Source: Cymbomonas tetramitiformis (lineage: Eukaryota; Chlorophyta; Pyramimonadophyceae; Pyramimonadales; Pyramimonadaceae). From it: a stretch of 64,000 nt of DNA. The stretch covers positions 32,691-96,690 of the forward strand of contig LGRX02035299.1 of assembly GCA_001247695.2 (NCBI GenBank). Direction: 5' to 3'. The number at the start of each line of letters is the position of its first letter. Positions within the stretch are counted from its first letter, which is position 1. The notes under the pieces were generated by a model that was not told the DNA's origin, did not search any database, and saw only the letters and a list, made by a program, of their open reading frames with translations. Of the stretch, positions 1-64,000 are shown piece after piece. The translations under genes and the position numbers were made by a program.

Positions 1-224
1 CCCCCCCGCCGAGGTGAGATTTCTTGCCCGTGCCGTCGAAGTAGTCTACGGTGTGTTGTTGGTGCACGCGTACCGAACGTGCACGCATTTTACGGTACTC
101 ATGCGGTGCACGTGTACCAGGATCGCACCGATATCGCATACTCGCAGGGTACATGCGTACCTGCCAGAGGGTAAGACATGTGTTTAAGATCCATCACGTG
201 AGCGTGGGTGCAAGGTGCTCGCAG
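1..224 (+). other. probable upstream intron of the transposase gene
   Basis: A GTGAG donor-like site lies at about 14-18 and acceptor-like AGs at 223-224 and 237-238. The stretch between is non-coding and rich in the GTAC and GTGCAC words that mark every intron of the downstream gene. The exon that should precede it is cut off by the window edge. Confidence 0.5.
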
Positions 225-3200
225 GGGAATCCTCGCAGGCGTCTCAAGACAACAAGGCGCCGTGGAGGTCGGGGCACGACAAAGGGATTGGCGCAAAACG
301 CCATGTCCGTGCCTCCGATGCAAAGGATGCGTGAGGGTAAGTGTATGGACGATGCGTAGGCACAAAAGGATTTACGGATACGGCAAGGTTAATATACCCC
401 CTCATCAGCATGATCATCGTGAGCATCTGCCTCTCCGTCCCCCCGATTTCGAAATGCCGGCGGATGGCGCCGGGCCTTCGGGAATCGCGAAGAATTACGA
501 GGGAGAGGCACCCTTGCCGCCGATCCCTTTTGTACTCGCCGATGGAGAGACGCCCGCCGTCGCCGTTGAAGATGCGCCGGCACCCGTGGGTGATGACCTC
601 CCTTATCTACCCCCCGACGCCAATTTTGTCGTGAAGGTGGCCCTCCTCGATGGCACGGTGGTCGATGAAAGGACATATGCATGGGGAGATATGGTCGACA
701 TCCTTGACAACATCGAGCACTCGAATCCCGCCTTATACCCGGGATGGATGCGAAATGGTTTCTACTACGATCTGGTAGCGGATGATGTTGAGATATCCCT
801 TCATTACGGTTCGGAGATCTGGGACATTTCATTCCCCATCGATGAGTGCATGCTCGAAATTAGGGCACACCCGATTTTCGTGCAAGGGCGGCCTACGCCG
901 ATTGTCGACACCTTTGTTGAGGCCCCCGTGGTTGAAGACGACAAGCTTGAGGACGACGTGCTTCAGGATGACGGCGGTCAGAGTGACATGGTGGGAGAGT
1001 TAATGCAAAAGCTTGCGGAAATGTGTCAGGTACGTGTTCACAAGCCATGATCCCTGGCGAGTAGTTCATGGTGGGTGCGCTTGCACCCGGTGTGTACCCG
1101 TGATAGTACATTACGGGTACATATGACCCACTGAAGGGGTACATGCAACGTACATGCGTACCCCGCATGTGTATATATTGATGTTGACTTGTGTCCTAGG
1201 TCTTTGTTTTTGCAGGATGACGCGGGAAACGAGGACACAACCGTACTTCTTGTCTTGGAGTTGATTGAGTGGAACCTGACGCACAACCTTACCCAAGCTT
1301 CCTTAACGGATTTGTTGACCATCCTTCGCGAGCGCCTTCCAAACTTATACCCCGGCGACACGCTCCCGAAAAGTTTCAACGCCGCGATTTCGCAATTCCA
1401 AGCGTTCGGGCTTCCGCATAAGATTGTGGACATATGCGTGAACGGCTGTTGCCGATTTGATGGGTCGAATGCTGGGTGCACCACATGCCCCAAATGTGGC
1501 GCGGATCGGTGGGACGAGAAAATGATGGCGAAGCCGGAGAAGAAGCGCCTTGGGCGCACGACCTTCTACTATTGGGACATCAAGGACCTACTAAGGAGGA
1601 TGTACGCGCACCCGGAGTTGGCGGCAGACATGCTCGCGCATGCAAAGCACGTTCCTACCGAAGACGAGATGCACTACATGTGGGGTGTGTAAATCGCCCG
1701 TCCCGTCGAAAGATTCCAGTGCATATGTACCCTTAGCGTACTCGAACCCCGCGTACATAGCGGGTGCACTAGTTCATACACCTCGTACGTGCGTACCCGG
1801 CGTGTACCCCCAGTCTGTACCCAATCAACCATGATATCACACGGCTTGCTTGGTTGCAGATTCGCCGGCGTGGAAGAGACGGCGGGAGAAATACCCCAAC
1901 TTCTTTAAGGACTCCCGGAACGTCGTGCTCTTGGGCTGCGCGGATGGGGCAACCGTATGGAAGGACCTCCGCGGCGTTTTCCCCGTTACATTTCAATACC
2001 TCAACTTGCACCCCGCCATCCGGGGGAAGTTCGTGAATATGGAGTTGTGGGGGATTTGCAACGGAACGAAACCAAAAAGCACGCAGCCGATATACGAGCT
2101 CTTCGTGGACCAACTTCTAGAGCTTTGGGAAGGTGTGCCATGTTACGATGTGCTCGAGAAGAAATCGTTCAACCTCCGATGCATGCTTTTCAAGATGCTT
2201 TTCGACATTAAGGGTTTGATGGATGGCGCATGCCGCATGGATGTGGGGGCGTATTTCGCCTGCCTCAAATGCATGCATAAGGCCTGGTTCTCCGACGTCT
2301 TCAACGGCATGCGGTACACGTTCCGTACGGAATCGGATCCCGGTGAGTGCCACGGCCCATTCTTATGATTGAGTAGAGGCCCGTGCACGTGCACCCGCTT
2401 TGTACCTCTTGTAGGTGCGCGTGTATTCGCGAGTACGTACTCATTCGTGCTGGCCAAGTGCGCATGCACCCGGCGTGTACCGAACCTTTGTTACACTAAA
2501 CTCACGCGATGTGCACAGAGCCGGTAAGTTATCCTTTACGCACGGACGAGGATATTCGCTACCACGCCAAAAAGCACGCGAAGTTGTCGGACAGTGGTTT
2601 CTTTACGAAGACGCATATCCAAAGTTTCATGTCGGCGTGTGGGGTGAAGCTTCCGGCCGAATTCTCGCGATTGCCCTATTGGGACGAATCCATGGACTAT
2701 CTTATCGACCTCATGCACCTCATCAAGAACCTAGGCGAGCATGTTTGCGACTCTCTGATGGGTGCCGATTTCGACGACAAAGTCCGCCAATGGGCGAAGC
2801 AAGAAGGCATCAAGGCTAACTGGTGGGCCACAGGTATGCATGCATCTATGCGTACAGAGCTGCACGGGTACCTTCCTGGGGCTCATGTACCGGACGTGCA
2901 CCCGCGTGTTGCGTACATGTGCACCCATATTTGGTACATCCACGGTGCATATGTACGGCGGCTGGGATTCGTTGGGTACATATGTACCCGGGAAAGACGC
3001 AGGGACGTGAAACAAAAGATGCCGGAAATCCCTTCTTATGGTCACCTTGTGCGCCGGAGACCCTGCCAAAATTTCCATAATCACATACGAAAATTCATGT
3101 TGACTCTGTCTTGTCATTGTTCCGACATTGCTAGTATGGTCCTGTCAACGGGTACATGGCCGGTACAATCATGTGCACCTAGGGCATGTGTACCGGGCGT

Positions 3201-5435
3201 GCACCCGGGCAAGGTATACTGCGGGTACACGCGCACCCGACATGTTTCGCACGAGCAAAGCAGTGATGTGATGAAGGGGGGGAAGGGGGGGTCGCTTGCA
3301 GGCGAAAAGGGCAAATACACCATGCGAGATTCTCCTTGGCAGATTCCCGACGTCAAAACCAATTCTTATCGCTCATTGGATGCCGCTGGCTTTTGGGCTA
3401 GAGATGGCGAATTTCCACGAGCTTGGGGAAGTGGCCAATGGAAATTGTTGAAGCTTGCTATGGATGGAAGGGCGAAGAAGCTGAAAGCGCACGAGTACTT
3501 GGTAATGTTCGTCTCCGGCATGTTTGCAACTCTCGCGGCTTGGCCACGCGATGACAATTCCTTTAATCCACTCGCCAAGATTGTTGGAGACCTCACCACC
3601 ATCATAAGGGAGTTGACTTCGCACAAGGTCATCCCGAAGGTGCGATAAAATATGCTCCTCCATCCCACATGACACCTGCAACTGCAAGCACGTAGGGTAC
3701 ATTTACGAGGTACACGCCTGGTACAGACGCCCCCGGTGCGTACCCGGCGCGGTGCATGCCGGGTACCTATGTAACAGAATAACGGTGCGTATGTACTTGC
3801 TTTGTACCCGGTACATTGAATGTCCCGGTACGCTAGCACCCACCTTGCACGGGGCGTGTGTCGATACAGGACAAGGCGTCATTGGACAAGTATGTACAAG
3901 AATGGTTCGAGAACATGGAGAGCACTCGGGGAATGTGTTCACCACATTGGTGGGTACTTAACACGCACTTGCTTTCGCACACGGTCGATCAGATGTTTGA
4001 CCTCGGGCCGGTTCGCGAGTATTGGATGTACGTGTTCGAGTCGTATAATGGGAAGATCGGGAGATGGGTGAAGAACAACGCGTTTCCAATACAGAGCATC
4101 ATGAACGGCATCGGCAGACAGGACATGATACGGTTCGTGCGTGGACTCCTCATGGCATTACGCCAAGAGGTGCCAATGCCGTTCCACACGAAGGTCATCA
4201 CCGTGGACCCGGTTGGCGTCAACAACGTGGGGAAAAACCACAATCTCACCGACCTCGAGCAACAGCAGCTGACCAAGTGGATGAGGAACAATATCCAGCA
4301 CTACATAAATCTCGAGGAACTCGTGGAGAACTACAACCACCTCATCTCCAAGTAAGTCGCATGTGGAGCATTGCGGGTGCACGTGTACCCACCATGCACC
4401 ATAGACCAGTACGTGTGCACCCGGTCGCAACCGTTTCCAGTGCTGGCCCGGTACACATGCACCTAGCCTGCATCCGTAATGAAGTGCACGCGCGGTACAT
4501 ACGTCCTCGGCATTTCCGTAGTGCTTAGGCGCCATGTGTTGTTTTCAGACGGCGCACCTTCAGGTCAAAGGCACCGGGTACCGCCAAGTACAAGATGCAC
4601 ATCGACCTGGACCCCACCCCATGGTTGGGAAGACAATACACAGAGTATGAGCGCGCTCTACTCGAAGGTTGCCCTCCTCGATGCCGCAAGTTCAATCGAG
4701 TGCAAGTGGGTACGATGAAGTTCCGGACCGCATCCATGGACAAAAAGTTCAAGACAGTGCAATGTTACTTCCGATCCTTTTACGTCGAGAGGGTGAGGAC
4801 GAAAGGTCGCGAGCAAACAAAGGAACAAACAGACCGGTGAGTACACAATCATGTACCGCCAGTACCCGTACACCCTCGGTACATACACACCTAACATGGG
4901 AACGTGCGGGTACATGTGCACCCGTCATGGCTTTATGCTGGGTACACGCTGGGTACACATGTACCAGTGTACAGTAGTGTGCAGGCCGAACATGCATGCA
5001 CGAGCCGAGCGGTGCGAGACTGATTTGATATCGATGTGATGGTACATACGTGCTTGATGTCGGGAGGGGGGATGCTTATATTCCAGGTTCGGCCGGGTGG
5101 ATGACATCTATCGAGTGGAGCTTGGAGGAAGACCGTACGTGCTTGTCAAGGTTTCGTGGCTCAAGAAGCCAACTAAAGCTTTAACGGCCGCTTTGCGTGC
5201 GAGGCATTCCATCATAGGAGCGGATAGTGTTTCAAACTGCTTCTACGTATTGGACCCAGAGAATCCGGCCACTGAATTCGATCGAAAAGAACCTTTTATG
5301 CTTGCCGAGGAGATTGCTTCTCAAGTGGTGATTCGAAAGCATCCTTGCATGGAAACCTCGGTGGTCTTGGATCCGCTAGCCGACTTCTTTGAGCAGATTG
5401 TCCGAGATGAGAATCCCAGTGACGATGAGGCATGA
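225..5435 (+). CDS. CACTA (En/Spm) TNP2-like transposase, 8 exons, 5' partial
   Basis: DDE-type transposase of a cut-and-paste CACTA transposon. Exons: about 225-1029, 1216-1684, 1860-2342, 2519-2833, 3302-3639, 3870-4351, 4549-4836, 5087-5435 (TGA at 5433). Phases agree at all seven junctions and sites are GT-AG, giving about 1,176 residues, near the usual length for TNP2. Exon 1 begins with a transposase-associated domain (CPCLRCKGC, then RRHKRIYG) followed by an acidic linker. Exon 2 has LPKSFNAA and the zinc-ribbon-like TTCPKCGADRW. Exon 3 has LLGCADGATVW and YELFVDQLLELWEGV. Exon 4 has LPYWDESMDYLIDLMHLIKN, matching the plant DVMHIEKN block, although the Glu of that block is not at the same place. 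Exon 6 matches DUF4218 (REYWMYVFESYNGKIGR). Exons 7-8 match DUF4216 (VDDIYRVELGG). No frameshift or internal stop is seen, so it may be intact. The first exon lies outside or at the window edge, and no CACTA terminal repeat was found. Confidence 0.92.
1030..5086 (+). repeat. GTAC / GTGCAC motif clusters confined to the transposase introns
   Basis: All seven introns (1030-1215, 1685-1859, 2343-2518, 2834-3301, 3640-3869, 4352-4548, 4837-5086) carry many copies of degenerate words such as GGTACATGTGTACCC, GGCGTGTACCCG and CGTGCACCCG. The words are built on the palindromes GTAC and GTGCAC and appear in both orientations. The adjoining exons are almost free of them. Copies are irregularly spaced, unlike a tandem array. 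Confidence 0.8.
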
Positions 5436-5504
5436 TAGATAAACATAGGTAAATGTAATTGTATATAATGATCGTTTTTGTTATGGTGAATTGTTAAATT
5501 CACA

Positions 5505-6090
5505 CATGGTACATTGTCGGTACACGTGCACGCCATATATAACGCGCGTGGAGTTACTATGTACCCACGTCGTACTAAGGGGGTGCGTTCACATGTACCC
5601 AACATGCACTAGTCTGCCATTTGGTACATGACCGGTACATGTGTACGGGGTACCATGTACTCAGCATGTACTCAGCATGTACCGCATGGTACACGTTGAG
5701 TGCATGTGTACGCAAACCATGTACCCGGCATGTATCTACATGTACCCGCCCGGTACATGCTGGGTGCATGTGTACTCACTCGAGTGCGTACACATGCACC
5801 CCGCATGCACCGTTCTGGAAGTGTGTGCCCGTCGACGGGGTACGTGTAGGTACACGTAGGTACACGCCAGTCCTGTTTTCCGGATGTCCATTTCTGAAGG
5901 AATAACTCATTTGTTTACATCGAAACTTGTCAAGGATGTCTTAGTCACTCATGGCCTTGACATATATGTGGAAATATTGCACTTTTTTACAACTCGGATT
6001 TTCACTGAGTTTTGGGCCCCAAGTTGGGAGTGGGTAGGTACATATGTACCTTGCCAAAGTACATGCCGGGTACATGCCGGGTACAGGCGT
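5505..6090. repeat. 3' flanking cluster of the same GTAC / GTGCAC motif
   Basis: Downstream of the transposase stop codon the motif reaches its highest density (about 5505-5870, dozens of GTAC words), with a last small cluster at 6030-6090. CACTA elements are known to carry short subterminal repeats bound by their own proteins. Position and density suggest this is that region, but no terminal inverted repeat or target duplication was identified. Confidence 0.55.
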
Positions 6091-6224
6091 CCTAAATTTG
6101 TAGGGAGGAAGAATATAATGCTAATCTACGGCTACTATTTTTTAACGGTAATCGCAAACTGAGGAGACTGTAGACGACATTTCCTTTTTATCACATTTGT
6201 CCTGCACTCGATTATTTTCCCCAA

Positions 6225-6365
6225 TCGTCCGCAGGCACGATCGCATCGATCTTCGATCGTACGCCCCACCCCCGATTATATTCCTCATTCGTCTGTAGGC
6301 ACGACCCTATCGTCTGTAGGCACGGTCTAGATCTCATGTCCGTCTGTAGATTCGATCGTCATCCG
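6225..6365 (+). repeat. short direct repeats, CGTCTGTAGGCACGA type
   Basis: Four imperfect copies of a word like CGTCTGTAGGCACGA occur within 140 bp, mixed with CGATCG palindromes. The sequence is AT-richer than the coding parts and has no usable reading frame. Function unknown. Confidence 0.5.
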
Positions 6366-6584
6366 GTATTCGATTCACGGATTTCTCGTTAACACAATGC
6401 TGTGCCTCCGGGCACAACTCCCCCCCCTAAGAGGTGGTTATCTCCCGACCGACCTACTTCTTATTTCATCAGCCAGTTCTTGGGTTTTCTGGTTCCCGCC
6501 AGTTCTGAGGTATGCTGGCTCCTGTTATTCTCCTGCTAACGGTCAGTGCGTATGGGCCCCAAGGTCCCGCCACAAGGGGTGTTG

Positions 6585-6910
6585 GTACAAAACCTAGTGG
6601 TACACTATGTAGAGTGTATAGTGTATCAGTTCCACTATATAGTGAAATTATTGGTACACTATGTAGAGTGTATAGTGTATCAGTTCCACTATATAGTGAA
6701 ATTGGTACACTATATAGTGGAACTGGTACACTCTATAGTGTACCAATTTAACTGGCACACTATATAACGTCACTACAGTGTACCAATTTCAATATATAGT
6801 GGAACTGGTACACTATATAGTGGAATTGACCACTATATAGTGTACCAGTTCCACTATATAGTGGAACTGCTACACTATATAGTGTACCAATTTCACTACA
6901 TAGTGGAACT
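6585..6910. repeat. palindromic TATATAG repeat field
   Basis: The 12-bp palindrome CACTATATAGTG recurs many times, joined by GGTAC, GTACCAG or TTCCA words so that neighbouring copies form larger inverted repeats. A roughly 65-bp unit is directly duplicated at about 6590-6710. Single stray copies lie near 7180-7200 and 7312-7335. No coding sense. It could extrude as hairpins or be a nested miniature element. Confidence 0.75.
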
Positions 6911-7470
6911 ACTACATTCTTGTCTATTACCCTTTGCTAAATTGGCTCATTCGCTTAAAGAGCTGCTAGGGGCTTCCTCGAAGGTCCTTTGAAAATTTGG
7001 GGACCCATGTTGTCAAGTTCTCGAGCTGTTCTTTCTGCAGTGTCTTGTCAAATTTTTGATCCGAGGTCATCTTGACCCTCTAAATATCGGATTAAAGTAG
7101 CCTGGTATCAGTCAATTTGATATACTGCTTGAGTAACAAACCATCGAGAATCCCACCCTCCCGATGTAATGGAAATGGTACACTATATAGCGGAACTATA
7201 ATTTTGCGAGCGGTCGTTAAAAAATTAAGTGACATACAGTACATTATTGGCAAGATCCCGATAACCCGATGACATCCTCGTGTTAGGCACGCCACTATAT
7301 GAAAAATCTCGTGCCACTATATAGTGTACCAGTCCCACTAGGTTTTAGACAAAAATCACCCGGTTATATCATGTCACCCCGCCACAAGGACGCTATCCCA
7401 AGGAACCTTCCACTACGACACCTCCGGAATCTAAGGCAGGGCTTCATCTTCATCTTCGTCTTCAGGTCTT
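6911..7470. other. no gene seen
   Basis: Mixed-composition sequence with two stray copies of the TATATAG palindrome. Open frames here are short and unrecognisable, and nothing can be called. Confidence 0.5.
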
Positions 7471-8335
7471 CTACGATGATGCGTGACATGCATTTGTACA
7501 TGATGCTGAATCCTGCTTCGGCGCTTGCTGTCCGAATTGCAACGCGTGAAACAGGTGATGAAGTAGTGGTCCGGGAATTGGGTACACCGTTCGGGAGTCC
7601 CGCACGCCTTCTTGATCCGGGTGCGGCCCGACCTGCGCCGTCTCGGGGTGTTCTCTAGTAGTGGCCCACCTGTAGGCACACGGGGTTTCTGCGACGCACT
7701 GCAAAATGGGGGATTTGCGGGGGAGAGCTGATCCAAATGCACGTGGGTTTTCGATAGCGTTCCCCGTACTTACAGTAAGTGCAAATGAGTGGTTCCGGCA
7801 ATCCGGCCACCACTGGGCGCATACGAAGGGCGTTAGGGAAGCGACCCTCTGGATTCTCCAAGAACCAATGCTCCGGCTTGAAGTATTCGATAACGTCCAG
7901 CGTTCGCTGTACGCATTCATCGGCTGACTGTAAGTATGGTGCCCCCCCCCCACCCCTAGTCCTTGCCTGGCTGTACACGGGGGGCTCGCTCAGATTACGT
8001 CAAAGTACCCCGGGCGGGGGTATTGACGGTAGTCCCAATCCTCAATAGTGGTGGCGTGCGTTGCTCTCCACAGGGGTCGCGCGATCCACGGTCACCACAT
8101 AAGAACTGGGGAAGCGTTTGCTAAACTGCCTCTCTACTGATCCGGTGCCGCTGAACAACACCAGTATCCTCACCGGGCGTCCGCTGCCCCAGTCTGCTTC
8201 CGTGACCCGCGCCATCTCCCCGTCATCTAACACGCACAGATGCTCCCACGGCAAGCACGACTGCCCCGGAATGAGCGACTCCGGAACCGCCGTTGATGCT
8301 TTCGACGGGGTTTCCACGTCGTAGAATTGAATCAC
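7471..8335 (-). pseudogene. decayed DNA (cytosine-5) methyltransferase, phage/large-virus type
   Basis: In its working form this family flips out cytosine and methylates C5 using S-adenosylmethionine. The pieces lie in the right order on the minus strand. The AdoMet motif ILVLFSGTGSVERQF and VVTVDR lie at 8335-8050. IEDWDYRQYP, then an in-frame TGA where a Trp is expected before ASPPC (the PC catalytic motif), lies at 8045-7985. FKPEHWFLENPEGR and TYCKYGERYRKPTCIWIS lie at 7978-7657. HPETAQVGP and RTVYPIPGPLLHHLF lie at 7655-7471. These blocks occupy different frames, so at least three frameshifts plus one stop separate them and the gene looks dead. No ATG is seen at the 5' end. The closest relatives by motif style are small single-domain methylases of phages and algal large DNA viruses rather than plant MET1/CMT. 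Sequencing errors could explain some breaks. Confidence 0.85.
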
Positions 8336-9057
8336 AACCTAGTTATAAACAAAAGACTTCAATACGCCGATTGTGTTGCACCTTTTTTACAACATCGCCT
8401 ATGGGTGCAACACGACAATAGATATATGTTATATCTACACTATAACATATACACTTCATATTCGTATGCGAACGGGTATTACAACAGAGTTGCAAAAAGA
8501 AAACGGTGAGGACTGGATGGGGAAGGGGGCAAACTCATCCTTACCTGATTCCAAAAATACCACTGTGCTTGCTGAAATGCACCTCCCCACCCAGTACGAG
8601 TATCGTTGTCTTGGGGGGGCTTGTTGAATATATCAGGCAGATATATACAATACGAACGTGAGCAATCAGAACGAACGGATAGAATAGATAGCGGAACACG
8701 AAAGTAATATGCTAGCTGTCAAACGGAAACTGTATGACCTATGGCGGATGACAGTCATAAACCCTAAACCCCGAGATGTGGCTTCGCGTCTGCCGCACGG
8801 TGCCATATCCAGCACACCACCTAGGGTGGTGACTGGCAGATGCAGTCGGAGGTCGAAACGAAACAAACACCAGTGCACGGTGGAAGAATGCATGTGGTGA
8901 GGCCTGTCCATTCTGGCAGGGCTGTCCCGATCTAGCAGTGCGGTGCAGGGTACTAGACGATACAACAAACGAGAGAAAGTCCGGCCCGGAGGCCCCTCTA
9001 CACATCTAGTCGATCTGAAATATAATAACTAGGCAGACACGGCCACTGCTGTGGCAC
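8336..9057. other. no gene seen; telomere-like word
   Basis: No supported reading frame. A short stretch at about 8757-8772 reads ATAAACCCTAAACCCC, about one and a half plant-type telomere units. It is too short to be a telomere. Confidence 0.5.
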
Positions 9058-10039
9058 TCAGTCACTAGGGGTGCTGCCGGGCACACGGGTGCCGGCACGG
9101 AGCAGGGTGAGGTAACCGTCGGCTAGGACGATCTTTTCAGCCGCGGACGTTGGAGTTGAAGTAGATGACAAATCTGAAATTGACGGTGAAGGTAAAGTAG
9201 GCGGGGGCTCTGGACGGACTGGAACGACTCGTGCAGCACCACCGACCGTCAGGATGGTCGTGTCGAACGAGGTCTGTGTCACACCACCGACACCGAAGGC
9301 GGTGGCCGGTGTCGCGGTGACACAGAAACAGAGGATCGTAGCGGTGAGTAGCAGTGGCAATGCCATGCGGTGGAACTGCAGAGGCAAAGCACCACCGAAG
9401 CACGGCGGCGGCGGTGGTGGCACCACCGGCTCCTCGGTCACAGGCTCGGCCTCGTACTCATAGACGGTGGAGTCAGTGTCAGAGTCGGAGGCCAGAATAG
9501 CGGAATTGTCGTTGACGCCGAAGTTGAAGATCTCGACGTGCTGAAGGCGCAGTTCAGGATCTCGTGGAGCTACGGAATCCTCGCTGACGATATCCGCAAA
9601 CAGACGTGTGACGGGGATATCGAAGGCGGGGCAGAGCTCGCCGGAGCCCTCCCACTCAGTGTCCATAGGAGGCTCCGCAGGCCAGGATTCCGGGAGTCCG
9701 GCGTCGGGATCCTTGACGCTGAAAGCCGCAAACGTTGTCGGTGGCTTCGCAGCACCACCGACGCTGAAGCCACCAAGGTGTACCCCGGCGGGCTGGCAGA
9801 AAGCGGCGCAGTCGTCGATAGCGTCGGACACGTGCGTGTCGTGCACGCCGAAGAATGCTCGCGGAGATCTCGTCGCAAATCTCGGGGCGGTCGTCGGCGA
9901 GAACGCACAAGGCGTCGAACTTCTCGGTATCGTCGTTGTCGAAGTTCAGGGCGAGGAAATCCGCCTCGTAGTCAGTCGGCGAGAAAGCACGCGCTGATGT
10001 CGGAAGGGGACCCAGACGCACCCGAGGACCGCGGGGCAC
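9058..10039 (-). pseudogene. unrecognised ORF with one frameshift, possible mobile-element remnant
   Basis: A 127-codon frame starting at 10039 (with the acidic stretch DYEADFLALNFDNDDTEK and DRPEICDEI) runs out at about 9860, and the sense continues in another frame to the stop at 9058 (FFGVHDTHVSDAIDDCAAFCQ onward). One lost or gained base would join them. The second part is acidic, has a poly-Pro run (PPPPPP) and a hydrophobic stretch (MALPLLLTATILCFCVT) that could be a membrane segment or chance. I do not recognise the family. Its setting among decayed elements and its frameshift suggest a retroelement gag-like remnant, but that is inference. Confidence 0.35.
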
Positions 10040-10977
10040 AGACCTAGAACCGAGGCTTTAGAACCCATTGTCACAAGTGCGTGCTTGCTGATCCCCAGAC
10101 AATGTAGATAAGTGCCACATGGCCTAGAGAGGACGTAGGCGTGCATCAAAAAGGGGGGAGAGTTGTACTAGGGTGTATCGCGAGTCAGTACGAGAGACAG
10201 ACGTCGGTGTCAGAGTGACGAGTGACAGCACTGATGTCAGCTCCCAGTATGACCGAGAGGTATGACGAGGGTGACTGACAGAATGTGACAATTGAATATC
10301 TGCACCCACAGCAGAACAGGTCTGAGAGAATTGGTGGGAAACCATCCAGAAATGGTGGGAAACCTTCATGACTCAAACAGCCGAACAGAACTGGAGGGAA
10401 ACCATGAGAGCCACAGTTCTTGCCACATCAGCACATTTATGATTATTCAGAGGAGAGATCTAGGATTACTCAGAAGACAGATCAGAGTTGATTGGCAACT
10501 GCAGTCCGAGGGCTGTATGACAAGACAAATATCGAGACTGCATAAGAAGTGACTGACCATGTGACTTTCGAATCCGCGGTGAGCCGAGGGAATTCGAGTC
10601 GACAAGTTGCTACTATCAGAGCTGAGCAAGCTCGCACATCAATTTTTGAATTAGTTACAAGTGGCACCCAGCCTCTGGTTGCTACGTAGTAACTCCGACA
10701 CTAAGTTTTAACCGATATATCCGATATATAACCTTGGGGTTCTTAGTAATCTCAACCGGTGCTAATAGAGCATTCCTGTAAGCTTGCTTACACCGGTGTG
10801 ATCCTGCCTTAGGACTCATACCCCGAACACAGCCTCTGAGGAATGCGACCTCCCTAGACTTTGCGATCACTTGAGATGTGTGGCGGCAGGGAGATTGGAA
10901 CAAAACCTACATTCATTACTACAGGTGCTTGGCACTTCGCACAACCGAGTGGTTGAGGCCCGGACCCCGGATAGCAG
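10040..10977. other. no gene seen; small GGGAAACC repeats
   Basis: Three spaced copies of a GGTGGGAAACC / GGAGGGAAACC word lie at about 10335-10410. The rest, including 10690-10950, shows no frame or RNA gene that I can identify. Confidence 0.4.
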
Positions 10978-11109
10978 ATGGCCATCCCTTCCCGTTACTG
11001 GGTTGACCCGAGTTGGATTCGGAGCTTGGGTGGAGTCTCTTTGCGCAACCCGAATTTGAAATTTAAGTTGCAGAAGGACCTTTCTGCGGTTTCGACCGGA
11101 TCCGACTGC

Positions 11110-11364
11110 TGGCTTGATTTATTTGACCAAGCTGCGCCTGCCTCTAGAGCTCGGCGGCTTTCCCTTTCCCAACATGGTGCCACTGCTCACTTGGTAGACA
11201 TCCCCGCGTCGCCTTGTTTTCGGCTTCCACACACTCAGGCAGTTGTTGCCTTGGCTTTGCTAGTGGGCGCCCCGATGCCTAGTATTCTAGCTAGTGTGCA
11301 TACATGTGTATGTGGTGCTTCCATTGACCCCTTTGGCTACCAACAACACCAACAACAACAATAA
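11110..11364 (+). pseudogene. fragment resembling the C-terminal tail of a reverse-transcriptase ORF
   Basis: Within an open frame, residues reading DQAAPASRARRLSLSQ, then HGATAHLVDIPASP, and finally CVCGASIDPFGYQ follow the order seen at the end of plant and algal non-LTR-type reverse-transcriptase ORFs. There a run on clipped residues and a serine-rich 'SRARLLS' block precede a C-x-CG...DP-G-H-x-x-C zinc-binding end. Here the expected His/Cys end is replaced by a CAA microsatellite encoding Gln. No polymerase domain lies upstream, so this is at most a remnant. Confidence 0.45.
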
Positions 11365-11366
11365 TA
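11338..11366 (+). repeat. CAA/CAC microsatellite
   Basis: Short imperfect trinucleotide run (CAACAACACCAACAACAAC then AATAATAA) at the broken end of the reverse-transcriptase-like fragment. Confidence 0.8.
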
Positions 11367-12722
11367 AAACACTACGTTCTTTGCTAGGGCAAAGTCCTCA
11401 AAGTGCAAGTAGTCCCTCAGAGAGGCACGCAAGCGGTGCGCAGCTACTCCGGCAAACGACACAGCGCTGTCTCGAAAGCGGAGACACGCCCGCTCATCAG
11501 CAGAGCAGGATGATCGTCATGGTATAACTAGTGCGGGTCGCTATGCCACGGCATCGATCCAGAAGCATGGCTACCATTACCTTGTAACTTGCGTGGATGG
11601 GCTATCACGGCACATCATGCCGTTCGTAATGTGTTGGCATCGATGCTGAAGCAAGTGCTAAGTATTCGATCCAGCCTTTGTTATCGTGGCGGATCGCAAT
11701 CATCATGGGTATTCGCCTGAGTGGAAGCCTACCATCACGGTGCTCGACCAAGATGACGAGGCAGATATATCGTGATCGACCTGCGCCTTGTATTCCCTTG
11801 TTGTGCCTCCTATGCGAACCGCTGGGCTGCTCGGGAGCTGCTGCGGGCTGCGGCAGTACATGAGCGAGCCAAGAGGGCATTTGTACGGGCCAATCTGGCC
11901 CCACACTCTCGTGCCTTTTGCGATGGAGTCTTTTGGAGGTTCGGGGAAATCGGCGGGGACCTTCTTCGACAGTTGTGTAGAGCGCAGGCAAGACCGATTG
12001 TTTCAGGAGGAGGAGGATGCAACATGGAGCACGCGGATCGTTTCAACCTATTGGTTGCAGCGGATGATGGTTGCCCTAGACGGCTCGTAGGGCTACGGGT
12101 TTCCTTGCAGGCCTAGTCATGATTATCAGTATGGGTGCATCAGAAATTTGCATGATGTTGGTTTAGGTGACCGTTTCGGCGTTTGGATGGATTTGTTTGT
12201 TTGCTGTTGAGTGTGACATTTTAATTGTTAGATGAGGAACTTACAATAACGTTTCATCCAACTGAAAGTTGGCCAGAGAATCAATTATTCCACCACCTCA
12301 ACGGGAGTGAGTAGTGACAACACCCGATAAGTCGATTTACGCTATTTTTTTGACGTAGACCACGCCATCCAAACAATTTATAACCTTGATGCATGTGCAC
12401 CATGCGTTTACTACTACGAGTGCCCCAAATCCCATTTTTGGGCGAAAAATTGTCTTGGTCTAACTGCTTTACGCTAATGATCTATCTATCTACAGTAGTC
12501 TATACATCTATTGCTCTATCATCTATCGGTCTATCTATCGATTCATCTTTCGGGAAATCTATTGATCGATCTTTCTACCCAACATTCTATTCCAATTCCC
12601 TTTGCTGTTTTCACAGCTTACTACAGTGTTTTCATAGGCAGCATGCAATCCCGCAATAAAAAACCCAAACATATATGCAGCCTCAGACCATCATGACTGT
12701 TTTGTCAGTCTTGCTCCAAATT
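11367..12722. other. no gene supported; degenerate CTAT-rich stretch
   Basis: Several open frames of 60-130 codons on both strands overlap one another and none is recognisable. From about 12478 to 12580 the sequence is a degenerate CTAT/CATC simple repeat. Some frames near 11560-11760 have protein-like stretches but cannot be assigned. Confidence 0.4.
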
Positions 12723-14657
12723 TTAGTGATCCGTGCCGTCTTCCAGCTCTTTGATCACAGCGTTCATTTTTTCCTTGGAAACCCAGAAATCTTGGTTTTT
12801 GCGGTACGGTTTATTGAACACCTTCAAAAAGAGCCTAGAAATCCTCTCCACGGAGCCCCGGAAGCCTGCACAGCCATCCCCGACCACCTTGCACACACAA
12901 CTTTGGACAACGCCATGCTTGTACGAGGTGCGCTCGCGCAGATTTCCCGAAAGTAGCGTCCGACGAGGTAGCGACAACATCTGAATCATGCATCCGAGTG
13001 ATCCAGCACTGCGCCCCACACCCAGGTACCGCAGTTTGACTGCGCAAGTGGTTTGCTGGCACTGGCGCAGTGGTTGGAGCTGGGCGAAGGGAGGTTGGCA
13101 AACCTTGAGCTGCCCATTCAGTGTCCTTCAGCTCTCGCAGCATTACTTGGCTGGGCGGGCTCCATGGACCAACTCCGCGGTCGGTGTTCGCCCTTACCCG
13201 TATGTGCAGCTCCGTTTCCTACACACCGGAGCCGCTTCCCCATCCCCGTTCATATGGCCTACACTGGCCACACGGGTTGCTGGATGACTGCAAGGCCGCT
13301 CCACACTCCTCTGCGACAGGCCTGCGCCCCTGTGGCAGGCCCCTTGGTGCAGCGCCCGGGAGATGCGCATGCATGCAGTAGCCGTGCGGGCCGGACTGCG
13401 GGCATGGGTGAACGGAGACCGCGGCGAGAGAGGCTGCGGCGAGGCCATGCTAGGCGGAGGTCTGAGGTGGGACAAGGATAGAGTGGAGTCACCTGATAAA
13501 GCTCGCGAAGGCTCGTCTTGGTGATGAGAAACACCTCCTCCATCCCTTCCTCCTGCAGTGAACACACGCACAGCTCAGTAGCCACACAGGATCCTGCAGA
13601 TACCGCATACCCAGTCCGAGGCCCGGGTGGGACATCTGCACATGCTATGCGCTCTGGTGGAGGCCTGGGGAGCGAGGAGAGTGGCCGGGCGCCTCAACCT
13701 GCAGGAGGCGAATCCTCGGTGGATCATCAAGCAGGGCACGCAGGTCCACCGAGTTGGTGTACTGCCCATAGTTGAAGTCCACATCGAAGCCATGCACCTG
13801 TGCTGCGCCCTCAGGACGGCCCGTTAGAGCGGCCCTCGGAGGCTTGGGGACTGCCCCCGAGCACATTAGCGGGATGCGACGATCAGAAGCGGAGCGGAAG
13901 GCACAGGGGGAGGAGTGAGGCGATGATGGGGATGAATTGGGACAGGGGAAAGGGGGGGCAGGAGGAGGAGGAGGAGGAGGAGGAGGACCTGAGTTCCATG
14001 CAACGCTGCTGGGAAGTGCCAGCACACTCTCACCGCGGTGCCTCCCTCCAGCTCCACCTTATGCACAGACTTGAGGGATACCTCTATGTCTACGGGGGCC
14101 TGCCCACGACCAAACCCCTCCCTTTCATTGCTCACATCTCATTGCTCATATTTCATGCAGAGTTGCCGCATCATCTGATGCCCGCTGCCGCCCCTTCCTC
14201 CGCCCACCTCCGCTCGCCTCCTGTCCGCCTGCAGTCTCGACATGTGCAGCCGGGAGCAGCCGGAAGGGATTCCAGGCATATCGGTCGCCCCACAGTGATG
14301 AATCCACTTCTCACACCCAATCACAGGCTCTGAAATTCTCACGCCCAATCACAGGCTCTGAAGCGTCGTCCCCCCGATTACCACGTTCGAGGCTCCCCCC
14401 TGATTGCAGGGTCGCAAGCTTGCCCCGGTCACAGGCACCTCGGAGGCACCAGGAGGGCCCCCCCCTGCAGGGCGCCCAGCCCCCCTAAGAAGGTGCGCGT
14501 AGTGGCAAGCAGTCACCTCAGAGAAGAGCTGCCGGCGCGCGAGCCTGACTTCGGCCGGGGCTGACACGGTCCTGGACAGCCGCCGCCCGGCCATCTTCGC
14601 CCTCTCGCCCGCGCCCGGCAACACCTCCGCAGCGGCGTGCGCAGCAGCCTGCGCGGC
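12723..14657 (-). CDS. giant gene, exons 36-40: unrecognised C-terminal tail
   Basis: Exon 36 (14517-14657) is AAQAAAHAAAEVLPG to ARRQLFSE, helical, perhaps a reduced HSP70 lid. Exon 37 (13989-14099) is APVDIEVSLKSVHKVELEGG to HGTQ. Exon 38 (13699-13797) is VHGFDVDFNYGQYTNSVDLR to IRLLQ. Exon 39 (13493-13552) is EEGMEEVFLITKTSLRELYQ. Exon 40 (12723-12980) is MLSLPRRTLLSGNLRERTSY to ELEDGTDH and TAA. All are phase 0 with GT-AG sites. Exons 37-38 look beta-rich and end the helical character. Exon 40 is basic. No family is recognised. Exons 37-40 could belong to a separate small gene, but no start signal separates them. Confidence 0.55.
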
Positions 14658-17600
14658 CTGTTGCCCCCGCGTTCCCACTCTGTTTCAGCTTAGTTCAGGG
14701 TGTCAAGGGGGGCATGCAATCGGGGCCGAGGAGCACAGATCCAGCTGCGCGGCCGCGATGTGCGAGGGCTCCCCACCTGCTGGCCGGCGACGGTGGCGCG
14801 CCGGAACCACCGCGAGTCGATCTGCTCCGCGCCAGAGATCACGTCCAGCTCCAGCACGCCGTTCTCGTCCAGTTTCCACAGCAGGCGCAACCGCGCCTTA
14901 CTCCGCCCGCCCCCGCTACCTGACTCCGCCACCCTCCACGTCCACATATCCCAGGGACGTGTTGGAGTCCACGTTGCCGGAGAGCCCCTCGAACACCTGG
15001 AGCCGGACCGCAGCAGCAGCGGACGCCGCGCCTCCTGCGACGGGCGCAGCCGAAGCGGCACCCATGGAGCTGCTGTCGCGCCGCGCCGCCGTCTGCTCCC
15101 CCTGAACGGGGGATGACTGGGACCCCTGGTTGGGGGGCGATGGAAGTGTGCCCAGTTCGACCTCCATCTCCGCCTGCGCCTCCCCATCCGCCAGGCTGTC
15201 AGTGCACCGTCATCATCTCCGCTGAAACTCGCACCCCGTCCACCGCCGCGTCCCCGCATGATTGGCGGCGCTGGGCGGCGCCTGAGCGTCCTCGAGCGCC
15301 TCCGCGCAGCCGCCCTCTAACAGCTTGACGAGCCGGGGCCGCGGCGACGAGCCCTCCCTGTGCGAGGAGAAGACCTGCACGCACGCGGTCAGGGGTCTGC
15401 CGCGGGTCTTCATGCGGCCCTCAGGGATGTAGGCTTTTGGCGCCTCTTCCCGAGGTCTGTGGGCGCCTCCGAGGAAGCTTCCGGGGCTTGCCGCATGCTG
15501 CCTGCAGCCTTCAGGCGCCACAAGCGCAGGCGCGCGCGGCACGGGCAAGGGACGCACCGTCGCCGGGATAGCGGTGAAGCGCGGGAACACGTGGCGGAAG
15601 CCCACGGAGGTGCTGGGGAAGTGCGTGGTGTGGAAGCCTGGATGCTCCCCATGGGTCAGCACCGCCAGCCCGACGTCCTGAGGGATGACATCCACGAGCT
15701 CTATCTGCGGCACGCAGTCCGTCTGGCGCTTGGTGTAGCTATCGTTGAGCATTGCCCCGAGGATCGCCGCTCCGCGCGCCACCGCCTCATCTGCGGCCGC
15801 CCGCCACTCCGAGCTTCAGGCGAGGCGCAGGTGGCCAAGCCCGTGTCACGTTGCGCCGGGAGCTCAAAGCCTACATTCCTCCATTCTATGCAGCCAAGAC
15901 GAAGGCGGTGAGATGACTCTCAGTTGTGTACCATCCAAGGCAGCTTCCTGCTGCGGCGTGCCTCGCGTGCGTATGCAACAACTCCTCAGTCGCGGACACG
16001 GCACAGCTTGAGGTTTCCTGACGGAGAGCTCAAGCTTCGCGCAAGTGCGCTGCTGGGGTTCGGACAAGTCAGCGCGACAGAGCGGACAAGGCACAATAAG
16101 CCGCCGCGAGACACATCAATATATGTCATCATGCTGAGAGCGTCGAGCATGTTTGTTGGAAACTCATTTGCAGTTGACTTGAGACTGTGTCATGCGTGCG
16201 GTGCGCCACGTGGGATGACAACTGCCCGCACCGGCATCTAAGGTTTCAAGAGGAGGTGCCCCGAACACAGCGGCCAGGTCCTGCTTAATGCGAGGCATCT
16301 GGGAGCTTCCACCTGGGAACCGCGCATGCCCCCCTTGCGCCTCACTTCGCATTTCCACCCACCTCCCTTCAGGGTCCGCCCCTTCCCTTCACCGCACCCA
16401 AAAGGCCCACAAGGCGCCGCTCCGGCCAAAGCAGTGCTCCCCGCTCTACCGCTGCTCCCACGAATGTGGAGGCTAAGAGCAGGGGACAGCCGACAGAAGA
16501 CGCTCGGAGGAGGGCGGGTGCCCACCGACGAGAAGGACAGCGTTCACATCGCTCGGCTCAAGGTGCGCTTCCTGCGCCGCCCTCGCCCCCCAGCCCGCGC
16601 GGCGTCTCACAGACAAGCTCCCTGCGCGCTCCGAGCAGCGTCCGCTGCGACGGGCGCCACATTCCCATGCCTCCACCTCTGCTTGGAACCCTGCTTGGCC
16701 GCCCGCTCAGTGCACGCCTCGTGCGTGCCTGGCGCGCTGCCACCTGCGCGGGTCCTGGCAGCCGCCCTCGGCGCGTCTACCCTGGATATGCAAAGGAGCG
16801 CTAAGAGAGGAGCGGTCGCAGCAGACGGCGTGCGCGCCCAACAGGTGGACCGCACGATTCGAGAGCGGGTGACAGCGAATACCTGCAGGAGCTCCGCCAC
16901 GAGCTTGACTGTTCGACGGAATAAATGCGCGCACTGAGTGGCCCCCCATCAACCCCCCACCCCAACCTGTCAACGCCCCCTGGAATCTGTTGCCTAGGAA
17001 TGGACGGCGCGGCTGTGGACGGCGCGGCTGAGGAAGCGGGGACTCAGAAGGAAAGCAGCAGCAGCGGCCGTCACCATTTGCTCGAAGGCGTCGCGTGTCA
17101 GCTCGAAGCGCTCCTCCAGGTCCACGGGGTACACACTCACTGAAGTGTGCTCCTGCGCCTAGCCCCCCCAAACGCTCTCACGCAATGGGCACCCTCAACA
17201 TTTGCCGGGCGGGTTGGGGATATGCCCCAAGAGGCTCACGCGCCCCCTCGACAATAGGTTAAAAGGGCTGACCCAAGCTTGTTGAGGCGGAGAGGTAAAA
17301 GGTCAACAGTGAAACAACGGATGGGACAGGATGACAAACGTATGGATCAGGAAAATCGTAATAACGCCCTACAGCCGCCGGCCCCTGAAAGATGCGGACC
17401 CAGCACCTGCTCGGAGAGGGCGTGCTTGGCCCTCTTGGCAGCCTCAAGAAGGTAGGGGGTGGCGTGCGGGGGCAAGCCCTCCTCGCCCCCCTTCCGCTCG
17501 GAGCACCACGCCAGCATCGCACTCAGCACCACCTGCGGGAGCTCCTCCCAAGCGCCGGGCGTCATCCACAGCACAGCGGGGAGTCACGCCAGCTGCTGAC

Positions 17601-20600
17601 GAGAGACGCCCTCGTGCTGGCGCCGTCGCGTGCTTATGCTTGCCTAGCCTCGGGCTGGTCGTGGGGCAACCAAACCCTAATTAAAACCTAATCAAACCCT
17701 AATTAATCCCTCATAAAAGCTTTCACACAACCCTTGAGGTTGAACACTTCCTTGAGGCCGCAATCAGCACCTCTGCCTGAGAATGGTCCGCTAAACCCTT
17801 CAGAGCATCCCGGACGTTCGCCGGGGCCACGAGCACGGGCGGGCCGCGTGCCTCAAACGCACGGGCGGGTAGATCTTCTGAGCAGCATCGAGCACAACCG
17901 ATCCAAATTCTGATTGGGCGCTTTCTTCCACCGCGGCACCCGCCATACACATCGACGGACTTTGCGAGATCGCGACTGCGGGGCGAAGGACAGGCCGGAC
18001 GCGCCGCCTCACCAAAGTCCTGCCCTTGCAGCTGATGGGGCAGGGGGGTGGCTTGGGCAGCCCGCCTGCGCAGGGCTCTGCCCGGTCAGATGAGGGGGTG
18101 GGGGATGTGTCTGACGGCCCACCTGATCGAAGTCCTGCCCACCCAGCTGCCCGTCTCCATTCACAGCTTTGACCTGTATTTCAGCTGGGCAACAAAAGGT
18201 GGACCGCTCGTCAGGGCCATGCTCTCCGCGGCCTCCGACCAGCGCCCCCAGCACAGGGGGGCCTAGGAAAGAACCTCTCCAAAAGCTGAGTGCCCCACAT
18301 TGTGATCTGGGTCCTGGGACGTGGTCGCACTGGCTGGAGGCACCTCGGCAGCCAATCAGCGCGCTGTCACGCATCGCCCGTGGGGCCAAAGCGGAGGGCT
18401 GCGAAATGCGGTGGAGAAGCGGAGAAGCGCGCCGCAGCCGATAGCCTCCGCAGTGCACCGAGTGATCACGCGATCCAAGAATTATAACCGCTAAAATTCT
18501 AAGAATACTGAAAAAAAACTTTTCCCTCGCTCAAATTGACGAAAAACCGCTTTTTTTTCTCCTAAAGAAAGGAGAGCCGTTGCCTCACGTGCGTGCCAGG
18601 CGAGGGGCCGGGCCGGGCACCATGGTGCTGGTCCACGAACACGAGGGTGACATCAGTGGTGCCGCCGCCCATATCGAACACCACAAAGTAGCCGTGAGCA
18701 GCCAGCGCAGAGGAAGGAGCCGCACCGCTGTCCACTGCACAGTGCACCCATCGCCCCCCACCCCCACCCCCTCATCTGAGCTTCCAATCAATGGCGTCTC
18801 AATGACATCAATCTCATCCCGAGGGTGGCACTGTTGATTGCTTCGGAAATATCGCACCGCGGACGCCTGCGATGTGCGGCATGCGGAAGGGCGTCATGGG
18901 AGCTGGTAGAGATGGGGCGGAGTGGGAAACGCGGCGCAGCGCCTTGCGAAGGGGCCGGGGAGATCCCAGGAGCAACCTGCCGGTGCCGGGAGAGCCCGGG
19001 AGCAACCTGCCGGTGCCTGGGAGAGCCCGGGAGCAACCTGCCGGTGCCTGGGAGGCCCGGAGAACCTGGACCTCCGATGCCGTGCCGGGAGAGCCTCCGT
19101 GCCAGGGAGACTGGAGCAACCTGCCGGTGCCGGGAGAGCCGGGAGCAACCTGCCGGTGCCGGGAGAGCCCGAGCAACCTGCCGGTGCCAGGAGACCCTGG
19201 AGCAACCTGCCGGTGCCAGGAGAGCCCAGGAGCAACCTGCCGGTGCCAGTGAGGAGCCTGGGAGCAACCTGCCGTGCCGGAAGAGCCCTGGAGCAACCTG
19301 CCGGTGCCGGGAGAGCCCGGGAGCAACCTGCCGGTGCCGGGGAGAGCCCGGGAGCAACCTGCCGGTGCCGGGAGAGCCCGGGAGCAACCTGCCGGTGATT
19401 CGCGCGCGTCCCGCTGCTGGAGCACACCATACGCCAGCGCCGCAGCGGTGGGCTCGGTGACGAGCTGGATCACCTGCGCCTCCACCCGCGAACAGGCCTC
19501 TCATCCCGGGACCTCCCCCCACTCCCATACCTTGATGGCATCCAACGGCTGAGCCCATACCTTGATGGCATCCAACGGCTGAGCTCACTGTTGAGACCAG
19601 GCAAGGCGGCGCGTTGCGATGGAAATGTTTCGTCCCCATGCATGGCATCGCACCCCCTTGCAAGATGGAAGGGAGGGGAGGGGGCGAGGCGGAACGAAGG
19701 GGAAGTGTCCAAAGAGAGGCTATTTCCGGAAGGGGGAAGGACACGGTGGGGGCAGCGTTGGACCCAGGGGGTGGGGACCCACCTGCAGGTTGGCCATCTG
19801 GGCGGCGTCGAGCGTGGCTTGGCGCTGCGCGTCGGTGAAATGCGCGGGCACGGCGATCACGGCGGACTGGGGCTCGTCGGCGGGCAGCCCGAGCTGCGAT
19901 GAGGCGAGCTCTGTCGCGTGGTCCAGCACAAACGCGGCCGCCTCCTCCGCGGTGACCCGCTCGGAGCGGATGCTGATGACGCAGCGGTCATCCTCCGCCT
20001 CCAGCACCTTGAATGGCCACGCGGCGGCCATCGTGGCGTGTGCCTGGAAGGCCGAGTAGGGCAGCCCCATGATGCGCTTGGTGTCAAACAGCCCCCCCTG
20101 AGGGTCGTCACGCATCAGCACCGCCGCCTCGTGCCCGACAGCCTCCACGCGCCCGTCACGGGAGATGTGCACCACGCTCGGGATGGTGCTCTCGTGGAAC
20201 CGGCTCTGGATCATGACGACGCGCTCGTGCAGCCCTGGGGCGGCGCGGTCAGCGTCATACACCGCTACGCAGGTGCGCGTCGTGCCCAGGTCGATGCCGA
20301 GGATATGCCGGCTGGCGCCTGCCTGTGAGGCACCGCCCACCTCCTCCCGGGGCGGTGTCCGCTCCCCAACCTCCCCGGAGTCGATCTCTCGCTGTCCCGC
20401 CGGCGCCTCCGCCGGCACGCCCGCGCCTGACGCAACGATTGGCTGTGACGAGTGCGGCGCCCCCTCCAGCGCGCCAGCGGCGGCGCTCATCTCTGCACGC
20501 AACTGCGCGATCAGCGCTTCCGCCGCCGCGAGCGCCGCGTCCTTGCGCGCCACCTCATCATCCAGGACCTCACCGGATGGGTCGGCCGCGCCCGCTGCGG

Positions 20601-23600
20601 TCCGGGCGTCCGCGCGGGGAGCAGGAGCGATGGCCGCTTCTGCCACAGGAGCCGGGGCCTGCTGCGCCGCCTGCCCCCGGGCCAGTGACAACTCTTCCAG
20701 CAGCGCCCTCTCCCGGGCCGCCCCGGCCTCCTTCTCCGCCTCGAGGGCATGCACCGCGGCCTCCTTCTCCTTCTCAGCCTTCAGAGCCTTCTTGGCCGCC
20801 TCCTTCTCGGCCTCGAGGGCTCTGCCGGCAGCCTCCTTCTCCGCCTGCAGGGCCTGAGCGGCGCACTCCGCGCGGGTGCGCTCCGCCGCCTCGCGCCTCG
20901 CGGTCTGCCGGAGCTCGTCGCCCTGGCGGCAGATCTCGCCCTGCGCGCGTGCCAGCAGCGCCTCCATGCGCCCAGGGCGTCCCTTCGTCTTCTCCGCCGC
21001 CTCTAGCTCCGTCCCCAGCTCCGCCTGCCTCAGCTCCGCCTGCGCGAGCCCGCTCGCCAGCCCCGCCGCCTCGGCCCGCACCGTCTCCAGCTCACGCGCC
21101 TGCTCCGCCAGCTTCACGGCGGCCTCCGCCGCAGCGCTTTGGGCCCTCCACTCAGCCTCCTCAAGCTCTGCAGCCAGAACCTCTCGCCTCCCCGCAGCAC
21201 CTGGCGCCTGTTGCCCGATCTGCTCTGGCGCCTCACTCGCCGCCTGGGAGCCTTCTGCGGGCAGCGGCTCGTCCGAGGGCGGGTCGCGGGTAGTTCCGAT
21301 TTCCGCAGTGGGCGTGGTGGAGGGGGGAGGGGCGGGGTTGCGGAGATGGGCATTGGTCCCCGCCGCGGCCTGGCGCAGCTCGGTACCGAGCTCCGCCACC
21401 TGGCGCTCCGCGGCCGCCAGCTCCTCGCGCAGCTCTTCGACCTGCGCCTCCGCGCCCATCCACTCCATCTGCTGCTCCTGCAGACGCGCCTCGAGCTGCG
21501 CCGCGCGTACCGCCACCGCGCTCTGCTCCGCGTGCATCGCGATCACCACCTGCGTCAACGCGCCCACCTGCGCCTCCTTGCCCGCCACCTGCTCCTCCAG
21601 TACCGCGCTTCGAGCCACGGCCTCCCTGACCTCCTTGCTGCTCGCCTCGGTGGACTCCCGGCCGCTGCCACCGCCGCTTCTCACCCTAGCCTTGGCGACC
21701 ACCTTACCCTGCTGCAGCCGGGCTTTTCCGCGCCGCAGAGCCCGCTCCAGCTTCTCCTGCAGCCCCCTCGCCTCCTCCTGGGCCGCCTGCGCCTCCGCCT
21801 GCGCGGCCTCTGCTCGCGCCTCCGCCTCCGCGGCCCCTACCCGTGCCGCTGCGGCAACCGCCTCCCCCCGCTCCCTCGCCGCTAACGCCTCCTCCAGGGC
21901 AGGGGCCGCCGCTCGATCCGCCACCTCTGCCGCACGGGGTGTTGTTGCGCGCGACCTGGGACCCCTCGGGGACCCCGGCCGCTGCTCCAGGCGCGCTCTG
22001 CCGCGCCGCAGGGCGCGGTCCTGCGCGGCGCAGAGCCCCTCACTCACCTTCTTCAGGGCCGCCGCCTCCGCCTCCGCCTCCGCCGAGCGCTCGATGGCGC
22101 CCGCCACCTGAGCCTCGAGCTCGCCCGCTGCAGCCTCCCAGTCGGCGCACTCCTCGCGCGCCTCCGCCAGCTGCTGCGTCGCACTGCGGCTCTCCGAGCG
22201 CGCCTCCACCAGCACCATCTGCGCCACAGCCCCACACGCTTACCACTCCGCCCAGGACCGATGCACATGGAGCGGCGCGCGGTGGGCAGCCATGCGTGTT
22301 ACTAGGCTACCAACCTTCGGGCTACCAAGGCGCAAAGCGTCAACGGTAAACGGGTTCTCTGCCGCGTCATGCACGGCTATACGAGGCCCGCGCGCGCTCT
22401 ACTCCCACCCAGCGTGATCCAGGGATCGGAAGTTGAGAGCTCGAGGCTGAAGGCACAATCCCTGGTCCTGACCCCTGGAGGGGATAGTTCCACATCTTTG
22501 CAGCATGCGGTCCCCTGCAGAAGATTAAGCGGCTAAGGAAGGGAGCGCATTGCTCGCATTGCTCAGCGCGGGGACCGTCGCACATTGATGAGATACGCCG
22601 GCGCGGTTCACCTCAACTCTCAGTCAGCTTTTGCATTTCCTAATACAGCTTCGGGATTGGCTGCACATGCTGCTTGATGCAATCGGCAAACGTCGCGCCT
22701 CATCAACGCTGCAACAGCCCCTCGTCGGATCGATGCTCCGACTGTGCTCGCTTGTGGTCGCACCTGCAGCTCCTCCACCTCCAGGCGGTGTGCCTCCCGA
22801 ATCTTTGCCAGTACCTCCTCCGCCCCCGCCATGTCCGCAACATCAAAAGCATCTGCAGGCGCGCTGCTCCCCACAGCGCCCGCCTCCCAGGGAGCTTCCC
22901 GGCCTGTGGCAGCCTCGGAGATGGAGGTGGCGACTGCGTCGTAAAACCGGGGCGTGCTCTGCTCGGAGGATGTCCCGAGGGCAGAGAGCTCGCGCTCGCG
23001 CACGAGGGCAACTTCAAGGTCGTCCCGCCGCACGAGGTCTCCCGCCAGCTTGCCGTACGCCGCGTCTGCGTCTGCCTCCGCCTCCCGCACCCGAGCCTCC
23101 AGGTCGCGTGCCCGCCTCAACGCCGTCTCCAGGCTCGCTGCGGCCAGCGCTGCAGCCTGCTCCGCCGCTTTCTGCGCTTCCTCCGCCTCCTCCCGGCCGC
23201 GCTCCAGGCTCCGCTCGCGCCGCGCAGCTGCCGCCTCCTCCACCTGCCTGCGCCCCTCCCGCTCCTGAGCTGTCGCCACCTCCGCCTGCAGCTGCAGCGC
23301 CATCGAGGCCCGCGCTTCCTGCGCCTGCCGCACCGCCGCCGCAGCGTCTCCCATCTGCACCTCCGACACCTCCACGCAGCTGGCCAGTTCCTCAATCCGC
23401 CTCTGCGCCGCCTCCAGCTCGCGTCGCTGCGCCTCCACCTGCGCCTCTGCCTCCTGCACTGCCACCTGGGCGGCTGCGCCCGCGTCTGAGACATCAGGTG
23501 CGGCGGATGGCGAAGGCCGCTGCATTGGATTGAGGGTCGGCGCCCCGGCGGAGCTGGCTCCCGCGCTGCCCGCCAAGTCCTCGCGCAGCTTCTTGTTCCT

Positions 23601-26600
23601 GCACCTCGGAGCCCACCGCCCTCCGACACGCGGAGTCACTCCACAGAAGGCGCCCCTCTCCCTGCCCGCCCCTCTTGAAGGGGTCCATGGGAACCCCCCC
23701 TTCTGCTCCCCTCAGAGGGGCCGCTGTCTCACAGCACGCGGGCTTGCGGAGGCATACGAGTGCGGTTCGGCGCAACACCACAGACAAACAATCGGATCGA
23801 CCAACAAACACCGAACGGCAACCTGGGAGGATTCGTCAACGCTTCACTCGAGAGCGGGGCACTTCTTCACAACTTCTGGAGGTATCACCTGGTGGCTGTC
23901 TTCTGCAGCCGGCTCTTGGTCTTCTTCAATGCCTTCTCCGCCTCCAAGCTCTGCTGGTGCAGCGTCTCAGCACGCTCCGCAGCGGCCTGCTCCCCGTGCT
24001 CGGCCCGCGCCACCTCCTGCGCCCGCTCCTCCAGCTGCCCCCGCAGGTCCGCCTCCACCGCGCTCCTCTCGGCAGCTTCCTCCCCGGCGCTCGCTGCAGC
24101 CTCTGCGGCGTTCACCTCGGCCGCTTCGCGCGCCGCGGCCGCGGCCGCTGCCGCGGCCGTCTCCGCGTCCCACTCCACCCGCGCAGCCGCCAGCTCACTC
24201 CGCAGCTGCTCTGCGGCGGCCTCCGCGGTTGTCAGCCGCGCCTCCGCCGCCGCCGCTTCCAACCTGGCCGCCTCCTCCCTGCGCCGTAGCTCCTCCGCCA
24301 CTTCCTGCGCTCGCGCCGCCTCCCCCGCCGCCGCCGCCTCCCGGCCAGCCAGCAGCTCCCCGAGCGCCACGCTCCGCCCCTCCGCCTCCTGCAGCGCCCG
24401 AGACCCCATGTTCCGCAGCGCCGCGTGTGCCGCCTCCAGACGCTCCACTTCGGCGTGGTGGTCCGCCTCCACCATCGTCAGCCGGGCGCAGGCCTGCACC
24501 GTCCGCCGCTCCCGCTCCGTCGCCGCCTCCTCCAGCGCTGCGGTCTGCGCCTGCGCCTCCGCCACCTTGGCGAGTAGCGCCTCGTGGGCACCCTCGGCGC
24601 AGCGCAGCTCCCCGTGCAGCGCCTCCGCCTGCACCCCGTGCTCCACCGCCGCAGCCTTCCACCGTTCTTCGGAGGTCGCCGCCGCCACCGCCTCCGCCTC
24701 GTGCGCTCCCACCGCCACCTCCGCGGCTCCGAGCCGGCCCTCCAGGGAGGCCTGCCGGGCCTCCCAGCTGGCCGAGGCTCGCGCCATCTCCGCGCTCAAA
24801 GCCACCGCCGCCTCACTCTCCGCCAGATGCGCCGCCTCCACCGCCGAGTGCTCCCTCTGCAGCTCCCCCAGCTGCCCCCTGGAGGCCTGGACGCGCTGCG
24901 CCAGCCCTGCAGCCTGCTCTTGCACAGCAGCCAGCTCCGACGTCTGGAGCCCGGCAGCGCTCTCCGCTTCCACCAGCTGCAGCTGCAGCTCGTGTAGCGC
25001 AGCCTCGGCGCTTTGGGCATCGTGGGCCATCTCTGCCACGCGGGACTCGAGGGACCTCGCCACGTCCGAGTGCGAAGTCACCGATTGGCGTGCCGCCGCC
25101 GCTTCGTCCCGCAGCACGGCCTCCCGCGCCTCCGCCTCGCCGAGCAGCCGCCGCGCCTCCTCCGCCTGCGCGCCCCACTGACGAGCCTCCGCTGCGGCCA
25201 CCTCGTGCGCTCCGGCCTCCCGCCCCAGCGCCTCCAGCTGCTGCAGCAGCGCGGCGTGCTGCGTCTCCGAGCTCTGCACGAGCGCTGCCATCTCCACCGC
25301 CCGCGCGCTCTCCGAGGCCAGCCCTGCCGCCTGCTCGATGACGGCGGCGCCCGCCTCCGCCACCTCGTGCCGCAGCGAGGCGTGCAGGGCCTCCCCGCTG
25401 AGCTCCAGCCTCGCGGCCCTGGCGGCCGCGGACTGCAGCGCCACCGCCTGCTCGGCCACCGCCTCCTTTGAGAACCGCAGCTCGTCCTGCAAGGTGGACT
25501 GCTGCGACTCCGCGGCGCGGAGAGCCGTCGCCGTGTCGGCCGCCTCGGATGTCAGGGAGGCCAGCTGCGAGGCCTGCGCGGCTGCATAGCTCCCCGATTG
25601 GTCCAGCTGCTGCTGCAGCGCCGCCTGCTGCGCCTCCGAGCTTCGCAGCAAGGACGACATGAGCGCCGCCATCTCAGCAGCATGCGCGTGCGCCGCCTTC
25701 AGCTCAGATGCTTTTGCAGTCATGGTCGCGCCCGCCTCCTCCCGCTCCTGCCACAGCGCCGCCTGCTCCGCCTCCGAGCCCCGCAGCAGCGCCGCCATCT
25801 CGGCCGCACTCGCGCTGGCCTCCTCCAGTTCAGACGCCTGCTCCACGCCGGCCTTGCCCGCCTTCTCCAGCTCCTGCCGCAGCGCCGCCCCCTCCGCCTC
25901 CGAGCCCCGCAGCAGCGCCGCCGTCTCGGCCGCCTTCCTATCTGCCGACTCCAGCTCGGACGCCTGCTCCATTACAATCTTGTCCGCCTCCGCCAGCTCC
26001 TGCCGCAGCGCCGCCTGCTCCGCCTCCGAGCCCTGCAGCAGTGCGGCCATCTGGGATGCTCGCTCAGCAGCCGCGGCCTCCACCGTGTTGACATGCACGA
26101 CCGCGAGATGGTTGGCCTCTTCCAGCCGCTGCAGCGCCGCCTGCTCCGCCTCCATGCTTAACGCGTGCGCCGCCTCGGCAGCTTCCCTGTGCCCGGCCTC
26201 CAGCTCGCGCATCTGCTCCGCTTCGATGCCGCCCGCCTCCTCCAGCCGCTGCATCGCCTCTTGCGCCTCCACACATCGCGCCTCCGCATCACGTGCACCC
26301 TGCGCCATCTCGACGGCCTGCCTTTCAGCTGACTCCAGCGCGGACCCTTGCTCCGCGGCAGCGTCACTCGCAGCCGCCAGCTGCTGCTGCAATCCCGCCC
26401 GCTCCATGGCCCAGCCCTGCGTCACCGCCGCCACCTCAGAGGCGCTTCCGGACTCCGCGGCTTCCATCTCCTCGAGCGCCCGCTGCAGCTCCCGGCACCG
26501 CCCCCCAAGTGCCTCACCGCGGCTCTCCATCTCTGCAACATGCTGCCGGGTCTCCGCCAGCTCAGCACGCTCCGCGCTCAGGGCCAGCTCGCTACTCGCC

Positions 26601-29600
26601 AGTGCCTCGCCCAGCGCCGCCTGCTCACTCTCTGCTCCTTCCCGCGCTGCCTCGTGCTCCCCACACGCCATCTCCAGCTCTCGGCCCACCTCCGCCTCAT
26701 GCGCAAGGCTCACCGCCAGCTCCGAAGACTGCGCCGCCGCCTCCGCCTCCGCCATCTCTACCTGTGCCCGCAGGGCGTGCACTTCTTCCCTGTGCTGGGC
26801 CCCCAGATCGAGCACGCTCTCCACGCGCTCCTGCGCCGCCCTCGCCGCTGCCGCGCTCGCATCCAGTTCCACCCGGAGGCTTGCGAGCCCTCCAGCCGCG
26901 CTCCACGCTTCAGCCTCCGCCTCCACCAGCTCCGCCTCCAGCGCTGCGCCCCTCGCCTCGAAGCGGTCCTCCGTGGACGCCAGCTCAGCCCGCAACGCGG
27001 CCATCTCCGCATCCAGCCGTCCATTCACGGCGCACATCTCCGTCAGGTGCTCTGTCGCGCTCCGGAGCTGCTCGAGGCCCGCCTGGGCCTCCGCCTCCGC
27101 CTCCGCGGCGAAGGCCTCACTCACGCCGAGCTCTGCGAGGGAGCTGTCGCCCGCTGCCTGCAGCCTCGCCGCCTCGATGCGCAGCGCGCCCCGAGCTTCC
27201 TCGTCCTGCGCCCTTCGCACGGCCGCCGCCTCCACCTGCGCCGCGTGCGCCGCACACTCCTCCTGCGCCGCCGCCAGCTCCACGCTGGTTCCCGCCAGGT
27301 GGCGCTCTGCCTGCTCCGCGAACGCCGTCACCTCCGACACCATGGCCTGGCTCGCCGCGAGCTCGGCGCTGCGCCGCCCGGCGGCGGCCTCCGCTGTCGC
27401 CAGCTTGGTGCCAAGGGCCACCTCCCGCAGCTCGGTGACGCTGACGATCCGCGCCAGCTCCGCTGCTCGCACCTGTCAGGACACATCGGTGCAGACGGGG
27501 TGTAGCGTATCAGCCGGGCGGGAGCGCGGCGAGGGGAGACGGGGTGTAGCGTATCAGCCGGGCGGGAGCGCGGCGAGGGGAGACGGGGTGTGGCGTATCA
27601 GCCGGGCGGGAGCGCGGCGAGGGGAGACGGGGTGTAGCGGATCAGCCGGGCGGGAGCGAGAGAACAAACCCTAAACAGGCGCGACTCGTGATACCGACCC
27701 AGCCGCTGCTGTGCACATTGTCCTCTGCATCCTGGCTTGGAAAGGGCGCCAACTCTGAGAGAAACCAGCGCCAGGTGGCGGGCCCACAGCCACACAAGGG
27801 GTCCAGCAAGGCCTTCATTGCGTGCGAACTTCACCCCCAGTGCATGATTGTGAGGCATGTCTATGACACATGACTATGCCACATGACTATTACGCACCTG
27901 AATCACCTCCAGTTCCTCACGCTGCGCCTCCACTACGCCCTCCACGCTAGCCGCCCGCGCCGCGTTCAGCGCCACGTGGCTGCGCATGGCGTCCACCTCC
28001 TGCAGGCTCTCGCGCAGCTGCCGCTGAACCGCCACGTGGCCACGGCGCTCCTCTGCGGCCTGTGCCTCGAGCATCCCCTGCAGCTTCGCCGCCAGCTCCT
28101 CCTTCTCCGCACCCAGTGTCACCCTCAGCTCCTCCTTGTCCCGTTCCTGCTCCCGCTCCTTCTGCTCGAGCGCAGCCTCGGCGTGTCGCATGCGCCCCTC
28201 CAGCTCCGCGATGCGATGCTTCGCCGCCCGCGCCATCTCCTCGGACTCTGCGGCTTCCGCCTCGGATGCTGCCACACGGCGCTGTAGACGCATGGGAACA
28301 GGGGGGGTGCGGGGGAGGGGGGTGAATCCACACGCCACTGCATCCTGCGGAAACGGCTTGGCACACCTCACGGCAGACTATCTGCGCCCGCCAATGGCAA
28401 TCTCCGACGGCGGAGCTCGCATCAAGGTCAAATAAAAAATCAAGTAAAAAATACAGCAGTCTACCCTCAGGGTATATTCCACGTGCTTGTGTGCGAGATG
28501 CTGCATGCAAGCACCCACTCACGACACCCCTGGTCCCTGCGCACCCCCCAGGAACAACCCAGTGTTTCTCGTCTTACCATCCCAGAGGATGATGCGTCTC
28601 AAGGGTATCTGTCCCCCCCCCTTCCCCCCTACAACGGAACCGGGGGATGTCGGGCACCTGCTTGATGCGCTCCATGTCCACCAGCGCGAGCTGCTGCACG
28701 TGCACCTGCCGCTCCATCTCCCGCAGCTTGGCTCGCCAGGTGTCGGGCGCGACCGGCTGCGAGGCATCCTGTGGCGCCGGCGGCTGCGCCCGGGTCCCCG
28801 GGGGATGCGTGGAGGACGTGCCGGCAGCGTCCCCCATCACCGCGGCAGCCACCGCTGCCGCCTCGGAGGCCTGGAGCAGCAGCTGCATTTCCGCACGCTG
28901 AATGCCCAGGGCCTGGCGCGCCCCTGCCAGTTGCTCCGACTGCGCCGCCTCCCGCCCCTGCGCGCTTGTCTCGGCCTTCGCCACCAGCTCCTGCGCAGAA
29001 CTCGCTTCCCCCCCAAATTCTCCACGCAGCGCGCGCCTCAGCGGCAGACCCTCCTGACCCTCAATAACCCCTGCACAACGCGGACAACTTGGGCGGGGAT
29101 GGAGCCTACTCAATCAACCCTCCACACTCTTTATGGCCGGCGCATCATCATCATCTTTGCGGCGGGCAGATCATCATCTCGCGGCCATCATCAACTTTAC
29201 AGCTGCCGGATCATCATCTCGCGGCCATCATCAACTTTACAGCTGCCGGATCATCATCTTGCGGCCATCATCCAACTTTGCAGCCGCGGATCATCATCTT
29301 GCGGCCATCATTAACTTACAGCCGCGGATCATCATCTTGCTTGCGGCCATCATCAACTTTGCTGCCGCCTGATCATCATCTTGCGGCCATCATCAACTTT
29401 GCAGCCGCCGGATCATCAACTTGTGGCAATTTGCGGGGAGAACGGCGCGCTTTGCCGCACCTGTGCCACGGCCGCGTGCTCTGACGACTCCCGGGCAGCC
29501 TGCTTTGCGTCAGCCAGCTCCCCGCGCAGCTCGTCCCGCCCGGCCGTCAGCTCCTCGGTCGCGGCAGCAAGCTCCGCGGCATTCGCCTCCGACCACAGGT

Positions 29601-32600
29601 GCGCCGCTTGGGCGGTCTCGTACGCCGCCTGGGCCTCGGCGAGCTCCGCCTCTAGGGCGTCCCGCTCGATAGCCGCGCGGCCCACCACCGTCTCCCAGTC
29701 CAACGCGGCGACGGCGGCAGCGTCCACCTCAGTCAGAACCGCCTCTTGCAAAGCTGCCGCCTCGCTCTGCAGTGCCTCCCGCGTCACCGCCGCCACCCGC
29801 AGCTGCTCCGCCATGTCGTCCGCCTCCACTGTGCGGCTCTCCAGCCTGGTCGCCAGCTTAGCACCCGCGTTGCCCGCCTCCTCCAGCTCCTGCCGCAGCG
29901 CCGCCTGCTTCGCCTCCGAGCCCCGCAGCAGCGCTGCCATCTCGGCGGCCTGAGCATCCACGGAGTCCAGCCTGGCCGCCTGCTGCGTGGCCGCCATGCC
30001 CGCCTCCTCCAGCTCCTGCCGCAGCGCCGCCTGCTCCGCCTCCGAGCCCCGCAGCAGCGCCGCCATCTCCACCGTCTGTGCGGTGGCAGCCTGCAGCTGG
30101 CGGGCCTGGAGCGCCACTGCGCTGCCCGTCTCCGCCAGCTGCTGCACGAGCGCCGCCTGCTTCGCCTCTGAGCTCCGCAGCACCTCCGCGACTTCACTTG
30201 TTTTGGCATCAGCGGCCTGAAGTTCAAGTCCACGTGCTCGTGCGCGATCCTCCGCCTCTCGCAGCTCCCCCTGCAGCGCGGCTCGTCGGGCCTCAGAGCC
30301 CTGCAACCGCTCCGCCATCTCTTCCGCCTTCCCGCGTGCCTTGCCCAGCTCCGAGGCCTGGTGCGCTGCAGCCGCGCCGGCCTCCGCCGCCTGCTGCCGC
30401 CGGGAGTGCTGCGCGGCTGCGCCGTCCTCCTCCGTGTCCCGCAAGCGACTGGCTAGCTCCGACAGTCTCGCCTCCGCCGCCTCCGCCTCCGATTGCTGCC
30501 TCGCAGCGACGTCCTCAGTTTCGGACCACCGCTGCTGCAGCGCCGCCTTCTGCTCCAAGGCTTCAAGCAGCGCGGTATCCGCAGCTTGAGACCGTGCCGT
30601 CAGATCAACCATCCTCGAGCCGGCAGTTTCCAACTCGCACAACCTGGATGCGGCGGTCGCATGCGCCTGCCGAAGCTGCAGCTGGAGGGCGTCCCTGTCC
30701 TCCTCAGCCTGCTGGACGAGCAGGGCCATGTCGCACACCTCACTGCCGATCACCTCCAAGCTGTCCGCATCCTTCGCCGCCTCCTCCTCCGCCTGTGCGA
30801 GGCGCTGCTGCAGCGTCACCAGCTGCTCGCCGGAGCCCGCGGCCCGTGCCTCAACCTCCGCTGCTGCACTTCTGGCCTCCTCCAGCTGAGCACCTAGTGC
30901 TGTGCACGCACCCGTGGCTTCCTCCACTTGCCGTTGCAGCTCTGCCTGCTGCACCTCAGACTCTTGCACCACAGCCGCCACCTCGGCCGCGTCGGCATGA
31001 GCACGGCAAAGCTCCGCTTCCCGATCAGCCGCTGCTTCCCCTGCCTCCGCCAAATCCTGCTGCAGCGCCGCCTGCCGTGCGTCCGATTGTCGGAGCAGCT
31101 CTGCCATCTCGGCAATCGAGGAAGTCGCTGAGTCCAGCTCGAGCGCCTGCGTAGCAGCCGCTCCGCGGGCCTCCTCCAGCTCCCGCCGCAGCGCCGCCTG
31201 CTGCGCCTCCGAGCCCCGAACACGGGCCGCCAGCTGGCTTGCGTGTGCACTCGTGGAATCCAGCTCGGTAGTCCGCTCCGCGGCGACCCGCCTCGCCTCC
31301 GCCAGCTCCTGCCGCAGCGCCGCTCCCTCCGCCTCCGAGCCCCACAGCAGCGCCGTCGTCTCGGCCGCCTTCCTATCTGCCGACTCCAGCTCGGACGCCT
31401 GCTCCGCGGCCGCCTTGCTCGCTGCGTCCAGCTCCAGCCGCAGCGCCGCGTGCTGCGACTCCCAGCGCCGCAGCAGCTCCGCCTTCTCGGAGGCCTTGGT
31501 ATCCGCGGAGTCCAGCTCGGACGCCTGCTCCATCACAATCTTGTCCGCCGCCGCCAGCTCCTGCCGCAGCGACGCCTGCTCCGCCTCCGAGCCCTGCAGC
31601 AGTGCGGCCATCTCGGCGGCCTGAGCATCCACGGAGTCCAGCCTGGCCGCCTGATGAGCGGCCGCCTTGCCCACCTCCTCCAGCTCCTGCCGCAGCGCCG
31701 CCTGCTCCGCCTCCGAGCCTTGCAACGTCGCCGCCATCTCGGCGGCCGTCGCATCCGCAGACTCCAGCTCAGACGCCTGCTCAGCGCCGGCCTTGCCCGC
31801 GTCCTCCAGCTCCAGCCGCAGCGCCGCCTGCTCCGCCTCCGAGCCCCGCAGCAGCGCCGCCATTTCCGCCGCCTCCGACGTTACGCTGGACAGCTCTGCA
31901 GTCTGATGCGTCACCGAGACGACTGCCTCTTCCACGAGTTGCTGCAGCGCCTGCTGCTGCGCCTCGGAGCGCTCCAGCAGCGTGGCCAGGTGGGCTACTT
32001 TGGTGCCGGCACCCTGAGCCACAGCCGCCTGCTCCGCTTCGGCCGCCTCCGCCTCCTTCAGCCGCGCCCGCAGCTCTGCTCGTTGCTCCTCCGTGTGCCG
32101 CGCCCGCTGCGCCGCCTCGAGCGCCTCGGTCTGGACGGACTCCAGCTCAAGCTGGTGCGACACGTGGAGCGCCGCTTCGCGAGCCGCCGCCGCCTCCAGC
32201 CGCTGCAACATCACCAGCGCAGTGTCCTGCAGCTGGTCAAACTTCCCCTTCACCTCCGCCACCGCCTGCTCCGCCAGCGCCGCATCCACCTCACGCGCAG
32301 CGACCTCCCGCTCCGCCTCCTTCACTGCTTCTTGCATCCCCTCCATTCTGGCCTCGCTCCCAACCAGCTCCTTCATCAGCTCCTCGACGCGCTCCAAGGC
32401 CGCCGCTGCATCCCCTTGCGCCCGCGCCTCAGAACTCTCCAGGGCCTCCGCGTGCTCCTCCAGCCGCGCCACTGAGAGCTTCTGCGCCTGCGCCCGCGCC
32501 TGCGCTTCTTCCAGCGCCTCCTCCGCAGCAACCTTCCCACGCATCAGCCGCTCCGCTGTGGACTGGCCCTCCTCAGCCATCTCCTTCAGGGCCCGCAGCG

Positions 32601-35600
32601 CAGCGTCCTGCTCTTGCAGAACTGCCTCGGCCACCTCGCGGTCCTGGCCCACGGATCGCACCATCGCAGCGGCCTTCACCGTGGCTGCTTCGAGCTGGGC
32701 TACCTGCGCCGCAGCCATCTTCCCCGCCTCCAGGAGCTCCTCCTCCCTCTCCTCTGCCCCCGCCAGCCGGGCCTCCAGGTACCCCAACCTGCCCACAAAA
32801 TCCTCCGCCTCCTGCCGCGCCTCGGCCGCGGCTGCCACCTCCCCCGCAGCGGCGCGTTCGGCCGCCTCCCTCAGTGCTTGCAGCTCCGCCTGGGAGTGCG
32901 CCAGGTGGGCCGCCAGCTCGGCACACCGCGTCTCCGCCTCTGTGCCCCGCTCCTCGGCAGCCGCCCGCCCCGCCTCCGCATGCTCGAGGGACGCGCTCAG
33001 CTGCGCCTGCCGAGCCGCCGCCGCCGCCACCGCCGCGCCAGCGTTCGTCGCGTTCGTCTCCGCATCCCGCACCGCCTCAGCATGGGCGCGGGCTTCGCCC
33101 TCCCACTGCTCATGGAGCGCCCGCACCGCTGCCACCTCCACGCCCGCCACCTCATCCCGCCGCGCAGCGCATGCCTCCTCGTGCGCCAGGACGCCGCGAG
33201 CCTCGGCCAGGTCCTCCGCGAGCTGCCCGGCGAGCGCCTCCGCAGTCTGGTGCTCCTCTGCCAGGGCGGCCTCAAGCCCCAGGGAGCTCTGAGCCAGCGC
33301 CGCCATCTCTTCTGTTGCCGCCAGCGTCGCTGCCACCTCTTCCTTCAGCCCGGCCTCTGTCGCAGCCCCCCCAGCCTCAGCCGCCCACAGCGCCTCCTGA
33401 AGATCCGCCACACGGGCGTCACTGTTCGCCTGCAGCTCCGCCAGCCGCGCCTCCACTGCCTCCTGCAGCTCCGCCACGTGTGCCCTGCTGGTGGACTTCA
33501 TCGCCTCCAGCTTCTCCCTGCTCGCCGCCTGCAGCTCCGCCAAGCTCTCCCGGAGGGCGGCGTTCTCCTCCGCCCAGAGCGCCAGGTCCTCGGCGGCGCT
33601 CTCCAAGCCCGCCGCGGCATCCTGCTCCGCCGTACGGAGATCGCCCGCCACGGCTTGTGCCGCCGCCTCCTGCGCCACGGCCCTCTCCGCCTCCGCCAGC
33701 ACCTCCTCGAGCGCCCCTTGCAGCTCCGCCCGATCCCGAGCCCACCCCTGCTGCGCCTCCTCCAGAGCGCACCAGTGTCCGCGCTCCGCCCTCTCCACCG
33801 CGGCCGCCAGCTCGTCCTCCAGGTGGCCGCGCTGCGCCTCCACCTCCTCCACGCCGCGCACCATCCCCGCGAGCGCCGCGCGGCTCTCCTGCACTGCCTC
33901 GTCGCGCCGCGCCATCTCCTGCTCGATCCTGCGTCCATCCGCCTCTGCTGTCGCCGCTCGCGCCGCCGCCACCTGCTGCTCCAGCCTCAGCACCTCCTCC
34001 GCCTGCCGCAGCTCACCCTTCAAGGCGCTGCACTCGTCCTCCAGCAGCGCCACGCGCCCGTCCAGCTCCGCCTGCGGCCCGCCCGCACACCCCCCATGAA
34101 GCCCTGCTGTTGCCACTTCATGCACGCGGGAAGCGCCCAACCCAAAAGGTCATCCAGCGGCAGGCAAGGCAATGGTCCATCCAGCGGCAGGCAAGGCAAT
34201 GGTTCATCCAGCGGCAGGCAAGGCAATGGTTCATCCAGCAGGCAAGGCAATGGTTCATCCAGCGGCATTGGCAATGGTTCATCCAGCGGCAGCCAAGGCA
34301 ATGGTTCATCCAGCGGCAGGCAAAGCAATGGTTCATCCAGCGGCAGGCAAGGCAATGGTTCATCCAGCGGCAGCCAAGGCAATAGTTCGTCCAACGGCAT
34401 TCACAGCGATGGTTCATCCAGTGGCGGCCAAGGCAATAGCTTATCCAACGGCATCCAAGGCAGTTAGCTTATCCAACGGCAGCCAAGGCAATAGCTTATC
34501 CAGCGGCAGCCAAGGCACTAGCTTATCCAACGGCAGCCAGGGCAATCTGCACGGCAAGCTCCTCGACGAGATGCGTGGGTGTCTACGCTCCAGCAGAGGA
34601 AACAAACACGGCTCTCCACCCGACAAGCTCTGCGTCGGCTCGACCCGCCCCTCACCTGTCGCGCGACGCCCTGCTGCAGCCTGATGGCCTTCACCGCCAG
34701 CTCCTTCTCTGCTTGGGCCTGCGCCCGCTCCACCTCCGCCCTCCCTTGCGCCTCCTTGCCTGCCGCCAGTTCCTGCAGCGATCGATTGTGCTCCCGCAGC
34801 GCCTCCAGCGCCTGCGCCTGCGTCTCCAGGCTCCCCCTCAGGGCCGCCGCCGCCGCCCGCTCCACCTCCGCCTGCTGCGTCTCCCGCGCCGCGGCCTCCT
34901 CCGCCGCGGCCAGTGCGGCGTCACTTCGTGCGAAGCGGGCCGCGCTCTCCGCTTTGTCCTTGTGCAGCGCCAGCGCGCGCTCCTCCGTGTCCTCCAGGCT
35001 CGCCTGCGTTGCTGCCACTTGTCTGTGAGCGCTCGCCGCCTCGGCCGCCGCCCCCCTGCACGCCGCCTGGGCAGAGGCCACCTCAGCCTCGAGCTCTTCC
35101 GCGCGACGCTCAACCTGCCGCGCCTCCGCCTCCAGGTCCCCGACTTGCGCGCGCTGCTCCTCCAGCTCCCCCTCCGCCCGCAGCGCGGCGTCCTGCAGCA
35201 TGGGCACCACGTGCTCGAGGGCTGCCACCTGCGCCTGCAAAGCCGCGGTTTCCCCCCCCCTCTCCTCGTGGGCCCCCCTCGCCTCCGCTAGCTCTGCCAT
35301 CAGCACGGCCGCGCCCGCCTCCATGGCCCCAACCTGCGACCGCATCTCGGCTCCTCGAGCTTCCTCCGCTTGCAGCGCTGCGTCACGTCCCCGGAGAGCC
35401 TGTAACGCGTCCTCCAGCTGGACCACGGCCGCCGCCTCCGCCTCCGCGGCTGCGCTCACATGAGCTGCGGCCTGGGCGGCCTCGGCTTCAGCTGCGATAG
35501 AGGCGGCCTCCGCGATGTCAAGCAGCTCCCGCCGGTCCTCTGCGCCGCGGCACTCTGTCTCCACCACTGCGGCATTCGCTGCGGCGGCCCTCGCATCCGC

Positions 35601-38600
35601 CCCGGCAGCGTGCTCCTCCGCCGAGGCCAGCGCCCGCTCCAGAATGGAACACTGCGCCGCCCGCTCCTCCGCCTCGGAGCGTGCCTGCGCCGCTGCCTGC
35701 CGCTCCGCCGCTGCCTCCTCCTCCCCGGCGCGAAGTTCCGCCCGTGCCTGCGCCACCGCCTCCCGCGCCGCCTTCCGCCCCGCGCTCACCTTCTTCAGCT
35801 TGCTCCGCGCTGCCTCCGTGGCGTCCTGCAGCCGCAGCCCTTCTGCCTCCGCGTCACGCAGCTGCTCCTGCGCCTCCGCCGCGCAACGGCGTGCCGTCTG
35901 CAGCTCCGCCACAGCCTGCTTCTCTGCAGCATCTCTCCGCAAGGCCTGCTCGCAAAACCCCCCGCACACCAGCTTGTCCGCCATACAAGATACAGCACAC
36001 CAATAGGGCGCACGACTCAGGTGACACTCCCCCTCCTGGACTTTGTCTGCCTCAGGGGACACTTCCCCCCACAGAGTTTGAGGCAAGGCGTCAGGATGAT
36101 GGCGGCAGTGCCACGTCGCCAGCTTCGTGTGGATCTGAGCTGTTGCCATACCTGCGCGTGCGCGGCCTCCACGTGGATGGCGGAGGCTGATACGGTCGCC
36201 TCCAGCTGCTCCCGGGCGCTCCGCAGCTCGTGCTCCAGGGCCACCTGGCGCGCCGCCGCCTGCTGCACCTCGGCTAGGTGCGTGCTGGCCTGGGATTGGC
36301 CCTCAGAACGCGCCGTCAAGAGCGCCCCGACCAGCTCGGCCACCTGCGCATGGCTCTGGCGCTGGGCAGCCTCCAGCTGCGCCACCCCGAGGGCCTCAGC
36401 CCGGGCCACAGCCAGCGCCTCCTCCTCCTGCAGCTGCTCCAGCTGCACTCCCCCCGCCCCGGTGCTCCCACCTCCCACCACCGTCAGCACGCTCATTGCT
36501 TCCGCCAAATACATGCGTCACATGCACTTTCTGCTTCCACCAAATGCACGCGTCACATGCACTTTCTGCTTCCGCCAAATACATGCGTCACATGCACTTT
36601 GCTTCCGCCAAATACATACGTCACATGCACTTTCTGCTTCCGCCAAAGCTGCACGCGCCACATTCACTTTCTGCTTCCGCCAAATACATGCGTCACATGC
36701 TTTCTGCTCAACCAAATACATGTCACATGCACCTGCTTCCGCCAAATACACGCATCACATGCACTTTCTGCTTCCGCCAAATACATGCGTCTCACGCGTG
36801 CCTGCAGGAGCCCCACCTGCTCGCCGATCTCGGTCAGGACGCAGTCAGTGCCGCCTTGGAGCTCCGCGGCCCCCGCCTCAAGCTCTTGTGTGCGCTGCCG
36901 CAGCCCTTGGGCCTGCTGCAGTGCGGCGCCGAGCTCAGAGCTCACGGACGATAGCTGCTCTGCCGCCGCCGCCGCCTTCTCCTCGGCCTCTACCTGCGTT
37001 GCCTGCGCGCTCGCCTCCGCATCCGCCACCGCTGCCTCCCGCTCCTGCGCCGCCTGCGTGGCGGCGGTGACGGCCATCTCGAGCGCCTCCTGCATGGCCC
37101 CGAGCCCGGTGGCACTCTGCTTTGCATTCGCCTCCGCGGCTGCTGCATGCTGCCACGCGCACCGCGCATCCCGTTCCAGAGCCGCCATGCGCTCCTGCGC
37201 CATCCGCTTCCCTCCATCCCCTTCCCACGCGCTCTCTCACCCCGCCGCCGGCGCCCACTGGGGGAATACCGCGCTCCATGAACAACCCAACATATTTTCG
37301 AAAGTATCACCTGAAAGCCAAAACCCCTGAAGCCAGAACCCGGGGGAGATCCATCCGTTGCGTGGTGTCCGTCGATGACAAGTTGCGCGAGGAGGGATCG
37401 AGCTGCCGTTGGCTTAAAGACACGAGCTCAAGAAGCCGATCTCGTGATTAAGGAACGCTTCAAGAGGAGTTTACAAGTGTGGAACAGAGCTGATAGTGAA
37501 GAGAGGCCATCTGAGGTTGAAAGGGCTCATCAAGAACGACAGAATCGGCCGGCCGTAAAGATGTGGCAAATCGTACCCACGGTGTCATGGTGGGAAAGGG
37601 CAACCAAGTGGCCTCAGGCAACCATGAACGCTCACGATGGACAGCAACGAAGACAGTTGATCGAGTTGGTTGGTTGATGGCTCGGCTCAGTTGATCAAGG
37701 TGGATCGGGGCGCTGCGCGCGCTTCCGCACTTGCGGCGCTGCGATGACGCAGCTGCTGACACGCACCTCACCCACGGCCGCCTGGGCGGTAGCAAGCTGC
37801 AATTGGTGGGTGACTGCCGCGCTTTGCTCGTTCGCCAGCAGCGTGCTCAGCTCCGCCTGACGCCGCGCAGCAGCCACTGTCGCCTCCGCCTGCGCCAACT
37901 CGGACTGCCAGCATCTTGCCCGCGCACCAGCCTCCTCCGCTTCGCGCTCACCGTGCCACGCCGCCTCCTGCACACTTGCTAGTTGCTCCTGTAACGCACC
38001 GTCACCACGCCCCTCACTCCACGCCCTCTCGCCCCACCCCTCGGCGAGATGCAACGGTGAGAACCACATCCGGGAGCAGACGATCGGAGCGCAGAGAAGC
38101 AACCCTCGGGGCAGCTTGCGGACAGCCGCTCGCACATCACTTGCCCGCCCTTCGGACCCACGCCGTGGACCCACGTGGCACTTACTTGCAGCCAAGCCGC
38201 AGGAGCCCACGTGGCGCCTGCGCACGCTGAGGCAGCCGCAAGGGGCGTGCGTAGGCCCAAGGGGGATATGGGGGAAGGGCGGGCACCTCGAGCGCTGCAG
38301 ATATCTGGGAGGAGGCCGCCAGGTCAGCATTGCGCTGGACTGCGAGCTCTTGCAGAAGTGCCACCTCCGCCGCCGCTGCAGCCTCCTGTTCCGCTGCCGA
38401 CGCGCTGTGCTCGTGGGAGGCCACCTGCAGGCGGTGCAGCAAGTCGCGCTCCAGTGCGCGCACCTCCCGCACCTCCTCCTCCAACCCGCTCACGTTTGCC
38501 TGCGCTTCTGCCGACTCCTCCCCAAGCTCCTGCATCTGCTGCTGCAGCTCCTGCTCGCCGTCGCCCCCTCTCCGACTCTTCACCCCAGCGTACAGATGCA

Positions 38601-41600
38601 CACTTCCCACAGGCCAGCCGCCGCTCTTTGGGAACGCCCCCCCCCCCATTGAAGTAGTCGAGATCAACGGCTCACGGCTCTCACATTCAACATCCGCGCC
38701 ATCTCCGCCGTCCCGTCAGGGAAACTCGCATGTTGGGACCTGACCCCGCTGAAACACGTCCCAGATTTCTCTGCTTAGCTTTGCGCCCAGGTCGATGGCG
38801 CCGCACGCTCACCTCTCAACCTGCATTCTAATTGGACAAATTGTCTCCCTCCGGCGAGCGCCTCTCGAGCTGCGTTCTAATTGGACAAATGGTCTCCCTA
38901 CAGCGTCCGCGCTCACCTGCACGGCCTGACTCTCGAGAATGAGAGTGTCATGCGCTAGCTGCAGCTTGTCCACCAGGTCCGCCTTGTGCTCCTCCCCGCT
39001 CTGCAAGCCAATCACTACCCTTGAGAGGTGCGCGCCCCTTTCTGAGGTAGCAAGATGCTCCACATTCGCAGCCATCTACTCGCTCCCCATTGGGCACTGC
39101 GCGCATTGCCTGCTGGCCGGCCCTGGGCGAGCACACGGAGGGGGGTGCCGACAGCAATTTATGCCACTTCCCAATATCCGACTCCCATTCCCCAATATCC
39201 GACTCCCATTCCCCAATATCCGACTTTCATTCCTCAGCTCACGCAAGTCCTACACCACCCGAGAGCGCTTAAGCCACCCCTTCCACCAACTGTTCCTCAA
39301 GCAAACATCTAACAAACACTCTTTGGTGTTTGGAAAGCCCTATGGAGGGGGGGGGTGATCCACCCGAATTTCGACGAGGAGCTCGGCATCGCGATTGGAC
39401 GCCGCCTGGGAGATCACTTCCAGAAGCTCCCGCTGCGCTGCGGCGTCCACCTCTGACCGCTCCAGCGCCGCCTTCAGCCCCTTCGCCTCCTGCGCCCACG
39501 CGGCGTCCCTCTGGTGCAGAGCCTGCGCGTGCGTGCGCTGCTGCCGCGCCATGTCCTGCGACTGCTCCGAGAGGCGCATCCCCACCGCCACCTCGCCCTC
39601 GCGGGCGCGGCACGCGAGCGACCGCATCGCTTCCACGGCTGCGCGGTCCTCGGAGCGCTCTGCCACCGCCAGCTGCTGCGCCGCCTCGGCTTGTTTCTGC
39701 ACCACCACGCTGTGCGCCCGGGCCGCCTCCAGCTCCGCCTGGGACTGCCCTAGCGCCGCCTCCAGCTCCCGCCGCCGCCCGTCCTGCGCCTCGTGCGCCT
39801 CCGCCAGCTGTACCTCCGCCTCCGCTGCAGCAAGCCTGTGCCCGTTCTCCTCGTGCTGGAAAGGGCGCAGCCAGGGTGGGACCCAGTGAGCCACTGCAGG
39901 CCTCGCATAGGGCGGTGGGCTCTCACAGGATGCACACGCCTGATGGAGCATCGGAAGCATTATTAAAAGCGGCAACTGTCCGCAGCTTTTCGGAAAAGCG
40001 AGGTCGCCCGCGGCGGATGCGCCTCGCGTGTGCATGCCCCCACCTATCATCTCTGACGGTGCACCGTGAGCGCTGTTGTGAGCCTCGGGGGGGGGAAGAC
40101 GCACCTGCAATTGCGTGATCTGCTCCAGAAGCGCCTCCCGCTCACCCATGAGCTGCGACACCTCCACCCCCGCCGTCCGCAGGAGCCAGCGCAGCCGCCC
40201 TGCAGCCTCCTCCGCGGCCTCCAGGGACTCAGCGCCCCCCCGCACCGCCTCCGAGTGCAAGAAGGCCGTCTCCGCCACCGCCGCCTTCGCCGCCGCCGCC
40301 TCATCCTTCAGGCGGGCCACCTGCTCCTCGGCGCCCTGCAGCGCAGCGGCATGCTCCTGCGCGGCGTGCTCGCTCAGTGCCAGCTCCTCGCCGAGCCCCG
40401 CCAGCTGGCGCTCCATCTTCTCCATCGCGGCGGAGTACATCCGTCCTCGAGTCTCCACCTGCCGAGCACACACACACGCCACCGGAAGGTGCCGCGGTGA
40501 GAAGGAATCAGCGCTCGAAACAGCGATATGCTCTCACATGCCATCGGCGCTGACATCTGGAACGCCACCGACGGTTGGTTACCCCATCGGGCAGGAATCA
40601 ACGGCCAGGAATCAGTGGCAGGCGGTGCGGAGTCCCCTGAGGCTACACCACGTCGCTGAAAGGATGCGAAACGGAAGACGAGGCGGGCGTCCTGGCGAGG
40701 AGCTCCTCGGGTGGAGGCCACACGGATGACGTTCCTGCCGCGGAGAGCTGAGGCCAACGCGTGACCCCTTGAACAGGTCACGCGGCGCGCGCCATCATGA
40801 AAGGGTTCCAGGGATGCGCTCAGATCTCACACGGATGACGCATGCAGGCCGTGCTGTCCCCTACCCCTCGGCGGCATGCAACATGCGTGGCGCTGCGGTG
40901 ATGGCACGTCGCAGGAACACTTGATGCTCGGACACGAGCTCCGCACTTCGCGGAAGGAGCAGAGGCATGCGTGTCACTGGCGCACTGAGGCGTGCAGCAG
41001 CGGGCGACATGCCAGGCTGCTTTGCAACATCCCTGGTGGACTTGACCGGGCTCCGCACGAACCTGCCGAGCATGACCGAGGCTGCGCGGAGCCCCGAGCC
41101 CGACCAGGCAATGCGGGGCGTGATTGCCGCACCTTCTCTGCTGCCGTCTCTAGCTGCCCTTCCCACGCCGCTGCCTCCTCCCGCGCCGCCACCACGCGCC
41201 CGACAGCCTCCTCCAGCTGCCACTCTAACGCCGCCGCCCGCTCCTGTGCCGCCTCAACCTCGCGGACCCCCTCCGCTCGCATGTCCGCAGCGGCACGTGC
41301 CTCACGCTGCTCCGCCGCGCCCAACTCCGCCGCCGCTCGCATGCCCAGCTCCGCCAGGGCTCGGCTTTTCCCCTGCACTTCGCCATGAAGCGCCTGCAGC
41401 TGCGCCCGCGATTCGCGCTGCGCAACGCTCGCGTCGTGCTCCAGCTCCAGCTCCCGTGCGCGCGCCCCCGTCCGGTCGGCACGGGCGGCGCGCTGGAGCT
41501 CCGCGATGCGCTCCTCCAGCTCCCATGTGTCTTGCCCCGCGCCTGCCAGCGTCTCTCCAATGAGCTTCTCCCGATGGGCCACCTCAGCATCCAGCTCCCG

Positions 41601-44600
41601 CTTCAGTTGTTGCTGCTCCAGCAGCATCCTCTGCTCGACCAAAGAAGCCGCCGTTTCCTCCGCACCCCCCGCAGACACCCCCTTCGCAGACCCTCGCGCC
41701 AGATGCGTCACCAGTGGGTCCTTGCGCGCCGCCTCCGCTTCTACTTCCCCTAAGCGCCGCAGCTGCGCGGCCTGGCTTGCCTCCAGCTCGCGCATCTGGT
41801 GCATCTGCTCCGAATTCCGCCTCTCTGATAGCTCCAGCTGCTCCTCCAGCTCGCCCTGCAGCTCGTCGCTCGCCGCCACCGTGGCCTCTGCCGACAGTAG
41901 CCTCTCTCGCAGCGCCGCCTCCCGCACGCCCGCCTCCTGGTCGCAGCTTGCCAGCTCCTGCTGCAGCGCTGCGCTCTGAGCCAGCGCGGCGTCACGCCCC
42001 ACCAGTGCTTCCTCAAGGGTCGCCCGGAGGGAGCCTCTCGCCTTCTCAGCCTCCGCCAGCACCCCTCGCATCACCGCCTCTCTCGGCGCACCATCTGCCT
42101 GCTTCTTCTGAGGGCGCTCGAGCTGCTCCGCAAGCTGCATCCGCGCAACGGCCTCCGTCTGATGCTGACCTGGCGCTTCGCCTACAAGCACAACGGCTTC
42201 CCTCTGCACCACCTGGGCTGCTGGCGGCCCTGGCAGTTCCCTGCTCAAAACCATCCGAGCCTGCGGGGCCTCCTGGGACGGCGAATCGATCAGCACCTCC
42301 TGCATCAACGACCCTGATGCGGTCTGCACCTCTTGCATCAACGGCCCTGATGCGGTCCGCACCTCTTGCATCAACGGCGCAAATTGCTTCACAGGACTTG
42401 CCATGCGCTCCGGCTCCCCTTCTGGTGGCACCACCTTGCGTGCCCCGAGCTCGCTGTCCACATTCATCAAGGCGGCGTGCTGCCCCCCAGCAGAGTGCTC
42501 AGCCATTGGCTCTGTCCCCGCTGTCATAGGCGCGGTGGCCTGCACGGCCTGGCCCTGCGCTGCACCCTGGTGCTCTACCTGACCCGCCCGAACGTGCGAC
42601 GGGTGGTCATGACGCACCCCTTGTGTTCCGTCACCATCGTGTCCCCACGCCACCCGCCGCACAAACTGCATCCTCCCATCCGTGGGGTGTTCACCATCCT
42701 CGCTGAGGGTGCCGCCGCCGCTGGGCGTGTGCATATGGGCGACGGGCCCGAGCTCGGAGCTGACACCACACTCCGCGATTGCGTTGGAGGTTTTGACCGA
42801 GTGCGCCGGCGCCCGCTCGCGAGGCTTCGGCGCGAGGCACGCTTGTCCCTGGAGTGCGCTCAGCAGCTTCTCCTTTCCCGCCAAGGCCTCCTCGAGGCGG
42901 CTCAGCTCTGCAGCGTTGAGCTGCTCCCTGCTTCGAAGGTCAGACTGCTGCCTCTGGAGCACCGCGTGGCGCATGCTCCCGACGTTCATCTCATGCTCGG
43001 CAGTTGCCATTCGCTCCTGCACCTCCGCCTCCCGCGCCTCGTTCGCTTCTTCCATACCGCTCACCGTCGCTGACAGCTCCGCCCGCAGCGCCGCCGCCTC
43101 CTCCAGGTGACCTGTGCGCTCCGCGGTCATATCAGTCACCAGCCGCTGCCGGTGCTCTGACTCCCGCTGCAGGTCCGCCACCAGCCGCTCCTTGCGCTCC
43201 GCCTCCACCGTCAGATCTTCGATCAGCCGCTCCTTGCGTGCCACCTCTGTGGCCATCTCCACCATCAACCCCTCCATGACCTCCTTCTGCCCATCTGCGT
43301 GTTGCTGCATCTCCTCTCCCTGTTTCTTAATACCCGCCTCCGCTGCCTCCAGCTGGGCCTGCAGCTCCGCCTGTTGCTTCTCACTAGACTGAACCGCCGC
43401 CTGCGCCGTGTCCAGCCTCGCCTGCACCTCCGCCTCTCGCGCCTCGTTTGCTTGCTCCATGCCACGCATCGTCGCTGACAGCTCCGCCCGCAGCGCCGCC
43501 GCCTCCTCCATGTGTCCTATGCGCTCCGCGGTTATATCAGTCATCAGCCGCTGCCGGTGCTCCGCCTCCCGCTGAAGCTCCGCCACCAGCTGCTCCTTAC
43601 ACTCCGCCTCCACCGTCAGATCCTCTATTAACAGCTCCTTGCGTGCCATCTCTGCGGCCATCTCCGACCGCAACTGCTCCGTCGCCGCCTCCTGCGCTTC
43701 CACGTGGCGCTGCAGCTCCGCCTGCTGGTTCTCAGTGCTCACCTCCGCTGCCTCCAGCCTCGCCTGTAGCTCCGCCTCCCGCGCCTCGTTCGCTTGCCCT
43801 GTACCGCCCACTGCTACGGAGAGCTCCGCCCGCAGCGCCGCCGCCACCTCCATGTGACCCGTGCGCTCCGCGGCCATATCAGTCATCAGCTGCTGCCGGT
43901 GCTCCGACTCCCGCTGCAGGTCCGCCACCAGTCGCTCCTTGCGCTCCGCCTCCACCGTCAGATCCTCAACCAGCCGCTCCTTGCGTGCCACCTCTGCAGC
44001 CATCTCCATCCGCAACCCCTCCATGACCTCCTTCTGCCCATCTGCTTGCTGTTGTAAAGCTGCTTCCTGATTTTTAACACCTGCCTCCGCTGCCTCCAGC
44101 TGAGCCTGCAGCTCCGCCTGCCGCCTCTCACTCGACTGAACCGCCGCCTGTGCCGTGTCCAGCCTCTCCTGCAGGTCCACCCGCAGCGCCGCCGCCTCAT
44201 CGATGAAACCCGTACGCTCCGCGGTCATATCAGTCATCAGCCGCTGCCGGTGCTCCGACTCCCGCTGCAGGTCCGCCACCAGCCGCTCCTTGCGCTCCGC
44301 CTCCACCGTCAGATCTTCGATCAGCCGCTCCTTGCGCGCCACCTCTGCGGCCATCTCTGCTCGCAACGCCTGCATGACCTCCTGCTCCCTTTTAGCTTGC
44401 TGTTGCATAGCATCTTCCTGTTTCTTAAACCCTGCCTCTGCTGCCTTAAGCTGATCCTGCAGCTCCGCCTGCCGCCTCTCACTCGAATAAACCGCCGCCT
44501 GTGCCGTGTCCAGCCTCTCCTGCAGGTCCGCCCGCAACGCCGCGGCCTCATCGATTTGACCCGTGCGCTCCGCGGTCATCTCAGTCATCAGCCGCTGCCG

Positions 44601-47600
44601 GTGCTCCGACTCCCGCTGCAGGTCCGCCACGAGCCGCTCCTTCCGCTCGGATTCAGCTGTCAGATCTTCGATCAGCCGCTCCTTGCGAGCCGCCTCTGTA
44701 GTCAACTCTGACCTCAACTGCTCCATTATCTCCTTCTGCCCATCTGCTTGCTGTTGCATAGCCTCTTCCTGTTTCCTAACACCTGCCTCTGCTGCCTCCA
44801 GCTGGGCCTCCAGCTCCGCCTGCCGCCTCTCACTCGATTGAACCGCCGCCTGTGCCATGTCCAGCCTCGTCTGAAGCTCCGCCTCCCGCGCCTCGTTCGT
44901 TTCCTCCATACCGCTCACCGTCGCTGACAGCTCCGCCCGCAGCGCCGCCGCCTCCTCCATGTGCCTCGTGCGCTCCGCGGTCACCTCGCTCATCAGCCGC
45001 TGCCGTTGCTCCGCCTCCCGCTGCAGGTCCGCCACCAGCCGCTCCTTGCGCTCCGCCTCCGCCGTCAGATCTTCGATCAGCCGCTCCTTGCGCGCCACCT
45101 CTGCGGCCATCTCCGCCCTCAGCTGCTCCATCGCCGCCTCCTGCCCATCAGCGTGTTGCTGCATAGCATCTTCCTGTTTCTTAATACCCGCCTCCGCTGC
45201 CTTCAGCTGAGCCTGCAGCTCCGCCTGCCGCCTCTCACTCGACTGAACCGCCGCCTGTGCCGTATCCAGCCTCTCCTGCAGGTCCGCCCGCAGCGCCGCG
45301 GCCTCATCGATGTGACCCGTGCGCTCCGCGGTCATCTCAGTCATCAGCCGCTGCCGGTGCTCTGACTCCTGCTGCAGGTCCGCCACCAGCCGCCCCTTAC
45401 GCTCCGACTCCACCGTCAGATCCTCGATTAATCGCTCCTTCCGTGCCACCTCAGCTGCCATCTCAACCTGCAACTGCTCATTTGTCTTCTCCTGCGCTTC
45501 CACGTGGCGCTGCAGGTCCGCCTGCTGGTTCTCGGTGCTATACTCCATTGCCTCCAGCTTCGCTTGCAGCTCCGCCTCCCGCGCCTCGTTCGCTTGCCCC
45601 GTACCGCCCACTGCTGCGGAGAGCTCTGCCCGCAGCGCTGCCGCCTCCTTCATGTGACCCGTGCGCTCCGCGGTCATCTCAGTCACCAGCCGCTGCCAGT
45701 GGCCTGACTCCCGCTGCAGGTCCGCCACCAGCCGCTCCTTGCGCTTCGCCTCCACCGTCAGATCCTCGATCAGCCGCTCCTTGTGCGCCACCTCTGCGGC
45801 CATCTCCGCCCTCAGCTGCTCCATCGCCGCCTCCTTCGCGGCCACACGGCACTGCATCTGTACCTCCTGGTCCTCTATTATCAGCTCCGCTGCCGCCAGC
45901 TGGGCCTGCAGCTCCGCCTGCCGCCTCTCGCTGGACCTGATCTCACCGTGTGCACTGTCCAGCCTAGCCCGCAGCTGCACCTGCCGGTCCTCACTTGTCA
46001 CCACCGCTTCATCTGCCGTTGCCAGCCTTTCCTGCAGCTCCGCCACCTGCTCCAATCTCTCCTGCGCCGAGCTGCCTTGGCGGGCATCGACTTCTTGCAT
46101 GTGCCCCTTGTTCTCCTCATGCATGCATTGTGCTTGGCCTTGTGAGGCTGCCTGTGACCCCTCCATCTGGGCCTGTGACTCAGCCTCCCAACCATGATCC
46201 CGCCGCATTGGACCCTCCACAGGGACCCCCCTCGACGGCTGACTGGGCGCCTGGCCCTCGCGCTTGCTCTCCAGGGCCGCCAAGCTGGCCGCCAGCTCCG
46301 CCTCAAGGTCCACCACGCGCGCTTGTCCCTCCGCCTCTGCCATGCGCAGCGCCGCCAGCTCCCCGTGTTGCACCGCCCCAGCCTGCTGCGAAGTGTGCAG
46401 CTCCTCCGCTAGCGCCGCCTCGTGCCGCCCCACCCGCTCCAGCTGCGCCTCCAGCTGAGCCCCCGTGACGCCGAGCCGTGCGATGCCCTCGCCGCTCTCG
46501 TCCAAGGCGGCCTGCGCGGCCCGCAGCTGCTCCCTCAGCTCCTGGATCCGCGCCGCGTTCTCATCTTGGGTCTCTTGCCCGATTTTGTGCAGAAGCGCCT
46601 GCAGCCCCTCTGCCTGCTCCAGCGCGCCCATACGCTCCGCAGTTGCCTCCTCCATGAGCCGCTGGTGGTCCGCGCTCTCAGACCGAAGCTCCCCAATCAG
46701 ATGGTGTCTACGTTCCAACTCGCCCTGCAGCTCAAGCACAACGCCGTGCTTCACGGCAGCTCCCGCGGCCAGCTCCCCAACCAGCGCCCGCTCCGCACCC
46801 CGCTGCTCCTTCAGCAACACCAGCTCCAACTCCTGCGTCTTGAGAGCCGCGGCGGACCGTCCCGTTTGCGCCTGCAGCTCTGCCATCTTCACCTCGCTGC
46901 ACCCTGCTGCACCCTCAGCTGCAATCAGCCTCGCCTGCAGCTCCGCCACCTCGCTCTCCCTGCTCAAATCCATGCAGCTCACCGTCGCTGACAGCTCCGC
47001 CCGCAGCGCCGCCGCCTCCTCCAGGTGACCTGTGCGCTCCGCGGTCATATCAGTCACCAGCCGCTGCCGGTGCTCCGCCTCCCGCTGCAGGTCCGCCACC
47101 AGCCGCTCCTTGCGCTCCGCCTCCGCCGTCAGATCCTCAATCAGCCGCTCCTTGCGTGACACCTCCGCGGCCATCTCTGCCCGCAACTGCTCCGTCGCCG
47201 CCTCCTGCGCGGCCACACGGCACTGCATCTCCGCTTCCTGGCCCTCGGTGGCTCTCTCCAGCGCCTCCAGCTGGGCATGCAGCTCCGCCTCCCAAGCACT
47301 GCTTGACTCCTCCATGCCGCTCACCGTTGTGACCAGCTCCGACCGCAGCGCCGCCGCCTCCTCGGAATGACTCACGCGCTCCGCGGTCATCTCGCTCACC
47401 AGTCCCTGCCGATGCTCCGCCTCCACCGTCAGATCTTCGATCAGCCGCTCCTTGCATGCCACCTCTGCGGCCATCTCCGCCCGTAGCTGCTCCAGCACCG
47501 CATCCTGCGCGTCCACCTGTCGCTGCATCTGAACATCTCGATCCTTGATATTCGTATCTGCCTCCTGCAGCAGAGCTTGCAGCTCTGCCTGCCGCCTCTC

Positions 47601-50600
47601 ACTCCACTGAACTGTATCGTGTGCCATGTCCAGCCTCGCCTGCACCTCCGCCTGCCCCGCCTCGTTCGCTTCCTCCATACCACTCACCGTCGCTGACAGC
47701 TCCGCCCGCAGCGCCGCCGCCTCCTCCAGGTGACCTGTGCGCTCCGCGGTCACCTCGCTCATCAGCCGTTGCCGGTGCTCCGCCTCCCGCTGCAGGTCCG
47801 CCACCAGCCGCTCCTTGCGCTCGGACTCCGCCGTCAGATCTGCGATCAGCCGCTCCTTGCGTGCCACCTCTGCAGTCAACTCCAATCTCAACTGCTCCGT
47901 CGCCTCCTTCTGCCCATCTGCTTGCTGTTGCATAGCCTCTTCCTGTTTCCTAACACCTGCCTCTGCTGCCTGCAGCTGGGCCTCCAGCTCCGCCTGCCGT
48001 GTCTCACTCGATTGAACCGCCGCCTGTGCCATGTCCAGCCTCGTCTGAAGCTCCGCCTCCCGCGCCTCGTTTGCTTCCTCCATGGAACGCACCGTCGCGG
48101 ACATCTCTGCCGCCTCATCGATTCGACCCGTGCGCTCCGCGGTCATCTCAGTCATCAGCCGCTGCCGGTGCTCCGCCTCCCGCTGCAGGTCCGCCACCAG
48201 CCGTTCCTTGCGCTCCGCCTCCGCCGTCAGATCCTCGATCAGCCGCTCCTTGCGTGCCACCTCTGCGGCCATCTCAACCTGCAGCTGCTCCTTTGCCTTC
48301 TCCTGCGCCCCCACGTGGCGCTGCAGCTCCGCTTGCTGGTTCCCAGTGCTCCACTCCGCTGCCTCCAGCTGGGCCTGCAGCTCCGCCTGCCGCCTCTCAC
48401 TCGATTGAACCGCCGCCTGTGACAAATCCAATCGCTCCTGCAGCTCCGCCTCTCGCGCCTCGTTCGCTTCCTGCATACCGCTCACCGTCGCTGACAGCTC
48501 CGCCCGCAGCGCTGATGCCTCCTCCATGTGTCCTGCACGCTCCGCGGTCATATCAGTCACCAGCCGCTGCCGGTGCTCCGCCTCCCGCTGCAGGTCCGCC
48601 ACCAGCCGTTCCTTGCGCTCCGCCTCCGCCGTCAGATCCTCAATCAGCCGCTCCTTGCGTGCCACCTCTGCGGCCGTCGTTTCCAGCAGCTGTTGATTCA
48701 CAGCCTTTTCTGTGTCAAGCCGCTGGATCAGTTCGCCCTGGCTCTCAATGTGCTCTTGAGTTCCCTGTATTTGCGCCTCGAGCTCCACATATTGCTGATC
48801 ACTTGACCGCCTCGCACTCTCAGCGGCTGCCAGCCGAGCCTGCACACTCTTTTGCTCGATCTCACTCCATTCGGCCTCATCCTGGGCGTGCTGCAGCTTT
48901 GCTCGGAGCTCTTCCATCTCAATTTCTTGCTGACTCTCTCCATCTTTGGGCAACTCCCCGTCAGCCGCCGCCATCTCAGCAAGGATCACAGTATCCTTCC
49001 ACGTCTCTGTGCTCAGCGGGCGTTGCCACATGCCTGGCGAGCCCTGCGGTTGGTTGAGCGCTGACCGCAGCTGAGTAGATGCTTCTGCCAGTGCCGACTG
49101 CAAAACGTCCGGGTGCTTCTTCCGCAGCTCTCGTGTGTCCACCTGGCGTTGTATCTCTGCTTCCTGGTACTCAGAACAACTCTCCGCTGCCTCCAGCTTC
49201 GCCTGCAGCTCCGCCTGTTGCTTCTCATTAGACTGAACCGCTGCCTGCGCCGTGTCCAGCCTCGCCTGCACCTCCGCATCCCGCGCCTCGTTCGCTTGCC
49301 CCGTACCGCCCACTGCTGCAGCGAGATCCGCCCGCAGCGCTGCCGCCTCCTTCATGTGACCCGTGCGCTCCGCGGTCATCTCAGTCATCAGCCGTTGCCG
49401 GTGCTCCGCCTCCCGCTGCAGGTCCGCCACCAGCCGCTCCTTGCGCTCCGCCTCCGCCGTCAGATCCTCGATCAGCCGCTCCTTGCGAGTGACCTCTGCA
49501 GCCATCTCCGCCCGCAACTGCACTTTCTCTGCCTTCTGCGCCTCCACGTGGCGTTGTATCTCTGATTCCTGCTCGTCAGACCACTTCTCCGCTGCCTCCA
49601 GCTGGGCCTGCAGCTCCGCCTGTCGCTTCTCACTCGATTGAACCGCCGCCTGCGCCGTGTCCAGCCTCGCCTGGACATCCGCCTCTCGGGTCTCGTTCGC
49701 CTCCTCCACGCTGCTCACCGTCACTGACAGCTCCGCCCGCAGCGCTGATGCCTCCTCCATGTGACCTGTGCGCTCCGCGGTCATATCAGTCATCAGCCGC
49801 TGCCGGTGCTCCGCCTCCCGCTGCAGATCCGCCACCAGCCGCTCCTTGCGCTCTATCTCCGCCGTCAGATCCTCGATCAACCGCTCCTTGCGCTGCACCT
49901 CTGCAACCATCTCCGCTCGCAACTGCTCCTTAATCGCATCTGCTGCCTCCAGCCTCGCCTGCATCTCCGCCTCCCGCGCCTCGTTCGCTTCCTCCATACC
50001 GCTCACCGTCGCTGACAGCTCCGCCCGCAGCGCCGCCGCCTCCTTCATGTGACCCGTGCGCTCCGCGGTCACCTCGCTCATCAGCCGTTGCCGGTGCTCC
50101 GCCTCCCGCTGCAGGTCCGCCACCAGCCGCTCCTTGCGCTCCGCCTCCGCCGTCAGATCCTCGATCAGCCGCTCCTTGCGTGCCATCTCAGCTGCCATTT
50201 CCATTCCTAACTGCTCATTTGCCGCTTCCTGAGCGTTCACCTGCAGTTGCATCACTACTTCGCGCCCTTCAGAGCTCCGCTTCACCGCCTCCAGCTTCGC
50301 TTGCAGCTCCGCCTGCAGTTTCTCACTCGACTGAACCGCCGCCTGTGACAAATCCAATCGCTCCTGCAGCTCTGCCTCCCGCGCCTCGTTCGCTCCCTCC
50401 ATGCCGCTCACCGTCGCTGACAGCTCCGCCCGCAGCGCCACCGCCTCCTCCATGTGACCCGTGCGCTCTGCGGTCATATCAGTCACCAGCCGCTGCCGGT
50501 GATCCGCCTCCCGCTGCAGGTCCGCCACCAGCCGCTCCTTGCGCTCCGCCTCCGCCGTCAGATCCTCGATCAACCGCTCCTTGCGCGCCACCTCTGCGGC

Positions 50601-53600
50601 CATCACCACCCTTAGCTGCTCCATCGCCGCCTCCTGTGTAATCACCCGACGTTGAATCTCCTCTGCCTGGCTCCCTATACTCTTCTCTGCTGCCTCCAGC
50701 TGGGCCTGCAGCTCCGCCTGCCGACTCTCACTTACGCGCAACACATTTGCAGCAGATGAGAGCTCCGACTGCATCTCACTAACCTGCCGGCCGTTCTCCG
50801 AGTCAATAGTACTTATAACTTCGATAAGTTCCGCCCGCAGCGCCGCCGTCTCCTCCATGTGACCTGCGCGCTCCGAGGTCATCTCGCTCACCAGCCGCTG
50901 CCGGTGCTCCGCCTCCCGCTGCAGGTCCGCCACCAGCCGCTCCTTGCGCTCCGCCTCCACCGTCAGATCTTCGATCAGCCGCTCCTTGCGCGCCACCTCT
51001 GCGGCCATCTCCGCCCTTAGCTGCTCCGTCGCCGCCTCCTGCCCATCTGCGTGCTGTTGCATAGCCATGCCTTGTTTCAATATACCCGCCTCCGCTGCCT
51101 GCAGCTGGGCCTCCAGCTCCGCCTGCCGCATCTCACTCGACTGAACCGCCGCCTGCGCCGTGTCCAGCCTCGCCTGCAGGTCCGCCTCCCGCGCCTCGTT
51201 CGCTTGCCCTGCACCGCCCATCGTTGCTGACAGCTCCGCCCGCAGCGCCGCCGCCTCCTCCATGTGACCCGTGCGCTCTGCGGTCATATCAGTCATCAGC
51301 TGCTGCCGGTGCTCCGCCTCCCGCTGCAGGTCCGCCACCAGCCGCTCCTCAACAGCAATCTCCACCTTCAGCTGCTCCTTTGCCTTCTTCTCCTCCTCCT
51401 TGAGCTCCCTCATCCTCGCCGCCTGCCTCTCCACTTCCGAGCTCCTGTTCTCCAGAGCCGCTTCGAGTTCCACGTGGCGCGCCTCGCTGGCCGCCAGCTC
51501 ACCCAGTGCGGCTGCCAGCGCCTGCTGCGACTGCGCCTCCTGGACCTGGGAGGACTGCACCTCGCTCATCAGACGCTGCTGGTGCTCCGCCTCCCGCTGC
51601 AGGTTCGCCACCAGCCGCTCCTTGCGCTCCGCCTCCACCGTCAAATCTTCAATCAGCCGCTCCTTGTGCGCCACCTCTGCGGCCATCTCCGCCCTCAGCC
51701 GCTCCTTCGCCGCTTCCTGCATGTCCACGTGGCGCCGCGTCTCCGCTACCTGGGTCACCATGCATTTCTGTGCTGCTTCCAGCTGGGCCTGCAGCTCCGC
51801 CTGCCGCTGCTCGCCGAGTTCCATCGCCTTTTGCACCGATTGCAGGCGCGACTGCAGCTCCGACACGTGCGCCTCATTCGTGTCGTCCGTGCGGGCCGCC
51901 ACCAGCTCTGCACGAAGCGTTGCCGCGTCTTCCAGGAGCGCCTCTCGTTCGGCAGTCACCTCGCCCACCATCAGCTGCCGGTACTCCGACTCCTGCCGCA
52001 GATCCGCCAGCAACATATCCTTGCGCTCCGATTCCGCAACCGATGCTGACATGGCAGTCTCTAATTGGCGAGCATGGTGTTCTGCAGACCGCATGCGCTC
52101 GACATCTTCCACCGCGTTGCTCTCGCGTTCCAGCAGTTGTGCCTCTAGGGCCACGAGCAAGCAACTCGATGTTTCCAGTTGAGTGCGAAGGGCATCGTGC
52201 TCAGCCTCGTTCGCCTGCGCCCCGGCTTCGGCAGATGCCAGCCTCGCCTGCAGCTCCGCCACCTCCCTCTCCCTGCTCAACTCCATGTCGCTCACCGTCG
52301 CTGACAGCTCCGCCCGCAGCGCCGCCGCCTCCTCCAGGTGACCTGTACGCTCCGCGGTCATATCAGTCATCAGCTGCTGCCGGTGCTCCGACTCCCGCTG
52401 CAGGTCCGCCACCAGCCGCTCCTTGCGCTCCGCCTCCGCCGTCAGATCCTCGATCAGCCGCTCCTTGCGTGCCACCTCTGCGACCATCACCGCCTGCAGC
52501 TGCTCCTTCGCCGCCTCCTGGCCATCTGCGTGCTGCTGCAGCTCCTCCTCTTGACACTCAATGGTCCACTCTGCTGCAACCAGCTGGGCCTGAAGCTCCG
52601 CCTGCCGCCTCTCACTAGATTGCACCGCATCCTGCGCGGTGTCCAGCTCGGCCTGGAGCTCCGCCTGCCGCCTCTCGCTCGCCAACACTGCGCCATCTGC
52701 TGCGGTTAGTCTCCCCTGCAGCTCCGCCACCTGCGTCTCCCTCTCGTTTTCCTTACTGCTCAGCTTCGCGTCCAGCTCCGCCCGCAGCATACTGGCTCTC
52801 GACACAGCTGCTGTCAGCTCGCTCTCAACCTTCCTTGAGATTGCGTCCTTGTGCTCCGCCTCCGCCGTCAGATCCTTCATCGAGCGGTCAAGGTTCACCA
52901 CGTGCTCCTTCAAGTTCCGCACCACAAGAGCTTCCGCCTCCCCTCGGCCGCGCATCTCCTGCAGCTGCGAGGCCTGGCTGGCTGCCGCACCCTCCGCCGC
53001 CTCCAACCTGGCCTCCAGCTCCGCGGCTCGCTCCCTCCCCGCATACACCTTCCTCTGCGCCTCTGCCACCATCGTCTTCAGCTCCGTCACATGCATGGAC
53101 CGCACGGTGTCGTACTGCTCCAGCGCGTGTGTGTGCCAGCTCTCGCTCGACTGCACTGCATCCTCTGCCAGCGCTAGCTGAGCTTCCAGCATCTCCACCT
53201 GGATGGCACATCCAGGGTGTTACTGAATTAGTCGCAATGCACGAGCTGTGAGAGGACACATCCAGGGTGTTATCAAAATTAGTCGCAATGCACGAGTTGT
53301 GAGAGGACACATTCAGAGTGTTACTAAATGAGTCGCAATGCACGAACTGTGAGGGGAAAAAATCTAGGGTGTTACTACATGAGTCGCAATGCACGAATTG
53401 TGAGAGGACACATCCAGGGTGTTACTAAATTAGTCGCAATGCACGAGTTACAAGTGGAAGGCAAAACATAGGGCGATCCGAAAGAAAGGATGCACGAGCT
53501 GCTGCGAGAGCGCGACTCTACCTGCGCCTCTCTCGCCTGGCCAGCGCTCCCAACGCTGACTTCCAGCTCAGCACGCAGCGTCCCCACCTCCGCCGCGTGC

Positions 53601-56600
53601 GCCGCGTGCTCCGCCTCCACTTGCTCCAGCAACCCCTGTCTCTGCTCCAGTGCCAGCTGGAGCTCCTCCGAGAGCCCCCCTATGTGGCCCTGGGACTCCC
53701 GTAGCTGGCCCTCCAGCGCCTCACGGTGCCCACTGCACATCCCACAGCCCCCCTCCCGCCACCTTCAACACACCCGCCACCGAATCGGGCAACATTTCAC
53801 CCACGTGGCGACGTGCTGAGCCAAGGCAAGCCGCGGGCGACCGCGCGGATCAACAAAGCTGGCCGGGCCTCAGACTCCTCCCGGCATGTGTTCGCTGCCG
53901 GCTCTCCTGCGGCACGTGTTCGATGCCGGCTCTCCTGCGGCACGTGTTCGATGCCGGCTCTCCTGCGGCACGTGTTCGATGCCTCTGGGCACGTGTTCGA
54001 TGCCGTTTCCTGCGGCATCGTAAAAACGATGTAAGTTTCCTAAGGCACGTGTAGCCCGATGTCAGTTTCCTTCTGCGGTAATGGAGCCTGATGCCAAGCT
54101 TGGTGCGGCACGGAGCCTGATAAGCTTCTCTGCGGGCGTTGGTGAAACTGATGTCGGGCCCTCCTGTGGCACTGTTCGATGCTGCTCTCCTGCGGCACGT
54201 GTCTGATGCCGGCTCCTGGCGGCAGCGCCGGTGCTCCATAAGCTTCTGGGCAGATGGTTTATGCTGCCCTCGGTGGGACGGGCTCATAAATGCTGGCTCT
54301 CCTGCGGCACGCAGTCTGATGTGCTGTGGTGTTTCCCCCTGCAAGACGAGCTCCTGATGCCGGCTTCCCGCATCGTGTTCGATGTCGGGCTCTCCCAGCG
54401 GGCAGAAACACCCATGCCTGCCTCTATGGGGCGCTGTGTTCAGATGCCGGCTCTCCTATAAGGCCAGCAGGTTCGATGCCGGGCCTCCTGCGGCACGTGT
54501 TCGATGTCGCTCTCTGCGCACGCTCGATGCCGCCTCCTGCGCATCGGTACTCGATGTCGCTCTCCTGCGCACCCGATGGCTTGTCGGCGGTATCGCAGCC
54601 TGATGCCGGGCTCTCTGCGCACGTGCCTGGGCTGCTTCTTGGCGGTTTGTAGCTTCCTGGCAACGTTTCAGGCCGGCTCTCCTGCACGTTCGATGCCGGG
54701 CTTCTCTGCGCACGTGTTCGATGCCGTCTCTGCGGCGCTGCAGCCCGATGCCGTCTCTTCCTGGCAAGACGTGTTCAGGCGAGCCCCGGCAATGCAGTTC
54801 GATGCCGCTCTCCGCGCAGACGGTACTGAGGCCGCTCCCGCGGCATCGCAGTCGATGCCGCTTCCTGCGGCACGTAGCCTGATGCAAGCCGGCACGCCTG
54901 CGCTGCTCTTCCGCGGCATCGCAGCCTGATGCCGGGGTTCTCCTGCGGCACGTGTTCGGAGGCCGGCCTCCTGCGGCACGTGTTCGATGCAAGCTCTCCT
55001 GCGGCGCGTGTTCGATGCCGGCTCTCCTGCGGCACGTGTTCGATGCCGGCTCTCCTGCGGCACGTGTTCGATGCCGGCTCTCCTGCGGCAGAGGACTCGG
55101 GTGCTCGCAAAACATGTGTCCTACTCGCACCACAGGGACTGCGCCCAAACTGCCAGGGTGGCATGTGGCATCTTCACAAAGGCCCATGTCCGGTGCCGCG
55201 GCGGCTAGGCGGCTGCTGAGTTGACTGGCGTGACTGGCGTGACGCGCGTGACTCACTCTGCAGCTTGCAGTTTCCCCGTGATGCCCACCAGCTCTTGCTC
55301 AAGTCGCGCCGCGTTTTCCATCAGCACCGCCTGCTCGGCCTGCCCCTCCAGTGTGTCGCTACGGAGCTGCTCTAGCTCTGCCTCTCGCCACTTCGTCTCC
55401 GCCTCCATGCCCTCGATCAGCTGCTCCTTGCAGTACCCCTCCACCTCGATCTCCTCGATCAGCTTCGCCTTGATCGCCTGCCCCGCCTCGAGCGCCCGCA
55501 TGCGCTTCGCCTGGCTCCTCATCACCCTCTCCGACCTCTCCACCTGCGCTGCCAGCGCTGCGCGCCGTTCGTCGCTTCGCCGCACCGCATCCTGCGCCCC
55601 TGCGAGCCTATCCCTCGCCGCACGCTCCCGGCTCGCACAATCCCTCCGCATCGCCTGCATCGCCTGCAACATCCGCCGAAGGTCTCGCTCAGCACACCAC
55701 CCTTCCCCCGCCCCCTGACGAAGCGAAATCTGTTTCATTTGGGGGTAGCCACGCGCTCTCCCGCTTGACAACAGTTTCACCTCGCCCGATGCGGTAATCG
55801 CTGCTGAGAACGCGCCCCTCGAGCTGTCCTCGTTCGTTGCGCCACGTGGCAATGCACGGTGCCAGCAAACCGCAGGAACCCATCGCTGCCCCGTTCAGAC
55901 CGCATCGTGCGCCCCAGTGGCCTTTCTAAGCAAAAGCCCACCATACGCTGCCCGCCTCGGCGCCAAGGCCACACACAGCTACACGATGATACACGTGGAC
56001 CATCGATACAGATACAGGTGGACCATCGATCCAGATACACGTGGACCATCGATCCAGATACGCATGGGCCATCGATCCAGATACACGTGGGCCATCGATC
56101 CAGGTACACGTGGACCAGAGGGGATACGAAGAGCGGGCAGGGCGCTGCAGGGCGTCACTCGCCACTAATCCAGCAGTGCCTCCGGGAGTGCCTCCGGGAG
56201 TGCCTCTGGGAGTGCCTCAGGGAGTGCTGGCCGGTTTCACGTCACCTGCTGCCTCTCAGCTTCACTCGCTTGCAGCTCCTGAATATGCGCCGCCTGTCCT
56301 CGGAGAGTTTCCTCCGACTGCATCAGCTGCTCGCGCAGGGCCTGCTGGCCGGCCTCGCCAGCGCGCGCCATCCGCTCCCCCAGCACCTGAATGTTCGAGA
56401 TGCCTTTCTTTCCGGCTTCCGCCGTCACGAAGGCCTCCGTCAGCTTCGCCTGGACCATCCAAAGCAGCGGTAGGCAAATCATGAGCGCTTGGTGCCACGG
56501 GAGATCCCATGGGATATGGTGACCACACCCATGGTGCGCCGACGGGTGCAGTCCCCACACTGGTGAGAAGGTGAATCAGACAGGCTGGCAGCCCTCGGCC

Positions 56601-59600
56601 GACTCTCCTCTCCCCAAAGCCGAGCAAGTATACCACTCCCCGCCGATGCCGAGTGCGGCCAATCACCACGCGGACAATCACAGCAGCCAAAGCGCAGCCA
56701 GCCACCGGAGTGGGCAGGCAAAATCTAGGAGGTGGCCGGCAGCCAGTCACCGGCACACAAATGGCGTAAAACAAGAGCAATCCAGACCCACAAGCTGCAA
56801 TCGAGAAAACTGCGGGGGCACGTGCGGGGGTCCAGGAAGCACTCCGGCGGCACGCGGTGCGCCCGCCAGTGCGCCATGAAACTGCAACGCAGCCCCGCCG
56901 GAGATAAGGGAGGGCCGCTTCCCACCTGCAAACCTTGAAGCTTGTCCCCCACGTCACCGCTGAGGCCCTCCAGAATACTTTGCAGAGCCTTCGCGCCTGC
57001 CACCGCCGTCGAGTGCTCCGCGCCAGCGTCCGCCTCCTTCAGCTTCCGCGGCTCCCTCTCTTGCACCATGTTCGGCTGCTTGTTCTCTCGCTCCAGCCGC
57101 TGATCGGACGGCCCCGCGCCGGCATCCACCGCATCGCCGTGCTTCGGGGAGCGTGGGGAGAGGGGCCCAGGCGCGCCCCCCCCGGGCCCGCTCGTACGCG
57201 CCGTCCGCACCCGCCTGGGGGAGAGGGGGGGGGCGGGAGCTCCTTCGCCCACGGGGACCTGCTGGCTGAGTGCAGCGGTCACGTCCGTGCCCCCCCTCAC
57301 GCCCCCCTCGCCTCCTCCGCTCACCTTCAGAATCCGTGCGAGCTCATTGGTCAGCCGGTGCGCTTCGCCGCGGGCCGTCACCAGCTCCTGCTCCGTGCTC
57401 TCCACCAGCACCTCCGCCGCCGCCGCCTGTGCTGACATCTCAGCCACACGACTCTCCACCTCCCGCAACGTGTCGCGCGGTGCCAAGGCCGACACCCGCA
57501 GCGCCTCCAGCTCGCGGCGGTGCGCCTCCGCACCCGCCTCTGCGCCGGCCATCTCCCGACGCAGGTTCTCAGCCCCCTCCCAGGCCGAGTACACCTCGTG
57601 CTCCGCCCTCGCCAGCGCAGCCGCCACTTCTTCGCTCTGTCGGCGCCTCTTGTCGTCATCGTCCACGTGTGCCCCGCCTGCAGGAGCCAGCTGGCGCGCC
57701 TCGCTTCGGAGCTCCCCAAGCTGCGCTGTCGCCGCGTCCATCTCCACCGCCACGTGGCACCTCAGCCTCTCCCCAAGTCGCGCCGCCCCCGCTTCCTCTG
57801 TCTCCATCTCCGCCTGCATCGCCGTGCTCACAGCCATCTCCCGCTGCAGCTCCCCCTCTACACGCGACTGCGTGTCCTCCACGCCCTGCAGTTCCTGACT
57901 CACCTGAGCTGCGGCTTCGCGAGCCGCCTCTAGTGCTTCCCCGAGAGCATGCATCCGCTGCAGCACAGCCCCGACCTCCGCCTCCACCTCCTCGCTGGAA
58001 CGCCCCCCTGGTGACTGCGTCGCCTCAGGCCCGGCAGCCTGCGGATCCACACCACCACTAGCGGGCGCGCCGCCCCTGAGCTGCACGTTCTGCGTCGCGC
58101 TCGCCGCCTCCCAAGGACCGTCCGCCCCGCCCGCCCGCCCTCTCACCTCGAGCAGGCGCTTCGCGGTAGCCCCTGGCATCCTCCCGTGCAACGCCTAATG
58201 CCTCCTTGTACCCCGCCGCCCGCTGCTCCGCCGCCGCCAGGTCCTCGGACCCCCGCTGCAGCTCTGCAGCCACCGCCCCGTGCTCCATCTGCTCCCTCTG
58301 CGACCGCGACCGCGCCGCCGCCGCCAGCCACCTGCACCCCCCAGAACCCAGCGGAGATCACCCTCGTTCAGCAGCCAAGTCGTCAAGGAGCCAGATCGTG
58401 ACACCGTCAGTTATTTCAGGGCTTGTTACTTCAGGACTCGAACAGAGCGAGCCGGGTAGGGGATGCTCCAGGGGCATGCGCGGGTAGAGAGAGAGAGGAG
58501 AGCGCATCACCTGAGCCCCGCAGAGCGCTGCTTGGAGAGACGCGCCCGCATCGGCGTGGCCACAGCGGCCACCTTCGCGGCGCGCTGCTCCATCTCCTGC
58601 TCCACCTGCTCCGCCAGTTGCTCCTCCAGCCACGCCGCCTTTGCGGAGGAGTCCACCGACTGCAGGCCCGCCGCGAGCTCCGTCATCGGCTCGCTCGACA
58701 ACCCGCACGAGGCCTCGGCCAAACGCGCCAGGAGCGCCTCCAACTGCGGCTCCCCTGCGCCGCCCACACTCCCGGGACTTCCGTGCAGCTCGCCCTCCTT
58801 CAGCGGAGCGGAGAAGCCGCCCGGGGGCGTGAACAGCACGGAGGGCCTGGCGATGTCCGGGGAGCAGGGCTCCCTACCACCGCCCTGCTCCTCGAGCCGC
58901 AGCGCCACCTGCTTCGCCTCTGCCAGCGCTGCGCGCCGCCGCCCTAGCTGCCGAGCGAGCCGCTCACGTGGCGTGGCTTCACCAGCCCCTGCCGGGGTCG
59001 CTCCAGGCGCCGGGCTCTGCATCAGCTGCCGGAGCCGCTCCACTTGGACCTCCCTCCCTGCAATAACCCGGGGCCCCACCACCAAGGGAGGCCTGGTGGC
59101 AGCGGCGGCGGTGTTGAGGACCGGCGTGGCTGCCCCCTCATCCTCCGGTTCAAGCAGCGCCCCAGCGTGCCGCAGCTCCAGCATCCGCACCTCCAGGCGC
59201 GCGGCCTGCTCCGCTTCACGCTGTGCTGACGCCGCCTGCACTGCCTCGAGCTCACAATCCGCCGCCGCCTGCCATCCAAATATCCCCCGCCGCAAGGCAC
59301 CCCGTCAGCAGCGCACGCTAGTCAGCGTGTCCCCATCCCGGTGGTTGTCTTCCCCACACCCTTCAGGCTCACACCTCCAGCGCACCCAGTAGCATCGCTC
59401 AGCCGCGCCACGGGGACGCCTCCCCTGGTCAAAATCTCGACTTCTACTTTTCGCCAGATCCACCTCCAATACCGCCGCCACCGTCAGATTCTCCACCAGT
59501 GGACCTCAACATTTCCCGTTCTTCTCCGGCATTCCGCCGATGCATCTTGTTAGGACTGTCACTATTCGGCGATTCTGGTGGGTGCTCCAAAATGCGGCTC

Positions 59601-61459
59601 TCGAGTTGGTGTTCGCCCACTCACTGCAGTCCCAAGCGCGTTGCCTTACCGAAAGCAATAAGCCGCTCAAGTACACCGCTTCGACACTAACCACTGGATG
59701 AGAAGTTTGTCATCGCCGTACGGTTCAGCTACGTCATCCGGCACTCCCTAAATATGGCGACGGCAAACTGGGCAGGCGCGCCGCTCAAGGATCGGCTGTG
59801 AAATGGCGAAATGTGTTGAGATTACCGACCGACGATAGTGAGTCCGGCATAAACCATAAACCTATGCAACGGCGGACCTCGATGGTGCAGCGAGGACCGG
59901 CCTAACCTAGAACGTGGCGGCCACCGCAACCTGAGTCACATGCGCGTCAAGGCTCGCGGGCCTCGCGGAGGGGCGTAGGGCTCCGCGGAAGGCAAGGCGG
60001 TGCTGGCGGAGAGAGGCGCCTCACCTTGGCCTCGAGCAGCGCCTCCGCGAGTTTCTGCGCCTGCCTCTGCTCCGCCACGTCGGCGCGCTCCTCCGCGGCC
60101 TGCAGCGCCGCGCTCCGGCTCTCTAGAGCCTGCAGCAGCTCCTCCGCCTGCAAGTTCATCGCCTCCCCCTCCTCCTCGAGCTCCTTCACAAGTGACCCCA
60201 GCGCTGCCGCCCGGGTCAGCGCTCGTGCCTGCTGTTTCTTCGCGTCCGCCTCGCTCGCCACCGCCACCTGGCATTCGCGCTCCGCCGCCGCCGCGGTTTC
60301 CTCTAGTCTGCGCTGAGCGGCCACCAGCTCCTCCTCGTAGCGCGCCTCCGTCCGCCTCAGCGCCTCCTCCAGGTTCTCCGCCATTTGCTCCCCACCCGCC
60401 GGCCCTTCCCGCTCCGCTGCCACTGCCGCCTCGGAGCTCAGCAGCCGCTCCTTCATCGCGCTCACCACCGCGTGCTCCTCTTCCCGCTCCGCCGCCGCTG
60501 ACACCTCCAGGCTCCGCACCTGCTCCACCAGCAAAGCCTCCCGCGCCTCCACTACCTCCAGGGAGCCGCAGTGCTCTGCCACCGCGCTCTCCGTGGACGC
60601 CAGACTCGCGTGCATCTCCTCGATCCTCGCCAAGTCGCCGCGCCGTGCCGCTGTGATCTCCGGCTCACCGCCGGCCTGGCCTCTGCCACCCTCGGGTGTC
60701 TTCTGCGCTCCAGGCTCCGCCTCCTTGCTGGCCAGCTCCGCCTCCGATAAAAGCAGCCGGAACTGCAGCTCGCCGAGCTGCGCCTGCCCTTCCTTGGTGG
60801 TGCGCGCCACCGTCGCCAGCTCCGCCACGAGCTGCTCACTCCGTAGTTCCGCCTGCTCCAAGGCGTAGGCCGCCTGCAGGTCATGCATCTCCAGCTCTCG
60901 CGCCTGCTGGGCGATCATGCGGCTCAGCTTGGTCTCCGACGCCTGCTCTAGGGTGAGCACCTCCTTGGCATGGGACTCCGCCGTCGCCTCCGCCGCCGAA
61001 AGCTCAGCCTTCAGCTCCCTTGCCTGCGCCTGCACACGGCCGCCCCCTCTCCTCCGCGTCCTATTCAGTCTCTGCACTCGCATCAAAAGTGCTCCAGGCT
61101 TTGAGAGGGGACCCGGGGAGGCACCTTCGAGCGAGGAAGGAGACCCAGGGAGGCACCTTTGCGTCGGCCTCTCGGGCCTCCGAGCGGAGCACATCCTGCG
61201 TCAGCACGAGCATGTCCACCTTGGCAGTGGCCATCTGCCGCATGTGAGCCTCGTGCGCGGTGTCCTCGGACTCCGTGGCAGCCCTCACTCCCTGCTCCAA
61301 CTGCCGCACCCGCTCGGCCATGCACTCCACTTCACGGCCCGAGCGCTCCGCCTCCTGCGCCTTCGCCCGCAGCTTGCCCCGCAGCAGAGCCACATTGTGC
61401 TCCACGCTCTCGATGTTTCTAGTCCGCAACTCCTGCATCTTCTCGGAGCTTTCCACACT
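12723..61459 (-). CDS. giant coiled-coil protein with C-terminal HSP70 domain, 40 exons, 5' partial
   Basis: One minus-strand gene of about 48.7 kb. Forty exons can be chained on GT-AG sites. Reading phase agrees at every junction from exon 1 to exon 32, and most coiled-coil exons are phase 0 at both ends. Coding total from the first visible exon is about 33.9 kb, or 11,300 residues: roughly 10,470 of Ala/Glu/Gln/Arg-rich coiled coil, an HSP70 ATPase domain (from about 20307 down to 15.7 kb), a diverged substrate-binding part and an unrecognised tail ending in TAA at 12723. The rod may scaffold or span a structure while the HSP70 end does ATP-driven chaperoning or acts as a switch. That is inference. 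HSP70 families are normally about 640 residues without such a rod. Exon 1 lacks a convincing ATG, so more 5' sequence is missing. A gene-fusion artefact is unlikely because exon 23 encodes both coiled coil and HSP70 start in one frame. Confidence 0.85.
14777..15790 (-). CDS. giant gene, exons 32-35: end of HSP70 ATPase and substrate-binding part
   Basis: Exon 32 (15558-15790) starts in phase 1 with DEAVARGAAILGAMLND (connect-2), then QIELVDVIPQDVGLAVL at the linker/strand-1 position where HSP70 has DLLLLDVTPLSLG, and FPRFTAIPAT. Exon 33 (about 15330-15407) has VFSSHREGSSPRPRL. Exon 34 (14940-15173) ends VRLQVFEGLSGNVDSNTSLG. Exon 35 (14777-14896) has LLWKLDENGVLELDVISGAE, matching the DIDANGILNVSA strand pair. 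The order is that of the HSP70 beta-sandwich, but identity is low and the linker is altered. Exon 33 ends on a weak donor. The 34/35 intron would be only 43 nt, and a frameshift is an alternative. The 441-bp intron 15791-16231 is empty. Confidence 0.65.
16232..17532 (-). CDS. giant gene, exons 27-31: HSP70 ATPase, second half
   Basis: Exon 27 (17407-17532) is VVLSAMLAWCSERKGG to LLEAAKRAKHALSEQ, the AAERAKxxLS helix. Exon 28 (17075-17152) is EHTSVSVYPVDLEERFELTR then DAFEQM. Exon 29 (16883-16933) is CAHLFRRTVKLVAELLQ. Exon 30 (16526-16571) is EAHLEPSDVNAVLLVG. Exon 31 (16232-16312) is GSSQMPRIKQDLAAVFG to ETLDA. The joined order 'F(E)xx(C)AxLFRxT', 'LVGGS..(I/M)P.(I/V)' follows canonical HSP70 with no gap. 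Phases 0,0,0,1,1 are consistent. All five sit on classic GT-AG sites. Confidence 0.9.
17533..18122 (-). other. intron 26, with AACCCTAAT-like words
   Basis: 590 bp between two HSP70 exons. Around 17668-17712 are three degenerate AAACCCTAATTAA words. An open minus frame at 17723-18015 does not match HSP70 and is not needed by the chain. Confidence 0.6.
18123..19473 (-). CDS. giant gene, exons 24-26: HSP70 ATPase, connect-1 and phosphate-2
   Basis: Exon 24 (19428-19473) encodes VIQLVTEPTAAALAY, the connect-1 segment with its conserved Glu. Its donor TATG/GTGTGC was preferred to later ones because it keeps normal HSP70 spacing. Exon 25 (18589-18734) ends in YFVVFDMGGGTTDVTLVFVD, the phosphate-2 loop with its conserved Asp and GGGT. 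Exon 26 (18123-18173) is VKAVNGDGQLGGQDFDQ, matching the GDxxLGGxDFD block. Phases 1, 0, 0 agree. The residues after phosphate-2 (HHGARPGPSPGTH) are longer than usual. Confidence 0.88.
18955..19405. repeat. 30-bp minisatellite inside the HSP70-coding part (intron 24)
   Basis: About 15 copies of a unit with GGGAGAGCCCGGGAGCAACC then TGCCGGTGCC, some with small deletions. Thirty bp is a multiple of three, so open frames run through it in several registers. The HSP70 alignment, however, places it in the intron between exons 24 and 25. Confidence 0.9.
19783..22218 (-). CDS. giant gene, exon 23: coiled coil joined to the start of HSP70
   Basis: 812 codons in one frame. Residues 1-600 are coiled coil with a Pro/Thr spacer (NPAPPPSTTPTAEIGTT) and basic patches LERALRRGKARLQQGK and DRALRRGRARLEQ. 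From about residue 638 (DNA position about 20307) an HSP70 nucleotide-binding domain begins: ILGIDLGTTRTCVAVY (phosphate-1), then ESTIPSVVHI, FDTKRIMGLPY with the catalytic Lys, AAAWPFKV, VTAEEAAAFVL and AVIAVPAHFTDAQRQAT. It ends AAQMANLQ at a CTGCAG/GTGGGT donor. This exon is the direct proof that the rod and the chaperone domain are one protein. Confidence 0.93.
22764..23598 (-). CDS. giant gene, exon 22
   Basis: Starts in phase 2 (completing an Arg codon, then NKKLREDLAGSAG), matching exon 21, and ends VEELQ in phase 0. A Ser/Pro-rich start (MQRPSPSAAPDVSD) precedes about 150 residues of coiled coil. It is followed by a low-helix stretch (GTSSEQSTPRFYDAVATSIS) and a short helix at the end. 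Confidence 0.8.
23889..27472 (-). CDS. giant gene, exon 21
   Basis: 3,584 bp, phase 0 start (VRAAELARIVSVTEL) and phase 2 end. The apparent stop TGA just after the exon lies in the GTGATA donor. Mostly coiled coil. The middle (about 26.1-25.2 kb) carries six-heptad units like those in exon 18 (ASQMAALLQGSEAEQAAL). The end carries a poly-Ala run and the basic patch EKALKKTKSRLQKTA. Confidence 0.85.
27495..27662. repeat. 44-bp minisatellite in intron 20
   Basis: Nearly four copies of a unit containing GACGGGGTGTAGCGTATCAG then CCGGGCGGGAGCGCGGCGAG. It abuts the exon 21 acceptor. AAACCCTAAAC, a telomere-like word, follows at 27665. Confidence 0.9.
27898..29053 (-). CDS. giant gene, exons 19-20
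   Basis: Exon 19 (28658 to about 29053, 132 codons, start tentative because three in-phase AGs lie within 10 bp) runs from EGLPLRRALRGEF to DMERIKQ. It has a Pro/Thr-rich break (STHPPGTRAQPPAPQD) in the middle. Exon 20 (27898-28281, 128 codons) runs RRVAASEAEAAESEE to REELEVIQ, highly charged coiled coil. Both are phase 0. Confidence 0.78.
29155..29430. repeat. 40-bp minisatellite in intron 18
   Basis: About seven copies of a unit with GCGGCCATCATCAACTTTAC then AGCTGCCGGATCATCATCTC. The first copies are 40 bp apart and later ones are slightly shortened. Confidence 0.9.
29461..34071 (-). CDS. giant gene, exon 18: 42-residue coiled-coil repeats
   Basis: 1,537 codons, phase 0 at both ends (acceptor GCCGCAG/GCGGAG, donor GCACAG/GTGCGG). 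The first half is ordinary coiled coil. From about 31.95 kb to 29.9 kb a 42-residue unit, exactly six heptads, recurs about a dozen times: AAEMAALLRGSEAEQAALRQ, then ELEEAG and QASELESADA. Related units occur in exon 21. The frame is uninterrupted. A 927-codon Pro-rich open frame on the opposite strand is its shadow. Confidence 0.87.
34150..34530. repeat. 27-bp minisatellite in intron 17
   Basis: About 14 copies of a unit containing CATCCAGCGGCAGGCAAGGC then AATGGTT. The 5' copies are near-perfect and the 3' copies more diverged (ATCCAACGGCAGCC). It lies between exons 17 and 18. Confidence 0.9.
34656..35945 (-). CDS. giant gene, exon 17
   Basis: 430 codons, phase 0 at both ends, ALRRDAAEKQAVAEL to LQQGVARQ with a good GTGAGG donor. 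Continuous coiled coil, very rich in Ala and Glu. Near its start is a basic patch, AARSKLKKVSAGRK, similar in character to basic patches in exons 21 and 23. The antisense strand is also open across most of this exon because of codon bias. Confidence 0.82.
36152..40458 (-). CDS. giant gene, exons 10-16
   Basis: Seven phase-0 exons of coiled coil. Exon 10 is 40105-40458 (VETRGRMYSAAMEKM to EQITQLQ). Exon 11 is 39364-39855 (HEENGHRLAAAEAEV to AELLVEIR). Exon 12 is 38917-39075 (MAANVEHLATSERG to LESQAVQ). Exon 13 is 38287-38550 (ELQQQMQELGEES to SQISAALE, start tentative). Exon 14 is 37767-37988 (EQLASVQEAAWHG to QAAVGE). Exon 15 is 36796-37194 (ERMAALERDARC to LLQAR). Exon 16 is 36152-36442 (LEQLQEEEALAVA to VEAAHAQ). 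Every length is a multiple of three, so each could be skipped or shuffled without a frameshift. The introns around 37195-37766 and 39856-40104 hold nothing I recognise. Confidence 0.8.
36495..36795. repeat. about 35-bp minisatellite in intron 15
   Basis: About nine copies of a unit with TGCTTCCGCCAAATACATGC then GTCACATGCACTTTC, several with deletions. It begins directly at the donor of exon 15 and reaches close to exon 16. Open frames through it are artefacts. Confidence 0.9.
39168..39236. repeat. 21-bp minisatellite in intron 11
   Basis: Three tandem copies of TCCCCAATATCCGACTCCCAT-like units. Confidence 0.85.
40459..41132 (-). other. intron 9 of the giant gene, nothing recognised
   Basis: 674 bp with GT-AG ends and no tandem repeat or frame of note. 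Confidence 0.6.
41133..53198 (-). CDS. giant gene, exon 9: single 12,066-bp exon of tandem coiled-coil repeats
   Basis: 4,022 codons with no stop, phase 0 at both ends (acceptor ATCCAG/GTGGAG, donor GAGAAG/GTGCGG). After about 190 residues of ordinary coiled coil, a module recurs about 20 times from about 52.5 kb to 42.9 kb. Its core is RKERLIEDLTAEAERKERLV, followed by ADLQREAEHRQRLMT and RTGHMEEAAALRAEL, then QSSERRQAELQAQLEAAE. Full units are 135 residues. A short form of 117 lacks an 18-residue block (ELSATVSGMEE and after). A diverged gap occurs around 46.2-46.9 kb. From about 42.9 to 42.1 kb the rod is replaced by a flexible spacer with LMQEV(R/Q)TASG repeated three times. Coiled coil resumes to the end. 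The high DNA identity among copies points to recent duplication or homogenisation. Confidence 0.88.
42100..42880 (-). CDS. non-helical spacer inside exon 9
   Basis: About 250 residues rich in Pro, Gly, His and Ser (for example KPRERAPAHSVKTSN, MHTPSGGGTLSEDGEHP). They include three near-identical copies of PLMQEVRTASG. It is the largest break in heptad pattern in this exon and could be a hinge or binding segment. No domain is recognised. Confidence 0.6.
53200..53456. repeat. about 51-bp minisatellite in intron 8
   Basis: Five imperfect tandem copies of a unit with AGTCGCAATGCACGAGTTGT, then GAGAGGACACATCCAGGGTG. It starts right beside the acceptor of exon 9. Confidence 0.9.
53522..56449 (-). 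CDS. giant gene, exons 6-8
   Basis: Exon 6 (56246-56449, 68 codons, AKLTEAFVTAEAG to SEAERQQ) is phase 0 at both ends. Exon 7 (55257-55663, start alternative 55654) runs AMRRDCASRERAARD to GKLQAAE with a GTGAGT donor in phase 2. Exon 8 (53522-53732) starts in phase 2 (GHREALEGQLRESQ) and ends AGQAREAQ in phase 0. All are coiled coil. The introns between them hold three separate minisatellites, listed separately. Confidence 0.78.
53880..55100. repeat. 28-bp minisatellite array filling intron 7
   Basis: Units read GTTCGATGCCGGCTCTCCT then GCGGCACGT. Clean tandem copies lie at about 53890-54010 and 54940-55090, and between them the array is scrambled with deletions and variants. It occupies most of the 1.5-kb intron between exons 7 and 8. 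Open frames across it are repeat artefacts. There are no unique spacers, so it is not CRISPR-like. Confidence 0.9.
55983..56115. repeat. about 23-bp minisatellite in intron 6
   Basis: About six copies of a unit containing ACACGTGGACCATCGATCC followed by AGAT. Each contains CACGTG and ATCGAT palindromes. It lies in the intron between exons 6 and 7 of the giant gene. Confidence 0.85.
56170..56226. repeat. 12-bp minisatellite in intron 6
   Basis: About four to five tandem copies of TGCCTCCGGGAG-type units, with one variant base. Confidence 0.75.
56926..58007 (-). CDS. giant gene, exon 5
   Basis: 361 codons, starting in phase 1 (GGRSSEEVEAEVGAVLQ) after a 139-bp intron whose ends were chosen because they are the only AG that fits exon 4's phase. 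Long coiled coil, interrupted by an acidic patch (VDDDDKRRRQ) and, near the end, a Pro/Ser-rich flexible segment (APPLSPRRVRTARTSGPG) with several SP motifs. Ends GDKLQGLQ. The following 476-bp intron (56450-56925) holds nothing recognisable. Confidence 0.75.
58147..59268 (-). CDS. giant gene, exons 3-4
   Basis: Exon 3 (58511-59268) starts AAADCELEAVQAAS and ends in phase 2 at a GGGCTCAG/GTGATG donor. It mixes coiled coil with a Pro/Gly-rich loop (about residues 130-190 of the exon, PSVLFTPPGGFSAPLKEG), one of the few breaks in the rod. Exon 4 (58147-58331) starts in phase 2 (RSRSQREQMEHG) and ends in phase 1 after GYREAPAR. The phase 2 to phase 2 match supports the join. Confidence 0.72.
59269..60024 (-). 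other. intron 2 of the giant gene, no repeat seen
   Basis: 756 bp between exons 2 and 3 without tandem repeats or a frame that fits the coiled-coil composition. It has a more even base composition than the exons. Confidence 0.6.
60025..61459 (-). CDS. giant gene, exons 1-2: N-terminal coiled coil
   Basis: Exon 1 (61157-61459, acceptor ambiguous by 2 bp) begins near SVESSEKMQELRTRN and ends EADAK. Exon 2 (60025-61029) runs AQARELKAELSAAEA to EALLEAK, 335 codons. Both are continuous heptad-type sequence rich in A, E, Q and R, joined in phase 0. The 127-bp intron between them includes a partial duplication (AGGCACCTTCGAGCGAGGAA type). No ATG with good context precedes exon 1 in frame, so this is not the true N-terminus. 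Confidence 0.75.
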
Positions 61460-62800
61460 CTGTTGCAGTGCCGCTCCCGCCCGTCAGGCACCGGACCTTC
61501 CTTCCAGCCGGCACCATACAATTCAAAAAAAGTCCAACCACCTCCGTGCCGCCATGCACCTCCCCGCAGGGCTAGCCGCCAGCCGCCCGCTATTGCACCA
61601 TGCGCCTGCCCCGTTGAAACTCCCTCTCGGAAACCTCTGCCCTCTCTGCGGGTGCAGCGTGAATCAATGGGTTGAGCCATAGCCCTCTCTGCGGGTGCAG
61701 CGTGAATCAATGGGTCTATCACCTGCGGACTGGAGCTTGGCGGCTGCTCAGAGCCCTCCTCGTCAGCTTCATCTGCGGGGTGCTCACAGTGTGGAGAGTC
61801 GGAGCTGCGCCCATGAGGGGATACCGATCTCGAGCCGCCTCCAGGCTCCTGCGACGCCTACAAGGCAACGAAGTGTGATGTGGGCATCAGTTTCGGGTAT
61901 ACTTGGGTGCCTTCTTGACGATTAGGTTGCAAAACGCGCATGAAGGCGGCCTATCACGTAACGCGCGAAGGTGGGCGCTGACCGACGAAGGGGAGCGGCT
62001 GACTGCAGTGAAGCTATTGAAGGCACAGGTACTCACCGCACGGAGCACGGAGAGGGGCCACAGACAGACGTAGGAGCCGGCAAAGCATGGCAAACGGCAC
62101 AGAAGCAGCAGTAAGTTGGAGTTAGGAAGCTCGGTAGCAGTCAGGGTTTCGGGAACGTGGTGGCGTCAGAAGGGTTTAGGGTTTAGACAGCCAGGCAGAA
62201 CCCAGTGGATCTGGGCGTAGGGCGGTCGCGTTAATTACTTAGATCGAGTACGAAAGCGTTGATTACTTAGAACGATTACGAAAGCAACCATGCCGCGCCT
62301 GCATTGCGCAGGCCACCGCAAAGCAGTGTCGAGCGCAAACTGCGGGGAACCGAAGAGACTGGCTTCTGCAAAAGCGAACGGGTGTGTGGAGTGCGAGGTG
62401 CCGGCGCCAAGCAGGCACGAACTTGTGGGCGCATGGCAGCGCGTAAGGTTAGAAGAGTTGATGGCGTCGCCGGCGAGGGGCGCGATTTCCGGCCAGCGTC
62501 CAACCTGGACTGCATCACCTGCTCCCTCCGGCAGAATTTCCGTCAGACGGCCCGGGAAGAGCACCGCACCCTCGCATTCAGGTCGCGCACCCGGGTGCTG
62601 CCGTAGCGCTCCCTAACTCCCGTTGTTTCTTAGCACAATCTCATTTGGCGACTTGCACGAGGAGCTACGTGCGAAGCTGGGAAGGGAGGGGCCCGCGAGT
62701 GGCTGAATTCTTAGGGTGGGAAACGCTAGCAAACCTTGGCCTCGGCTTTCCTCTTCCTCATTGCCTCCAACTGAGGCACACAACAGTGAAGCTGTCCCTC
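61460..62800. other. region upstream of exon 1, no supported exon
   Basis: Contains a direct duplication of about 32 bp (CCTCTCTGCGGGTGCAGCGT unit, at about 61641 and 61685) and a telomere-like GGTTTAGGGTTTAG at about 62168. A 109-codon minus frame (62235-62564) contains a CAG/GTTGGA donor-like site and might hold a 5' exon, but nothing confirms it. Confidence 0.4.
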
Positions 62801-64000
62801 AGTGATCGGCGCTGAAACTGTCCCGCTCCTGGGCAGATTCGGCCGTAGTATCGCGAACTTCGAGCTTCGCGATGGCGCGACGACGGACCTTTCGCTTGCC
62901 CGCCTCGAGATTGGCCTTCACTCCGTTCTCCATGATGCTTCTTTCACGGGCTCAAGAAGCTTCCTGAGCCTACCAAGAGCCTCTCAAACCTGCGCGCAAG
63001 AAACGGAGCTCTCAAATCTGAATGGATGTCTTTTTCACGCCACCGGTAAACCTTTTGGGATTAAATCCTCCAAGAAGGGCCGGGACAGCAGACAGGGCTT
63101 CGTTCAGAGCGATAACGTATCTAAATTAAGTTGTCTGCTTAAATTACAGGGTAGGTAAGATGAACACACGAATGTCTCTCCAATACCCGGGAAAAGTACC
63201 CGAAACTCAGCTGTCCGATAATGCAAGGCATTCCCGAAACTTTGTGAGCGCCCGGAGAGAATATGACAACATAATCAATAACGTAAGCAATGCAAAAGTA
63301 TTTTATCCATCCTCGGCACATACTCTGTGTACAGGCTTACATCGATCGCAGATGCACTTTGAGCTGGCTAACCTGTGGGGCGAGCTATCAGGCAAGTCCG
63401 AATCAAGGACATGCGGAACGCGGAGCTGTGAGCCACAAAGCGGACCCATAATGTAAACACAGTGTTACAACGAAAAAGGGACGTCGCGTGCTGGGTGCCA
63501 GTCGTAGTGCCAGCATTCTGCACGACGTCCTCTACAGAACAGTGCCTGAAGATCTGAACTCCTCCAGGCTGGAACAGCTTGGTCAGGTGAAACAGTCCAG
63601 TGGTGAAACACCATCATCAGAAACTTCAAACATGTGATGTTCATGTTGATGTTCAAGTTGCGTTTCCCAGAAGGCGGGAGGCAGACACACCGGCATTTTG
63701 CCGGCCAAGCCGGCTCGGGCGGTGAAGATTTGCGCCCTTGCCGTATTCGATTGTGATTTGAAACATTCTGGCAGAATGATTCTCAGATAAAACGCTCCCA
63801 CGCCAGCCGACCGGACGCATCGAAGGTGCGCTTGTAATTTCGAAATGCAAATGGGCAAATGCAAATGGGCAAATGCGAAATGGCATTTAAAAACACGTGG
63901 AGAGCCTGCGCAGCTTGGAGACGTGGTGGGTGCTCCAAGAACCACGTTCTGGCGTGCTGGGTCTCATTATGTTCTGGGTCTAGCTGTCCCTACCTCTCGT
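62801..64000. other. no gene seen
   Basis: Even-composition sequence with scattered short frames and a small GCAAATGGGCAAAT tandem repeat at about 63846-63880. I see no gene, RNA or mobile element that I can support. Confidence 0.5.

Follow-up and report, generated by a model that had tools for sequence, protein, structure and literature searches.

The window, by which we mean the whole stretch of 64,000 nucleotides analysed here, comes from Cymbomonas tetramitiformis, a green alga that eats bacteria according to the available part of PMC10675990. One gene seems to occupy its minus strand from 61459 to 12835, and the predicted product is a coiled-coil rod followed by an HSP70 and then by a fibronectin-III (fn3)-like C-terminus. 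The features are given below from 5' to 3'; exons 22 and 23 keep the numbers that they had in an earlier interpretation of the letters alone (the sequence-only reading).

61157..61459, minus strand: most 5' exon of the model and the first that is confidently coiled coil (heptad z 5.0)
60025..61029, minus strand: coiled-coil exon of 335 codons (heptad z 3.4)
59268-59191, 58947-58878, 58754-58573, 58297-58212 and 57994-57325, minus strand: five shorter exons (coding model, chain)
55257..57099, minus strand: three exons, 57099-56926, 56449-56246 and 55663-55257 (coding model, in-frame chain)
53588..53732, minus strand: short exon with an uncertain join to the next (coding model, in-frame chain)
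41133..53198, minus strand: 12-kb exon, 4022 residues (open frame, repeats; heptad z 33.8 over its 5' portion)
40458-40105, 39855-39364, 39000-38917, 38550-38287, 37988-37767, 37194-36817 and 36442-36152, minus strand: seven phase-0 exons (coding model)
34656..35945, minus strand: coiled-coil exon of 430 codons (heptad z 9.3)
29461..34071, minus strand: coiled-coil exon of 1537 codons (heptad z 16.9, repeats)
27898..28990, minus strand: three exons, 28990-28841, 28768-28658 and 28281-27898 (coding model, chain)
23889..27472, minus strand: coiled-coil exon of 1194 codons (heptad z 11.6, repeats)
22764..23598, minus strand: exon 22 (coding score drop at donor CAG/GTGCGA)
19783..22218, minus strand: exon 23, starting with ATG; residues 1-634 are coiled coil and linker, then the HSP70 starts (Pfam, PDB, codon score)
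15558..19473, minus strand: nine HSP70 exons, 19473-19389, 18734-18589, 18173-18123, 17532-17407, 17152-17075, 16933-16883, 16571-16526, 16312-16232 and 15790-15558
14777..15419, minus strand: three exons, 15419-15375, 14996-14925 and 14896-14777, resembling a diverged substrate-binding beta domain
14517..14657, minus strand: Ala-rich exon of 47 residues at the expected HSP70 lid site
12835..14099, minus strand: four exons, 14099-13989, 13797-13699, 13552-13493 and 13218-12835 (stop), fn3-like domain and tail

The whole protein is predicted to be about 10,930 residues long, with ~10,114 residues before the HSP70 and 642 residues encoded 3' of exon 23; the giant size proposed in the sequence-only reading was retained, while its figure of ~11,300 residues was lowered. 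Because the window ends where the contig ends, the N-terminus of the protein may be missing. In steps of 2 kb, the GC content lay at 0.63-0.75 from 14 to 62 kb and at 0.48-0.56 outside, and the largest minus-strand open frames were 4081, 1577, 1196 and 839 residues. We placed the stop at 12835-12837 (TAG), with an AATAAA at 12815-12810 on the same strand; this TAG was preferred to the 3' end at 12723 given by both automatic models and by the sequence-only reading. In the flank, none of four ORFs had a Pfam domain at E 0.01. Stretches 1-161 and 2905-3168 recur at 88-90% identity in the 10 kb immediately preceding the window, and the 3' flank is therefore repetitive.

The exons were predicted with a coding model run with costs that we set ourselves, and again with the minisatellites masked. 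The first automatic model fragmented exon 23, skipped the HSP70 start and placed false exons in minisatellites. The masked rerun still split exon 23 and the 12-kb exon, and both were kept as unbroken open frames. The 3' part of the model consists of HSP70 and fn3 exons picked by hand in place of the automatic prediction.

The predicted coiled-coil rod

The 27 exons from 61459 to 19783 make up a chain of 30,876 nt, or 10,292 residues, in which frame 0 contains no stop and the other two frames contain 322 and 219. Phase 0 accounts for 22 of its 26 introns, phase 1 for one and phase 2 for three. A phase-keeping chain upstream of exon 23 had been proposed from the letters alone, and the absence of stops bears it out, with 26 exons instead of 22 in that position. 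The coding model gave 3749 nats on the minus strand versus 68 nats on the opposite strand of the same region. The exon boundaries within 57325..59268 are uncertain, since the two automatic models disagree there.

Heptad periodicity was tested on the exons of the first automatic model. Of 21 upstream exons examined, 11 reached a z of 3 or more and six stayed under 1; five exons gave values of 33.8, 16.9, 11.6, 9.3 and 9.3. The 4081-residue frame is composed mostly of A, E, L, R and Q and contains long repeats. In the 12-kb exon a core repeat recurs at intervals of 96-135 aa and more, with at least 19 copies passing the threshold that we applied, and a 42-residue repeat occurs ten times in the 4.6-kb exon and four times in the 3.6-kb exon. 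Among five of the 19 core-repeat copies, the median dN was 0.074 and the median dS 0.290. The tandem arrays in exons have periods divisible by three (33, 126, 252, 288, 342, 351 and 405 nt), and those in introns have mixed periods, for example 23, 28, 31, 35, 40 and 44, also 27, 30 and 51 nt; intron minisatellites with periods of 23, 27, 28, 35 and 51 nt lie at 53207-56117, 34150-34546 and 36497-36791.

When the rod was compared with Pfam in ten pieces, there was no match at E 0.001. A FANCI_S4 match in the 12-kb exon (23.8 bits, cut-off 25.3) was put down to coil composition. If it were entirely extended coil, the rod would measure at most ~1.5 micrometres.

The HSP70 part, its C-terminal neighbour and a paralogue

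The minus-strand ORF 22239-19720 (839 aa) matched Pfam HSP70 (PF00012) at residues 646-820 with E 7.5e-28, and in the PDB it matched DnaK with E 1e-19. We divided exon 23 into 14 bins of 58 codons and scored them with a codon model trained solely on the 12-kb exon. The exon's own frame was the top-scoring of the three in all 14; the own-frame score was slightly negative in five bins (-0.07 to -0.47), three of them near the linker and the HSP70 start, and the other two frames scored -0.56 to -1.41. These data agree with the claim of the sequence-only reading that exon 23 encodes coil and HSP70 in one frame.

Downstream, the nine HSP70 exons supply the remaining nucleotide-binding domain and the beginning of the substrate domain. 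Exons 23-32 have GT-AG sites, keep phase and yield one continuous nucleotide-binding domain, an agreement in phase that is partly built in because the exons were picked with HSP70 in mind; the paralogue described below is the independent check. The spliced exons 23-32 matched PF00012 with 285.6 bits (E 8.6e-85) over profile positions 1-399 of 599, and the nucleotide-binding domain matched DnaK 1dkg_D with E 3.7e-56 over residues 5-414. The motifs GIDLGTT, KRIMG, EPTAAALAYG, FDMGGGTTD and LLVGGSS are kept; of these, GIDLGTT, EPTAAALAYG, FDMGGGTTD and LLVGGSS align to DnaK, and we take them to be the HSP70 phosphate 1 and 2, connect and adenosine motifs of the ATPase. At the position of DnaK R167, both the window copy and the paralogue have Q; R167 is an important contact in J-domain action according to the available part of PMC7289447. 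The scores for NCBIfam HscA (258 of 620 bits) and DnaK (251.9 of 648 bits) were both far under their cut-offs, so that neither model assigns a subfamily. In the intron after exon 24, a minisatellite at 18954-19397 consists of ~15 copies of a 30-31 nt unit that carries CAGGTTGCT. These are the letters of the exon 24 donor that was chosen, and that donor is therefore ambiguous.

The three exons after the ATPase half resemble a substrate-binding beta domain that has diverged. The Pfam HSP70 match stops at position 399, and one PDB chain, SSB1 9r9o_A, aligned up to residue 536; one exon join in this part is doubtful. At 28 nt, the gap from exon 33b (14996-14925) to exon 34 (14896-14777) would be a small intron, and an error in the sequence or a lesion may account for it. 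The helical lid (SBD-alpha) is absent from the model, in which 47 residues separate the substrate domain from the fn3-like domain. The latter is spread over four phase-0 exons and matched PF00041 with E 8.9e-5 and 23.1 bits (Pfam cut-off 25); its PDB matches were weak, with fn3 receptors on top and a best E of 0.013. In all, 17 exons follow exon 23 (nine of HSP70, then eight more), and 14 of the 17 introns of this hand-made part are phase 0. The sequence-only reading had counted eight HSP70 exons here and had let the protein end in the HSP70 ATPase. Both points were corrected, and the C-terminus seems to be fn3-like; that reading had overlooked this domain, the lack of a lid and the altered residue at the J-domain contact.

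We searched the alga's own genome (851,713,466 bases in 25,745 contigs) for HSP70 and obtained 50 matches, one of them a close relative on contig C9925. Its HSP70 pieces follow the order of exons 23-29, and their breaks coincide with the exon boundaries that we predicted in the window; they are mostly 66-89% identical to it (48% for one that extends past its exon), and the copy has an additional intron following WPFKV. In the C9925 open frame 19192-20697 (502 residues), the HSP70 starts after 356 residues, and the helix and linker before it align with those of the window over 81-82 residues. The upstream part alone gave an alignment score of 149, and the best of 300 shuffles reached 126. Between the two copies, dN was 0.17 and dS 0.93 in the ATPase part (104 codons), and 0.52 and 1.14 in the helix and linker (71 codons). 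The alignment, together with dN below dS, shows that the stretch before the HSP70 is protein-coding and has been kept in both copies. Because the paralogue keeps helix and linker before its HSP70 in one frame, we regard the coil-HSP70 fusion predicted inside exon 23 as real.

The old paralogue occupies 19192-23844 of its contig, which breaks off within the HSP70 after 23,844 bases. In the 4 kb 5' of its open frame there was no coil-like frame of at least 60 residues, and further 5', at C9925:5441-15107, three open frames of 788, 816 and 932 aa look gag-like by eye. The lack of a rod on C9925 counts against the giant rod being a family trait. The 10,000-residue rod was seen at one locus, that of the window.

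One gene or two

Rod and HSP70 are likely to be on one mRNA, judging from the splice sites and the coding scores. The coding score falls past the donor in all 25 measurable exons of the 27 (those with at least one codon between donor and next stop), and below zero in 22 of them. At the exon 22 donor, CAG/GTGCGA, it is +0.92 bits per codon before the site and -0.42 after it. A donor in use requires an acceptor; exon 23 is the first coding sequence further on to offer one in phase 0, which makes one gene the better reading. The ~10,000 upstream residues that the sequence-only reading had put into the same polypeptide thus have the support of the splice chain and of the loss of score at donors, with a gene break after exon 22 being possible.

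Such a break would give two neighbours, namely a gene for the giant rod that stops around exon 22 and a coil-HSP70-FN3 gene of 1,454 residues starting from ATG 22218, which we consider unlikely, though it is the most serious of the alternatives. The ATG lies at the start of exon 23, right behind the supposed acceptor, with a stop seven codons upstream, and the C9925 paralogue is a coil-linker-HSP70 with no rod seen on its contig. When gene breaks were forced at 25 introns, at costs of 4.8 to 39.7 nats, the one between exons 22 and 23 cost only 9.5 nats, similar to those inside the HSP70 (4.8, 9.4 and 21.1 nats). Against two genes, the score drop at the good donor of exon 22 resembles that at other donors, so that the exon is seemingly spliced onward, and among the coding sequences that follow, exon 23 is the nearest with a matching phase-0 acceptor. 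We thus consider one gene rather than two to be the probable structure, above an even chance and well below certainty. If there were two, the second would still be a new HSP70 fusion, though a much smaller one.

The short gap of 28 nt after exon 33b, the diverged substrate domain and the Pfam HSP70 match that ends at 399 of 599 would also suit a decaying copy, either a pseudogene or an allele damaged in its 3' part, from which the full protein is not made. This is very improbable given the absence of stops in 10,292 codons and an excess of third-position changes both against the paralogue and among five of the 19 repeat copies. Still more improbable are chance open frames or a misassembly of unrelated pieces: long ORFs are common on both strands at a GC content of 0.63-0.75, and the contig probably stems from a nanopore hybrid assembly (PMC10675990), but the two strands scored 3749 and 68 nats, heptad z reached 33.8, 16.9 and 11.6 in the largest exons, and the helix-linker-HSP70 order recurs on another contig.

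Proposed working and comparison with known systems

On balance we favour one gene for a rod-HSP70-FN3 protein of ~10,900 residues that would serve as a tethered, client-specific HSP70 switch. The earlier proposal of a chaperone ATPase on a giant coil is kept here as far as the fusion at exon 23 is concerned, where a single open frame and the paralogue speak for it; the roles that the sequence-only reading had suggested lay in phagotrophy, flagella or scales and are possible settings for such a protein. The rod of ~10,100 residues, being repeated coiled coil, would anchor or space, perhaps as a dimer. The HSP70 end, with its motifs kept, would hydrolyse ATP in a cycle, and it may grip and then release one particular partner in an ATP-dependent manner; the fn3-like module beyond it could be a docking module. 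Because the lid is absent and the J-domain contact is changed, a role as a general folding chaperone is unlikely. The protein would be a fixed, partner-specific grip-and-release switch and not a roaming general chaperone. HSP70s are usually regarded as soluble machines that seek out their clients; if the proposal is true, the HSP70 ATP cycle would here act as a switch, fixed in place, for mechanical work or docking, in one of the largest predicted proteins and in a deep green-algal lineage where bacteria-eating survives. A bolder version, which we put forward tentatively and at somewhat less than an even chance, is a cytoskeletal giant in which a micrometre rod, an HSP70 switch free of ordinary J-protein control and an adhesion-type tip module together hold, stretch or remodel one specific structure in a phagotrophic alga, the gene having enlarged from a smaller coil-HSP70 precursor, still extant as the paralogue.

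Our protein searches together covered candidates of 496-8022 aa, and among these we did not meet a protein with the predicted rod-HSP70-FN3 architecture. With candidates of 800-2545 aa, 7999 were scored and 2396 reached E <= 0.001; among the 120 matches listed, identities were 26-35% and PF00041 was found in none. With candidates of 2521-8022 aa, none of the 1380 scored reached E <= 0.001, a weak negative, since the ~155 coil and linker residues of the query may draw coil proteins and crowd out HSP70s. The query of the third search was the end of the ATPase half, the substrate domain and fn3 (tail residues 993-1333). It scored 8000 candidates, 35 at E <= 10 and five at E <= 0.001 (best 41 bits), and PF00012 was present in all 35 matches at E <= 10 and PF00041 in none. 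BLASTP placed an HSP70 match in 154 of the 155 proteins named in the first and the tail searches, and in 12 at least 150 residues precede the HSP70. TPR domains are present in the three with the highest share of coil-like residues, and heptad z exceeded 2.5 in none. In the literature searched, no HSP70-rod fusion is described in the titles and the beginnings of the abstracts that were listed.

The ATPase half was 30-35% identical to all others in the rows shown, including five HSP70s of its own genome, and by these pairwise identities it looks like an isolated HSP70 branch. With DnaK, mitochondrial stress-70 and cytosolic HSP70s it shares the full nucleotide-binding domain, the ATPase motifs and ~30-35% identity in the rows seen. 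The window protein differs from them in the giant coil in front, the diverged substrate domain, the lack of a lid, the change of R167 to Q and the fn3-like C-terminus. Three HSP70s with N-terminal TPRs (P0099, P0104 and P0109) have in common with it an HSP70 behind a helical N-terminal region, but this region is ~200-250 residues of TPR in proteins of 826-842 aa in total, for which neither coil rod nor fn3 is listed. In the identity rows, the ATPase halves of P0104 and P0109 are among the most similar to that of the window.

Giants of the titin and obscurin type are scaffolds with a single catalytic domain near the C-terminus and with fn3-type modules adjoining it. Their enzyme is a kinase and their body consists of immunoglobulin and fn3 beads, not of coil; the likeness is one of layout only. 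In the ciliary central apparatus (PDB 7n6g/7sqc), HSP70A is a separate, unfused chain of ordinary length (651 aa), and it is likewise an HSP70 held within a cytoskeletal assembly.
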